Below, in pieces: positions 1 through 64,000 of a stretch of 64,000 nucleotides of DNA (position 1 is the first letter of the stretch; each line of letters begins with the position of its first letter). The position numbers were made by a program, and so were the translations under genes. The notes under the pieces were generated by a model. The model made no database searches. It had not been told where the DNA came from and saw only the letters and a list, made by a program, of their open reading frames with translations. The DNA is from Thuidium tamariscinum (Eukaryota > Streptophyta > Bryopsida > Hypnales > Thuidiaceae), in contig OX344757.2 in the NCBI GenBank assembly GCA_947034885.2, forward strand, positions 3,162,001 to 3,226,000. The letters run 5' to 3'.

Positions 1-478
1 TGGCTACATGGCTTGCATCTTAGCTGAAATCTAACTAGTTTTGAAATATTTTGAAATCTAACTAAGACAATGATGAATTTTAAAAAACTGAATTTGAAAG
101 TGCCATAGCTACTTTGGGAACTCTAATTAATTATTTGGAAACAATGTGTTGCCCCTACCTTATGCGTATGGTATATGAAAAATAAAAATTCCAATACTCT
201 GATTACTCTCCCTTGTGAAGTTGGGGACAAGCGAAGGGTTCAGCTCACATTGGCCCTTGAATCCCCCATGTAACTCATTTTTACACTTTGACCATAAACA
301 TGGATCTAGAAGCACTCCAATGTCCAATAATATTTGGACAATGTACAGTTCTTGTTACAACTTGGATGAAAGTCATCCAAATTTCTAGGGATATTTTATG
401 AAGTTGTCCTAACCAAGGGTTGGATTTGGTGTTACTAGAATACATGTTTTTCTAAAATTACGAGTGTGAAAATTTGTA
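1..478. other. AT-rich intergenic DNA, no gene seen
   Basis: No convincing coding region, RNA gene or transposon end is visible in this stretch. It is AT-rich plant-type intergenic sequence that leads into the left inverted repeat at about 479. Confidence 0.5.
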
Positions 479-752
479 AAGTGGTTGACCAAGCCAAAAA
501 TTGCATTGACTCTAGTTCAAACATGAAATTGCAAAAATAAGGTTATAGAATCAAAGAACACAAAAATTCCAAAAAAATCACCATGTCAAGAGAACCTCAT
601 TACAAATCCATTCCAACAAAATTTACTCAAAAAATGATAATATTTTACTTGTAATTGAATTTCAAAGGAATTTTGAATTTCTCCTTTCAAAATTAGTAGA
701 AAAGTATTGGTGATAGCATTGGTGATTCTAATTGCATGCATACCCTCTAGAA
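479..752 (+). repeat. Left arm of a ~270-bp inverted repeat
   Basis: This segment is the approximate reverse complement of 5492-5765. Shared blocks include CACCAATGCTATCACCAATA, TTCAATTACAAGTAAAATAT, TTTTGTTGGAATGGATTTG and GAACTAGAGTCAATG. Identity looks to be roughly 80 percent with small gaps, and it stops abruptly on the outside near GTCAA-CACTT. Long inverted repeats around a few kilobases, here enclosing gene-like exons, resemble Mutator-like or fold-back elements. I could not find a target-site duplication. Confidence 0.65.
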
Positions 753-1089
753 CTTCTATTTGCATCTCACTTCCAAAATTTTCTTCCAAATAGAACTTTA
801 TGATGATTCTTCGAAAATTGGCAATTTTAGAGGTGAGTCTCGCTTACGGGTTAAAAACCGAATTATTTCTACACTATGACCATAATAAACACGGAGTACG
901 AAAACAAAACACCCCCTCAGCAGTCAACACTAAAAAAAGAATCCCCCGGTATATAGAAGCCTCTTGGATAAGCACCCACCTGTCCACCAACTCTTTCACA
1001 ACCGACTCTTTCACAACCAAGTAAGAGAATAATAACAAAGAGGAAAATCTATTCAAATTTCATAAAGTAAAAGAAAATTCGTGTACCTC

Positions 1090-4000
1090 TGCAATGCGTC
1101 GCACAGCTTGTAAGCTTGTTGCGAGTGGCCAACTCCGCCCTCCTAGATTTTATCCACGCCACGACTTGACGAGTATTGAGACATGAAAATAAGAGCATGG
1201 TCCATGAACTTCATAATGACATCCAAGAACAACTTCCTCCTCACATTGTGCCAAATCCATGCCAAAAACCTCTTCAACTTCGCATTCAAACCAGAGATAG
1301 AATTTCATTACAGGCTTTCGCATACGGGTGGTGAGGTGCACACCTCTCAAGTATTGGGAGCGAATCACGAATAAGATACTCTGCATCACCTGACTTACCC
1401 TGGAGCCGTAGTACCTGCAACAGTCACTTCCAAACATAAACGCCATCATGTACTCTGGTGAATTTCATTAAATGGAAATATTCCTGTAGAATGGTGCAAC
1501 ATTCCATTAAAATGACACTGAAAATGTCGAAAATGACACGACATTTCATTAAATTGACACTAAATGTGTCCAAAACAGCAAAAAAAACCCCACCATTATA
1601 ATGAAATTTACCATAGTACATAACATTGCAAGTATTTTGAGGGCACGATTTTCTGAGATTTTCATGATCAACAAAGAGAAGAGAAATCAAACTCTTTGTT
1701 CATCAATATTCGTCACTCCAGGAATAGGTCAACTTATATTCTTGAGGATGCTGTTTGATCGACATGAAAGTGCTAAGAAAAGCTACGTAGGAAGTTCAAA
1801 ATGATCCAAATCCAGGAAAGCGTGACTTAAATAGAGGAATCGGTCACTAAAAAGAATTAAACCAAATGCAAGCAGTAATACAAACCTCTGCCAAATGAAA
1901 CATCGTGTTGGCGTAGTCTGGGTGACTGGGCCCCAGCTTCCTCTCCTTAAGCTGAGGGCAAACACACAAAATTTAAACACGTTTCTTACAGAGATGAGCT
2001 CAAACGTACATCCAAGAATAATGCCAAAAAATCTTCACATACATCACAAGCTTATCGACTTCATCAGGACAAAATTGCTGCCAAAATGAGAGCACAAGAG
2101 AAGAATCCAAATACACATCTTCACGCCAACTAACTTATCATCCAGGATGAACTCCGCTGGAGAGTAACGGAGCAGAGAACACAACAAAACAGTCACCACT
2201 TGAAACAGAGCGCACAGGTCTTCAATGACCGCTGAAGTTAATTAGATTCGTCGAATTATGTTGCAAAACCCAAATTGCCACCACTGTCAAATAAAGAAAG
2301 ACGGATCCACAGTCTAAACGCTTTGCGAACTTATCCGATACACTAGACGCCGTCAGCAAGTAATGGGGCGATCAAGCTTTTATGAGCTAAATCATGATAA
2401 GTTCTCTTCAACGGCTACCGAGCCTGGAAGTCCAAAATCTAAGAATAATTCACGTCTAAGAGAAAGCTCCAAGACAAACCTCAGAAATAAATCTCAGGCA
2501 ACCTAGGTAGTCTCCTTCATGTGGATATCAATTGAGCAGATAAAGATTCCAACTCGCCACCCAACGTCTCTCACTACTTTCACTGACGACTCATGTGCGT
2601 TCAAGCGACCTCATAGCAAACCTGAGCTTCCTCATATTTGTGTTGCTGCAAGTGCGTGCCAGGAAGGTTGTGCAACGCAGAAGTCGACGCTGTAAAATGG
2701 AAACCAATCAGCAAACACCCTTGATTTGACCGTCATTTTCTCACTGTCCTCAACCACGGATGTGACGCCCAACATCAGCAACCTTTGGACACGCGACACC
2801 CGCTTGAGAAATAACTGCTGCTATGACAAGCAATAACTGACTATTATACAGCATTCGGTACAAAATGGGAGGACAAAAATGGGAGCATACCTTTCATCCA
2901 AAGCTTGTTCCAGCCACTGCCCTGACTCCAAAAAGAGAGGCTCAGCCTTCGCATACTCCCTTTTCATGCGGTAGAGTTCTGCCTGGTGGCAAGTGGAACA
3001 AAAAATGAATCGAGATAGGAAGATTGCTCCAGCCATGGACATGATGTACAAAAAGAAAAAGAAAAGGATCCAGCAAATTATCACGAAATAATGTTTACAA
3101 GAGGCTGCTTTTGGAAATTAGTTAGTGAGATATGCAACCAACCCTCAAGCAAATTTGCTACATAAAGTAGGGATTAGGATAGTCCTGATTCGACACTTAT
3201 AAACTCGCCTTGACGTCCGAGAAGTTCAATATCTTCGGACTGATCAAACCCTTCGCTCTCTAACCGGAGCCTCTTCGTGCACCAAGTTATGGAGTTCTGG
3301 ATTGGATTTGAAGCAGGTCAATGATGCGATTTCTTCTCCGCAAATCAGCTTCATAGCTGACCTGCATTGTTTGAACAAAATGATGAATATCAGAAAAATT
3401 TGCTGAACGCATTCTGGCTTGTTCTGACAATAGCATAATCGGAAATGAAATGTGTGCAGAGGATAATAATTCTTGATGAAATGACAGATTACAGATGAAA
3501 ATGAAAATCGGGGTGTGTCGTCCCTACAATCGATCGCTTTTCAGCAACTTTGACATCTAAAGACGCTATCATGTGCTCAAGAGCAGCCTTTCTTTTAAAT
3601 CATCCAACTTCATGTTCAGCTTTCCTCTGTTCTTGTGCCGCCTTCTCTGCCGCGGGTTTCCGAGCCTTCTCTTCCTGGTGACTAACACCAACCGAGGTTG
3701 AGACTGGGAGAGAACTCAAGAGTGACACGGCAGAAATCACGAAAGGATTCAGAGCTCCAAGGCTTAATCTTGAGCAAATTTGCCAGTGTACAGATTCCGT
3801 TCTAAACTTTTACAAGCAATCTACATCTCCTTCGTGATCATTGTCTACTGTCAAGTACGAAGAGACAAGAAAGCACAACTGGCCTTCCAATTACTTGAAA
3901 TACATATATGTGAAGGACTAAATATCTTTCCAAGATTCTAACGAAGAGGTTCAAGAGTGGGAATGCGATTACCTCTTTCCTTTTCGAAATCTCTTCTTGC

Positions 4001-4140
4001 TGCTTCTTTTTGGCTTCTTCCTTTTCTCGCTTGTTCTCGGCTTCCTAAGCTTGTTTTCGTTCCAATTCCATCAAATGCATGCTCCGAAAGAGTGTGGAAA
4101 TGAAACTGCACCAAATTGAACTCCCTTCCTTTCACCCGCA
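1090..4140 (-). pseudogene. Coiled-coil/TPR protein gene, multi-exon and probably decayed
   Basis: Scattered minus-strand segments read as one protein in the expected order. Lys/Glu-rich coiled coil lies near 4040-3950 (EAENKREKEEAKKKQQEE) and 3690-3600 (EEKARKPAAEKAAQEQRKA). TPR-like helices follow near 2990-2890 (LYRMKREYAKAEPLFLES), 2690-2600 (LHNLPGTHLQQHKYEEAQ) and 1965-1890 (LGPSHPDYANTMFHLAE). The last three resemble kinesin-light-chain-type TPRs. Each ends at a plausible donor (AAAG|GTATGC, CTCAG|GTTTGC, GCAGAG|GTTTGT), so exons survive. An in-frame TAG interrupts the coiled coil and a TGA follows one TPR unless it is spliced away, so I favour a decayed copy. It sits between the inverted repeats at 479-752 and 5492-5765, which suggests a gene captured by a Mutator-like element. 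Exact exon boundaries are uncertain. Confidence 0.5.
1457..1612. mobile_element. Small MITE, copy 1 (GGTRAATTTCATTA ends)
   Basis: The ends are inverted repeats: GGTGAATTTCATTA on the left and, inverted, GGTAAATTTCATTATAATGG on the right. Internal ATTCCATTAAAATGACAC and CATTTCATTAAATTGACAC are variants of the same motif. A second copy lies at 32441-32596 and a partial third may begin near 49637. Confidence 0.55.
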
Positions 4141-5491
4141 GCTTGTTTACTCCTTCTGGAAAGTTGACCTGGCGAGATTCACAAACAGTAATGAATGCAA
4201 GACATCATCCGCTGAGGTTTAACGAATCCTAACCGCAGACCCCTTTCGTCCGATACAAAATGTGTCCCCGACATGAGGAACATGAGTAACAAGAAAAAAA
4301 ATGCTTTCTGCAGTCCTAACATAAACCCCAGCGCGTCTGTCATCAACGAAGCCCTAAAAAGCCGAAATTCGATGAAACCCTAACGACTGACCGCTCTTTC
4401 GAACGAATTAAACTACATAAGGACATGAACATGCTTCAAACTCATCAAAAAATCTCCTAACACAAGTAGAAGTGCCAGCACGTACGGTTCCAAGAGAATG
4501 CCGCTCTCCTGTAGAGCAGTGTAGATCAATCATGCGACGGCTGCAGACCGAATCCGAGCTTAAAAATCGTCCCAAAATTAAAACCTGTCTGCCGCTACTA
4601 CACCATGGAAAGCGCTCTTCATGAACCTCCGCAACTCCGTGATCAGAACGAGAGGTCGAGCATGCAATCGCAATTCATGCTACGTGATTGATCAATAATT
4701 CAATATATACAAATCCGAATGAAGAAAAGGATATATTCTTCTAGAGCTCAAATGTCGAGTCAGGATGCAACAGATAGCTTCAGAACAGTTACACCTAGGA
4801 CGGTGTCTCGATCAAAAAAATACATGCAGCATAGAATTTTTCATTTCTTGCACTTCGTGCACGTCGTTTACCTCTGTCAGTCTACAATCAGTGGTTTGAT
4901 CGAAAAGAAAAGCACAGACTTCATTTCAGAGTTGACCATGACCTGAAGGAGAGTGCCAAGATGCATAACTAGGAGCAGGAAGTCATTTGGAACACTTGTG
5001 CAGAACAAAATCACATGCATATTGTAATCAGTAGTGATAAAATATTTCTCGGAGCTAAAACTAGTTGGTCTGGTCCATCACGAGTTGAAGCACTTGCTTC
5101 CCTGCAGCTGAGACAAATGGAGTTTGTCAAATTGTCCACAATTCTGAATTACGTTTTTCATCTCGTCGCCATGTTTTGAACCAATCAGTGTTAGACGAGT
5201 TAACTCTTGCAGGATTGAGATTGAATAATGGTTTTCTAGTCACTACAGTAATGGTCTTGCGGACTCTAGTGGCACCCAAATGAACCAGGCTGCGCAGAGA
5301 ACTAACCTGTCACAGAAAACTAAGATTACTGTGGCAGCAGGCGATCAGTCGGAGGACAAGATGTAGTTCATCATTCGGCTAATTACCGCCATTCATTGCC
5401 TAACTTCTCAAATTGCAACATTATGATATTACTGCATTATCCCCTAGACATCCAGAATCATAAAGTACGATTTGGAAAAAGGATACTTTGA
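4141..5491. other. Intergenic DNA inside the inverted-repeat unit
   Basis: About 1.35 kb with no convincing open frame longer than 75 codons and no recognisable domain. It probably contains the upstream part of the decayed coiled-coil/TPR gene, or filler of the element bounded by the inverted repeats. Confidence 0.4.
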
Positions 5492-5765
5492 AATTCACCA
5501 ATGCTATCACCAATATTTTTCTATAAATTTTGAATTTTTTTTCAAAATTCTTCCTAAATTCAATTACAAGTAAAATATTGAATTACAAGCAAAATATTGT
5601 CATTTTGAGAGAAAATTTTGTTGGAATGGATTTGAAATGAGGTTCTCTTGATAAGGTGAATGGATTTGAAATTTTTGGGTACTTTAAATCTATGATCTCG
5701 ATTTTACAAATTCAATTTTGAACTAGAGTCAATGTAATTTTGGCTAAGTCAAGCACTTGACATAC
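5492..5765 (-). repeat. Right arm of the ~270-bp inverted repeat
   Basis: Reverse-complement partner of 479-752; the two arms enclose about 4.7 kb. A local internal duplication (AATTACAAGTAAAATATTG and AATTACAAGCAAAATATTG, side by side) makes this arm slightly longer. Confidence 0.65.
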
Positions 5766-6224
5766 TTACTGAGTTAAAAAAGTCGAAATAGAAGTGGGTA
5801 TGAAACTTATTTTTCCATCAAAATGGTGCCTAAAAAAATTTGGCCCCCACTTTGAAAGTCGTGTGACATAAATATCTTGCAAAAAAGTTTGATGCTTCAA
5901 CTATAGTTGCCTTCTCAACTTCAAAAAAAGTCATGCCCAAAGTGGGGGGACTTTACAAATAACTCAAATATCTACAACGTCTCAAAATTGAACGTCGAAG
6001 CACTTCAGGGTTAAACCCTAGGCTTGTAGCGGGGGGATATGCAGTCTAAGGATTAGCTCTGCTACTGATAAGGATCTTTAAAATAGAAAGTTTAACATTC
6101 CCCAGGTGAGCAAAATGAGCAGAGAGGTGGCAGGGGCAAGAGACGCTCACCTACTCTTTATTTTGGCAATGGCGACACAAGGCCACCGCTTGTATTCGTG
6201 TTCCATTACTTCTCACTCTCTGAA
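5766..6224. other. Intergenic DNA, 3' side of the F-box gene
   Basis: No gene or transposon end recognised. It should include the 3' untranslated region and polyadenylation signals of the minus-strand F-box gene ending at 6225. Confidence 0.4.
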
Positions 6225-9196
6225 CTACGAAAAAATTGGAAAACTTGGATCACTGCCAAAGTTCGGTTCAATTGTGAACGACGCTGGGTTCAAGCTGAAG
6301 AAGTTGTCACCTGTTTGATTTGCAGGAGGACGCTCTAAATTTCCGCATTTAGTGCCGTCTCGCATGTCATACACCACGCCATCACGGTTGAGAGTGTTGA
6401 AGACGCAGAGCTTCCCTTCTCCAAATCTCACACAAGTATACTCCGGGTACACTAGAAGCCCTCGCCCACCGGATTTCTTGACCCTCAAAACATTTCTCCA
6501 TTGGCAAGCCAGTACTCCTGCCTCGGGATCCGGAAACTCCAGCTCGTCGATGCAATGGTACACTGATTGACCACTCTCTTGCTCGGAGAATAGGAAGAGC
6601 TTCCCACCGCTCTCAACCAGTTGCAAGGTGTTGGAGTAGGAACACCAAGGGATTGAGATAGTCAGATCCTCCCGCCATGTTTCGTTATCCACGTCAAATG
6701 CAACCACACCCCTGCGACAGCCTTTCTCCAAGAACATCATGAAATATAATATTCCGTTTAAGCACACGCCTGCCTGGTGCTCGTTCAGTCCGAAGACGGG
6801 ACCACGAAAGTCGCATGCCTCTTTCCACTCTGATGTCGATGACTCGTACACCTCCACTTTCCTCGAGAGATGCTCATCACTTGGGGCGGAGCTTCCAGCC
6901 ACAATCACTTTGTAGGATTTCTTGGCAGAGTCGACCGAAAGGTGGACGGCTACTGGGTTTCTAGAATAGAGCAGTGGAGGGAGCGCTCGCTTCTCTCCTG
7001 TCAGGGGGTTGAACACCACGAGTTGTCCTCTGTTGGGCAATTTGGAAACCTCGGCACACATGAGTCCGCCATGGCCGCTCACGGAATACTCTTTGAAGAG
7101 CTCTTCGTCTGGAGGTGGCAGGTACGACAATGGGGGGAGGGACTTCCACGACTTGGAACGCAAATCGTATCCACTACAGCGCCAAACGTCATTTCTGATA
7201 TAGAAATTGATAGCCGTAAGCTCGCCTTCAGAAACTCCGCCCCTTGCTCGTCTGAAAACATCGCTCTCTGTGACCTCCTTCCAACGTTTTGAAATTAATT
7301 TGAGTCGAAATACATCTTGGAATTCAACTCGTTGCAGGATATTTGCAAGGACGTCAGTCGGTAGGGAATTCCATCCTGAGTCACAGTCTGGGTTTCGGAC
7401 ATGAAATTCTTCCACACTGCACTGAAAGTACTAATTTCAGTAATCCATGAAAGTCTATTTTTTAGCATAATAATCAAAGTATAGAAAACAACATTTAAGA
7501 TTTTTCCATTTACAGTTTTTCTATGAAATTTTTTCTTTTTTTTAGTATTAAAGGCTCTTGGAGAGATGCATCAAATACTGGATCACATTGAAAAAATTAT
7601 TTGAAAAAAATTTAGATCAACATTTGAGAAGTTGTAAGTTGATTAACCCTTGAAGGATACAACTCCCATGACTAAGGTAGTCACCAAAATGCTCCAATTA
7701 ATGAATTACTAAGTACATTCTTTGTTTTTACATTAAACAATGAAGTCACCCATCAAACACTTTTTGACTTCAACATCATTCAAGAGCTAAATGTTTACAC
7801 ATGTAAGGTCAATTTCATTAATAATAGAAGGATGTTGCTTCAATGATAGGTACTCACTCAAAAATGAATCAATTTTTGAACCAATAGGTGCATTCTTTGT
7901 TTCTATGATAAAAAAGAAAGACATCTATAAGACACTTTTTGTTCTAAGTATCATTTAAAGACTACAAAATGTATAAGTCACTCTTAGAAATAAGGTAGGC
8001 ACATCCAAATGGCACCTAACCTTAAAGCACCATCTTTAATGTGCATACATTTCCGAAATCAGTCATGTAACCAGACTGTAAATGGCCATTTCAGAAACAG
8101 ACTTTGACTGTTAATAACTTTTGCATACAGTATCCAAATCCTATGTTCTTTGGTGCGTTGGAACATGTTTTCACTTGCCAACAAGACTACATAAAAATCT
8201 GAACAGCATGATGACAGGAACTAGGCACAGTAGGAATAAGTGGCCATTCTAGGTGTACCCACCTTAATCAAGAAAAATTTGGAAGATGTCTAAAACTTAG
8301 AAACTTTGTACAAATATTTTAGAAAATCTGAAAAAAATTTCATTGTTGATAAATTTGAATATCCAAAAATTATTCGTGAGAATTAAAAAAAGAAAGAAAA
8401 AAAGAAAGAAAAAAAGAACACATTCATACATGAATAGAAAGGGTCAATCCAAAATGAGGAGTTTTCAAATATTAGGAAGAACAAAATGTCAAAAACCAAA
8501 AAATCAAAATTGAGCTATTGAATTGAATGAATTCTAGAATTAAATTATTTTAACACCAGTGAGCTGAATCAGACCTCACGGTAAATCGGAGGCACCTCAG
8601 TATGTGCTTCCTAAAACTTCTGTCTGTATTATTCTAAGGTTTTAGAATTGTGTCTAGATTTAGGTTACTCCCCAATTTTGCGGTAGGAATCACGCCAATT
8701 GAATGAAATTTGACGATATGCCATGACCTCTAACCTCACTTACTTATTTTTTTTTCAGGAACTTAATTGAAGATTTGACATGTAAGATTGTCTTGCTTCC
8801 GCACCTCACAATTTAAACCTTCTCCACAGCTCTCGAAACAGGGTGATCGACACAGTGGCCAACGAAGACAACTAAGTTGTAATCGGCACCCATCAATTCT
8901 TAGAAGAATGAGTGATCAATAGCAACAGAAGAAGCAAGAATTAGCCAGCTAGAAGTTATAACTCACCCAGCAATGATTCGATCGAAGAATTTGCGAAGGA
9001 AATTGCTGAGTGGCGCTGGGAGCTCGCTCAACAAAACCATCCTCTTCACCCGCTCCACCAGGTCTCGCACAGAATGGTCCGGGTCACCCAAACAAAGGGC
9101 ATCGAGGATGCCGTCCCAGGCCTGGACCAGTTCCTGCCTAGAACCCTCCTCCGCTCCATCTGCAACTCGCTCGGACTCACAAGTCAGAAACCCCAT
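6225..9196 (-). CDS. F-box/kelch-type protein, two exons
   Basis: F-box proteins recruit substrates to SCF ubiquitin ligases through SKP1. The long exon (7416-6225) encodes an F-box (LPTDVLANILQRVEFQDVFR, then LKLISKRWKEV) followed by kelch-like or F-box-associated beta-propeller repeats (VVFNPLTGEKRALPPL, KVEVYESSTSEWKEA, GVVAFDVDNETWRED). Its frame has no ATG before the F-box, so I join it to an upstream ATG exon, 9196-8967 (MGFLTCESERVADGAEE), which ends at a consensus donor GG|GTGAGT. With the acceptor TGCAG|TG at 7419-7417 the frames join exactly, giving 1,422 nt or 473 residues. The intron is 8966-7417. Uncertain points: the splice join is inferred, and the first exon has no domain I recognise. 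Host gene, apparently intact. Confidence 0.7.
8360..8419. repeat. A/G microsatellite in the F-box intron
   Basis: Near-perfect AAAGAAAG/AAAAAG purine tract on the plus strand within the predicted F-box gene intron. No function is implied. Confidence 0.6.
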
Positions 9197-9334
9197 GAGT
9201 ACTCCAGAGATTAGAGATTGTTCGATGGGAATTGAATTGTCCAGAAAAAGAAGAGCTCCGATCTAGCTGGCTCGTCCACAGCAACGAATTGAAGGTTGAG
9301 TCCTTAACTCCGATCAACCAAGAGCGAAGCAAAC

Positions 9335-9361
9335 GCGGAAGAAGAAGAAGAAGAAGAAGAG
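9335..9361. repeat. GAA microsatellite 5' of the F-box gene
   Basis: A run of GAAGAA triplets about 140 bp upstream of the predicted F-box start codon. As TTC/CTT on the minus (gene) strand it would form a pyrimidine-rich promoter or leader tract, common in plant promoters. Confidence 0.55.
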
Positions 9362-9812
9362 GAGTAAGACGGAGTGTCGGTCTATAGACTCTGTACTCTA
9401 CAGCCGTAGATTGCAGTGTTTTTTTTATTAGCTAAAAATCGCCAAAATTTACGCACCATCCATGTACTTCGGTTTTACTACGGGAATTTAAGGAGTAGAA
9501 ATTATATTTTTTTGCCTAATTTCACTATCCACTTCTTGTATCTAGTCATCTAGCCTCATGCCAAAAGCTCTCATCACCATTCAATTCAATAAGCACAAGT
9601 CTGTAATTGCCTATACTATTCTTATTATAGCCATACATTCCAAACAAAGTCGCCAAATCTTAGCCATTAGATCACATTTTGAGTATACATCTAATGTGAA
9701 GATGGATATGTTGCATGTTTTCTTTTTCATCAGAATCTATGTATAGCCAAAATTCACTAATGTTCATCTCTTTAGCAAAATTATTTTCTCCCTAGAATCA
9801 TGAATAGACATA
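9362..9812. other. Intergenic DNA left of the giant hAT
   Basis: AT-rich sequence with no gene recognised. It holds the distal promoter region of the F-box gene and runs up to the hAT target-site duplication. Confidence 0.45.
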
Positions 9813-9820
9813 GCCACTTC
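9813..9820. repeat. 8-bp target-site duplication (left), GCCACTTC
   Basis: GCCACTTC immediately precedes the left hAT terminus at 9821. The identical octamer immediately follows the right terminus, at 32288-32295. Eight-bp target duplications are diagnostic of the hAT superfamily. Confidence 0.9.
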
Positions 9821-9832
9821 CAGGGTTGACGA
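9821..9832 (+). repeat. Left terminal inverted repeat of the giant hAT
   Basis: CAGGGTTGACGA. It pairs with the inverted CAGGGATGACGA ending at 32287, with one mismatch. The maize Ac ends are (C/T)AGGGATGAAA, so the family match is good. Confidence 0.85.
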
Positions 9833-9840
9833 ATCGGTAC

Positions 9841-9990
9841 GTCCAGGCCAAAATTACGTCCAAAATCCGGACGTCCGGACGTCCAGACTTAGTGGACGTA
9901 GTGGACGTTGTCCTCGGCGACCGGTGGACGGAGAAGCGGACAGAACTGCGGACGGACAGACGGTACTGCGGACGGGAGGACGGATGAGTG
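9841..9990 (+). promoter_or_regulatory. GGACGG/GGACGT array 1, left subterminal
   Basis: Repeated GGACGT then GGACGG units begin about 20 bp inside the left terminus, with G-rich units on the plus strand. The position suits a subterminal transposase-binding region and also lies upstream of the SRA gene. I see no clear TATA box between it and that gene. Confidence 0.65.
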
Positions 9991-10080
9991 GGCGATCGAC
10001 AACTTGCATTTCTGGATTTAGGGTTTTCAAATAACATGTAAGGTAGATGGCTTGAAAAGCGACCCTTTAAGGGCTGTTCG

Positions 10081-10108
10081 GTTTAGGGTGGGTTTAGGGT
10101 TTAGGGTT
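10081..10108 (+). repeat. Telomere-type TTTAGGG repeats (telo-box)
   Basis: About three imperfect TTTAGGG units some 90 bp beyond array 1. In plants the complement AAACCCTA is a known promoter element (telo-box) bound by TRB proteins. Similar tracts lie near two other arrays in this window. Confidence 0.6.
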
Positions 10109-10866
10109 CCCAAAAATATTTCCCCTTATTTTTCATTTCAAGAACCATTGATGCGAAATCTAAACCAAATGGTTTCATATATTTCCAATCATTTATAAAT
10201 TACTTATGTTTTCAAAGAATTCTAGCATAGGTATGTATTTGTGATTCTAGGTCTTGCAAGTTGCAAAACCCACACAGGTGCAGTGTGGAAAAAACCATGG
10301 CTTGACCAAAAACAAGCAATGAAGCGCTCAAAAAGTAATACTTCAGGTTCCTAAATGTGACCTTTACTAAAATTAAGCCCTAAAACCAACATTGTCTTCA
10401 TATACTTTTAAGTCCAATTGAAAGTGCTATAACTTTTGTATCCAATTTCCAAATTCAACAAAACTTGTCGGAAAATTTGCACACTCTCTTCTAGTTTGTG
10501 TAATAAATTTTTTAGAACAATCTAAGTTATACTGATTTCTTGGGAGTCAATCAAAGTTCACAAGTTCAATTTGAATTCACCAAACTGCATTGAGATGGCT
10601 TCAACTTCAGGGGCCTGTATCTTTTTCATCAAATGTTAGTTTTCCAAAAAATGTGTTGGATTATGTTTTCCTTGAAGCCTAATTATTGTCGTAAAATTTT
10701 TTTATTTTTTTATTTTTTTAAACAAATGGAATTCCATTGCAAAACACAAAGTACAAAGCAGCCAAGCCAAGCCAAGCCAGTTCAATCCATTGCTTCAGTC
10801 CGTCTAGCCTTGTTCCATATAGATGGCGACGGTCCTATTGCCACGTGAGATTTTCCCGAGGGTTGT
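10109..10866. other. 5' region of the SRA gene
   Basis: No independent gene seen. A short ATG frame at 10823 (ATGGCGACGG) ends after 16 codons in another phase. It could be a leader peptide or a 5' exon if a splice joins it to the SRA frame. A tandem CCAAG tract (AGCCAAGCCAAGCCAAGCC) lies at about 10760-10780. Confidence 0.4.
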
Positions 10867-11586
10867 GTGAGATTGCCGAGGAAAGTCACGAAGAACCCCA
10901 CAAGGCCACAACCAGCGGGAACTGTAGAGGAAGAGGCAATTTCAGACCCTAATGGAGCGGGAGCTTATGAGGTAGATGGAGAACTACCAAGAGATTTTGA
11001 CCAGGTCAGTGTCAGGGATCAATTTTTGCAACAGCGTGCTCTGTACTCCCGGATCTTACAACATTATCAAAAACTCAAGACGAGGGGTCAGTTGCTTGGT
11101 AATCGGCCTGACTTGCAGGCAATGAAGCAAATGAATGAAGAAGGAAAATCTAATGAGTTTCAAAAGTTTGGTCACGTTCCCGGAATCGTAGTCGGTGATC
11201 AATTTGAATTTTGGTCAGAAATGTTTGCCATTGGGTTGCACCGGCAAGTGCAAGGAGGGATTGCATGGGTTGAAGATCGAGGGGAGAAGGTGGCTTGCAG
11301 CGTGGTGATCTCAGGTGGTTACCGAGATGATGATGACCATGGGGAGACAGTCAAATACACTGGCGAGGGTGGAAACGATTACAGAGGTGACAAGCGGCAA
11401 TTGGAGGATCCAAAGCCCAAGAAAGGGAACAAAGCGCTTATTAACTCCTACAAACGTGGGGAAGTTGTTCGTTTGATTAGGGGCCATGATGTGGACGCTG
11501 GATGGAACAAAATCTATTCCTATGATGGATTGTACAAGGTGAAGCGTTACAACCTTGAGGTGGCACGAGATGGTCACAAGGTGTAA
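10867..11586 (+). CDS. SRA (YDG) domain protein derived from a SUVH gene
   Basis: SRA domains flip out and bind 5-methylcytosine. In plants they occur in SUVH H3K9 methyltransferases and in VIM/UHRF1 proteins. This ~239-residue frame carries the SUVH pre-SRA segment (RPDLQAMKQM) and then an SRA from about residue 102: FGHVPGIVVGDQFEF, IGLHRQVQGGI, SGGYRDDDDHGE, YTGEGGN, and IYSYDGLYKVKRY near the end. It stops just after the SRA, so pre-SET and SET are missing: a reader without the methyltransferase. The frame opens at a GTG and has an in-frame stop shortly upstream, so the true start is probably on an unseen 5' exon or the N-terminus is lost; the only early ATGs are internal. It lies between array 1 and the convergent transposase gene, whose stop is about 200 bp away. 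This looks like a host gene fragment captured by the transposon, with the reading frame retained. Confidence 0.8.
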   Translation: MRLPRKVTKNPTRPQPAGTVEEEAISDPNGAGAYEVDGELPRDFDQVSVRDQFLQQRALYSRILQHYQKLKTRGQLLGNRPDLQAMKQMNEEGKSNEFQKFGHVPGIVVGDQFEFWSEMFAIGLHRQVQGGIAWVEDRGEKVACSVVISGGYRDDDDHGETVKYTGEGGNDYRGDKRQLEDPKPKKGNKALINSYKRGEVVRLIRGHDVDAGWNKIYSYDGLYKVKRYNLEVARDGHKV

Positions 11587-11783
11587 ACATTGTCACAATT
11601 TAATTTTTGTTCATTATTTTTAAATACCATGAAACCAAGAAATCAAAAATCAATAAATCATAGTGATGTTTCCAATATGCGCATGAAAACTTGTATTACT
11701 TTCAAAGGTTCAAACAAACCATTTCCATTACAAGCTCCATGTACCATGAATATCTAAACACCTAAGTCTACATCCTTGAATTT

Positions 11784-14700
11784 CTAAGGCTTGTAATCAA
11801 CGTCTCCTCTCACCTCAGCTCCACTACTATGACCTCTTGAATCCCATTCCGAGTCTTCTTCATTACTTGTGCTGTCCATACTATCGGATGAAGACTGTAG
11901 AGCTCGCTCTTTTCTTCCGGATATTTGCTTTGATGCAAGCGATCTCTTGCGTCTACCCTTCTTTTTCTCTTTCACCATGTCTCTACCTCCTAGTGTAGAC
12001 TTCCCAATCCCTTGTTCAAGACCATTAACCGGTTTCACTTTGCTTTGTGAGAAAGGTTCACATACATCAAGGGGGGTTCGACCTAGACTTTGCCGCTTCG
12101 ATGGTGATTTTGCAAAGGCCTCCAGTATTCTTTTATTTTTAGCTTTCTTGGACTCTTTCATTGCTGGTTGTCTTGCTTTTGATCCGCTTGGAATGATGAT
12201 CTCATTTGCGCCAAAAGAAAGTAATCGATCCGATGACTTCACCCAACGTCGACCTAACATGGACTCCAATGTCTCATCTTCTTCTGGACCCTTATTTCCG
12301 TTGCGTAAACTACCGAGACCACCTAAACTTGCATTGCCGTTTTTGAATAGTATGCGTGGAGGACCGCTACGTGGGGGTTTAGTTGGATCTCGTACGAGGG
12401 GCTTCTTGCCTTTGCCAACATCAAATGACATGGGGCTCCCAGACTCCATCATACCTACATCTACATATGTTGCTACTCCCCGTGCTTTACCTTTCTCGGT
12501 ACTTGCAAGACAGATTTTCTTACACGCCAATACTTCAACGAATGCAACACTTATATCACCTACATTTTTGTCCACCTTCACTCCACTGTCTCCCAAGTCG
12601 TTCTGTTTTCCAAGTTCTTCTGCTTCGACCCCTACTAGCGATGGACATTTAGAAATTGGAATCAATTCATCCGGGGTCGAAGTCCCACCGATGTTCATCG
12701 TTGCCCCATTTCTCTCTTCCATTGCCACATTAGTGTCCCGGCTATGTGCTCGAACATTCTCACTATTCAATACTGTAGTTCTATCCACAAATTTAGCTTC
12801 TGATGGGACACCCTCATCATAGTCGTAATTCTCCTCGTCCTCTTCAAAATTGAAGACATCCAATGGATTGTCTTGAAAGTCTTCATCATTATGATGAGGG
12901 TCTTGGGATGGTTCATCAACCAAACTAGTCACATTGTATTCCGCATCATATTCATCATCAAATAGGGGATCTCTCTCTTCACCATCGCCATGATCTTCAC
13001 CACCCTCATCCTCTGACATGGACTCTTCCATATCCACACTCTCGAATTGCTCTTCGTACCACTTCTTCTCATCATTTTCTTGAGATGCGGAAAGCACTTT
13101 AGTATTGGTGTACACATACACCAAATCTTGTGCTCTCTGTGGCGTCAACTTGTTTCGAGATTTGTTGTGAACAAATGAATAGCTACTCCAATTTCGTTCA
13201 CACGAAGAGGAAGATACCGGTTGGGCCAAAATACGCTTGGCAATTGGAGCAATGAACTTCCCGCACGCGCCCTCAAAATCCCACCAAGCATGTGCTGACA
13301 ATTGTTGTTCGTTGGGGTCCAACATTTTGTGGAAAGGGGGTTCCCTATGTCGAAAGGCTACAAATTCCTTCACAACAGTGGCATACTGTTCTATGGTACA
13401 TACTTTCGTTAAAACACGCTTGCATGCATCCATTGCATCTTGATCATCAGCGAGCTCTTTGTCGTAAAGAAGATAGGGATTCAACAAAGCCCCTGCATAA
13501 TGTAGATCTGTCTCTACTATCGCTCGCCGTTCGTGAAAGGCTTCTTGTAGATGGATGGCTAAATCCAAGGACAAACTAAAAGGTGCTTCGTCCAACGACA
13601 AAACGTGCTTCTGTATTTTCTTCATGATATGTAGCACCTTCCCCATACATGGCCTTTTTGCATCCAAATCGCGTAGACCATGTACCACCGGAGCCGATAA
13701 ATCCTTGAAATTTTGACAACGCCGCCAAAAATGCTCGTTCAAAATGATGTCCTTCACCCTTCGGCTCACATTGCGAGCATGACTATTCCGCCCCAATGTT
13801 TTCACGTATTGTTCCCACTGTGGGTCCGTCACCATTTGCTGTAACTTCCCCTTCCCCTTCAACATACGGTCCACCATGTTGTAATTGGAAGCAAACCGAG
13901 TTTCCACCGCCATCAACAACATGCACTCCGGCGAATACCTTCGAAATATTGCAAGAGGCATGTGCCTCTTTTTGAAGAATTTCACTACGTTACGGGCATT
14001 GCCCACGACCTCCTCAATCCACCGTTCGTTGCCCCAATCTTTCAATAACAAATTCAGGGCATGGACCACGCAACCCTGGTAAAATATATGAGGGTACTTC
14101 AGAGATATCAAGTTGAATGCGGCTTCATTCACAGGCGCATTATCTGCGCTTATTTGTACTATTTTGGAAGGACCCACTTCTGCTATGAATTTTTCCAATA
14201 TGGAGGCTAAATAGGCGGCATTCTTCTCTTTTTCTGTTGTATCCTCCGATCCTAGGAATTGCTCGCCCGCAGAAGACACGAGCATTGCATTTACCAAAGG
14301 ACGATTTGCCGCCGAAGTCCACCCATCAATAGACAATGTTGCTCCAAACTTCCTGATGTTGTCTTCTGTTTGCTTCTTCATATTCACTTTAATGTCTGCC
14401 TTCGCTTGATCAAGCAACTTATGTCGTAATTCATGGTATGACGGTGGGGTATAGGGTTTGTGAAACTCAGCCGTTTTCTTCACCGCTTCTTTAAATGCTG
14501 CATTCCGTGCCACCGAAAATGGTATGTTCGAGCATAAAAAAAAATTAGCCCACACTGCATGCAATTTCCGTCTACTCGCTTCTTCGAAGCCATCTCCTAT
14601 CCGCCGCTGTACCAAAGGCCTACTAGTTGATCCTACCCCTGTGTCTCCTTCATCTGATGCTTGAGTACTGGCAAGTGCTCCAGAAGACACGTGGTTTAGG

Positions 14701-15053
14701 GTCTCTTTTGGTATTGTACAAGAATCTTCCGATGTAAGACGTATTGGCGGTGTCGAAGGTCTCTCATTTCCTACATCATTTACAACCGTGGCCTCCAATG
14801 TCCCGTTTCCACCCAAATTCTCGTTTTCACCTCTTCGTGGGATTACCCACTTGCACTGACGAAATAGCTTCTGAACTTGGGATGTGAGTCGTGGACATAG
14901 ACTGATTCCTCGATCACGAGACCCCGATGCACCTTCATAACCAAGATGGCTAAACATACGGCATGTTTTTTTGGCAAACACTAGATTGCAGGCTTTGCAT
15001 TGTACCTTCCCAACTGAAGGGGCGCCATACCAAGAAGACCAATCCTTGCTCAT
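11784..15053 (-). CDS. hAT transposase with BED-like finger and long acidic tail
   Basis: Cut-and-paste transposase of the hAT superfamily. The first in-frame ATG is at 15053 (MSKDWSSWYG), giving 1,089 residues; upstream codons lack an ATG. Residue numbers here count from an open frame 18 codons longer. A BED-like zinc finger (CKACNLVF...FSHLGY) spans about 37-60. The DUF659/RNase H-like core has SIDGWTS (Asp 261) and SADNA (Asp 322), with GCVVHALNLLL just after. The hAT dimerisation region has SSSSCERNWSSYSFVHNKSR (Glu 637). The D-D-E triad is therefore complete. After about residue 670 comes an unusual ~430-residue tail, first acidic (EDEGGEDHGDGEE), then with basic nuclear-localisation-like clusters (KESKKAKNKR, KEKKKGRRKRS). 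No internal stop. It converges on the SRA gene, and array 2 with TATAAG lies upstream. It is probably the element's own transposase. Confidence 0.92.
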   Translation of the reverse strand: MSKDWSSWYGAPSVGKVQCKACNLVFAKKTCRMFSHLGYEGASGSRDRGISLCPRLTSQVQKLFRQCKWVIPRRGENENLGGNGTLEATVVNDVGNERPSTPPIRLTSEDSCTIPKETLNHVSSGALASTQASDEGDTGVGSTSRPLVQRRIGDGFEEASRRKLHAVWANFFLCSNIPFSVARNAAFKEAVKKTAEFHKPYTPPSYHELRHKLLDQAKADIKVNMKKQTEDNIRKFGATLSIDGWTSAANRPLVNAMLVSSAGEQFLGSEDTTEKEKNAAYLASILEKFIAEVGPSKIVQISADNAPVNEAAFNLISLKYPHIFYQGCVVHALNLLLKDWGNERWIEEVVGNARNVVKFFKKRHMPLAIFRRYSPECMLLMAVETRFASNYNMVDRMLKGKGKLQQMVTDPQWEQYVKTLGRNSHARNVSRRVKDIILNEHFWRRCQNFKDLSAPVVHGLRDLDAKRPCMGKVLHIMKKIQKHVLSLDEAPFSLSLDLAIHLQEAFHERRAIVETDLHYAGALLNPYLLYDKELADDQDAMDACKRVLTKVCTIEQYATVVKEFVAFRHREPPFHKMLDPNEQQLSAHAWWDFEGACGKFIAPIAKRILAQPVSSSSCERNWSSYSFVHNKSRNKLTPQRAQDLVYVYTNTKVLSASQENDEKKWYEEQFESVDMEESMSEDEGGEDHGDGEERDPLFDDEYDAEYNVTSLVDEPSQDPHHNDEDFQDNPLDVFNFEEDEENYDYDEGVPSEAKFVDRTTVLNSENVRAHSRDTNVAMEERNGATMNIGGTSTPDELIPISKCPSLVGVEAEELGKQNDLGDSGVKVDKNVGDISVAFVEVLACKKICLASTEKGKARGVATYVDVGMMESGSPMSFDVGKGKKPLVRDPTKPPRSGPPRILFKNGNASLGGLGSLRNGNKGPEEDETLESMLGRRWVKSSDRLLSFGANEIIIPSGSKARQPAMKESKKAKNKRILEAFAKSPSKRQSLGRTPLDVCEPFSQSKVKPVNGLEQGIGKSTLGGRDMVKEKKKGRRKRSLASKQISGRKERALQSSSDSMDSTSNEEDSEWDSRGHSSGAEVRGDVDYKP

Positions 15054-15310
15054 AATGATGAATTTTAAGTGCGTCTTTGGAACTTCAAATTCCGAGTGTA
15101 ACCACAAAAAGGGTGAAGATCTCCGCAGGAATAAAAATTGTCAATAAAGTAACCGATATAGTTTGAAAGAAGCCTTGGAAACCAAAGCCCCCCTGACCAC
15201 TGAACTATGCATTACCAAGCAAGGGACACAACCGAAATTGCAGCGCCTAGCCCTTGGAAATCTTAGCGTTCAGCTTTACAGGAGTGCTTGCGAATGACAA
15301 TTTCTGGAAA

Positions 15311-15316
15311 CTTATA
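15311..15316 (-). promoter_or_regulatory. TATA box of the hAT transposase gene
   Basis: On the minus strand, AGAGTATAAGTTTCC lies between array 2 and the transposase start, about 260 bp upstream of the ATG. The GTATAAG core recurs next to the arrays of the other cargo genes. Confidence 0.6.
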
Positions 15317-15344
15317 CTCTTTAGTTCTAAGGTTACTCTTCGTG

Positions 15345-15520
15345 ACCGTTGCAACGGACGAGAGACAATCCCGATTGACACTGCGGACCGAACAGCGGAC
15401 CGAACAGCGGACTGAACTGTGGACGGCCCGACAGGGTACTCCGATCGGCGGACGGCTAGAGGCGGATAGGTCTGGCGGACAGCCACCACGAGGCGGACGG
15501 CCTACATCGGACGGCCTAGA
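15345..15520 (+). promoter_or_regulatory. CGGACGG array 2, 5' of the transposase gene
   Basis: Tandem variants such as GCGGACCGAACA (twice), GGCGGACGGCTA, GAGGCGGACGGCCTA and ATCGGACGGCCTA. Units are G-rich on the plus strand. It ends directly at repeat copy A (15521). It lies directly upstream of the minus-strand transposase gene. Confidence 0.7.
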
Positions 15521-16345
15521 TCCCAAAGGACCAAGAGTGCACTTGGGGGACTTCAAGAATTTGGGCAGTTACTTTGCACTTCAATTTTGAACAAATTCGC
15601 TAGAAATTTTCACATAACTCAGATAGAAAACTTGATTAGCTCTGTGGGAATATTATTCTTTTCCAATTGGTGACCGTGAGCAAAAGTTATGCCATCTTCA
15701 ATATCATTTTCATGTTGCCGGGAAGAAAAAAATCATCAAAAACTTCAGAATTTAAAAATTAATTTTTTTTTCTTATTGATTTTATTTTTGTCTACAAGAC
15801 TACAAGTGAAGCTTTGATTCATTCCATTTGGATTACTGATGTGAAAGTCATGAACAATCTTGTTTTTTGGACAACCTAAGCATGTTTTTAAAAACAAAAA
15901 TTTAGGATTCACTTGTGAATGCAATTTCCACAATTCTCAATAAAAAATTGTTGGACAAGGTTTTTTTTTGCTTGCCAAAACAATTTCACCATTCGGATTA
16001 TAGTGTTTTAATTCAATGTATGAGATCTTTGCAATTTACTTTCTCTTTCAATCTTGGACCTACATGTACTTGACAATTTTCTAAAGAATGAAAAAAAAAA
16101 ATTTTGTTGCTGAATTTGTTTTCCTGAGCTGTTACCTCAATTTCTCAATAGAAAAAAGTTTAAATTCAAGGTCTGTAGTGCAAAAAAATTACAGAAATGG
16201 AGGACAAAGTCATTTGCAGTTGCAAACTCAAGTTCAAAAAAACATTGTTTTCCAACTTTGAATGCTCATATCTTCCTATCTATAGGGTCAAACTTCATGA
16301 AATTTCCACCACATTGGATACAACTTGTGTGAAAATCTGAAAGAA
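15521..16345 (-). mobile_element. TTAA-family repeat, copy A
   Basis: Matches, in reverse orientation, the complete copy D (60517-61435). Shared blocks are CCAAAGGACCAAGAGT at its left edge, GCAAAAGTTATGCCAT, AAGCTTTGATTCATTCCATT, and TTTGAATGCTCATATCTTCC near 16250. The left terminus is recognisable (CCCAAAGGACCA for CCCCTAAAGGACCA); the right terminus is lost. No coding capacity seen. It lies on the 3' side of the RING gene ending at 16991. Confidence 0.7.
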
Positions 16346-16990
16346 AACCCCAAAAAAAAAACCATTCATAATGAGTTGCTCGATAATCCTATGTTCCAAA
16401 AAACCCAGTTGGGTCTTTCAGGGCTTTCAATTATACTGAAATTGTTATTACAACTGGACTTCAAACATCTAAAACTTTGTTTTAGAGACAACAAATCACA
16501 AAAGACTTTCTTGTAGACTAAATTGAACTTGGTTTCTTTAAACTCTTCAAGATCATGGTAATTTCAAAAGCATTTGGAAAAAAATATGGAATGATCAAAA
16601 ATGAATTTATGAAGTTTTGTAGTGAACATAGTAATTTTATTTTTTTTCCTGCATGGCTCCTACCTTCATTCACATATCCCATTCTCTTCTAGAATTAAAA
16701 TTAGCCTTTTGCATCATCAAACAAAAACATCTTCATATATGATCAATTGATCATATGATGGTACATGTCAGACTTCAACTAAAATAAAACTCTTGAAATA
16801 TATACACATTTGCAACTCTGTATTTCACACATATTTTTGTATTGATAAAAAAAATACAAACCATACTATAGCTACTGTGAATGATTTGCAATGAATCTCC
16901 GAAAGATTCAAAGTTAAAACAAGTCCTCCGTAATATAATATCTAACAACTAATTAAAGATCCACTTCTACTAAATCTTTTCACGAATACC
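16346..16990. other. AT-rich 3' region of the first RING gene
   Basis: No gene seen. It should contain the RING gene's 3' untranslated region and connects it to repeat copy A. Confidence 0.4.
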
Positions 16991-19900
16991 CTACGGTGTA
17001 ACACGAGATGGACCCTCTCTATCCCTAAGTCTTGCACTTGTACGGCGAGTGTGAGGACCAGGGCTTCCGTTGCTAGTGGACCCTCTCGAAGCCACTGCCA
17101 TATCAACAGCACTGAATTGTCTTTTTGTTTCTGGAGAGAAGTCATCCTCATCTTCCACCCTCCGCTTCTTCTTTCGCTTCTGAGGCAGATCCACTTCATG
17201 TGCCTTTAATGCTTCCAAGGCATCATCTACTGAAGCTACCATCAAGTTCAGTGTTACATTGACATCTCCAACGGAAAACCAGTGCGGGCCGGGGCCATCT
17301 CCTTCCACTAAAAATTTTCGAAAAGACATTACGGCCTCGCTCATCCTCCTGTCAAAAGCCCCTGCCACTTCCACAATTGACTGTGAGGAGTTGGAATCCC
17401 CATCTAACTCTACAAGAGCTTGAACCTGGGCAGCTTCTTCCAACTTTGACAAGAAGAGGGCCCTCCCTATCAATGTGTGATTGTACGCCCCGTATCGCTC
17501 TTGCAACTCTTTTGTATGCCCCGCATCCACCCAATTGCCATCTGGTCCTTTATTCACTTCCTTCTCTGGAAATCGAAAGAACTTGTGATGGTCTATGCTC
17601 CAATGCCCACCCATGCCGCGACAAAACAATTCGCGAGCTTCGGGATCTTCAATACCCCTTGCTCGCAATTCCACGTGTCGATCTTGGGTCATCCACACAA
17701 AGGGATCCAGCGGCACCATTGACTCTTCGTACAACCCATGCTTCTCTTCCAATGAATCCCACGTGAGAGGTTTTCCCCAATGCATATAATTTTGGAAGTA
17801 AAACGGGGCTTGATCAAGTGGAAGGGTCCATCGATTGTATTCGTGACTAGGGGGCATACATTCCAAGGTCCCAACCATTTCGTAAAACCTAGAACTCAAA
17901 GGAGAACGACACTCCAGACAAACCGAGCGAACGAGTGAGGCTTTGATTATGCACGTCACATGGAAAGTGTGATGACATTGGCCCATAGTTAGGGCTCCCT
18001 CGGGACCAAATGGACCTTGACAAATGCTGCATTTACCTTCCAAGATCCCTCGAGAAGTGTGAGAAGCATGCACCACTGTCTTCTCATTGTCCTTGATGTG
18101 TGCTGAAAGAGTGTTGTACGGAACCCAATCTTCTTCTACCTCCAAGGCCCAATTGATGTGGGGTGATTCTTCTTTCTTTGTGTGGTTCAACCGCTCGAAC
18201 ATCGCGTCCATGTCTCCCCAACATGTGATTTCTGTAGTCCCCTTCGGATGTGTTTCAAACCTCTTCCTCAAACTCATCAGTGAAGATTCTACTATTTGCT
18301 GTTGCTCATCCGATTTTCCAGCCAATTTGAGAAGCCCTTTCATTGCTCGCGAAACTACAGTTGGTTTGTCTTCTAGTTTTTGAATCCATGCCAACCATCG
18401 ATCGTCTTTGGTACTCTTTGGAAGGGAGTCATTCAATCGAAGAACATGCTCTAGTCGTTGCAATTCACTCTGCAAAGACGCGTTTTCTTCGGTGAGCTTC
18501 TCCACTTTCTACTTCAATTCATCAACTTCATGGCATTCTGTTTGAATGGAAGCATCTTGAAATGAAGTTTTGCGATTTTCAATGGCCACTAGAGGTGTCA
18601 CTTCCTGTATCTTTTTTTTCTCATCGACACTAAAATGCTTAGCTCCATCTTCTTCCTTAGCTTCGGGGAACTCACCTTTTTTGATCACGTCCTTCAATTT
18701 CTCAACTTCTGACTCCAAATCTTTAATACGACCACTTTGCCATTTCACAGTTGCAACTTCAAATTGTGCCGTATTCTTAGAAGTCCTCAATTGCTCTACC
18801 ATTTCGTTTGAGGTTCCCTTCAATTCTTTCTGCAAGGCCAGCAGTTTTGTATTCTCTTCCAAGAAGGCCACCAATTGGCGCTTGTCCTCGAAGCGCTCGT
18901 CCAAAAACGGTAACAAGGACTCGGTGAACTTATGAAACGTCAATGCACTTGCCAACAATTCAGGTGACAATTTTGCAAACTCCTGTGCCACCTCTGTAAG
19001 TTGCGGAGATACTTCAGCTACAAATCGATCTAGATTTGCCAATGTCACTTGGATTTCAGCAACAGTTGCCCAACTGTGATGATTGGCTTCACCTTGGGTT
19101 GCAATGCTTGTGGTGGCCTCACTTGTCTCTTTCGACCGGTTTAGGTCAAGAAGGTGAGACCCAAACATAACTGAACCCTCCAACAACCGTTCCAGCTCTG
19201 CGGCATTCGGCATGTTCGAAAGAGCCTCCAATTGTGATGTGTTCAAGGTGGACAAATGCGGGTATTGGCTGGGGATGACTTCAACATCAATGACTACTTC
19301 TTTTCCTTTTCCCTGAGACGCCTCTCCATTTTTTTTGGCGGTACCTGCTTCAATTCTGGCGCTCTGTACGAGGCTGGAAACGCTCGGATTGCTCAAACAT
19401 GATGGTTTTGAAGGTACAAGCCCGAAGATGTCGAGAGCATTACTGTCAATAATATCATGAATTGTAGCATTGGCCTCAGCAACTTCTCCCTCGGCTACCT
19501 CTTCCGTATCTTCAGTACCTTCACATCGAGCCAATGGGGGCCCACCTTCTTTCTTCCCACTCTGAATATCTTCAAGAATGCCCTATTCAGCCACCGTCGT
19601 AACATTTGGTGTGCATATTAAATCTGTAGGAGGAGTTGCAAACACTTCTCCTTCCACACCTTCACCTTCAGTATCTTCCATTGTCCTCAAAGTGTGTGTA
19701 GGCTCACTAGGCTGCAAGCGTGGTCCATCACTTGGTACCTCTGAGACTTTTGTTTCAATTTTTCTAGTATTTTTTAATACTCTTTTGGGCTTCGGTACCT
19801 CACTTGGCCCTCCTTGAGGATTGTACAAATTGGGAATGTCTTTTCCATTCATTTCTTGTACAAATGGAGTTTGTGCTGTCGTCGGATACGTGCTCCAATC

Positions 19901-20311
19901 CACCTTGCGTTCCAATATCAATTCTGCATACACCATAGAAGTCAAGCTGTAGTTTATGTATCCTTTACTCATTGCTTTCTTTCCAAAGAGGGCCCGCCAA
20001 ACTTCCAAAGCGCGATGCACAAAATGCGCGTTGTTGCAGTTGGTGGGTTTGCAAAAAAATCCACGTGTATGAAGTTCATGGGTCTCCCTAGGCCACAACT
20101 TGTCAATGTGATACATTTTCACGTATTTTTTGCACATTTTTGAAGACCAATACGATGCTGCCTCATCCTCCCATCCGTTTTCCGCTTTGATGTTTGGGTC
20201 ATCCAAAATCTCATAATGTAATTCGTGACTGGCGCCCTTTGGCTTATGCCTTCGATTGTCACCACCCGCTGGATTTATTCCCCCACCACGTTCTTCACCC
20301 TCACTTGCCAT
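16991..20311 (-). pseudogene. RING-H2 protein with new N-terminal domain; two in-frame TAG stops
   Basis: One continuous frame of 1,107 codons from an ATG at 20311 (MASEGEERGGG), broken only by TAG at 19585-19583 and at 18511-18509. The N-terminal domain (KMCKKYVKMYHIDKLWPRE ... MVYAELILERKVDWSTY) is shared with the proteins at 30646-31722 and 52235-54598. The middle is coiled coil (QLRTSKNTAQFEV, SEVEKLKDVIKKGE, EENASLQSELQRLEH). A RING-H2 finger follows at 18031-17897 (CSICQGPFGPEG...GQCHHTFHVTC...CLECRSPL), the fold that lets E3 ligases recruit ubiquitin-E2. A conserved tail (GGHWSIDHHKF) and a basic C-terminus with RKKKRR follow. Both stops could come from CAG by one C-to-T change. Frame continuity with homology on both sides of each stop implies recent disabling, or read-through. 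The kinase gene at 24981 is divergent to it. Confidence 0.75.
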
Positions 20312-20454
20312 GACTTCGAGTCCACCACTGTCGTGAAATGAACAATCAGTTTGTTCACCCAACTCTCCACCTCGTAGGATACAACTGGCACAATGAAGCA
20401 ACAGTAGAACATCCGACAAGGTTGAACCCAATAATGGAGAGGAGTGAAAGAAAT

Positions 20455-20690
20455 CCGTCCGCCGTCCGCCCTTATACCCGTCCGACCCCGAACCTAACTG
20501 GGGTCGGCACCGGCCGTCCGCCCGAACGACGCGAAGCGGCCACGAGGGCGGACAGTCCGCCGCCGTCCGCTCCCGACCCTAAAAGCGCCGCCGAAGCTCC
20601 CGTCCGCGCGCCCAAACCTAGTCCGCCGTCCGCAGTAGCGGTCCTCCCGTCCGCAGGTGCCGTCTGACCGTCCGATGGCTCTGTAAACTC
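20455..20690 (-). promoter_or_regulatory. CGGACGG array 3 with TATAAG, promoter of the first RING gene
   Basis: Many GTCCGCC/CCGTCCG units on the plus strand, that is CGGACGG on the gene strand, starting about 145 bp upstream of the ATG. A TATAAG box (minus strand, 20476-20471, GGGTATAAGGGC) lies within the array, about 160 bp upstream of the ATG. Confidence 0.7.
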
Positions 20691-20903
20691 GCGTTTAAGC
20701 CTGGGATTCTCCTGTGCGTGTGTCCTCGGATTCGAAGTCCGCCAGCAAAGCAAACAACGCGCAATGAGGAATTCACTAATTCAGGATAGGGATCCAATGT
20801 TCAAGTTATTTAAATTTAGTTCGTGTAAAATTATAGAAGGAATTTAAAGCAAGCAATGGTTTAATGTGCAATTTTTTTATATTTCTGAGACTTTCTCAAG
20901 GTC

Positions 20904-20956
20904 TAGGGTTTAGGGTTTAGGGTTTAGGGTTTAGGGTTCGTAGGGTTTAGGGTTTA
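20904..20956 (+). repeat. TTTAGGG interstitial telomeric repeats
   Basis: About seven TTTAGGG units, one imperfect, some 215 bp beyond array 3. Probably telo-box regulatory DNA or a relic of end repair. It is far from any true chromosome end, since ordinary sequence continues on both sides. Confidence 0.75.
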
Positions 20957-22239
20957 TTGTTTAGTGGCAATTTTCATATTTCATGACATTCTATTGAAAA
21001 AGAAATTTGTATGCCAAATATCATCATTATGTAAATGATTAAAGTGAATATCCAATAATGTACAAGACAGACACAACGACACATATATGAATTTGCTTTC
21101 GAATGCAGTACTTTTCTCTTGTCATGTACTCATAAGACTAATCAAAATAGAATGATTTTGAACTTTACATGTACATATTGGGCAATTCTTAGTCTATTCT
21201 AACTAAATTTTCATCGTTATAGGGAATCCCTTCAAGCATTTTATGAATACTTTTATTTTTATTTTTTTTACCAAGCTAACTCTAAAAATGAGCAATAAGC
21301 AAAATAAATAAAATTTCAAGGATTAGTTGGAACTATAGGATTTACAACACCCAATACTTTTACTACGTAGTCCACAATGTCCTCTAACTTATGTTTGACA
21401 AAAGACATTGTTGGATAGAAGGTAATTCGGAGTCATTCATGTTTGACTTCACTAGCTCTACAGTACATGTTAGCCACTGTTCGTACGATTGTACCCAAAG
21501 GGTCTCATATAAATATATAATATAGAGCATACATGAAATTTTTTGGAAATTTTACTTGCCCATGCAAAGTTTTGGCAAATTTGTTTCACTATGACTACTG
21601 GCACTCATGCCCCCAAGGGATGTAAAACACATTAGTTATATCCAAACAAACCTCCTAAAGTATTTGTACCCCAACCCCATATATACCAACCCTATACACT
21701 TCAATCTTATCTGACGCAATCATGTCTGTTTGTTTGTCAAAACCTTAATTATTGAGGCACCTTAAACCGCTCACCTATTTAACCGGATGTCCTTCACCGT
21801 CCAAGCTCTTGTCTTACCTGACTCCATCCACCAAGAGCCAAAGACCCCATCTACCATGATGTCTAGGTCTTATCTATATTACACTATCCATTTGTTCACA
21901 AATTGAAAGTCCTTAGCTCAAACATTGGAATTTGAATTGTAGATTTTTGTTTTCAAAAATTGGTATTAATGGATCAAATATCCAATACAGCATTAATGTA
22001 TGAAAAGGTAATTATATATATGTTTTTATTTTTAGAAAAAGAGAATGGTGACAATGGTGGTATAGGTAATATACTAATATGCAAACGGAATCTAAAATTC
22101 AAAGTCTACAACTTTGATTTGTACATCGTCAATTCTAAAATATTTTTCCAAATAATATTGGATGATGATTTTTTTCCAATCTTCAATTTTTGAGAAGATT
22201 ATAAATGTTTAAATAAGGGATTACTAGAAAAGAATGAAG

Positions 22240-22365
22240 AGTTTGATGCAAATATGAAATTTGTGGCACATTTCTTGGACGTTTCTCGAGGTGGTAAAAT
22301 TCAGTTCCAAGACTCCACAGGAGTTGAATCCATGCCAACCATCGATCATCTTTGGTACTCTTCAA
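22240..22365 (-). pseudogene. Fragment of a RING-family cargo gene
   Basis: The minus strand reads STKDDRWLAWIQ, identical to the segment in the first RING gene at about 18415-18375 (STKDDRWLAWIQKLED). At the DNA level ATCCATGCCAACCATCGATC is shared. The similarity fades after about 40-50 bp. It is a truncated duplicate about 2 kb upstream of the RING start. Confidence 0.6.
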
Positions 22366-22487
22366 ATTTCATGTGGTGGTTTGAAAATGCACCAAGCAAT
22401 TATAGTGTACTCTTCCAATTTGGACTATATTGGAAGGTAGCCTCACATGTCCAAGCTGTGGCAAAGTATTCTTGTAATTCCTGGTAG

Positions 22488-22861
22488 CATAAGAGGATTT
22501 CTGGCCGTTTAGAAGACTGCGAGTTCCCGAATGCTGGGAACGCTGTGGGAATGCTAGGAACGCTGCCACATCAGCATGCTGATGTGGTCGAGCGACTGCC
22601 ACGTCAGATAAGGTTATTTAATTAATTTAATTAGTTAATTATTAAATATTTTTAAAATATTTTTCTGAAAAAAAAATTATTTTTTTAAATCAGTTTTTTG
22701 CTTTTTAAGACATTCTGAAATTCTCGAAAAAAATAAAATTTTAATTTTTTTTTTTCGAAATTCAAAATTTCAGACCAGCAGGGGCTGGTCTGCAGCACTG
22801 GGAACAATTTCAGGGAACAATCCCGAAACAGTCTTCCAGAGGCCCAGAAAATCCTCTTATG
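22488..22861. mobile_element. MITE with CATAAGAGGATTTCTGG ends
   Basis: The left end is CATAAGAGGATTTCTGGCC. The right end, inverted, is CATAAGAGGATTTTCTGGG. Similarity continues inward (AGAAGACTG / GGAAGACTG). About 374 bp, non-coding, AT-rich centre. No clear target duplication, so the superfamily is undetermined. Confidence 0.6.
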
Positions 22862-24417
22862 GCACAGATTCTTGTGAGAGGGGATTTTCTACTCAAAATC
22901 ATATTGAGTCTAATTCACGTTCTAGTTCAGTATTGGAGACTTTGGAAGCAGAAATTCGAGTTGCAGTGGCAAGAATTCCTATAGAAACCATTGACTTTGA
23001 ATAAGTTTGGGTGAAATGGTGTGGCATGAAAGGTCGCGGCTTGTAGGTTTGTTTTCTTTTGTACGCTATGGTATATAGTGACTCTTTTCATGTGCAACAA
23101 AAAATTCATATTGATATTACAAATTTTTCAAAATTGAGAATATTCTAACTCACCAAAAAAAATGTATGGAAAATGAGGGACACCCAAAAATTGGACAAGG
23201 GTGTCCTTCTGACACCCAAAATTTTGACCACGGTGTCCCCTAGAAATTTGGCTAGGGTGTCAAATTTATGCCCTAACTGTGAGCTTGTAAGCCTCAAAGA
23301 TGATGCACCTGTAATGTAGTTGTTTACACTATAGAAACCTTGTATAATAAGAGTGTATTTATATTATAGAGCCCTATATTGTAGGTATTTTTACTATAAA
23401 CACCTTCTTAGGTGGAAGTATAACTACTTATATACATATTAGGAGTTCACATGCTCGTATTCATGCTCATTTACTAGCATTGTTGCACTATTTTATGTTC
23501 AAGTTTTCATGAATTAGAATCCCATCCACATCAAAAGAAAGTGAAATAAGTTAGAGTCAATCACTCCATCCATGAACTTCGCACTAATTTATGTTCAAAT
23601 TTTTATAAGTTGTTTCAATTTTTTTTCCGTTGTTTAGGGGTTATAGATTGAAATTTGTAGACATAATAATTTTTGAATTGACATCTTCAAAATAAACATA
23701 ATAAAGGACTAATGAGACCACATTGTTTTATTTTACACATGAAAACAGAAGTGTTCATAATGGATTTCTGTATTGATATTTTTTTTCAAACATATTCTAT
23801 GCATAGTCATACAATTTAAAGGTTAATTTTTTTTAAGTAATAAATACAATTACACTACAATTTTTTCCAAATTCTAAAAATAAAATATTATATATAAGAA
23901 ACTAAGATACTAGGAATCAAAAAAGTATATCTGTTTTTATCATAACAAATGTTTTATTCACAATTCTAAAGCCTGAATATGGTATACAAACAGGTTGTGC
24001 AATCAGTAAATGAGAGGAGGTCCTAAAAGTGCTCAAGAGCGAAGACCACCCACTTCTTCAAATGTAAGTTATTTAAACATGTTGTTTTCCTATACCCTTC
24101 AGCAATGTGCAAACAATGTACATTTTAGGAGGTGGGCGATTTTAGGTCCCCATGCCATTTCAACTCTTAAAATTCATAACTAATTTGACATAGTTCCACA
24201 AAGTTCTAAAGAACTTGGTTTACATGGTAATTGCACATATCTTTCAAGGACAATTGACCATTGAAGGATTAAAAGTAAATAATAGGTAGGTAAAACTTCT
24301 TGAGGTAGTTCTAAAAAATATTCCCTTTCAAGACAAGTGGAATTGATGTGTACCCCATTTGGTTTTGTATTTTTTAAAGCTTCGTAGAATTAGTTATGAA
24401 ATTTTGAAGTTGGAGTG

Positions 24418-24790
24418 CCCCGGGGCCGTCCGATCGGACGGCCACAGTGATCGGACGGCCCCAAGGATGTCGAGGCGGACAACCTCGACGAGGTGAGGCG
24501 GACGGCCCCGATCGGACGGCCCCTGTGATCGGACGGCCCCGGTCGGACGGCCAGCGCGATCGAACAGCCCCGATGACGACGAGGCAGACGGTCACGACGA
24601 GGACGACGCGGACGGCCCCGGTCGGACGGCAAGAGCGATCGGATGGCCCCGATGATGACGAGGCGGACGGCCAGCGCGATCGGACGGCCCCGACGAGGCG
24701 CGGCGGATGGATCGGACAGCCCCGACGAGGTTGCGGACGGGTCGGTCCGTCCGCAAGGTATAAGATGGGTAGACAGCCCGTCCGCAACCG
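24418..24790 (+). promoter_or_regulatory. CGGACGGCC array 4, promoter of the first kinase gene
   Basis: About a dozen or more GATCGGACGGCCCC-type units, often separated by GACGAGG or GTGATC spacers. The array is very GC- and CpG-rich against AT-rich surroundings. TATAAGAT at 24759-24766 falls inside its 3' end, about 220 bp upstream of the ATG. Confidence 0.75.
24759..24766 (+). promoter_or_regulatory. TATA box of the first kinase gene
   Basis: GGTATAAGATGGG, within array 4. The same GTATAAG core is found near the other cargo arrays. Confidence 0.65.
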
Positions 24791-24980
24791 CATTCTTATC
24801 TTCCCCCTTGTGTTTCACAAGAGAGAGCGGAGAGCTTGGTGGTTAATCCTCCATTGGCTCCTTTCTAAGGGAAGTTAGGAGTGGGATTTAGGGCCAACTT
24901 GTTGCCCTTTTTTTGTATATCTTTTCTGCATTGTACTTGAAATCAAGAGTATTTAAACTCTTATCATTGATTTGATCACG

Positions 24981-26468
24981 ATGCCGAAAGGAAAGAAGGT
25001 AGCAAAGGCAAAACCGGTAGCGCTAGACATTGAGGACATGCCTTCGGATGATTGCAAGGCATATGTCATCCGTATCATAGTGCAGTTTTATGAGGAGGAG
25101 AGCACTGCATCCCTTGATACCAAGTACATCCGATACCAAGAGGAGTGCATTGAGAAGTTCAAATCGGATATGACGAAGAGGATGACGGATGCTCTCTTTG
25201 TTCCAGGATGGATTCATGAAACGGAGAAGAGGGGCTTCCAAAGGTTTCTGCAGAACAGGGTGCAAGATTCATTGTGGAATGCCAAAGTGGTATTGACAAA
25301 GTACGGGAAGGAACATCGGGTGGATGATCCCACATTTGAAGAAGTCATTTTGAAGGTGGACTTGTTTGTACAACGATGTGCTCCGTTTACAAAGAATGCT
25401 AGGAAATGGAAGGGACAAGGATCATTGGGGTGGTGGAACACGGATGAAGGAGCTCTAGAATTGCAACGTGGGCGGCGGCATCTTGTGGCATTGCCCATTA
25501 CGGCAAGGGTGATTCCACAAGACAATACAGTCTTGAAGGGAGGCTATGCAACAATACAGAGGGTGCGAATTGAAGGATGTGCTGAGATACCTGCCTCTTG
25601 GGAGTTTGCAGCGAAGGTATCGCATCAACAACGCTTGAGGCCTCAACTCGCAAAGTTGGAACACCAGAATGAGTCAATGGCAGTGCGGATTCCATATAAC
25701 GGAGTTATACGATTCGCAACAGTCCATGGAACAAACAATGAAGGGTACATGTATTGGTGGAATGGTGGAACGTTGAGGCAAATGTTGAACATGGATAGGG
25801 ACTATCCAAATGACATTCACATTCGATTGGCTTATTCCAAGCCATCACCCGAAGAGGTGAATCGAGCATTCTTTCTAGCTCGATGGAGAAGGAAACGAAC
25901 GGAGCTCGCATGGGCATTGGTGCACATTTTGCATGCGGTGCATCAAGCGAGGCATCTACACAACGATCTCTCGCCGGACAACATCATGTTTCACTTTCTG
26001 GATGATGAGTCACGTGTATATATTGGGGTTTGCGATTGGGGCATGACTACCATACATAGTGATCCACCCAAATCCTTGTACACTTTCACATCTGAAAGTG
26101 AGAAGAAAGAAGCTTTGCAAAGAAGATGGTGGGTGGATCCGTCTATTGTGTATGTGCATAAGAAAGATGCAGATGTGGAAACGATTCCACATTTATCACG
26201 TAAATCAGAGGAGTTTGCAGTTGGTAAACTAGCTCAACAGATCAACAAGCAATGCATGTCCAAGGAGTACGCGACGCTCCATCGTGATAACAGAGGACAT
26301 ACGAAGTGGAGCCACCATGAGTTAGGACTTGTGTTTCATAATTATTTGGAACTTCTGTGTTCTACAGATGTAGAGAGGGCAGTAAGTTTGACTAAAATCG
26401 TCCAACGATTTACTGACCCAGGTTACAATTGGCCTATCCCAGATGAACATTTCCGCCATTCATATTAG
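24981..26468 (+). CDS. Divergent protein kinase-like protein, transposon cargo
   Basis: First ATG of the frame is 24981 (MPKGKKVAKAK), giving 495 residues. The N-terminal ~180 residues are unrecognised but similar in layout to the kinase at 58639. The kinase fold follows: glycine-loop-like LKGGYATIQRV (about 187-197), FAAK (Lys 212) for the ATP-binding lysine, a catalytic loop HNDLSPDNIM (Asp 329, Asn 334) in place of HRD, and CDWGM (Asp 352) in place of DFG. The key lysine and both aspartates are present, so catalysis is possible. Insert YWWNGGTLRQML between the lobes is shared with the paralogue. No signal peptide or membrane helix, so it should be a soluble intracellular protein. Substrate unknown. 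Intact frame. The gene is divergent from the RING gene and followed by repeat copy B. Confidence 0.8.
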   Translation: MPKGKKVAKAKPVALDIEDMPSDDCKAYVIRIIVQFYEEESTASLDTKYIRYQEECIEKFKSDMTKRMTDALFVPGWIHETEKRGFQRFLQNRVQDSLWNAKVVLTKYGKEHRVDDPTFEEVILKVDLFVQRCAPFTKNARKWKGQGSLGWWNTDEGALELQRGRRHLVALPITARVIPQDNTVLKGGYATIQRVRIEGCAEIPASWEFAAKVSHQQRLRPQLAKLEHQNESMAVRIPYNGVIRFATVHGTNNEGYMYWWNGGTLRQMLNMDRDYPNDIHIRLAYSKPSPEEVNRAFFLARWRRKRTELAWALVHILHAVHQARHLHNDLSPDNIMFHFLDDESRVYIGVCDWGMTTIHSDPPKSLYTFTSESEKKEALQRRWWVDPSIVYVHKKDADVETIPHLSRKSEEFAVGKLAQQINKQCMSKEYATLHRDNRGHTKWSHHELGLVFHNYLELLCSTDVERAVSLTKIVQRFTDPGYNWPIPDEHFRHSY

Positions 26469-26963
26469 TATTTTAGTGTTTTACGTAGAAGTATAGAAGT
26501 ATTGAATAGATGTACCGGCAAGGAAATATATCCCTATGTACTTCAAGTCCTCAACTATATCTTAAAAAGATGTGTGCATCACAAATTTTCCCAAATATAT
26601 GTGCAATTCACTTCTATCTCACATTTGTTTTTGCATGTTTTGGTCTTTTGGAACCTGTCATGATGAGTTGACCCTTGAAGCCTTGAAGTATTGGTTCTTT
26701 AGATTTTGATCTACTTGGAAAGTTTTGAATAATTCCATTTTGATGTGTAAGATGAACATTAGGCCCTATGGGACTTACTAATTTTTCTGGAATTTTGTGT
26801 ACATCTCCCAATTGGTGCACTAGAAGATCTTAGGGTTACATGTGTCACTTCTAGTTTAAAATTTTAAAGTATGACCCATGGTTACAGCCATATCGATAAC
26901 TCTATTGCTATGTCAATTAGATTCTTAAAATGAAATTGTACATTAATTGGGAAATCCTTCTTA

Positions 26964-27835
26964 CCCCTAAAGGACGAAGGCCTTCTTTTTGTCAAAAAAC
27001 TCTCAAAATTGCCAATTCTGTTGCATTCATCGAAGAAAACAAAAAAAAACAAAATTTAAGAATCTAACCGTAGGATCTTGTACTTAACTTGATTGAGATT
27101 AAGTGGTAAAAATTTCATGAAGTTTGACCGTACAGATTGGAAGATATGAGCATTCAAAGTTGGAAATACAAGTTTTTTGAACTGCGGTTTGCAATTTCAG
27201 ATGACTTTGACTGGAATTTGTATTAAAAAATTGCACTGAAGACTTTGAATCTATAATTTTTTGTGTCAAGAAATTGAGTTGAGAGTCTAGGAAAAAAATT
27301 TCACACAAAAAACACTTGATTTTCATTCTTTTGCAATTGTTAAGTAGATGTAGGTCCAAGATTGAAAGAAAAAATAAATGGTTAATAACTCTAAGATGGG
27401 ATCTAAATACAATAATCCCAATGGTGAGATTGTTTTAGAAAGTAAACCTTACCCTGTCCAACAATTTGTTTTGAAAAATTGTGAAAACTGCATTTTTAAA
27501 TGAATCCTGTATTCCTATAAGTTATTTTTTCAAGAAATTGTTTAGATTGACCGAAAAACAAGATTGTCCATAACTTTCTCATTGTAAGTCCAAAAAGAGT
27601 GAATCAAAGCTTCACATGTAAGCAATATTATATTATTTTAGAAAAATAAAATAAAAAAATTAAATTCTGACTTTTTGCAAAAAATAAAATTCTGCCCAGC
27701 GAATGAAAATTTGGGCTTTTTGTGGTATAACCTTTTCTCCCAGTCACCAATTGAAATAAAATTTACATTCCCATGAAGCTAATCAATTTTACTATCTTAT
27801 GAGAAATTTTCAAAAAGATTCATTAGAAATTGAGG
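26964..27835 (+). mobile_element. TTAA-family repeat, copy B
   Basis: Aligns in direct orientation with copy D. It starts TTA-CCCCTAAAGGAC and shares AGAATCTAACCGTAGGATCT, GGAAGATATGAGCATTCAAA and GATGTAGGTCCAAGATTGAA. The right terminus is missing. It lies about 500 bp 3' of the first kinase gene, just as copy D lies about 220 bp 3' of the second. Confidence 0.75.
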
Positions 27836-29619
27836 TCAAACAATTATTTAAATAATTTTAATCTTCATAATAATAACATAATAGTTTTTAAAATAAATAA
27901 ATAAACCTCATATGGTTAAATTTAAAAAAAAATTATTGTGTTTAACAATTTGAATAAATTTAATTGTTTACTTGCTAAAAGTTACCATTACAAATAGTTC
28001 ATATTTTTCTACTTCATTGTTGGGAACTTGGGAGTTGGAATGTAAAAGGAATTTCCTATAGACCAAAAAACACAACATTTGGATACTATATTATATTTTT
28101 ATGTTTCAAAATAGTTTTAGTAAAATATGCTAGTCTACTTTTCAAGCTACTATTTCATATCTTATTGACTTTTCAAAGAATTTGAGCTCCTTCAAACAAT
28201 TTTCAAAGAATTGTAGGAACTAGGAAGACTGAAGTTGAATTTGGCATTTAATTGAAGTCATTTTATATTTTTGCATAAATCAATTTTGTAAATTAGTAGC
28301 ACATCGAATCCTCCATCTTCCTTTCAAACATCTAAAACCTCTTTCTATAGCCATTCTAGTGCTGGTCTGCTAGATAGTATGAAATTTCAATGAATTTTTT
28401 TCCTTGATAGTCCATCTTATACATCTTTGAATGGTCTCATTAAATTTGCACCACCTCCCACTAATTTGTAAGGTAAAAAATTTGTAGAAAAACAATGTTT
28501 TTATTTTGGAAGTAAAATAAATAGGAAGAAAATAGGGAAACACAAACAAAAATTTTGTTGTTTATTTTTCTATAAAGATTAGAGGTAGAGAAAAGATAAG
28601 CACGCATATTTTTAAGTTTTTTAAATTTTTTTTAATTGATTTCATTGAGCATTGAGAGAATCTAAGAGAACATGAATTAGAAATTGGGCCCTAGAATCCA
28701 GCCCAAGGGGTTTATATTAACTAAGGCCGGATGGGAAAATTAGGGCCGGATAGAAGGCCGGATTGAAGGCAAATCCGGCCGACTTTCCATTCGGCCCCAG
28801 GCCCAATATAAACCGGCCCTTAATACCTTGTGCTGTTAGAGGTTGAATATTTTGCATTTCTTTATAAGTAAAAAAAACCTAGAATTTACACCAATCAAGA
28901 AGAATTTCGAACCGTGACAATCGAAATTGTATTTTGGTGAGGTATTGAAACTTTATATTCAACATTCATTTAAAAATAATCGGAATTTTTTCTTTACTTC
29001 GACTGGATGTGTACTGTCTTTTTTTTGTGCTTTACATTATCTTCTAATTCTTCTTTGATACTAACTTGAAAACAATCGTAATGTTAATATTTTATAACAC
29101 ATTTGGGTTTTGTCCTAACCCGTTGGGGTTATAGGGGTTCAAAATGCATCGGCCTTTTGAACTTGTTCATTATTTGTTAAAAGAAAACAATGTGAAGATC
29201 TACTAAAGTACTAATTCTACAGTCTCAGGAGTCCTATATATTCAAGGACTTTTGAAGGTTTGGGATATTGAAGTGTTGAAGAAATACACTTCAACTAAAT
29301 TAGTGGCAACAAATTCTGGGCCTTTTTTCGGTATGGGAAAATTGATCGGGTTTTTGGTAATATAATTTTATTTCAATTGTATTTTGAGAGAAAATTTATT
29401 CCCCCTAAGGCCCAATGTAGGCAATAGAAAGAAAAACAAGCATGATTTTTAAAATTACATTTTTTTTTTAATAGCAGTTTTTTCTACGTAGATAAACTTA
29501 ATTTATTTTCATTGCCTAGGACGTTGTGACGGCTATGAATCTTCTTGTTTTTCAAGCAATAACAGTAAACTTTTTAGAAGAAGAAGCATTACATCCATTT
29601 TAATAGTTGAATAGAGAAT
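27836..29619. other. Non-coding interior of the giant hAT
   Basis: AT-rich, no open frame with recognisable similarity. The one clear structure is the GC-rich fold-back at about 28704-28823. Confidence 0.5.
28704..28823. repeat. GC-rich fold-back (AAGGGGTTTATATT ... AATATAAACC)
   Basis: AAGGGGTTTATATT on the left mirrors AATATAAACCGGCCCTT on the right, around GGCCGGAT repeats. It looks like a tiny hairpin-forming MITE. Confidence 0.45.
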
Positions 29620-30365
29620 TGCATAAGGTTTTTTGTTTTTTTTTGAAAACGGTTTCACCATTGGAATTAATGCGTTTCAATTTGATGCAAGACCTGTCAC
29701 CAATTTAGTTTTTGTGTCCATTTGAAGCTTTGATTCATCCTATTTGGACTAATAATGAAAAAGTTATGGACAGTCTTGTTTTTTGGACAATGTACGCATC
29801 TTCAACCCTAAACAACTTGTAGAATTAATTTTTGAGTGCAATTTTAAATTTGTACCATTTTTTTTTCTTAAAGCTTAAGTTTGTTTTCAAGAACAATCCC
29901 ACCGTTCGGATTATGGTTTTTTTATTCAATATAAGGGCTATTAAGAATTCAGTTTTTTCTTCAACTTTGGACCTACTTCTACTTAACAATTTTTTTTAAT
30001 GTGGAAATCAAGTGTTGGCATTGTAAAATTTTTTTTACGAACTCTCAACTCAAATGCTCAAGATAAAAAATTTTGACCTCATGGTGTGTAGTGCAAAAAA
30101 AATCCAGAAATGGCTATCAAAGTCACCTGAAATTGCAGGGCGTAGTTGAAAAAAACTTTGTTTTCCAACTTTGAATGCTCATATCTTCCAATCCGTATGG
30201 TCAAACTTCATGAAAATTTTACCACATGTTGTTAGAGAAGTGAAGTACAAGATCCTACGGTTAGATTCTAAGAAAAAAAGTGTTCTTAGGTTTCTTGAGT
30301 GATTGCAGCAGAAATGGTAGTTTTCAGTGGTTTGATAGTCAGAAAATGACTTGGTAACTTAAGGG
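29620..30365 (-). mobile_element. TTAA-family repeat, copy C
   Basis: Reverse-oriented relative of copy D, with some internal rearrangement. It shares TTTGAATGCTCATATCTTCC, GATCCTACGGTTAGATTCTA and the terminus TAAGGG-TTAA at 30360-30369. It ends about 280 bp 3' of the minus-strand cargo gene at 30646. Confidence 0.65.
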
Positions 30366-30645
30366 TTAATTTGTTTTTGGGGCAAACATAATGAACACAC
30401 AAACTCACAGCTTCGTAAATAAGGAGGCAGCATAGAAGCTTCACAAAGAAAATGGGACATAATTGGATTGGAATTTACAAATAGGCATGCTCAAAATTTG
30501 TATTCAAAAAATGGCGAACATCCTCATATCGTCCTTATGCCAATCTATATCCTATGGCAAGAATATACAAAAATTGATTGCTAATTACTATATTTCTATT
30601 TTAAAGCAACCATTGTTTCGCTACAATCTTCCAAACCCTAAACCC

Positions 30646-31722
30646 TCACTCAGATTCCGAATCGGTGTCATCTTTGCGAGTTGGGCCAGTTGAACCAGAT
30701 CCAAAAGTCCCGAGAAATGGTCCACCACCCCATATGTCTCCAAATCCTCTTGATGCACCTCCATGCCCATAATTTCTATAGTAAGGTCCTCCAAAAGTTG
30801 GAGGAGGAATTGAATCATCACGCTGAGATCCCCTGTGCCATGTATCATTATAAGAACTACTTCCAGAGAATCCAGGATAGTACTGAGAACTACCTTGGTT
30901 GGAACCATAATTATGTGTGGTTCCTTGGCTACCTTGGTAGTTGCCATAGCCACCTCAAGGGTCATTACTGTAGTGTGGATCACTTTGGCGATTTTGGGTC
31001 CCATAAACACCATGGTCATGTTGATACGATCCATGATGCCCATGTGGTTGACCACGATCCTCGAGACTTCGTTGCATTGCATCTCGCATTTCTTGCTCGT
31101 ATTGGATGTCTTCGCGTTCTTGTCTACGCCCAGGTATCTCTCCAAATGACACAGGCGCTGAAGCATCCTTCTCCTCCTCCTCTTCCTCCGACCAATCATC
31201 CTCAGCATCCAGCAATACAACCGGTGCATATCCAAGTTGGCCTCGGTTAGACCACTCTGGCATACAATCACTTATACCAGTCCAACTTATATAAATAACA
31301 GCATCAGTACGATGCAATTCGTGGACATTTTTGCCGCAAATTGTGCGCCAATCCACATCTTTGTGGAGCACAATCTCTGCCCAAACCATGGCCATGTTGG
31401 AGTAGTTCATCACATTTGGTTTGGAGTCACGTATTTCAGTTGACCGTGTGACTTCCTCATACCGGTGGACAAAGTGCTTGCTTAGGCACGTCGAAATTTG
31501 TCCCTCCCAACGACGAACTTGCTTTTCAGCACGTTCTCTTGACCACATTTTTGAGAGGTGCGTCATTTTGACGTACTTCTTGCATGTTGTGCAGTCCCAA
31601 GATTTCTTCGGCTCCTCCTCCCATCCAGGTTCTGCTACACACAAAGGGTTTGCCCAATCCTCCCAATTCATGTCTTGGGATTTGCCCTTGGAACTGGATT
31701 TTGGTTTATCGTTGCGAGGCAT
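30646..31722 (-). CDS. Cargo protein with shared N-terminal domain and Gly/Tyr/Gln-rich tail
   Basis: Starts at an ATG (MPRNDKPKSSSKGK). Residues about 40-140 match the N-terminal domain of the RING proteins (CKKYVKMTHLSKMWSRE ... MVWAEIVLHKDVDWRT). An acidic run (DDWSEEEEEEKD) and a charged Gln/Arg segment follow. After 255 codons an in-frame TGA (30957-30955) occurs. The same frame then runs on for about 103 codons of low-complexity sequence (GGYGNYQGSQGTTHNYGS, ending DDTDSESE) to a TGA at 30648-30646. The composition carries straight across, so the tail was probably translated originally; CGA or GGA could have been the earlier codon. It has no RING finger, unlike its two relatives. It has its own array and TATA box upstream and faces the kinase gene tail to tail. 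Function unknown. Confidence 0.65.
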
Positions 31723-31892
31723 GGTAATAAAATTACCCCAAAGTCCAGAATTAGGGTGATGGGAATTTCAGGGCTGCCCAAAAGCAAATAATAATTAAAA
31801 CTCAATACTATGAAAGTATTCAAGTTTTAATCACAACCATCTCACCAAAATGAAAGGGGCTCACAGAGCTCGAGGCATTGGATTACCCACTT

Positions 31893-32245
31893 CGGAAGGC
31901 GGACGATTGTGCCTGAATGAGCCGTCCGCGATGCTACTTATACTCGCGGACGGTGGGCGACGTCTCCATCGAGATCGAACGGCCTTCAGAGCGGACGGGA
32001 GATCGTGCGGCCAGAAGTTGTCGCTGGTCGGATTCGGCAGTGCGGACGACCTGCGGACACGCGGACGGCATGCAGATGGTGGACTGCGGACACACGGACG
32101 GCCTGCGGACGCTCTCCGCACCATCCGCCCGTCCGCAAGGCGTCTGCCCGTCCGCAAGCCGGCGGTGTGCCCGTCCGAAATGCCATCCGCGGAAGTGTCC
32201 GGTCGTCCGTCCACTGGACGTACGTAAAAAAAAATTTCAAATGTC
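31893..32245 (-). promoter_or_regulatory. CGGACGG array 5, cargo promoter and right subterminal region
   Basis: The first two-thirds carry G-rich units on the plus strand; the last third (from about 32118) carries CCGTCCG units, so the array is itself inverted. TATAAG (minus strand, 31942-31937, GAGTATAAGTAGC) lies about 215 bp upstream of the 31722 start codon. GGACGT units near 32215-32260 mirror those inside the left terminus. Confidence 0.7.
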
Positions 32246-32275
32246 AATGGACGTTCGAGGGTTAGCGCCTACGTC

Positions 32276-32287
32276 TCGTCATCCCTG
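32276..32287 (-). repeat. Right terminal inverted repeat of the giant hAT
   Basis: TCGTCATCCCTG; inverted it reads CAGGGATGACGA, pairing with the left end with one mismatch. Confidence 0.85.
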
Positions 32288-32295
32288 GCCACTTC
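32288..32295. repeat. 8-bp target-site duplication (right), GCCACTTC
   Basis: Identical to 9813-9820. Confidence 0.9.
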
Positions 32296-33734
32296 ATCAA
32301 AAGTCCATCCAAAATTATTGCTAGTACTTAGAAAAAGCTAAATCACTAAAAAAATATTGGTTGACTAATTTTTCCTCCATCTATTGTTTGCCAGAACTTG
32401 ACTAGAATCTAGTTCAAAGCCTTCTTACAGTGAATTACATGGCAAATTTCATTAAAATAGTGACATTCTGGACAAATGGCATAACATTTCATTAAAATGG
32501 CACAAAATATGCCAAAAATATCACAACATTCTATTAAAATGATGTTGAATATGTCAAAAATGGCGCATGAATATCACCATTTTAATGAAATCTACCATTT
32601 TCATTTCTATTCTTAAGCCTTAACCCTAGAAGGATGGACCCATGACCATTGATGTCAAGCTTAATGTCTATAACTTTGTCTGCTACCATTTTGCAATTAG
32701 ATATGAATGAAAAAAATTCATATTTGTTTTTCAAAGAGGAAGTCATATGTATATTGTAAGTTATAAATTTTCAAATTTTGGGGGGAGAATTTCAAATTAT
32801 CGTGAATTTTTTAAGAAAAAAATTAAGAAAATTTATATTAAATACAAAATATACTGATAAATCTGAATTTTTTTACCATAGTATATATTGTAATGTATGG
32901 TGCATTTTATATTATATAACATCATCTTATAAATTGTAGTTACCATATCACTCTCAAATTAGAAAATCAACAAACCACAGTTTAAGAGATATTACAAAGA
33001 AAAGACAAGATTTGTACATCTTAATTTTGCAAAATATATATTTCTTTTAGAAAATAAGGTACAATATGAGTATTTTGTACTGTGATTTGTAGATTCAATT
33101 TTTTCCATTTAATTTTAAATAAAAAGAAGTTCAAAAATTTTAACATCTATTTATAAAATTATTTTTACAATTAGGTGTCCAATCCAACTACAACCACGTA
33201 AGGGTGAAAAACAAAAAACACTTGAATGTACTATTTTATGTCACACAGCATGTGCTAATCTATTTTTGGCTTGGGAGGTGCACTCCCATTTTCTTAACTG
33301 GTAACGTGCTATCAAATGAAGAATAAATTTAATTTTCATGGTGCTAAATTTTAGACAATTTTTTGAAGTACATTTGGGTCAATGAAATAGGAGTTAGGGA
33401 ATTATAAGTAATGATGGGTAGGGAATAATATTCAAATTTACCTTTTTATTCTCTCTAAAGTAGCCTATCTAAAAATGTCCTTCTAAAATCTGAACTCTTA
33501 AAATGCAATACAGTTAGTTCCCCTCCAAATCTCTACATTTAAGAGCTATTGTGATAAATGAAAGAAGAATTCCAGAGCTAAAAATCTAAAATCCCGTGTA
33601 GTTTGTCTGGATGGAGTTTCAGTTTCATTGAATGAAAAAGTCGTTTGTCAGACTTGGTTGCTTGAATGAAGTGGAAGTGGGTGAATTGGAAATAGGGTGT
33701 CCATTTTCAGTTGCAAGGTTTCAAGCAAATTGCC
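32296..33734. other. Host intergenic DNA between two transposons
   Basis: AT-rich. It contains one MITE (32441-32596) and no recognisable gene. Confidence 0.5.
32441..32596. mobile_element. Small MITE, copy 2 (GGYAAATTTCATTAAAAT ends)
   Basis: The left end GGCAAATTTCATTAAAATAG pairs with the inverted right end GGTAGATTTCATTAAAATGG. It is a close relative of 1457-1612 and similar in length (156 bp each). Confidence 0.65.
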
Positions 33735-34939
33735 TTAGAGCATCCCCACGGGTTCATGCCAACCATGCCAAACACGAGCAGTGGGCATGGCCGGGTTGAT
33801 TTTCCTCCCCACGGGAGGCACACCTCATGATAAAAATAGCCCGGCCATGCTACAGTTTAAAGAACGCATTGACAAATGGTGGAGCTTGGGCGTGCTACAC
33901 CATATTTGTCTGAACATACTGCGCCACCATTGAACGGACTATTGCAACATTATCCACAAAAATTTGAAATGGTAGAAAGGTGTGGAGAAGTGCGTGGAGG
34001 GCAATCAAGTCCCAACTATGTTCATTGTAGGTTGTTTGGTGCAAGCGATGGAGTTCCACACTCAAGGATAGCAACGTTTTTTAGAAAATCATGAAGAGCA
34101 GTTCGGATTAGGATTCGACAGTGGTCCCGATTTGGGAGCTTCGAAGGCCTCTGTGGAAAGATTTGAAGGAGGGAGTCTTCCAAGCTCAGGACATGTAGGT
34201 GCGGTAGTGAGTTGCGGGGGCTAAGGTCGACCAGCTACTGCGAGAAGGCATGGCGGCAGGTACAATGCGATCTTTGACCTTTTTGGCACGGTGGAAGTTC
34301 CGTTAATAGGTAGAAGAGGGGCAGCTGCATCGACTGCAACTGTAAATGTTCTAGCACGCCAAGGCAATGCAGCATTGAGATTGGCATTACAACAAGTAAA
34401 ACTAAACTTGATTGAGAGGAAATTGAGAGGTTAGGGTTTAAGGTATTAGCTCCGATGGCCGTTACCTTTTTCTTCTTCTTCTTTCCAAATGGTGATGCTC
34501 ATTTAATTCATGTGCACTTGCTTTGTGGTGAAAATGAGCTTTCTTTTTTTCCAGTTTAGGGTTTAGTTATTGAAAGAATTTTTCTTCAATTTTATGTTCT
34601 TTGTGATGTAAATGATCAATCCAATTATTGGATTTATATACACAATGGAGGTATTAGGGTTCTCAACTCCATGTTCATGAGTGAGTTTAATTATGGAAAG
34701 TGAACGTGCAATTGTCAATTGAACATGAAGGTAGACAATTTGGTAGGGGACATGGAGGCAGATTGAGAGGGACAAATAATTCTAGTCAAAGTAGAAGGGA
34801 CAATGTGAACACTAAAACTCAAGTAGATGGAGAGTTGAGAGGTAAAGGACAGAAAGAGAAGAATTTTCAGCTCGAGGAAGAGAAGCAGCTCACCCAAAGT
34901 GTACTCAAGAATTCTCAAGATTTGATTGTAGGGAATGGG

Positions 34940-35575
34940 TAGAAGGGAAATGCTTTTTAGAAACGAATTTTTAAGCACTATGAAGAACGGAGACCAGGTA
35001 GTTATAGGCCTACTTGTTCTTTAGAATCTATGTGGGGCTTAATAAAATATGATGTCTTCAAATTCATTGGAGTGTTTCAATAATACATCAATCTGAATAT
35101 TAGTGGTACCAGTAAAGTTGACATCCTCAAAAAGGCCTTGAAATTATACAGGATAAAATTAGCTAAGTATACAGATTTTATGTACTTACATATGTGGGAG
35201 CTTGTTAAAGACGTCCCTCGGTGGGATTCTAGAACAACAAAAGGGAGAACTCCGCCCCCTACTATGAAGCGGAAAGACGTGCCTACAGATCCCAAATGCA
35301 CTGAGCGGCCAGACAGTAGTGTTGATGGTGGTGGAAGTTCAACATCAACCAAAAACAAGCAGCGGCCTCAAGGGTCAAAGCAGGCAAAGGAAGATTGGCA
35401 AGACTCAACTCCACATGATAGTGCAATGAAAGCCCAAGCTATAGTGACACAAGCTGTCGCTGAAGCAATGTTGAAGAAGATAAAAATCCAAGAGGATGCT
35501 AACTTATTCCCTCTTATGACGCATCCCACAAATGGTGTCATATCTGAATGTGCATCTAAGTACCTTCTACTATGA
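34940..35575 (+). pseudogene. PIF/Harbinger accessory (SANT/NAM-associated) protein, relic
   Basis: Reads RPTCSLESMWGLIKYDVFKF-IGVF, a stop, then SGTSKVDILKKALKLYR, FMYLHMWELVKDVPRW and the RP-GSKQAKED segment. This is the classic layout of the Myb/SANT-like accessory proteins of PIF/Harbinger elements (NAM-associated domain), which help import the transposase and bind DNA. The 35138-35575 part remains open for 145 codons. At least one stop splits the domain. Confidence 0.65.
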
Positions 35576-36339
35576 CAACAAGAAGAATTGGAGAAATTAA
35601 AGAATTGATTGTGCATCTAAGTACCTTATACTACAACAACAAGACGAATTGGAGAAATTAAAGAATTGACTTAGAAGGTCACATTCAAGCATGAAAACTG
35701 CCCATCTTCAACCCGCACCAATCCTTGTAGAAACCCTGAAGTTTTATAGAGGAGAATAGATGAGGCAATGAGCCCCCCTATTCAAAGACAATTAAAGTGA
35801 TTAACATCCCGTTCTGACAATTGCAGCTCACGTGGAGGCTCAATTGAAAACAACGAAGTCAATGGTGCTTTAGATTGTCAACAACAAGGCTCTGAAGACG
35901 AAGTTGATGTAAATGGTATGGTGCATGGGTAGTTGGACAGACAAAGTCCTTGTTGGCAAGACGAAGCTTACATTCATGACTAGGAAGGTGGTGGGGTAGG
36001 ATCGGAAAATGAAGGGTACGAGGCTAATTTTAGTGAGGAATTCAATGCCGATGATGAAGAGTGGGGCTCTGAAGTTGACCCTACAGGAACAACCAAGCAA
36101 TACTAGAGACCAAAGAGTATAGCTCTCACGATTTTGCACAAAAAGAGTATGGGGATGAGGGGTACTTTGAAGATCTACTAAACCAAGTCATGCATATTGT
36201 TGGAAGCAAAGAAGGTGGCAATGAAGATTGATTTCACAACTCACCTATTGATGTCACTACTGCAAAGAGAGGTGGGCCCTATTTTGTATTTTTGTTTGGC
36301 ATTTAGGTTGTGTATTTAGGTTGAATCTAACAACTCATT

Positions 36340-37010
36340 TATAGCTTAAATGTTTAATGTTTATGTGATTAATGCTTATCTAATTTGTGTTTTGTAATTA
36401 ATGTTTAATGTTCTATGATTATTATTTTGTGATTAATGTTTGATGTTTAGTGATTAATGTTTTATGTTTTGTGATTAATGTTCATGTGTGATATATGATG
36501 TGTTTTTATATTTTGTGTTATATGTTATATGTTATATTTTTATATTTTGTATTTTATGTTTTATTTTTATATGTTTATTAACTAAGTTTTGTCTAATATG
36601 TTTTATTAACTCAGTTTTATGTTTTATTAACTCAATTTTGTGTTGTATTAACATAGTTCTATTAAACTTAGTTTTGTAAATTTTATCAACTCAATTTTAA
36701 TGTTTAATGTTTAATGTTTACATTTAATGTTTTGTGTTTCATATTGATGTGTTTTATATTTTTTGCTTTCTATTTAATGTTCTCTGTTTAATGTTTAAAT
36801 GTTTTATATTTAATATTTAATGTTTATGTTTAATATCTTGGATTCCATATTTATGTGTAATATGTTTTATGTTATTTGTTTCTTGTTTAAGCTTTTTATC
36901 TTATGTTTTCAGTTTATGTTTTGTGTCTTATGTTTTATGTTTTGTGATTTTTTTATGTGTTCTATGTTTGTTGTTTAAGTTTTGTGTTTTATTTTTATGT
37001 TTATGTCATC
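36340..37010. repeat. T-rich imperfect minisatellite (TTTAATGTTTTATG)
   Basis: Irregular tandem copies of TTTAATGTTTAATG/TTTTATGTTTTGTG inside the Harbinger element, between its two relic genes. Confidence 0.6.
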
Positions 37011-37989
37011 TTTAGTTTACTTGCCTTTATATACTAATTCAAATTTATGTTTTTGAATCTAATGACTCATATTTTGAAGAAGAGAGCGAAGGGAGGACCT
37101 ACTCCAATTTATCAGCAATTCAAGTACAAGAGGACATAAGCTCTAGGTTCAATTCTGTTGAATGCAATCTACACCGAATTGCTACAAACAAGTGAAGCAA
37201 TCACAATTCCAAACCTTCCTTACCTTAATTAAGGAACTCAGTTTTTGCTTTTTATTTTCTAGGGTCACTCTTGTTTTTCTCCTTTTAGGACACTTTAGAT
37301 CAAGACCTTTTGAAATTTGTATTCAAATTCAATTCATGTAAACTATTTACCATTGAAGTTTGACCTTTAGGCTATGCATTTCAATTGAGCAGTCAATTAT
37401 AGAGCTGAACATCAATACATGTTTTGTTTATCATTACTACACTCTACGAATCCTTTTAATGTTTTTGTGGAATAGTTCTAATAAAAATACGAATTGGCAA
37501 CTATTCATTCTTTAGTCCCACAGGTTTATATTGCAACAGCCATAGCGTCACTTACGAACAACATCCCCATGAACCCATGTCGCCCAATGGTCACCAGTCT
37601 CTAGGTGGACAACATATTTCCATGTCGAAAATCTTGCCTAGTTAGTTGAGCAGTCCATCTCAGCCTCATGGGCAGAGCTTTATGTCTCCACTACTAGAAT
37701 CATTGGATGATCATAGAAATAGGAAGTCACACTGGTTACAATGAGAGTATAACAATCCTACAATAGACCTTGAGAATTATGAAGGCATAGAGGAGGAAAG
37801 AAGCAATACATCTACAAATTTTGATTTAATTACTACAATGTATTAAATTTGAAATTATAATATAAGCTCATATGTGAGTAGTATTTCCTTTCAGGGCCCA
37901 TAGGTGCTCGATAAAATCTCCTCTCAGGTTGAAGTGTGTATCAAGGTTTTCAATTTGTATTGTGCCCATCACTAAGTCATTGTATGAAA

Positions 37990-38760
37990 TATCATGTTAC
38001 AGTGGTTGAATTGTGTCATAATCAAAAGGAAAGTCTAGATTCGCATCTTCCTCATTCTCTATTATCATGTTGTGTAGAATATAACATGTATAAATGGTGT
38101 CAGCTATGCAATCAAGACTCCATAGCATATATGGATTTTGTATGATGTTGAATCGAGCTTGCAACATCCTTGTGGATACTTTCTTGTTGTTGAGAAAAAT
38201 AGCACTGCTTCTTATCATTTGGTGCGTGTATAGTTTGAACAAAACACGACCATAGTGGGTAAATTCCATCTACAAGCAAGTAGTATCAGTTGTAAAGTAT
38301 ACTGTTTACTACAAACTCTATGTCACATGCTTCATTAGTTAACATGTTGTGCACAAGTGGGCTTCAATCAAGGACATTCAAGTCATTGTTTGCACCACGC
38401 AAACAAAAAAAAAACATGCCAAATGTGCAAACTCTTATCAGCTATGGCTTCAAGAATGATAGGCCTATTCCCATCTTTGTCACCATAATCACCTTGCTAA
38501 GCCACAAGACAATTTTTTCAATTATAATGCATGCAATTGATGGATGAAAACATCCGTGGCCAACCACGCCCTGCATTAATTGCCAATTGCTTCTCAAAGT
38601 CAACTATTATTGGTTGTCTCAAGTGTTGGTCACCAAACTCAGCACGAACAGTAGCACAATATCGCTTCATAGCTTCTATGGCAGTGGACTCAGCTAGACT
38701 ACAATACTCATTAGTGGCATCTGTTGAAATGCCATAAGCTAGCATTCAAATTGCTACTAT
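37990..38760 (-). pseudogene. PIF/Harbinger transposase, relic
   Basis: Upstream part (about 38745-38520): MLAYGISTDATNEY, ESTAIEAMKRYCATVRAEFG, INAGRGWPRMFSSINCMHY, the last covering the first catalytic Asp region of Harbinger nucleases in degenerate form. Downstream part (38269-37997): TRMLQARFNIIQNPYMLW and TIYTCYILHNMIIENEEDAN, the usual C-terminal block. Several stops separate them. DDE-type nuclease, no longer functional. Confidence 0.75.
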
Positions 38761-40284
38761 ACATTTTTGAATAGAATACAAGGGTGATTGCAAGAAACAC
38801 TTATCCTATTTGTTGCGTTTTACCACAGTACTCGTGACTTTTTCTGGAGTACTTTAAAATTAGAAAATTAATTTAAGAGAAATTTGAAAAATATGAATAA
38901 TGTATACACCTCTAAGATGAAGGTTTTCATTGAAGGAAATTGATAGAAAAATTCCCCTAGTAGGAGAACTTAAAAAGCGCCAAACCTCAAGAAAATACAT
39001 ACCTTCATGTTTTAATTCGGGAAAATTAGTAAAAATAAGTAAATACAAAAAATAAAAAGTGACCATTTTCAACAACTCTATGGAGATGGTCATTCATCAA
39101 AAAAATCACTAAAATAATACTTTATATGTTTAAAAATACAACCAAAAGGAAGCTTTTTTTGTGGACTTCCACATGACATAAAAATAACTTTTTTCAAAAT
39201 TACTCAAGTGGGGAGCTGTAAGTCTAATAGAAGACCATATCGTCTAAATTTCATCTCAAAATCATTAAAAAAAGGTACTCCTTAGTGACTAAAAACCCCT
39301 AAACTGTCAAATGTGACATTCAATCACTAGTACTATTTTGAAATCAAACTATTTTTGAAAATTATGAAAAAATTAGAGAATGTGTATGGTACCTATGAGT
39401 ATCTTCCCTATAAATCTTGAGTCATTTGGAACCAAAACATAGAAGTTATGGCCAAAAAACAAATCAGCACACTAGGTGTGACAGAAAATAGGACAAGTGT
39501 TTCTTGCAATTGCCCACAAGCCCAATTTCCGAGTGGCATCACATTTTTGCAGTAAACACCTATCTCTATCACAAACTCTAGCCATGATGGATAAAAACAA
39601 TGGCCTACGCATGCGGAAGCAACAGTGGAAATGCGATGCTCCATAAATTGGTGTCTCTGAGAAATAATCAGAGACAATCTTCTCATGCCCTTCTTGCCTC
39701 TCTCTCTCTGTCTCTCAAAATTGCCCTGTCAACCTGGCCTCGAACCTCTCGCTTGTACCGCTTGTGGAACATTCAAATCAAAACTAACTTGATTCAAATT
39801 ATTGTTGAAGATCGCTTCTTCTTCTTCATCCTCTTCATGCATTGTTTGTATGTGAGAGGCTAATCTGGCCCTCCATGCGTCCATCCTTCCACAACAGCTA
39901 TAGCAGCAACAAGGTCAACAAATACTTCAGTCTCCAACGGAAAAAAAAAACACTCCTACTCTCCTTCCCTAATTCCTTCCAAATAACTCTACAAACACTT
40001 CAAAAACCCAAAATACATCAACTGCTCCTCCTAGAACAAGGTCGCTTTGGTGGGTAGGAAGAAGATGAACAGTGGAAATCAACACTTGGCTTGATAAGGT
40101 CATGGTCTTCGATGACCAGGTTGGCCCTACCTTTACCAAAGATACTCGCGCCTACAGGTAGCGCGTCCTTCTAGTGTAGCTTCCGTAGGGTATTGCCTTG
40201 TGAACTTCCCATGGCTCGCCAATAGCCGCACTACAAATTTATTTGGCGCCCAACATGACGTGCCAACGCGTGGGGATGCTCTTA

Positions 40285-43200
40285 GGATCTAGGGTGCACA
40301 GTTTTTTTCTCTTTGCATAGGTCAAGTGTATTTGAAAGAAACTCTTATTTATTCTCATATTGGGTTCCGAACTTGTGAACCAAAATTTTCTTATATTGTA
40401 GCCTTTCAAATTTTGAGACATTATACATGTTAGCAGTTGTGTTTTGTAACACATTTGTTTGTTTTTGCAAACTGCATCTAAACCCAATTTTGAAGTTGCA
40501 TTTTGACTACCAAATTCTTACTTGTCACCCCCTTTTCTATAATTCAAAATATTATACATGTATATTTAGTTTTGTTCAAGGCAATTTGTGCTTCAATTGC
40601 TTTGAAATTGAAATCAATTTGTCATTGGAGATACTTTGCCTAGTAGTATATTGTATGTTTGAAAATTATGCAAGGGAGCCTCCTTGTGTGTCTATTTTGA
40701 AACATGTGAAAATTGATTTTGGTGAGTTTTTTGGTGAATAACCATTTAACTAAAGTTATTTTAAATGGGAAATGTTTTTTTGTTTTTTTGAATTCGTTTC
40801 TTATTTTTTCCTAATTAAAACATCAAAATATGTATTTTCTTGAAGTTTGGCATTTTTCAAGTTCTCCTACTTAGAGATTTTTACTTTAAAGGATTTCTTC
40901 ATCTTAAAAGTATATACATTTTTTTTAATTTAAAATTTATTTTTCTAATTTTGAAGTACTTCCAAAAAAATCATGCAAACACAATAAATAGTACTAGTGT
41001 TTATTGCATTCACCTATAATGACTTTGAATATCTTATAAATCATACTTTTTCCAATGCCATGTATAAAATATTAGACTTATAATGGCAAAAATTGGACTA
41101 TGTCTTTAAGAAAATAATCTCTTTGTATAAATTGGATTTTGAACTTGTAACAATGCTTTGGAATGGCATTGAAGTAGCTATATTTTGTCATTTTCAAAGA
41201 CTATGAGAATCAAGGTAAAAAGGTGGATTTTGTAGAGCTAGGTCATTATAAGAAAGACCTCTATAATTAATTATATTTTCAACTTTTGGTCTAGCAATCA
41301 TGATTTTCTATGGTAGGTTTAAATTGAAACATTTTTCTTAAATGAAAAAGAATATAGTTAATGTTTAACTTTTAAATACTTGAGCCCTTTTTGAATTTTT
41401 CAACATTTTGGTTTGTATCTTTGTACAAATATACTACCTAACTTGATTTCATCAAATTGGTTACACAAGATGATTATTTTTTTTAAATTTAAAAACTAAT
41501 TTTGATGGGAATTTGGACAAATGATGATTGAAAAAGTATACATGAAATCATAAGTCTAAAGCACTTTTTTCATCATTTGGAAAAAGGATGATATAGCATT
41601 AAGGGGCCAAATCTTTAAAGAAAGTGTACTATACACAAAAACTAAATAAGTGAAAAATTAAAAAGTGAACAAAAACTCAAATTTGGTCATTTGTGACAAT
41701 TTTGTAGAGACAATTGTAAACTAAGTGAATCTCTAAAATCTTATTTTCCAAGTGCAAAAATTAGGCATTTGCAAGGGAGTCTAATTTGCAAACTTCTACA
41801 CAATTTTAATTTATAAAAAATTTAAATTTCCTTTTGCAATAGTTGTAGTATATCATAAGAATACATTTTTTCAATTTCAACTTCAAATATTTTAGAATAG
41901 ACATTCACTATTCTATAGTAGTCTTGATTTGTATAATCTCCAAGTGTGACATGTTTTTGAAAATCAAATACTTCCAACTAATTAGATTTTAAAAAATCAT
42001 AAAATATCAAAATAAATTGTAAATAGCTATATCTACCATCAATGAAAATTTCAATTACATAGCATTTTTACTACTAAGATTTTGCTTGAAAACAATGTAA
42101 TATTCACAATGTGACAAAAAAAGTAATCTAAGTCCTTCTTGCAATCACCAAAATGTGTATTATATATATTTTTTTGTTTCACCTATGATGCTTTAGAGCC
42201 TTATTTGTTGAAGACTTCATTTTGAAATATACTACATTGTTGTTAGATTCATTGAAAAATAATTCAAAATAAATCTACTAAAATGCTTAGAAATTATAAA
42301 GTAGTGTAATTGAATGGTGTAGAAAATGATCAATGAATATAATCTACATTCATAAAAATTCAAGATTTTATTTTCCAAACAACAATCATTGTTAAGTGCA
42401 AATTACAACACTTTCCATCAAAAAAATCATCACCAATAGCAAAAAGAAGAGGATGTATTCATCTTATGCTAAGTATATCAATGTTGAAAATTCTCCAATA
42501 ATTAAAAACTCAATGAAATGTAAAAAAAACTGAAGGCTTAGGATTATAAGCCAAAGTGAAATATTAGATATGGCAAAAATGAAATTTGAAGAAAGTATAG
42601 TTTCACATACAAAATGAAAAATACCCCTAAAAATAATCTATTTTGCATTGGGCCTAATGCATTTGACCCACTTGAGGGTATTGTATAATTGCTTGTTTTA
42701 AATTGAGGACATAATTAGTATATGTCAAAGTTTGGATGTTGTTATAATTCTAGTTACTATTGACAAATGTACATGAAGTTTGTGTATTTAATTGTATTGT
42801 ATCTCTAATTGCATTAACTATTTATTGATGGAAAAGGATTCATTTGTAACCATCACAAGTTGAAAGAACAACCTAGGAGAATTGAAGAGTATTTAGGGGC
42901 AACCATTGGAATTGAAGCATTTTGTACTTCAAGGGGACCAGGGTAGTTTCTTCATAGGAATCTAATGGTATGAAATGTACTCAGTTAGAGTAAAAAATGA
43001 AGGCAATTTATTGGTTTTGTAACAATGATTTAGAATAATCCCAAGTAGAGGCTTGCTTACAATGAAAATGATATAATAAAAGAGATTTGAAATTGTTATT
43101 GATAGAAATATTGGTCTCATTGTAAATACTCCAATTATATTTTGTGTTACATTTTAAAGTCAATTCTAAAGGACAAAAAACATTGTAATTATTTCTCATC

Positions 43201-43506
43201 TTCCCATTCACACACAAATGTAACAAACCCTTCTTGTGCTACTATGTTGTAACCCATTAAGGACCAAGTCGATGATTGCAAATGAATATTTAGCTAAAGT
43301 TGTTTTGATCAATAGCTGAAGTGACTACTAATGAAAACTTGTCATTTTTACCCAGAGTCATCAACTCATTATCAACTTAGTGCTTAATGGGTTAAAGGTG
43401 CACATTTCAAAATTTCATAATTGTGTACTATATTGATACAAAGTAACTACCAAATGGCCCAAATAATCACAAGATCAAAAATTGGAATGAGAAATCAACG
43501 CTAGCG
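40285..43506. other. AT-rich intergenic DNA, no gene seen
   Basis: About 3.2 kb of strongly AT-rich sequence. Open frames are short and show no recognisable domain, and I see no element ends. Confidence 0.5.
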
Positions 43507-46500
43507 CTACATGTTGAGTCCCATTTTCAAGCCCCACCCAAAAGGAAACAAGGGATTGTAGTACTTGTCCCCGACATTCATGGGCAACTGCTCAACACGG
43601 CGAAACCAAGTCCTGGCCAACTTCCCTTGAAACTCGAAGCTACCGAAGAGCACCTCCGCCACGCCGCGGCCTTCGGAGCCTGGCAGCCAGGCCGCGACGA
43701 ACGCATTCATGTAGCCGAGGTAAGGCTCCACCACCAGCGGTCGGCCGGAGACGAGGATTACCACGCAGGCGACGTTGGAGCACGTGTCTTTGATCAAGGC
43801 CGGGTAAGGCGCCGGCATGTTGAGATTGTTGAGGTTGTCGCCCTGCACTTCGGCGTAGGGTTGCTCACCCACGACCACGATGGCGTAGTCGAAGTTCTTG
43901 CCCTTGGCGTAGTTCGTGGAGGGAGTGGCTTGGTAGTCCACTTGGGTGGTTTTGCTCACCACTTGCCGGATGCCACCCAGGATCGTGGTCCCTGAAAAAC
44001 AAAACAATGCAGCAAATGAAACAGACGACGAATTAGTATCGTTATATTCTTTTGCACGGCAAGGGGCTCAAATTCTTAATAAGAAATGCCTGGGAAATTC
44101 AACAAACAAATAGATACTGTGCCAAGGAGCATGTTAGAGGATGTATCTAGTGCAGTGAAATGCAATCTCTATGTGAACGAAACAGAAGTTTTAAGTATTA
44201 TTTAGTGACAGTGGCATAACAAGGGTGAGTGGGTTTTTTTTGGGAGTTAAGGTGGAGAGCATTTGATTACCTCTGGTAGTTGAACCTTTGGAGCCTTGCC
44301 AACTGATAGTCCAGCCTCCACATTGCAAACCAATATCGTTAGCGTGAGCTCCCACAACTAAGATCTTCTTAGCAAACTTGTTCAACGGCAAAATTTTCTT
44401 TCTTAAACCGTCGCCGTTCTTCAAGAGCACCAGGGACTTTCGCACTGCTTCTCGTGCTAACGCCCCATGCGACTGCAACCAATTACAAAATGATGAAACA
44501 CGGTTAAAGGATTAATCTCACCATTGAGATGAGAATTTTGACATGTAAGGAGGAGGTTACTTCACTTGATCCCGTTTCCTTCACTAATCATAAAACATAA
44601 ATCTAGACAATTGACCAGTCCTAATGTTTAGAGTCTTGTGTTAGATAAATGTCAGAAATTTGGAGCCTCGAACTGCACCAATTTAATAAAGTTGACAATA
44701 CCGACCCCCGTACGTTGCCAATTGCAACTCAGTGCTTCCCAGATACTTGATTGATCTTCATATAGCAAGTTTGCTGGAAAAATTAAATGGCTACATGGCT
44801 ATGGCTAGCGATCTGTGAACAGTAATACTCGCCCACAGAATGATTGCATAAGAACTCATGCACGGAGAGAGATCTCAAGGGAGTTTGCGGCCTTATGAAG
44901 TACCCAAGGTGATCTCCCTGGAGTTATAGATGCTAATCTCTCAATGAATTTAGCATACTCGTACACATTGACTATTGCTTGCAAACAATATCCTCCATGA
45001 CTAATCCTTAAGCAACGAAGAAAACTAAATTCAAACTAAAAGCGTAGACCAATCTGAAGCGACAGGTAGGGAACTCACCAGCGAGCCCAGGTACGCCTTG
45101 AGGCTATTCTCCCCATACGGATGCTCGAACAGCCCCGCACGCAACTTCACTCGCAAGACCCTCGTCACAGCGTCATTAATCCTGGCCATCGCAATGGCGC
45201 CATTACCCACATGCCGCTTCACGATGGCGATGAAGTCGACGTAGTCATAAGGCACCATCACCAAATCAATCCCGGCGTTGATCGCAAGCCTGACAGAGTT
45301 CGCATAATTTGTCCCCCAGGGGTTGGTCATGCGGTCCAAGCCCTCCCAGTCCGAGATGACGACGCCCTGGAACCCCATCTGGCCTTTCAAGATATCGGTG
45401 AGGAGGAACTTGTTGCCGTGCATCTTCTGGTTGTTCCAGCTGGAGTAGGATACCATGATGGTGGAGACGCCCTTGGCGATGGCGTCCGGGTAGGCGCGCA
45501 TGTGCGTCTTCACGAGCGTTTCGTAGCTGAGTTGTGTGTTGCCCATGTCGACGCCACCCCACGTCCCGCCGTCGCCCACGAAATGCTTCGCGCACGCCAG
45601 CACCTTGCGCCTGCATGGGAAACCACGAACAAAACCCGGGATTCAACCCCCTAATACACAAACGGTCTTGTTTCGCTTGCTTTCAATTACAGGAAAAATG
45701 TCAAACGGTTTTGAGCGAGGAGGGTGCAGCTTTCCAAGAGGTCGACAGTGCCAGCATGAAATTTGAATAAAGTATGTTGTTTTGCCTCGTGTAATTACTA
45801 AAATCTACATTTAATGGCGAATGAGGTGTCCTGTGGGACGTATAATACCATTTGAGTGACAATGTTGACTAAGTTAAGAGTTGAAATGAACCATTTTGTA
45901 AGAGAACTATATCTAAATGCAACCCTCATGCAAATGACTTGTATGTCAATTGAATTGAGCTTCCAAAGAGCTAAAGAATGAAGGTTTGAGTTGCTATGTC
46001 TTTCACTGGGCTAACAGGGGTGTTTCAGCCCCTGTCCGAAATTGAAGTTATGCATGGTGAGTTATCTTGGGACTAAAAATGATCTTCGCTCTGTGTTACT
46101 ACTGCACATTCCATTTTCTCTTTAGAACGACACACCCTGTGGTTGCACATTCCCCCCGTATGCCTTGCGAATCTCCCATGTTGAATACACTTCTGATTTC
46201 TGAATGAACAACTTCCACATGCCAAGATGCGACAGGGAGCCCATTTGTTCCCCAATGAGGGTTCCAGGTATCATCTTTCTCATCTCGTCAAAATTAGGGT
46301 GAACTCATTAGTGTGCTATCTCTCTCATCAACCCCCAGTGCAGTAAAAAAAATTTGAGGTTCCCATCAATGGGAGTTTGACTCACCTGTCCTGCAAGTAC
46401 GGTCCCTTCCATCCCGCCGGGGACTGCCCTTGCAATCCATCAATAATACTCGTCATACTCCTCACCACTCCCGGATCTTCACTGTAACTCTCATAGCACC

Positions 46501-47032
46501 TCCCCCACCTCGGATCCCTGCACACCGCCAGACACGGCGCGAACGAATACACGATTCCCGTGGCCCTCACCTCCAGCGCCGTCGCACTTCCAATCCTCCT
46601 CACCAGCAATGGATCCCTCGTGCACCCCAACCCCACGTTGTGCGGAAAGATGGTCGCCCCGTAGGCGTTGTTGTGCCCGTGGACTGCATCAATCCCGTAC
46701 AGCATGGGAATGCCCAGACGGGTGCTGAGGGCGGCGGACTGGAGGCTGTTGGTCATGGCCATCCACTGGGAGGGAGTGGCGCGGAATGTGGGCTCGCTGC
46801 CGCCGCCGCTCAGGACGGAACCGATCTTGTACTTCTGGAGGACGGAAGGGGTGGCGACGCTGCGCTCGATTTGAGTCATCTGGCCGATCTTCTCGTCCAG
46901 GGTCATCCGGGAGAGGAGGTCGGAGATGCGCTTCTCGATGGGTTGGCGGGGGTCTTTGTACAATTGGGCGGCGGCAGGATTTGCGAGTACCAAGATCAAG
47001 GCAAACAGACCCCATTTTGATGATAGTCTCAT
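43507..47032 (-). CDS. Glycoside hydrolase family 3 beta-glucosidase/exo-glucanase, secreted
   Basis: Hydrolyses terminal beta-glucosyl residues from cell-wall glucans or small glucosides, like barley exo-beta-glucanase ExoI. Four exons join in phase to 1,866 nt (621 residues, the usual size): 47032-46386, 45610-45079, 44472-44271, 43991-43507, with donors GTGAGT, GTGAGT and GTAATC and acceptors GCAG, GCAG and TCAG. A signal peptide is evident ([20 protein letters not shown]). Family motifs: [48 protein letters not shown], the nucleophile in ISDWEG (Asp 303), and the acid/base in [12 protein letters not shown] (Glu 508). The C-terminus [20 protein letters not shown] is standard. Intact host gene. 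The substrate within the family cannot be fixed from sequence. Confidence 0.93.
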
Positions 47033-47052
47033 CTTGGTGATGCGATCGCTAC

Positions 47053-48384
47053 CTGAATCAACAACAAATTCGTAACACCTTACTCAAAATCGTTTGCATC
47101 TCAGGAATTAAATGGTCATGTGTTTAGTAAAATGGCAAGTTCCAGGGCAGTAAATAAAGAGCTTGTGATTCACTTGGCCAATGCTTGAAAAACTAGAACT
47201 GCTACAGAGTTGAAGTTGAAGTTGTGGGCGACTGAAACTGCGTCAAATTTAAACGAATATGAGGTTCAAGACTCTAAGACGCAAATGATACTCTGTTCCA
47301 AATGCAAAATAATTATACAACCTGGAAAAGACGTGCATTAGCAGTCTAGAACCCCTTTCTAACACTAACCAAAAACCTGCTGTTCTTTAAATTAAATTTG
47401 TTACGTTCAGTCGGTTCGATCTCCTTTAACGATACGACGCAATGTATCCCGAGGTAAGGTCAAGTCAAACTCACAAGGCTCAAAACTGATTTAACTGAAC
47501 CTCCACTCAGGCCATTCACAGTTGGCCCTCCTCATCTAGACTCCTGACACCATTCGAATTCCGGATCACTTGTTGAATAGCATGGGGGCAAATGCAAAGC
47601 ATTGCAGATGAGCCTCCGGTCCTTAACTGATCATGAATCTATGTTCAGACGAATCAATCTCCCATAACGACACTGTGTATGGACATGCACGTGAGGCTTA
47701 CGGAGCCCCTGCGACGGCGTATGTGAGGGCCTGAAGATGCGAGTTTGCACCCTCTCGCCCTCACGGCGCAGGGCTTACGAACACTGCCAACGCGACCGTA
47801 GCCCTCACGGATTTTACACGCAAGGTTTAATTAAGGAACAACGCCAAACTTAACAATTTCACTTTAAAAACTTTCCAACTTCACTCCACAACCTCCTGGT
47901 AACCTCTGTCCTCTTTTTTATCCTTCGACACGGAACCTCAAGATATGATTCTTCTCTCCTGCGCCACAGATTAGAAGAAGATACCGAGTGTAGTGCCTCC
48001 ACGAACCACCTAGCTCTAAAAAACAGTTCGGGGTGAGGGCCCGCCTGACCACGTACGACGTCTACTCCAGCCCTCACCAGGATGTGATGATCATGAATGC
48101 GCGCAGGTCTAATATATAATATATTCCGACGTATGGTCGATCGGGTCAAACTCACAAGGCTCTAAAACTGAACTTCCTGCGCCATCCTCAACTATATTTG
48201 CTAGTGGTAGTAGCTAAATATCTACAGTAGACACAATTCGAATTCCAGTTACAGAATTAAGGAGAGACCAGCTAGCGTGGGCACTGCATGTGCTTTACAG
48301 ATCGATCACGAGCATGGGAGCAACTGCGAGACTGCAAGGGCAAGTGCAACGCTTCGCAGCTGATCGATCGATCGAGTAACTTAC
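47053..48384 (-). other. Predicted 5'-UTR intron of the GH3 gene
   Basis: Just upstream of the start codon the minus strand has an acceptor, TTGATTCAG|GTAGCG. A consensus donor CACAC|GTAAGT lies at 48384-48379. Leader introns are common in plant genes. The span has no other gene; the join is inferred. Confidence 0.45.
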
Positions 48385-48469
48385 GTGTGGAGGTTGTCAA
48401 CTTGTACTGGACTTGTACGGTGGTGGCTATTTGAGGCTGGACCGAAAGATTAGGAAGAAACGGCGACGA

Positions 48470-48478
48470 ATTTAAATA
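48470..48478 (-). promoter_or_regulatory. Possible TATA box of the GH3 gene
   Basis: Minus strand CTATTTAAATTCG, about 85-90 bp upstream of the predicted leader-exon donor, which would leave a leader exon of some 50-60 bp. Confidence 0.4.
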
Positions 48479-48499
48479 GCAACTGCCTTAGTTGGGAAG

Positions 48500-49971
48500 A
48501 GATCGATAAAAGTCCGGAATTCCGGATCAGGTCGGTTCAGTTCGGTGGGCCTAATGTGAGAAATCCGTCTGATCTGACTCCGTAATTGCGCACTGTTTTG
48601 TGGTAGTTCCATTTGTCGAGGTAGCTCCGTGTTTTTTGTTTTGTGCTGAACGCCGATAGTTACATGTTTGCGTGGCTGGAACCAGATCTGTTGCAGGTAA
48701 CTTATTGTAGAGCCTGACTGTTGTGTGTTCGCCGAAGACTTTCACGTTCGTGCTCGCAAAACATGAACCCCAGAACAACGCCACGGAGCAGAGTGGTCCA
48801 ATGGATGAGAAAGAATCCTCCCGTGTAAGACAGAATTGCAACTGTTCATCTTTGGAATTTTGTTCAAAAAGGAGAGATCTTGCACAAATGCATAATATTC
48901 CTTGAACTCCAATGAGTACTTGTTTTTTTTAAAGTAAATGATTCCCAATGTCTTCTATTGGAAAGGGCCGCGCCCCCCTCCTGGCGTTTATGGTCTACAA
49001 GCCTCTATTGAAAGGATGGTTTTCGGGGTGACTATTCTATCTTTATAAAGTTAATCCTAGAAAGACACCAGTCATATGTGCTCATTCAAATATACATGAT
49101 TCGATTTTTGAACCAACAAGTGCATTCTTCATTTTTACTAGTGTGCCCTGTGCCGTTACCACAATTAGAACTAAAATAAAAGATATTTTTTAAGTTTTTA
49201 ATCCATTAAAACTTTGAAATTCAATAACTTTTTCACTACGAGTCTAAATGCCACACAACCAAGTCCGTGCACCCCTCCTCGCCAAGAGCTTTCCAATGGT
49301 ACCGAGCACGCAACTGGGGGGATGCACAGATCCTAAGATCTCAACGTGACAAACAAACAAAAGAAAAGAAAACAAACTACTTGTCTTAAGGTATAGATGA
49401 TAATTTAGAAAGTCATTTATGAGCTATTCTTTTGTCTTTTACAATGCTTCAAAATAAAATGTCTATATTCCTCAATGATTTGAAATGAGCTGTTTATAAT
49501 GAAGATAGGTATGATAGATTTCTTTAAAGGAAAAATGCTAAAAAAATGAATCACAAAAGATGCTAACCTTGTCTTTCTAATTATGCTCTAATTTTGAAAA
49601 TTAATTAAAAGACTATCTTTCTAAATTCAAATTCATATGACAAATTTCATCAAAATGGCTGTATTCCATATGCCATATTTCAAATGGCACAGTTTGAATT
49701 GAAAACTAACATTTAGGACAAATATAGGTTTTTAGATATCTATGATTTGTATAAATTTCAGAAATCTATGACTGATTTAGTTTTCAGTTTGTGAAGTCTA
49801 AAATATCTTGGATTGATATTGATTTCAGACATCTACGACCCTAATAGATATAAAAAATCTATGACTGTTTTACATTCACTAATCTTGGCACTTTTCATTC
49901 TGTCGTGTACTTGTTCAGGCGTACTACAAGTAGGCTGCTAGGGCATACACTTTCCGTTTCTGCTTTTTACG
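48500..49971. other. Intergenic DNA, no gene seen
   Basis: Mixed-composition DNA with only short open frames and no domain. A possible partial MITE of the GGTAAATTTCATTAAAAT family begins near 49637. Confidence 0.4.
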
Positions 49972-49984
49972 CAGGGTTGCTTCC

Positions 49985-50460
49985 GTCGCATCACGTCCGT
50001 CCGTCAGGATGTCCGTCCGCTGACGTGATGGGGAGCCGAGCGTCCGTCAGGATGAAATTAACGACAGAATCCGCGACAGAGGATGAAAAATCGTGACAGC
50101 GGTCATGGACGCCCTCACGGACGACCTCCGTGGACGGCCTGGAAGGACGTGCTCGGTGGACAGTTCCGATGGACGGTCCTGGTTGACTGGACGGCTTGGA
50201 TGGACACTCTGGGTTCTGCGGACGGTCCGGATCCGGTGGACGGTTTTAGGGGACGGCCCCGCTCGCGGGGTATGGACGGCCCCGATGGATAGGACGTCCA
50301 GTGGACGGCCTGGACGGACGCCTCCAGATCGATGGTCTGGGTACGGTCTACGCTTGGGAAGGACGGCTTGGATTGAGAGGAAGGTTGGACGGCCTGGGTT
50401 CAATGGACGGCCTGGCCGTGCCGTCGACGGTCAGGATGGACGGCCTGGGCTCCGTGGACT
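49985..50460 (+). promoter_or_regulatory. GGACGGCC array 6
   Basis: Starts with GTCCGTCC units inside a small inverted repeat (CATCACGT ... ACGTGATG), then about twenty GGACGGCCTGG-type units on the plus strand. No intact gene follows; the tandem TGGTTTGAA repeat begins about 100 bp later. It probably served a cargo gene that has been lost, or is the left subterminal region of the second element. Confidence 0.65.
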
Positions 50461-50559
50461 GGAACTCTTTATTTGTAAGACTTAAAAGTCTGAGTTCATA
50501 TTCGCAATCAAAATTTTCTCATTAGTCTATGAGGTTTAACCATCTCTCAAAAAATAATT

Positions 50560-51880
50560 TCCCATGGTTTTGTATTTTAGGCCTTCCATAGTCTAAATAT
50601 AATATATATTCTGTATTTAAAAAAAAGGTTTTGGTGGTTTGAATCAAAAAAAAGGAAACGGTTTGAATGAAAATAACGTTAATGGTTTGGAATTGTGAAT
50701 AAAAAAAAATGTAAAACTGGTTTTGCAAAAAAATGTGTTAATTGTTCGAATAAAAAAATTATGGAAATGGTTTGAATAAAAAAAACGTTAATGGTTTGAA
50801 ATGTTGAATGAAAAAAAAATATAGAAAGGGTTTGGAAAAAAATGTGTTAATGGCTCGACCAAAAAAATTTGGAAATGGGTTGGGAAAAAAATGTGATTAG
50901 GGTTTGACTAAAAGAAATATGGAAATGGGTTGAAATGTTGGAAAAACAAATTTAGAAATGGTTTGGAGAAAAAATGTGTTAATTGTTTGACTAGAATAAA
51001 TATGGAAATGGTTTAGGGTAAAAAAATGGCCAAGTTTTGAGTAAAGAAAAACGGTAATGGTATAGGGTGTTAGAAAGAAAAATATAGAAATGGTTTGGAA
51101 AAAAGATGGGTTAATGGTTCGACTAAAAAAAATATGGAAATGGTTTGAATCAAAGAAAAAGAAAAAGGAAATGCTTTGAATTAAAAAAAAGTTAATAATT
51201 TGAAATGTTGAATACAAAAAAATATAGAAATGGTTTGGAAAAAAAATGTGTTCATGTTTCGACTAAAAAATATATGAAAATGCTTCGAATAAAAAAAAAT
51301 ATGGAAATGGGTTGAATAAAAAAAAAGGCAATGGTTTGAAAGGTTGGAAAAAAACTTATAGAAAGGGTCGTGAAAAAAAATGTGTTAATGGTTTGACTAA
51401 AAAAAATATGGAAATAAGTTGGAAAGAAAATGTGTTCAGGGTTTGATTAAAAATAATATGGAAATGGTTTGAAAAAAAAAACTTTCATGGTTTGAAATGT
51501 TGAATAAAAAACATTTAGAAATGGTTTGGAAAAAAAATGTTAATGCCTTAATGGTTAAGGCTCAAATTGGAAATAGTTTGAATCAATAAAATGGGAATGC
51601 TTTGAATAAAAAAGAACGTTGATGGTTTGAAATGTGGACGACAAAAAAATATAGAAATGGTTTAAAAAAATGTGTTCATGGTTCGACTAATAAAAATATG
51701 GAAATGGGTTCAATCTAAAATATGGAAAGGGTTTGAATCTAACAAATGGAAATGGGTTAGGGTAAAAAAATGGTTATGGTTTGACATGTGGAAAAAAAAA
51801 TGTGGAAAAATGCGGTGGGAAAAACTTGGGTTAATGGTTTGATTAAAAAAATTCGAAATGGTGGGAATCAAAAACAAAAG
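50560..51880 (+). repeat. AT-rich minisatellite, TGGTTTGAATAAAAAA family
   Basis: About 1.3 kb of alternating short units: ATGGAAATGGTTTGAAT, GTTAATGGTTTGAAATGTTG, ATAGAAATGGTTTGGAAAAA, TGTGTTAATGGTTCGACT. They form a loose higher-order period of roughly 100-130 bp. The reverse complement of the same family occurs at 57225-57530. Open frames here are repeat artefacts. Confidence 0.8.
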
Positions 51881-52234
51881 CATATATACTTGTGGCATAT
51901 GTAAAAAATAGAATTTTGGCAATTTTTAAAAGTGAACTTACAAAATCTACTTTAAGTGAAAGTATGGCATTGGATTTAAATGAACTTGTTGCACATACAT
52001 TTCAAGCAAACGTATTGAGTATTCTTTTCATTTGTTCATGGTTAAGTTTTCAGTTTAAGTGTTTAACAGACAATACAGTTGTACGAGAAAAATGAAAATG
52101 CTTCATTGCCCAAAAAATGTACTTTTGCAACATGAGCAACAAACGCTCGTAAATGGTCGTCATAGCCAAATACTATTTACAATACTAATATACTATACAT
52201 CCATCTAATGGCCTAACTCATCACCAGAAGGTAT
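51881..52234. other. 3' flank of the second RING gene
   Basis: No gene recognised. It should contain the RING gene's 3' untranslated region. Confidence 0.4.
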
Positions 52235-54598
52235 TCAACCTTGTTCTGGTTCTACAATGCCTCTGCCTATACTATTTCTCAAAAAATCTTGCAATCCTTC
52301 TCTAGATTGCAAACTGTTCAACGTAGCCACTACGGTCCGATCATATCGATCGTGCAAGTAGGAAGAAATGGTTGACAACATTTGCACCTCATTGAACGTA
52401 GTGTCTTCGATGAACCTCATTTGTGCCTCATGATCCATGTCTTGGAGTATTCCGATAGGATTTCCACTGGAGTCAAAAACCACATTCTCTGGATGTGGTC
52501 GGCGCACGAACTCCTGTCGGTCCAAGTCCCAATGGCCACCAGCAAGTTGGCCAAAAAATACTCACCGCCCTGGATCGCCCGCACTAATCAGCTTCTTGCA
52601 CACCTCCGTAATCTCCGCATCATCGTTCCACGGAATGTCTTGCACGCTGCGCACGGCGAGGTGTCTACTGTCATGGCCCCACTTCCACATCCATATCATG
52701 TCATTACCCCAACTCCCTCTATTCTCATCGCCAGGCAAGTTCTCTTCGTTCAACTCGAAGTGTGGGGGCATGTAATCCTCCAACCCAAATTGGACGTACA
52801 ACCGCCGGTGCAAAGGAGCCTTGCATTGTGCGCACCGCTTTCTTGTGACCATGTGCGGAATGAGACATCCGGGGTGGTACATATGTCCACACGTTCCAAG
52901 GCAAAATCCACCCTCGGGTCCAAACGGTTCCATGCAAATCGTGCACGTCGTTCCATCCTTCACAAACTCAGGAACTATGGGCCACAGTAAGGGGGCATTG
53001 CCTTCTCTATCCACGGGCCCGTATCGATATCTCGCGGTGTTGAATTGGAAGTCTAGATGCGGATGCCCGTCCCAATCAATGCTTGCATTATCGCGATTTT
53101 GGGGCAATGTAACTGGAAACATATCCTCCAGTCGGGCCCACGATGTCAAGCCAAAATAACGTTGGCTACCATCTCTAAATTGTGCAGCTATTCTCCTGAC
53201 TTCACGCTGCAGTTGTGCGACCTCGTTCATAGCCAAAGTGCATGCCAATCTCATGTTGCTCATGGCAAGCAACTTTTGCTCCCTCGTAGTTGACGTTTGT
53301 TGCAACAATCTATCCTTCATGGCATTTACAAATGCCAACTCGTCTTGTAGTCCCTCCAAAGCCGCTGATACAGTCTCCATGTTGGCCTTGGCCTCATTGC
53401 ACTCGCCCTCTGCACGCTCCGCTCGTGCCACAAGGGCATCGTATGCCACGCGCTCAACGCTTATGAACTCTTGGCCCAATGCATCTGTTGATTGGGTTGC
53501 CGCATTTGAACTCTCACCACGAAAATGTGGTGTTGCGAATATACCATGAGGCCGCACCCGGCGCACCGTCAATGGGTCAGCTGGCTCAATTAGACCATAT
53601 GTGGCCCGCTCCACGACCTCATCCAATGGTGGAGTGCCATCCGTGCTTTGGCGACGTTCACGTTCAAGCAAGTCAATGTTACTTGCTAGTAACTTAGCAT
53701 TTGTTTCCTCCAAAGCCTTCACTCGTGCGTTGTGGGCTTGTACCTCCATCTCGTGCCTTCGCTCAGCTTCTGCACCATCCTCACGCAGCTTAATCACCAA
53801 TGCACGTAATGCCTCTAATTCCCCATTTGCTCCAAATACTTCATTAATTGTCATGGACGGGGGAATTGGGTGAATGGCGAGTGGCATGGGCTCGCTTGGA
53901 CCGGCAATGGGCGCCTCCAATTCGGGAGCCACCGGATTTTGTTCGTTGGCGCCTTGAGGTGCATTGTCGACCTCCATGGGGTCCGCGGCCGCCGCTTCGT
54001 CCCCTTGTGCCCCAGCCACTCCTTCGCCCTCCAATTGCACTTCAGGATTTGGTGGAATTCTACAGCTTTTAGCAGGGAAACGGCCGCCCCGTTGTTTTGC
54101 CGGATACGTGTTCCAATCCACGTCCTTGCCCAAAAAAACCTCCGCATACGCCATTTGACACAATGCGAGGGTCCCATCCTTCTTCGAGAGGGTCCCCCAA
54201 AGTGCCAATGCCACCTCGGTCAACCGCTTCTTGAACGTTGGGTGTACGCAATACTTGATCAATGCAATGCCAGATCGCACTTGCGTCTCATTTCTCTCCC
54301 GTGGAAAATGGCGGTTGATGTGGGCCCAGTCCACGTATCTCTGACATGTGGTGCGGGTCCATGGCTCAAGCGCCTGTTCCCACCCGTGCCCGGCCAAAAC
54401 TTCTCCAGTGTTGAAAGTCGCCCAGTCTACAGTGCTCCTGTTCCCACGACGCCTCTTGTGTGGGGGTTCACCTTCATGGGTTACCATCTCCTGGTTTTCT
54501 ACCACTGGGGGGTGATTTCCAGCAATTACCACCTCCTGGTTCTCTGCCATGGGGGGGTTCTCTACATGTAGTACCATCTCTCCAGGGTTTAAGGCCAT
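52235..54598 (-). pseudogene. RING-H2 protein with shared N-terminal domain, one in-frame TGA
   Basis: ATG at 54598 (MALNPGEMVLHVENPP); 788 codons with one internal TGA (52564-52562). It has the same architecture as the first RING gene. The N-terminal domain is TTCQRYVDWAHINRHFPRE ... MAYAEVFLGKDVDWNTY. A Pro/Ala-rich linker and long coiled coil (ERRHEMEVQAHNARVKALEE, ERAERAEGECNEAKANMETV) lead to a RING-H2 finger at residues about 552-596 (CTICMEPFGPEG...GTCGHMYHPGC...CAQCKAPL). After the stop the frame continues with GGHWDLDRQEF, matching GGHWSIDHHKF of the paralogue. Homology therefore spans the stop, which looks like a point change (CGA to TGA is possible). The TGA overlaps a perfect donor, GGTGAGTA, so splicing there is an alternative. 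Probably an E3 ligase when intact. Confidence 0.75.
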
Positions 54599-54798
54599 AG
54601 TACCTGCACACAATGCCACAACACGGTATGTATGTACAGATGACTATGCTCTGCCTCCTGTTGCGTGAGGGCAACTGGAATGTGGCAAAGCAATAGCCAA
54701 ATGCTTGACTTCCTCCCGAATTGCAATGCAAAGCTTTTTTCAAGCTAGGACAGAGCAACTCAAGAGAGAAAGCAAGGTTAATTGTGGCTGAATTTGGG

Positions 54799-54805
54799 AT
54801 TTATA
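54799..54805 (-). promoter_or_regulatory. TATA box of the second RING gene
   Basis: Minus strand GAGTATAAATCCC, about 200 bp upstream of the ATG and between the gene and array 7. Confidence 0.6.
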
Positions 54806-54874
54806 CTCCCCATTACCAAGCCTCGTTAGGAGTGTTAATTTGTGTCTAATCACATCGCCATGCACCACCTGGAG

Positions 54875-55615
54875 CCGTTGATGCGGACGGCCATCGACGG
54901 CTGGGGCGTCCAGGGAGCGTCGACGGAGGTTCGGGAGGCCGTCGACAGCTTCGGGATGACGTCACAGAGGCCGTCCACAGGTCCGGCGCCGTCAACGAGT
55001 TCGAAAACACTCATGAGTTCGAAAATCCATAATTACTCCGCCGAATTGCAAATTCGATGGCCAAAAATGGCTCTTCGTGACGGCCTGCCCGTGGTCTTGG
55101 ACGGCCACTGTTTCGTTGTGGACAGCCTACCCGGACAGGTCGACGCTCCGGCCCGCAGCCAAATTCGTTGCGGACGGCCTGCCCAGGTCCTAGACGGATT
55201 CCGGACGGCCTGCCCAGGTCTTGGACGGGCCCGTGTTGCTGGACGGTTTTCTGGACGCCCTCCGTCCCCGTGACGGCCTGCCCAGGGCCTCGATGGCCAG
55301 GGAGGACTGACCCCTCTATTGCCCCTCCGGAGGGTAAATGTAAAAAATTCCCCCCTAATTTGTGCCGATTAAATTTTAGATTTCAACACGTCCCCTAGCT
55401 AAATCGAGGTCTCTGATTCCAAATAAGAATTCAAAATTTGCAAAAAAGAATTTGTGTGAAAAATAAAAGAAATTCCAGGGTTTTCTACAAGGGTAAAAAA
55501 GGGGCAATAGAGGGGTCAGTCCTCCCTGGCCGTCCTCGACAGGCCTGTCTTCCTGGACAGTTTTAGGGACGCCCTCCGTCCCCGTGACGGCCTGCCCAGG
55601 TCCTGGACGGGCCCA
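54875..55615 (-). promoter_or_regulatory. GGACGGCCTG array 7, upstream of the second RING gene
   Basis: GGACGGCCTGCCC-type units, split by a MITE at 55295-55531. A longer unit (GGACGCCCTCCGTCCCCGTG then ACGGCCTGCCCAGG) occurs on both sides of the MITE, showing that the array pre-dates the insertion or was duplicated around it. Confidence 0.65.
55295..55531. mobile_element. MITE inside array 7, 31-bp perfect inverted ends
   Basis: GGCCAGGGAGGACTGACC and the next 13 bases at the left recur exactly inverted at the right. 237 bp, non-coding. The CAGGG start is hAT-like, but no 8-bp duplication is seen. The perfect ends suggest a recent insertion. Confidence 0.7.
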
Positions 55616-57224
55616 ATAGGTGGGCCCAATATATACTGAATTTCAATTAGGTAGGTGGAATCCAATTAGACAGCCAGGATCCAATTACGCAATTGGTATT
55701 CATTTAGGCAGTTGAGATGCAATAAGCTGTAAGACAGCAGAATTTTAATGTGGGTGAACTGGTGAAGATTGCCAATGCAGTACTTGTATACTGTAATTTT
55801 TATTGGAGCTCAGTGAGTTAACATTCATAGCTTGCATTTCTTTTTAAAAAAATTTGGGATTCATTCATGGTTGTGACAAGTGTGTGACTCATTCAGATCT
55901 TGTATTTCTTTTTAAATTTTTTTGGGATTCATGATTGTGACAAGTGTGTTAGCCATGTATGCATGGTAGGAGGCAAAGATTGCACTTATTTAAATTAAGA
56001 GTTGATTTGCCTTTTTCGTGTATGTCTTTAGATGAAAATATTTTTAGTTTTTTTTTCAGTCAAGGAGAAATAGATGAGGAATCTAATACAAGTTGTTTCA
56101 TATTTTTTGGAAGAAAAATTGAATTAATTATTAATTTTCAAACACAATTTGTCATAGGACCCTATTTGTGATCAGTAAGCCTTGAAAATCTATACATGCA
56201 CAGTTTCTAAAAGAATCTGGTTTGGTGAATAAACTAGTAATGCAACATGTAAAAAATGGTTTGAAATGGTTTCTAAATGTGTCCCTTTCAAAAACTGAAA
56301 TGAATTCTTCAATTAATCATTATTTCAAAACAATTTCACATTTGAAAGAAGGTAGTTTAACAACCATTTTTTATTTTGAATAAAATTAGTAGACACCTAT
56401 AAGTACACTTAGTTACGATTGAATCCATTGTAACTCTAAAACCATCCATTCATATAGTAAAAATCAAATCTTAGCATGCTTCAATATAATCCACAATTAG
56501 TTTCCTCACAATGAGCTTTCCAATTCAGATTTCAGACCCTCCTATAGTCCTATTAGGCAGATAAAAAAGCCTGCATAGTTTATGAACCTCCGTGTGAGCT
56601 TCCTACCATAATAATTGATTTGAGAGCAAGAGGTCCTTGAACTTCTTCATTTTAGATGTTAGAATGGATTTGCAGACTTACTGATACTTGTGTTTTTAAA
56701 CACAATCGGCTTATTAAATTCCCTAAGTTTTCTTATTATATAAATGAATGTGAATATGCTCTTGTGCCTTTAAATTGGTTTTAAATATTGCATTAATTAG
56801 GATTGTATACTATAGTTTAATTTCTCTATTGTGTGCTTTGTTTTCTTATAAATGGTGAAATATAAATAGTTGTAGCTTTGATTTTTGATTTTCAAACTCT
56901 TTAGTGGCATATAGATAGCATATGCTGTGCATTTCACCATGTTCTTAGTTCATCAAAATCCTTGAAGCTCACATGTTTCCTTGTATACAATGTTTTTGAT
57001 CTTCTCAATATTTTGTAATTATGAAATGTAGAAAAAAATAGGGTGTTCAAAAATAGTCCTTCAAAGAATTTACAAAAGAAAATAGGGTACTCTAAAATAC
57101 ACTCCGGTAGCTTTATTTCTACTAATAGGGAGGGAAAAAAACATGAGAAGGACATAAATACCCCCCCATTAAATACCCCATTATCGCACGTGGTTACCAA
57201 AAGATAAAGGGGGTGAACCCCCGA
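55616..57224. other. AT-rich spacer between divergent RING and kinase genes, no gene seen
   Basis: About 1.6 kb without coding signal. Two near-copies of TTGCATTTCTTTTTAAA followed by TTTGGGATTCAT (about 55836 and 55901) form a short local tandem duplication. Confidence 0.45.
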
Positions 57225-57530
57225 GTCTGTTATTCAAACCTTTCCCATTTTTTTTATTCAAACCATTCCCATTTTTTTTATTCAAACCATTTCCACATTT
57301 TTTTCCAAACCGAATCATTTCCATATTTTTTTAGTCGATCCATTAACCCATTTTTTGGTCCAAATCCCTTCTATATATTTTTGCCCAACACTCGAAACCA
57401 TTAACGTTTTGCTTTATTCACACCACTTCCATTTTGGGGATTCAAACCTTTTCCCTATTTTTTTTAATTGAACCATTAACACATTTTTTTCCAACCCATT
57501 TCCACATTTTATTTATTCGAACAGGGCTCG
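57225..57530 (-). repeat. Minisatellite TGGTTTGAATAAAAAA, inverted copy
   Basis: TTCAAACCATTCCCATTTTT, CCATTTCCACATTTTT, GATCCATTAACCCATTTTT: the reverse complement of the repeat at 50560-51880. Confidence 0.75.
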
Positions 57531-58139
57531 ACAATTCCTCAAGGAGTTATAGTGTGACCATCAAATAGCAAATGCTAATTAAGCCGGATTAAATTATTAA
57601 AATTAGCTCCTATTTCCTAAATTTACGGGGGAGAATGAAATTAGATGGAAAGGGAGGAAGTAGAGCTTTTTGACGACACAACTGAGAACGGATACGCATC
57701 AACCGAAGAGGTATGTGTTTAGACTAGAACCAATAAGTTTAATCATTTCATGTTATTTCTTTTAATTACTTCAAAATTTGCAAAATTAGATTGACGCTAG
57801 GAAAATAAAGATCAATTACCGAATACAAATTATAATGCACTTCTTAAGTTATTAAATTACTAAACTAGACATTTTACCCTCATTTACGCAAAAGTAAAAA
57901 GGAACTTAAACCCTAAACCCTAAACCCTAAACCCTAAATCCTAAAACCTTCGATTGGGCAAGGGCTTTAGGCTGGGTTTTTGACCTTCTCAAAATTCAGT
58001 GTCAGCCCTTAGATGGGCGGTTTCTGGCCTGTTACCTTATTACCTTGTAGAGGAATTTCAGTTGCACGAGGCTTGCCATTAAGTCTTCGCTGGCATCTTC
58101 ACCGCCCTGTGCTTCCCCGACGATCCCCTTAATGGTTCA
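57531..58139. other. Spacer upstream of the second kinase array
   Basis: No gene. It contains the telomere-type tract at 57907-57948. Confidence 0.45.
57907..57948 (-). repeat. Telomere-type AACCCTA repeats
   Basis: About five CCCTAAA units, the last ones imperfect, some 190 bp before array 8. This mirrors the tract beyond array 3. Confidence 0.7.
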
Positions 58140-58443
58140 GAATTCCCGGGACGCCCTGTGGGGTCGCGTGGACGGCCTCGTTCCACGACGGACCCCCGAA
58201 TTCCCAGGACAGCTTGTGCGTCCTGTCGACGGTCTCGTAGTTCCTCGACGGTCCCCACGACGGCTTCGAAATTCCCGGGACGGATGGGTGCGTCCCGTCG
58301 ACGGCCTCATCGTCCTCGACATTCCCCTCGACGGCTTCAGCGCGTCCCCTCGACGGTCTCGGAGTTCCCGACACCCCTCGACGGCTTTCGAGTTCCTTGG
58401 ACGGATCGGCCGTCCATGCGACGGCTCGCCAACGACTATACAA
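58140..58443 (+). promoter_or_regulatory. CGACGG array 8 and TATA, promoter of the second kinase gene
   Basis: Units here are mostly CGACGGCCTC/CCTCGACGGC with GAATTCCCGGGAC spacers, a variant of the GGACGGCC unit. TATACAAGG at 58437-58445 closes the array about 200 bp before the ATG, the same spacing as at the first kinase gene. Confidence 0.65.
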
Positions 58444-58638
58444 GGTGGGCCAGGTCCCCCACTCTGCACGAGTCTCTCCTGCTCTGACGGTGCTCTCTTG
58501 CCCTGGATTGGTTGCAGTCCTTGCTTGGGAGCGCGGGTGCTTGCGAGGAGGCTCGGCTGAGGAAGGGGGGATAGTTTTCACATTTGTGAGTACTGAACCC
58601 TAATTCCTTGGTTTTACCATCGCATATTTTTTTTCAAA

Positions 58639-60300
58639 ATGGACGGGCGAGGTGCGTCGAAGCGCAAGGTTGATGAGTGGTTTTCAGGCATCGGAGATCC
58701 TGTTGGTGAGCAGTCTCCAGAATCCATTGACTACGTATCAGAGGCAGTATTGGCCGGAGAAGGGGTCGGTGGTGCGGCTGGAGGAGAATCTTCGGGGACC
58801 AAGAAAAAAAAGAGCAGGCGGAGGCACAAGGCTACGAATACAGACGACTGGCCAAGGAAGGCTGCGACCAGGAAAGTGCAGGAAGTGGCATTGGATTTTT
58901 TGGAGCAATATACGATTGCTCAATTGAATACGACCTACGTCTCGCGTGGATTGCAAGGGGTGGAGACAATTAAAAAAAAATTCACCCACATGTTTTGGAC
59001 AACAATGGGCGAGGATGAGTGGCTTGAAGATCGCACAAAGGAACACTTCCGTCGTTGGCTTGACGAACAAGTGCAAACTTGTGTTTTCAACATCGCCCAA
59101 GTCGCCGCATCGGTAAAGGGCTTCAAACGAGATGTAGCGCCGAAGCAACAAGCATTGCATTTGTTGCACAAAAAGGTGTATTGGTGGCATGACGCAATGC
59201 GAGCGCTGTCTTCCAGCAATATCCGCTCTGCCCCATGGTTTCAACAGAGCCAAAGCTTGTCCCTAGGCCAAGCGGGTGCGGGAGGAGTGGTATTTCTTGA
59301 ACGAGGAGTGGTGGTGGTTCCATTGTCAGGCCACAACAAACAAAGGGGGCACGGGAGGGTGCGTAAAGTGAGCCTCCAAAATTCAAGGCACATTCCCCCC
59401 ATGATGGAATTGGCGGGCAAGACAGCCCTATATGTGGATCAATTGAAGAAGTCGCGGGAGAAGTTGTCCATCGAGGCTTTGGTTTGTCCATGTAATCATC
59501 CAGGGGTCATAAAATTTTTTGCTATAAATGACATGACCATGGAGTGTTATTCTCAATGGTGGAATGGAGGAACATTGGGAGCCATGTTCGCATTGGACCA
59601 GAAAAACCGAGATTATGCTGAGATCGGGGAGCTTGCCTACCATGCAACTCCACAGACGATGCAAGAAGCCAAAAGACTCTTGGCTTATCGTAGAAACCGC
59701 ACCGAGCTTGCATGGGCGTTAATTTGCATCGTGGATGCGGTGCAACAATCTTCGGTGCTCCACAACGACATCACGCCAGAAAACATCATGTTGCATTTTC
59801 CGAATGATGATGGGCGAACAGTGTGGATTGGGCTATGTGATTGGGGAATGGCTAGTCGTATCAATGAAGAAACCCATTCTTTGTACCAGTTTCAATGTGC
59901 AAGCCAAATGCGGGCTACACGTCAGAAACGTTGGTGGGTGGCCCCTGAATTGATGTATGTTCCTGGAGAGGCGGGCACTTCGGTATCCCCCACTCGTGCA
60001 GATGGGGCACCGTGTGTTAGTATACATACAAACGGATATGCTATTGGGAAGCTTGCGGAGAAGATATGGAAGAAAGACCGCGAAAATACGGAAATGCTTC
60101 CCGACCATACAGCGTTTGGTACATTTCAAGCCACATTGGGCGAATTGTGCAAAGAGGACCCACTACAACGACGCACGGTAACATACGCCGTGGGACGAAT
60201 TAGTGGCGCCCCCTTATTTTGGACTCCACCCGTGGATTGCTACCGCGAGGCCCGCAAGGAGCAAGCACTTCTACAAGAACAAGCAAGGAATGAAGATTAG
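58639..60300 (+). CDS. Divergent protein kinase-like protein, paralogue of the 24981 kinase
   Basis: ATG at 58639 (MDGRGASKRKVDEW); 553 residues, intact. A basic stretch (KKKKSRRRHK, about 55-64) could be a nuclear localisation signal. The N-terminal helical region resembles that of the first kinase in layout. Kinase core: LAGK (Lys 261) as candidate ATP-binding lysine, YSQWWNGGTLGAMF in the hinge region, HNDITPENIML (Asp 377, Asn 382) as catalytic loop, and CDWGM (Asp 401) for DFG. The glycine loop is poor. RRNRTELAWAL and QKRWWVAPELMYV are shared with the paralogue (RRKRTELAWAL, QRRWWVDPSIVYV). Soluble; substrate unknown. Same setting as the paralogue: array and TATA upstream, RING gene divergent, TTAA-family repeat 3'. 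Confidence 0.8.
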   Translation: MDGRGASKRKVDEWFSGIGDPVGEQSPESIDYVSEAVLAGEGVGGAAGGESSGTKKKKSRRRHKATNTDDWPRKAATRKVQEVALDFLEQYTIAQLNTTYVSRGLQGVETIKKKFTHMFWTTMGEDEWLEDRTKEHFRRWLDEQVQTCVFNIAQVAASVKGFKRDVAPKQQALHLLHKKVYWWHDAMRALSSSNIRSAPWFQQSQSLSLGQAGAGGVVFLERGVVVVPLSGHNKQRGHGRVRKVSLQNSRHIPPMMELAGKTALYVDQLKKSREKLSIEALVCPCNHPGVIKFFAINDMTMECYSQWWNGGTLGAMFALDQKNRDYAEIGELAYHATPQTMQEAKRLLAYRRNRTELAWALICIVDAVQQSSVLHNDITPENIMLHFPNDDGRTVWIGLCDWGMASRINEETHSLYQFQCASQMRATRQKRWWVAPELMYVPGEAGTSVSPTRADGAPCVSIHTNGYAIGKLAEKIWKKDRENTEMLPDHTAFGTFQATLGELCKEDPLQRRTVTYAVGRISGAPLFWTPPVDCYREARKEQALLQEQARNED

Positions 60301-60512
60301 AGAATAGTATTTTAGTGGCAATGTAATCGTAGACGTACCTTAGTACTTGCTTTTACCACAGTATAGTCCACGAACTTTGCGTCACTAAATTTTGTACTAA
60401 CTCCTTTTTGAAATAAATATATGTAAATCTTTTTGTTCCATTCGAGTATGATTCCGGTGAGTGGATTTGTGAGTAGTTCTGTCCCTTCGTAAATTTTGGA
60501 CTGAATGCCATG
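60301..60512. other. 3' region of the second kinase gene
   Basis: Short spacer before repeat copy D. Likely 3' untranslated sequence (AAATAAATATATG near 60410 could be a polyadenylation region). Confidence 0.4.
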
Positions 60513-61439
60513 TTAACCCCTAAAGGACCACGGCCGTTTTTCAACCCAAAACCACTCAAAACTGCCATTTTTGTTCCATTCATCCATGAAAAACAAAAAA
60601 ACTAAATTTTTAGAATCTAACCATAGGATCTTGAACTTTACTTAACTAAGATGATGTGGTGAAAATTTCATGAAATTTGACCGTATATATAGGAAGATAT
60701 GAGCATTCAAAGTTGGAAAACAAAGTTTTCTTAAACACTAGTTTGCAACTTCAAATGACTTTGTCCTCCATTTATGTAATCTTTTTGCACTACAGACCTT
60801 GAATTAAAATTTTTTTATTGAGAAATTGAGCTAAGAGCTTAGGAAAAAAAATTCACAAAATAAAGACTTTTTGTCATTCTTTAAAAAATTGTCAAGTAGA
60901 TGTAGGTCCAAGATTGAAAGAAAAACTAAATTGCAAATATCTCATAGATGGAATTGAAACACAATAATCCCAATGGTGAGATTGTTCTAGAAAACAAAAT
61001 CAACCTTGTCCAACAATTTTTTTTTTAAAATTGTGGAAATTGCATTCACAAATGAATCCTAGAAGTTATTTTTTCAAGAAGATGTTTAGATTGCCCGAAA
61101 AACAAGATTGTTCATAACTTTCACATTACTAATCCAAATGGAATGAATCAAAGCTTTACTTGTAGACAAAAATATAATCTATAAGAAAAAAAAATTATTT
61201 TTTTAATTTTGAAGTTTCTTTAGATTTTTTTTCTGCCCGGCAATATAAAAATAATGTTTATGATGGCATAACTTTTGCTCCCGGTCACCAATTGAAAAAA
61301 ATTGAATATTTCCACGGAGCTAATCAATTTTTTTATCTTATGTGAAAATTTCAATAAAATTCATTAAAAATTGAAGTCACAAGTACTTGCCCTAATTCTT
61401 AAAGTTCCCCAAGGGGACTCTTGGTCCTTTAGGGGTTAA
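60513..61439 (+). mobile_element. TTAA-family repeat, complete copy D
   Basis: Body 60517-61435 (919 bp) has perfect 14-bp ends: CCCCTAAAGGACCA and, inverted, the same. TTAA flanks both sides (60513-60516, 61436-61439). A TTAA target with CCC-type ends is the piggyBac signature; with no transposase present this is a non-autonomous element of that type or a convergent look-alike. No coding capacity. Copies A, B and C are older and have lost one or both ends. Confidence 0.75.
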
Positions 61440-61820
61440 TTCAGTACTTTCAATCATTTTCTCCATATTCCAGATTACATTTGTTTTCTTGTACATGGCA
61501 AAATCCATAATGATCTCAAAATATCCAAGCATGTAGGTAACCAGCTTCGAAGAATGAATCCAAATTTAAGAGTATAGAACACATGGCAAACGACAAAGCA
61601 AATATTTCCATTTCTTGGGACAAATATGCATAAATGGATCCGTTGTTGCGTTGTAGAATTTGTGACATGTGAAGATAAAAAATTTCTACCCATGCGCCCT
61701 ACATGAGCACAGGAAGCATGTGTAGTATTTATAATTAATGCCGAATTTCACATGCAAGGTATTCAGCCTTATACAATATTACATAAGATGACATGGAGAC
61801 ATTTTTTTCCCTAGATGCTC

Positions 61821-64000
61821 TCAACGTCTTGCACGTGTACGATTAAGAGCCATGCTCCTTGCAGCAGCCTCTCGCGTGGTTGCTTGATTGTCTTGAGGTG
61901 CAGGTGGAGGACCTCTACGAGTCCCTCTATAATCACTATCTCCCGGAACTTCACCATCTTCACCTATACTAGGACCCATGGATTCATCATCATGATTGGA
62001 CGTTGCCCTACCGACTTCGCTTGGTGAGTTGTCAGGGCTGTCTGAGCCTTCACCTACTATAGAAGCCAATCTGCGGATTGTTCGCCCTCCTACTCCATCT
62101 CCAGCGGTATCCACACTGGGCCCCGTTGGTCCAGGGAGAAGACCTTCGCGGAGAAATGGTATACTCGCCGCTTCTTCCCTTCTTAGCCTTCTACGTGTTC
62201 TTCTACTCACTCGTTCATTGGTAGGGCCTTCTTCACGTGGCCGCGGGCGTCGATTAGTAGTGCGTGTAGGCGGTGCAACGGGTTGTTCTGAGGATGGAGG
62301 TGCATTCCTTCGCTCGGTCATATTTAGAGTTGGGAAGAGACCGGCCAATCGTGTACCGACTGATGGAGTTTCTTGGTTGGGGCGGACTCTAGAAGATGAA
62401 GGTCGTGCTGAAATTTGGACGGGTGGATCATCCAAGCTAGGCGCTTGTGGTCGCACGCCGATCGTGTCTCGAAGCAATGTGCGAAAGTCTATCTCGACAT
62501 CAATGGGGGATCTGTGGCTACGAGTGTTCCGTGCCACTCGGGGATCTGTGGCAACGACCTCATCTTCGCCTTGTCTTTCTACCACAACGACATGTTCATG
62601 TCTCCGGGTACGCATTTCTTCTTCAATCGGCCCTATAACCGGCGAAGGTGGGGCTTTAACCCCTTCGTTATGATTTCCACCACTTGACCCCGCAATCGAT
62701 GTACGTGGCATCCATAACGGACTGCCATCATTTCCCCCGTTGTCATTTCCATCCTCATCTCCCCCGTGGTCATTTCCATCATTATCCGCGCCATCAAAGT
62801 CAAATACGAACTCGTCAATTAGGGGACCCCTTTCTTGCCTTTCACCCAAAGGCCGAAATGGTGGATCATCATCGCCATTGGAACTGTCGTCTGAGTCATC
62901 GTTGTTAGCGTCTGACATAACCGAACCACGATCCAAGCCATCTGATTCGGTTGTCATGGAATCTTCGGACAACATGTTCTCAGTGTACCATCGTACTACA
63001 TCCGCCGCACCCCTTTCCCTGAGAGTCCTCGAATTGGTATAAATGTAACCAATTCCTCCGCGCGCTCAGATGTCAATCTGTTGCGAGACTTGCTGTGGAC
63101 AAATGAATACATGCTCCAATTGCGTTCGCATGATGATGCGGAACATACTTGTGCGAGGATCCTTCTTGCAATAGGTGCAAGCATATGAGCACCGGCTCCG
63201 AGAAGATCCCACCATTCATGCGGCTCCAAATTCAAAGTATTCACATCGGGAAGTCCAGCGAACATGCCTCGGCGGTCTCGAAAGGATTGGTACTCAAACA
63301 AAGCGGCTGCATATCCCAACCCTCCAACTACCAATTTGCGTAGTACTCTAAGAATGGCCTCCTTTGCCTTGTTATCGTCTATTAGTATAATTTCATCAAG
63401 GAGGAATGGATTGAGCAGGGCAGCTGCGTAGTGCAAATCGGTCTTCATCAAATCCCATCGTTCGTAAAACGCGTATTCAGCACGGTCCGCATAATTTGCC
63501 TCCAATGAAAATGGTCGATTCCTCAAAGCCAAAATATGCTTTTCTAGCTTTTTCATCACGATCCATGCTTTGCCCATGACCGGATGTTTTCCATCAAACT
63601 CTCGAAGAGCCACCAACACAGGCTCTACCATATGCACAAAGTTGAGACACCTCCTCCAGAACTCGTCCTTTCGAACCCTACGTCGAACCTTTTCTGCCTT
63701 ACTGTGTATTGCAGCGTTTGAGGACCTCACATATTCGTTCCACTGCGGATCATGGACTGTAGATTCCACGGCTTCCTTGACCTCGGTCAAACGCTCGATC
63801 ATGAGGAACATGGTCGCAAAACGTGTCTCAATGGGATTCTTCAACATGAGGTTAGGAGAATGTCGTCGGAAAATGGCGAGTGGCATGTGATGCGTGCGAA
63901 TGAATTTCACGATTGATTTTGCTTTCTTCACCATTTTGACCACCCAAAGTTGCTTGCCCCAATCTTCAAGTAGAAGGTCAAGTGCATGCGCGGAACAACC
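61821..64000 (-). pseudogene. hAT transposase of the second element, partial and frameshifted
   Basis: Closely related to the 11784-15053 transposase and continuing past the window edge. At the edge the frame is open (GCSAHALDLLLEDWGKQLW). It then shows IRTHHMPLAIFRRHSPNLML, TDLHYAAALLNPFLL and the dimerisation block SASSCERNWSMYSFVHSKSR with the catalytic-type Glu. Near 63050 one T seems missing (GGTTAC for GGTTTAC), shifting the frame. The tail continues in another phase as MLSEDSMTTESDGL and on through an acidic stretch (EDGNDNGGNDG) and basic segments (RRTRRRLRREEA) to a stop at 61821. The long charged tail is therefore a family trait. The frameshift suggests it is inactive. Confidence 0.85.

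Follow-up and report, generated by a model that had tools for sequence, protein, structure and literature searches.

The occurrence of a hAT transposase gene together with four other genes between hAT-like ends poses a question: can a plant hAT element carry so many genes and move as one unit? Ordinary plant hATs are a few kilobases long and have a single gene, and 22 kb is several times the usual size. The stretch of DNA analysed here (the window, 64,000 bp) comes from the moss Thuidium tamariscinum, and the original prediction had placed a giant hAT between matching octamers at 9813-32295. That prediction is borne out by the ends, the paired octamers, the recurrent copies, and the empty sites. 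The octamers and the ends are where they were said to be, but the predicted span counts both target-site duplications; the element itself (element 1) occupies 9821-32287, a length of 22,467 bp, between exact 8-bp duplications of GCCACTTC (9813..9820 and 32288..32295). We are confident that it is a hAT DNA transposon that has spread as a single unit and whose four extra genes likely serve its own movement and its escape from silencing.

The left terminal inverted repeat, CAGGGTTGACGA, lies at 9821..9832 on the forward strand; its partner at 32276..32287, on the reverse strand, reads CAGGGATGACGA inwards. The two match at 11 of 12 positions in the window copy; in those other copies whose right end is CAGGGATGACGG, 10 of the 12 agree. 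These are the short inverted ends expected of hATs, whose terminal inverted repeats are given as 5–27 bp in the accessible portion of PMC12506042. By itself, the 12-base end is ordinary: with up to two mismatches it occurs six times in the window, against 3.9 expected. When an 8-bp direct repeat is required next to inverted ends with at most three mismatches in 12, the window holds eight pairs, compared to a mean of 3.0 in 40 shuffled versions. At most one mismatch is found in two of those eight (shuffled mean, 0.05); the second is A+T-rich, with ends that start TA. In a sample of eight loci for the left end (the window locus included), the end starts at the base corresponding to 9821 each time, and the flanks differ.

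At least 30 pairs of left and right ends are present in the genome, and 25 of the 30 span 21.3–23.4 kb; no pair was found whose ends came from separate, shorter elements. A search for copies with matching 8-bp duplications had been proposed, and it succeeded: among the 28 pairs that were read (all except C7, 71 kb, and C5, 75 kb), 23 have exact duplications, two have near ones, two have duplications that are mutually swapped, and one has none. Seven full copies (22,258–22,523 bp) are collinear and 97.5–99.2% identical, with the same five genes in the same order in every one. The near-identity of these copies suggests recent activity. The association of the genes extends to individual matches among those listed: a kinase match lies within 17 kb, in opposite orientation, of 38 of the 42 transposase matches scored, an SRA match lies within 5 kb of 34 of these 42, and 42 of 52 SRA matches (taken from 134) are accompanied, within 20 kb, by a kinase of the same orientation, the distances being 13.6–18.0 kb.

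Empty sites were sought by comparing the flanks of 23 copies with sequences already retrieved. Four paralogous empty sites were recovered, each joined precisely where the ends had been predicted, and none that cut elsewhere was found. One of them is in the window itself (5906..5913, reverse strand); it is the uninterrupted paralogue of an element on contig C6 whose two flanks are now separated by about 430 kb. On this contig, two inverted copies carry each other's duplications, which shows that a chromosome rearrangement arose through the element. Another copy, C4, was inserted within a different family member, in the region of its left end and at a position matching 10066..10073 (forward strand), where the window copy retains the unoccupied target TTTAAGGG. 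Three other flank comparisons were rejected as empty sites: the low flank of C2a had a 72–73% match to an internal 800-bp repeat, the C2c flanks matched non-adjacent segments (39394-39492 and 38782-38811), and the low flank of C6a had a 79% match to L005 with no empty site.

What does the element encode? The transposase, SRA protein, RING protein, kinase, and further protein that had been predicted are all present, although the RING gene of the window copy is not intact. The SRA-domain gene (10867..11586, forward strand; SRA domain, E 7e-40) is open in the window copy; the remaining six full copies have an in-frame stop at codon 179, and the genome contains further copies without a stop. Its nearest solved relatives are SUVH4/5/9/6, and the protein is 47% identical to two further loci of the same genome that have long open frames and are taken as host genes. 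An SRA match is in place for 43 of 78 kinase matches (among those listed), which, together with the recurrent stop, indicates that the SRA gene is dispensable in some copies. The transposase (11784..15107, reverse strand; 1107 aa) contains DUF659 and the hAT dimerisation domain Dimer_Tnp_hAT (PF05699, E 1.1e-9), and is stop-free at 19 of 42 scored loci, that in the window among them. A full D-D-E had been predicted; in agreement, D261, D322, and E637, which we take to be this triad, are invariant in 16/16 aligned sequences (the window plus 15 of 17 database matches; P0072 and P0076 were left out). Together with the 8-bp duplication and the precise joining in the empty sites, the dimerisation domain and acidic residues mark the element as a hAT.

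The RING gene (16991..20431, reverse strand) encodes an N-terminal domain, a likely coiled coil, and the RING; it has two in-frame stops in the window copy and is open over 1145 codons in three of the seven full copies. The kinase gene (24972..26468, forward strand; 498 aa) is intact. Its Pkinase match (E 1.3e-4) is below the Pfam cut-off, and the kinase fold was confirmed separately. Of 68 kinase matches in the genome that are full-length or nearly so (≥86% identity), 38 are stop-free. The fifth gene (30955..31722, reverse strand; 255 aa) shares an N-terminal domain with the RING protein (33% identity); at a threshold of E 0.001, neither the fifth protein nor this common domain matched any PDB structure, and the structural model is weak (mean pLDDT 64).

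GGACG-rich arrays occur at both ends of the element and upstream of each gene. The left array (9840..9982, 12 motifs) is the nearest one upstream of the SRA gene, and the right array (31901..32253, 15 motifs) likewise lies upstream of the fifth gene. The others precede the transposase (15356..15513), the RING gene (20456..20673), and the kinase (24427..24783, 15 motifs). All five are found at corresponding places in 7/7 full copies, and the array upstream of the kinase was present in 4/4 diverged loci tested. Array lengths differ among the copies (the left array region measures 180–341 bp across the seven), and coding lengths partly do too: the transposase by 47 bp and the fifth gene by 17 bp. 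Dense, non-coding motif arrays that expand and contract are a trait of the VANDAL transposons considered below.

A second, divergent multi-gene hAT (element 2, 15.8 kb, forward strand) begins at 49972 and runs to the end of the window at 64000; it is complete as 49972-65751, extending into the next contig stretch, L078. Its left duplication, TTTTTACG, is at 49964..49971, with the partner at 65752-65759 (L078 1752-1759). It encodes a RING protein (52562..54619, reverse strand; 685 aa), a kinase (58639..60300, forward strand; 553 aa) that shares 27% identity with its element 1 counterpart, and a hAT transposase (61821..64000, reverse strand, continuing into L078) in two frames, 61821-62975 and 62996-63943. 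The SRA and fifth genes were not seen in it. Here, too, arrays are located upstream of the RING gene (54885..55609) and the kinase (58149..58415), and the right-end array (65196-65678) is upstream of the transposase; no gene was found immediately downstream of the left array (49994..50442, 23 motifs). A further family, with a kinase 57% identical, has this gene and two arrays; within 23 kb, neither element ends nor any of the other genes were found. Finally, a segment of the first family, 10764-12339, comprising the SRA gene and the transposase tail, adjoins a different kinase at 2/2 loci sampled (95.6–97.1% identity), an arrangement showing that modules move.

Selection between families was computed for the kinase alone. 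With element 2 left out, dN/dS was 0.17–0.23 at dS >1, values that place this gene under purifying selection between families. Close copies behave as expected after insertion: pooled over the six other full copies, pN/pS was 0.49–0.84 by gene, moderately below 1, and the comparison with the window copy gave 0.37–1.26. Such values are no proof of function. C-to-T singletons were found at 0.136 per site in CG, 0.125 in CHG, and 0.031 in CHH contexts, a pattern that is the mark of plant cytosine methylation.

How does this element compare with known systems? Plant hATs such as Ac/Ds, Tag1, and Tip100 make 8-bp duplications and have short inverted ends starting with CAGGG and motif-rich subterminal regions; their transposases combine the hAT dimerisation domain with D, D, and E residues that do not vary, and hAT excision passes through a hairpin formed on the flanking DNA. 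Set against this general picture, element 1 is alike in its duplications, ends, transposase domain, acidic residues, and subterminal motifs, but differs in its 22-kb length, its four extra genes, and the array of terminal motifs before each. VANDAL elements are Mutator-like, and we know of none with a kinase, RING, or SRA gene. The available text of PMC5735166 describes VANDALs with VANC anti-silencing proteins as multi-gene plant DNA transposons with dense, fast-changing non-coding arrays, to which VANC binding is proven. Element 1 resembles them in its multi-gene make-up and its arrays; the motif differs, and binding to the arrays of element 1 is presumed.

Multi-gene DNA elements are also found in fungi. 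ToxhAT/ToxTA of wheat-pathogen fungi is, according to the portion of PMC12506042 at hand, a class II element of 14 kb that has several genes and was originally classed as a hAT; it is single-copy, and the paper reports a 2-bp TA duplication and judges the element misclassified. Element 1 is likewise multi-gene but differs in its 8-bp duplications, exact in 23/28 read pairs, and in its own hAT transposase. With ToxhAT reclassified (on that same portion of PMC12506042), no other well-supported multi-gene hAT of such size was found in the literature searched, and our literature search returned no comparable element. Starships are large multi-gene DNA elements (PMC11623301, in the sections available) whose 5' edge carries a tyrosine recombinase (PMC12506042, likewise in part). 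Their likeness to element 1, which had been predicted, holds for size and gene number and is weaker for the cargo character. The recombinase of element 1 is a hAT transposase, and the gene set does not change among the copies read; none of the element's seven main ORFs scanned contained a captain recombinase (DUF3435), and the gene at its edge is SRA. Between families, gene content may vary: the SRA and fifth genes were not seen in element 2, and a third kinase family also has the SRA segment.

These comparisons frame the competing explanations. Pack-type elements carry captured pieces that are mostly fragments and vary from copy to copy. Could the extra genes be host genes that were captured by chance and copied along without function? 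The SRA protein, nearest to SUVH proteins, 47% identical to two presumed host loci, and broken in 6/7 full copies, speaks for this, as do the pooled pN/pS values between close copies. Yet the same five whole genes are found in 7/7 full copies, the kinase has dN/dS of about 0.2 between families and is stop-free in over half of its full-length matches, the RING–kinase pair recurs in element 2, and an array is upstream of every gene. We consider this explanation unlikely. (The main text of the gene-capture review PMC13317346, in the version available, contains no mention of hAT, Starship, or giant.) Slightly more doubtful still is a Starship-like arrangement, in which the element is a vehicle for genes kept for the benefit or manipulation of the host. 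The large size, the several non-transposase genes, and the SRA segment found beside a different kinase speak for it; its difficulties are that gene content is constant in the seven full copies, that the genes share the element's own array, and that none has an evident host-benefit function.

The kinase, the gene number, and the 22-kb length might also recall a virus. The hAT ends and duplication argue against viral derivation, which we regard as very improbable. No relative was confirmed in a viral contig collection searched with the kinase, a kinase alignment, and a transposase alignment, or in a genome contig collection searched with the kinase alignment, and no capsid or polymerase family was above the cut-off in the ORFs scanned, where the kinase gave only a sub-threshold match to DNA_pol_A_exo1 (E 0.024). 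The internal as well as terminal position of the GGACG arrays would suit two or more short neighbouring elements, or an assembly artefact, with outer ends that match by chance. The end-pair counts, the exact duplications, the collinear full copies, and the outer ends as the point of joining in all four empty sites rule this out; its probability is practically nil.

We therefore return to a transposon that spreads as a unit. The constant gene set in the seven full copies and the RING–kinase core in a second, distant family point to accessory genes rather than variable, host-useful cargo: the extra genes look like a kept accessory set. Their function, as far as sequence can tell, is probably the control of transposition and silencing. 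The hAT transposase would recognise the terminal repeats and subterminal arrays, excising and reinserting the entire 22 kb by cut-and-paste. Because the same arrays stand before each gene, one element-encoded protein may bind both ends and promoters; candidates are the transposase and the N-terminal domain that the RING and fifth proteins have in common. Such joint binding would turn on all the genes and make the element competent to transpose in a single switch. The SRA protein may compete for methylated cytosines, and host factors for silencing or repair could be removed or inactivated by the RING protein and kinase. By analogy, the accessory proteins would act as VANC does for VANDAL elements, in an anti-silencing system where an element-encoded protein binds the arrays and strips them of methylation.

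More broadly, and tentatively, since we rate this wider picture at somewhat less than even, mosses may host an old class of giant multi-gene hATs. Kinase, RING, and SRA would provide self-encoded control and anti-silencing keyed to GGACG arrays, which would serve both as transposase-binding ends and as the promoter of every gene; modules would have been swapped between families, with inversions as a by-product. The element on contig C6 illustrates how a transposon can rearrange a chromosome. With its selected kinase and its arrays linking ends with promoters, this family makes it possible to test why accessory genes are retained by DNA transposons, and it shows that a hAT element is able to keep and spread a 22-kb, five-gene unit in a plant genome.

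Element 1, the hAT transposon at 9821-32287, begins with CAGGGTTGACGA at 9821 and closes with CAGGGATGACGA, in inverted orientation, at 32276-32287. Both ends are directly adjoined by identical octamers, GCCACTTC; the original prediction of Ac-like ends standing directly beside identical octamers was thus borne out. By itself, the 12-base end is not commoner in the window than chance would have it (6 matches with two mismatches or fewer vs. 3.9 expected). The window was also scanned for pairs, i.e. 8-bp direct repeats beside inverted ends with up to three mismatches in 12, with 40 shuffles as the control. Eight pairs were found, compared to a shuffled mean of 3.0; with one mismatch or fewer, there were two, compared to a shuffled mean of 0.05. 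The second of these two, which is not element 1, is A+T-rich, and its ends start with TA. An F-box protein gene (6225-7415) occupies one flank of the element; on the other, at 43507-47032, is a gene for a glycosyl hydrolase of family 3 that seems to have several exons (one of them tested).

The assembly (363 Mb in 19 contigs, with the window at C9:3162001-3226000) was searched with both ends. The 178-bp left-end query gave at least 101 matches (40 of 283 candidates scored), and 41 among those listed cover most of the end. Eight left-end loci examined, the window's own included, have an identical start base and differing flanks. The right-end query gave at least 41 matches (40 of 192 candidates scored). 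Left and right matches in inverted orientation, paired by eye, make at least 30 end pairs: 25 spanning 21.3-23.4 kb and five longer ones (25.6-74.7 kb), which represent inserts or neighboring copies. The 8-bp duplication, scored at both ends in 28 of 30 pairs, is exact in 23. C3a and C3b (copies are named here by contig) have near duplications with two extra bases, C11a is without one, and the flanking octamers of C6a and C6g are mismatched within each copy, but each matches the other copy's. The copies with matching 8-bp duplications by which the original prediction was to be checked therefore exist, and element 1 is a transposon unit with defined ends that has spread through this genome.

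For 23 copies, the flanks were checked against the other sequence stretches examined, and empty sites came to light at paralogous loci for several of them. One copy (C4:3907852) interrupts a second member of the family within its left-end region; the target of this copy, TTTAAGGG, is present once in uninterrupted copies, including the window's (10066-10073). Two further sites have paralogues free of the insertion: C6b in L006, another stretch of the same genome, and C1b in a minisatellite unit at window positions 51535-51700; each paralogue holds the 8-bp target once, with one base changed. Finally, a paralogue at window positions 5770-5985 unites, at AAGGCAAC, two flanks that are now separated by about 430 kb of contig C6: the left one of C6g and the right one of C6a. 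The C6 region in question (about 19.71-20.16 Mb; L018-L020 and L065-L066) contains two inverted full-length copies with swapped duplications. Given this swap and the joined paralogue, the best explanation of the arrangement is that the inverted copies C6a and C6g recombined with each other and so flipped the intervening segment of roughly 408 kb.

Seven full copies, the window's and six others, measure 22,258-22,523 bp and are 97.5-99.2% identical, the window copy being the most divergent. The element had been predicted to contain a transposase, an SRA protein, a RING protein, a kinase and a further protein; the seven copies contain all five in collinear order, but the RING gene is not open in the window copy. 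It is open (1145 codons) in three of the seven, the kinase is open in five, and the transposase lacks stops and frameshifts in three. The SRA frame is open in the window copy only among the seven; SRA copies with no stop exist at other loci. At codon 179 of this gene (10867-11586), the six other copies have a stop amid several clustered base differences, as would be left by conversion of a short patch. Beyond the full copies, 19 of 42 scored transposase loci (the best 42 of 821 candidates), the window's included, are stop-free in the matched frame, as are 38 of the 68 kinase matches that are complete or nearly so (≥ 86% identity); with ten partial matches, the latter make up 78 kinase loci (86 of 666 candidates scored).

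The genes also keep company across the genome. Among the matches listed, a kinase in the opposite orientation lies no more than 17 kb from 38 of 42 transposase matches, and an SRA gene no more than 5 kb from 34 of 42. A kinase lies within 20 kb, in the same orientation and always at 13.6-18.0 kb, for 42 of the 52 SRA matches used (of 134 rows; two other SRA kinds, second pieces of split matches and weak matches were excluded). With these 52, a same-orientation SRA match at such a distance was found for 43 of the 78 kinase matches.

Element 2 is a divergent hAT of 15.8 kb. Its left end, CAGGGTTGC, starts at 49972 after the duplication TTTTTACG (49964-49971); its right end, ...GACAACCCTG, is reached at 65751 in L078, the next stretch of the contig, and is adjoined by TTTTTACG. 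Its genes encode a RING protein, a kinase and, in two frames, a hAT transposase; neither an SRA nor a fifth gene was seen among its ORFs. The kinases of the two elements are 27% identical. RING and kinase genes stand head to head in both, and the transposase of element 2 is placed on the other side. Minisatellite-like arrays occupy 50618-51878 and 57232-57523, and the C1b copy of the giant element sits, at another locus, in a minisatellite unit like that of element 2.

The kinase has been under selection. Nei-Gojobori comparison gave dN/dS values of 0.17-0.23 between families (dS > 1; element 2 left out); comparisons with the element 2 kinase are saturated (0.23-0.38 or not computable). The window copy yields 0.29 against the 93% family, and pairs with dS < 0.2 give values of 0.29-1.14, which is what would be expected once copies have inserted. 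Pooled by gene, pN/pS in the six other full copies is 0.49-0.84, with single values against the window copy of 0.37-1.26. C-to-T or G-to-A changes account for 522 of the 848 singletons in the seven-copy comparison; because these fall at 191 of 1409 CG, 130 of 1039 CHG and 201 of 6448 CHH sites, they point to CG and CHG methylation.

GGACG/CGTCC motifs number 146 in the window, compared to 48 in Markov shuffles. Their density per kb is 3.1 in element 1 and 4.1 in the window part of element 2, vs. 1.0 and 0.5 outside. Clusters of at least four motifs (eight in the window, one in L078) are confined to the two elements. In element 1 they mark the two ends and precede each of the five genes, the end arrays being those nearest upstream of the SRA gene (0.9 kb away) and of the fifth gene; in element 2 they likewise mark the two ends and precede each of its three genes. 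Five array places were found again in all seven full copies, and an array precedes the kinase in all four diverged loci tested. Array length varies among copies: the left-end array, for example, runs from 180 to 341 bp and that preceding the kinase from 359 to 548 bp. Coding length is constant for SRA and kinase and varies by one codon in RING, by up to 17 bp in the fifth gene and by up to 47 bp in the transposase; in the window copy, one stretch between genes exceeds that of the other full copies by about 360 bp. Other repeats were observed as well. An A+T-rich repeat of 600-880 bp (up to 85% identical) recurs at 15522-16314, 26963-27838 and 29709-30333 in element 1 and at 60549-61433 in element 2, with no further occurrence in a self-comparison of the window. 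Element 1 also holds telomere-like TTTAGGG repeats (20904-20964) and a 39-bp piece of the RING gene (18380-18418) that recurs 3.9 kb off at 22324-22362 (97%).

The kinase had 54 database matches, the best 63% identical over nearly full length. Ceratodon purpureus, a moss, is the only plant named among them (47% and 42% identity; one cluster of 126 members), and one match (62%) is labelled as a Bacilli metagenome bin. Its model (mean pLDDT 79) matched solved kinases with a Foldseek probability of 1.00 (E = 5e-7; TM 0.58 by target length). The RING protein had five matches among the best 7998 candidates; the transposase had 17, of which 16 contain DUF659 and the last is a weak match to a Dendrobium protein. 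The solved structures nearest to the SRA protein are SUVH4/5/9/6; elsewhere in the genome, two loci with 47% identity to it have open frames of 630 and 367 codons, and we regard these as host genes. Two further SRA kinds have 17 and 19 loci among the matches listed. One locus of each was sampled: L079 (C1:6400000-6408000) and L080 (C2:45893500-45902500). In both, the window segment 10764-12339, i.e. SRA plus the transposase tail, is present (95.6-97.1% identity) and adjoins another kinase, the third, which occupies a frame of 529 codons in L080 and two frames in L079; element ends were not found within the 8-9 kb examined. Because the segment stands next to a different kinase at both loci, it constitutes a module that element families have in common.

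A search of literature on giant or multi-gene hATs, moss hATs, hATs with SRA and Ceratodon transposons, with most subscription papers and all preprints outside its range, yielded no such element. In the main text of PMC13317346, the words hAT, Starship and giant are absent, and a term search of the text of PMC13120521 found nothing comparable described. ToxhAT, according to PMC12506042, has been reclassified out of hAT. We infer that the encoded transposase moves the element by cut-and-paste. The arrays may be common binding sites of ends and promoters, and the accessory proteins would act on host silencing or repair. Of the systems already studied, VANC/VANDAL comes closest: there, as PMC5735166 describes, an element protein binds dense non-coding motif arrays and brings about a loss of methylation; the likeness would be one of working, not of descent.
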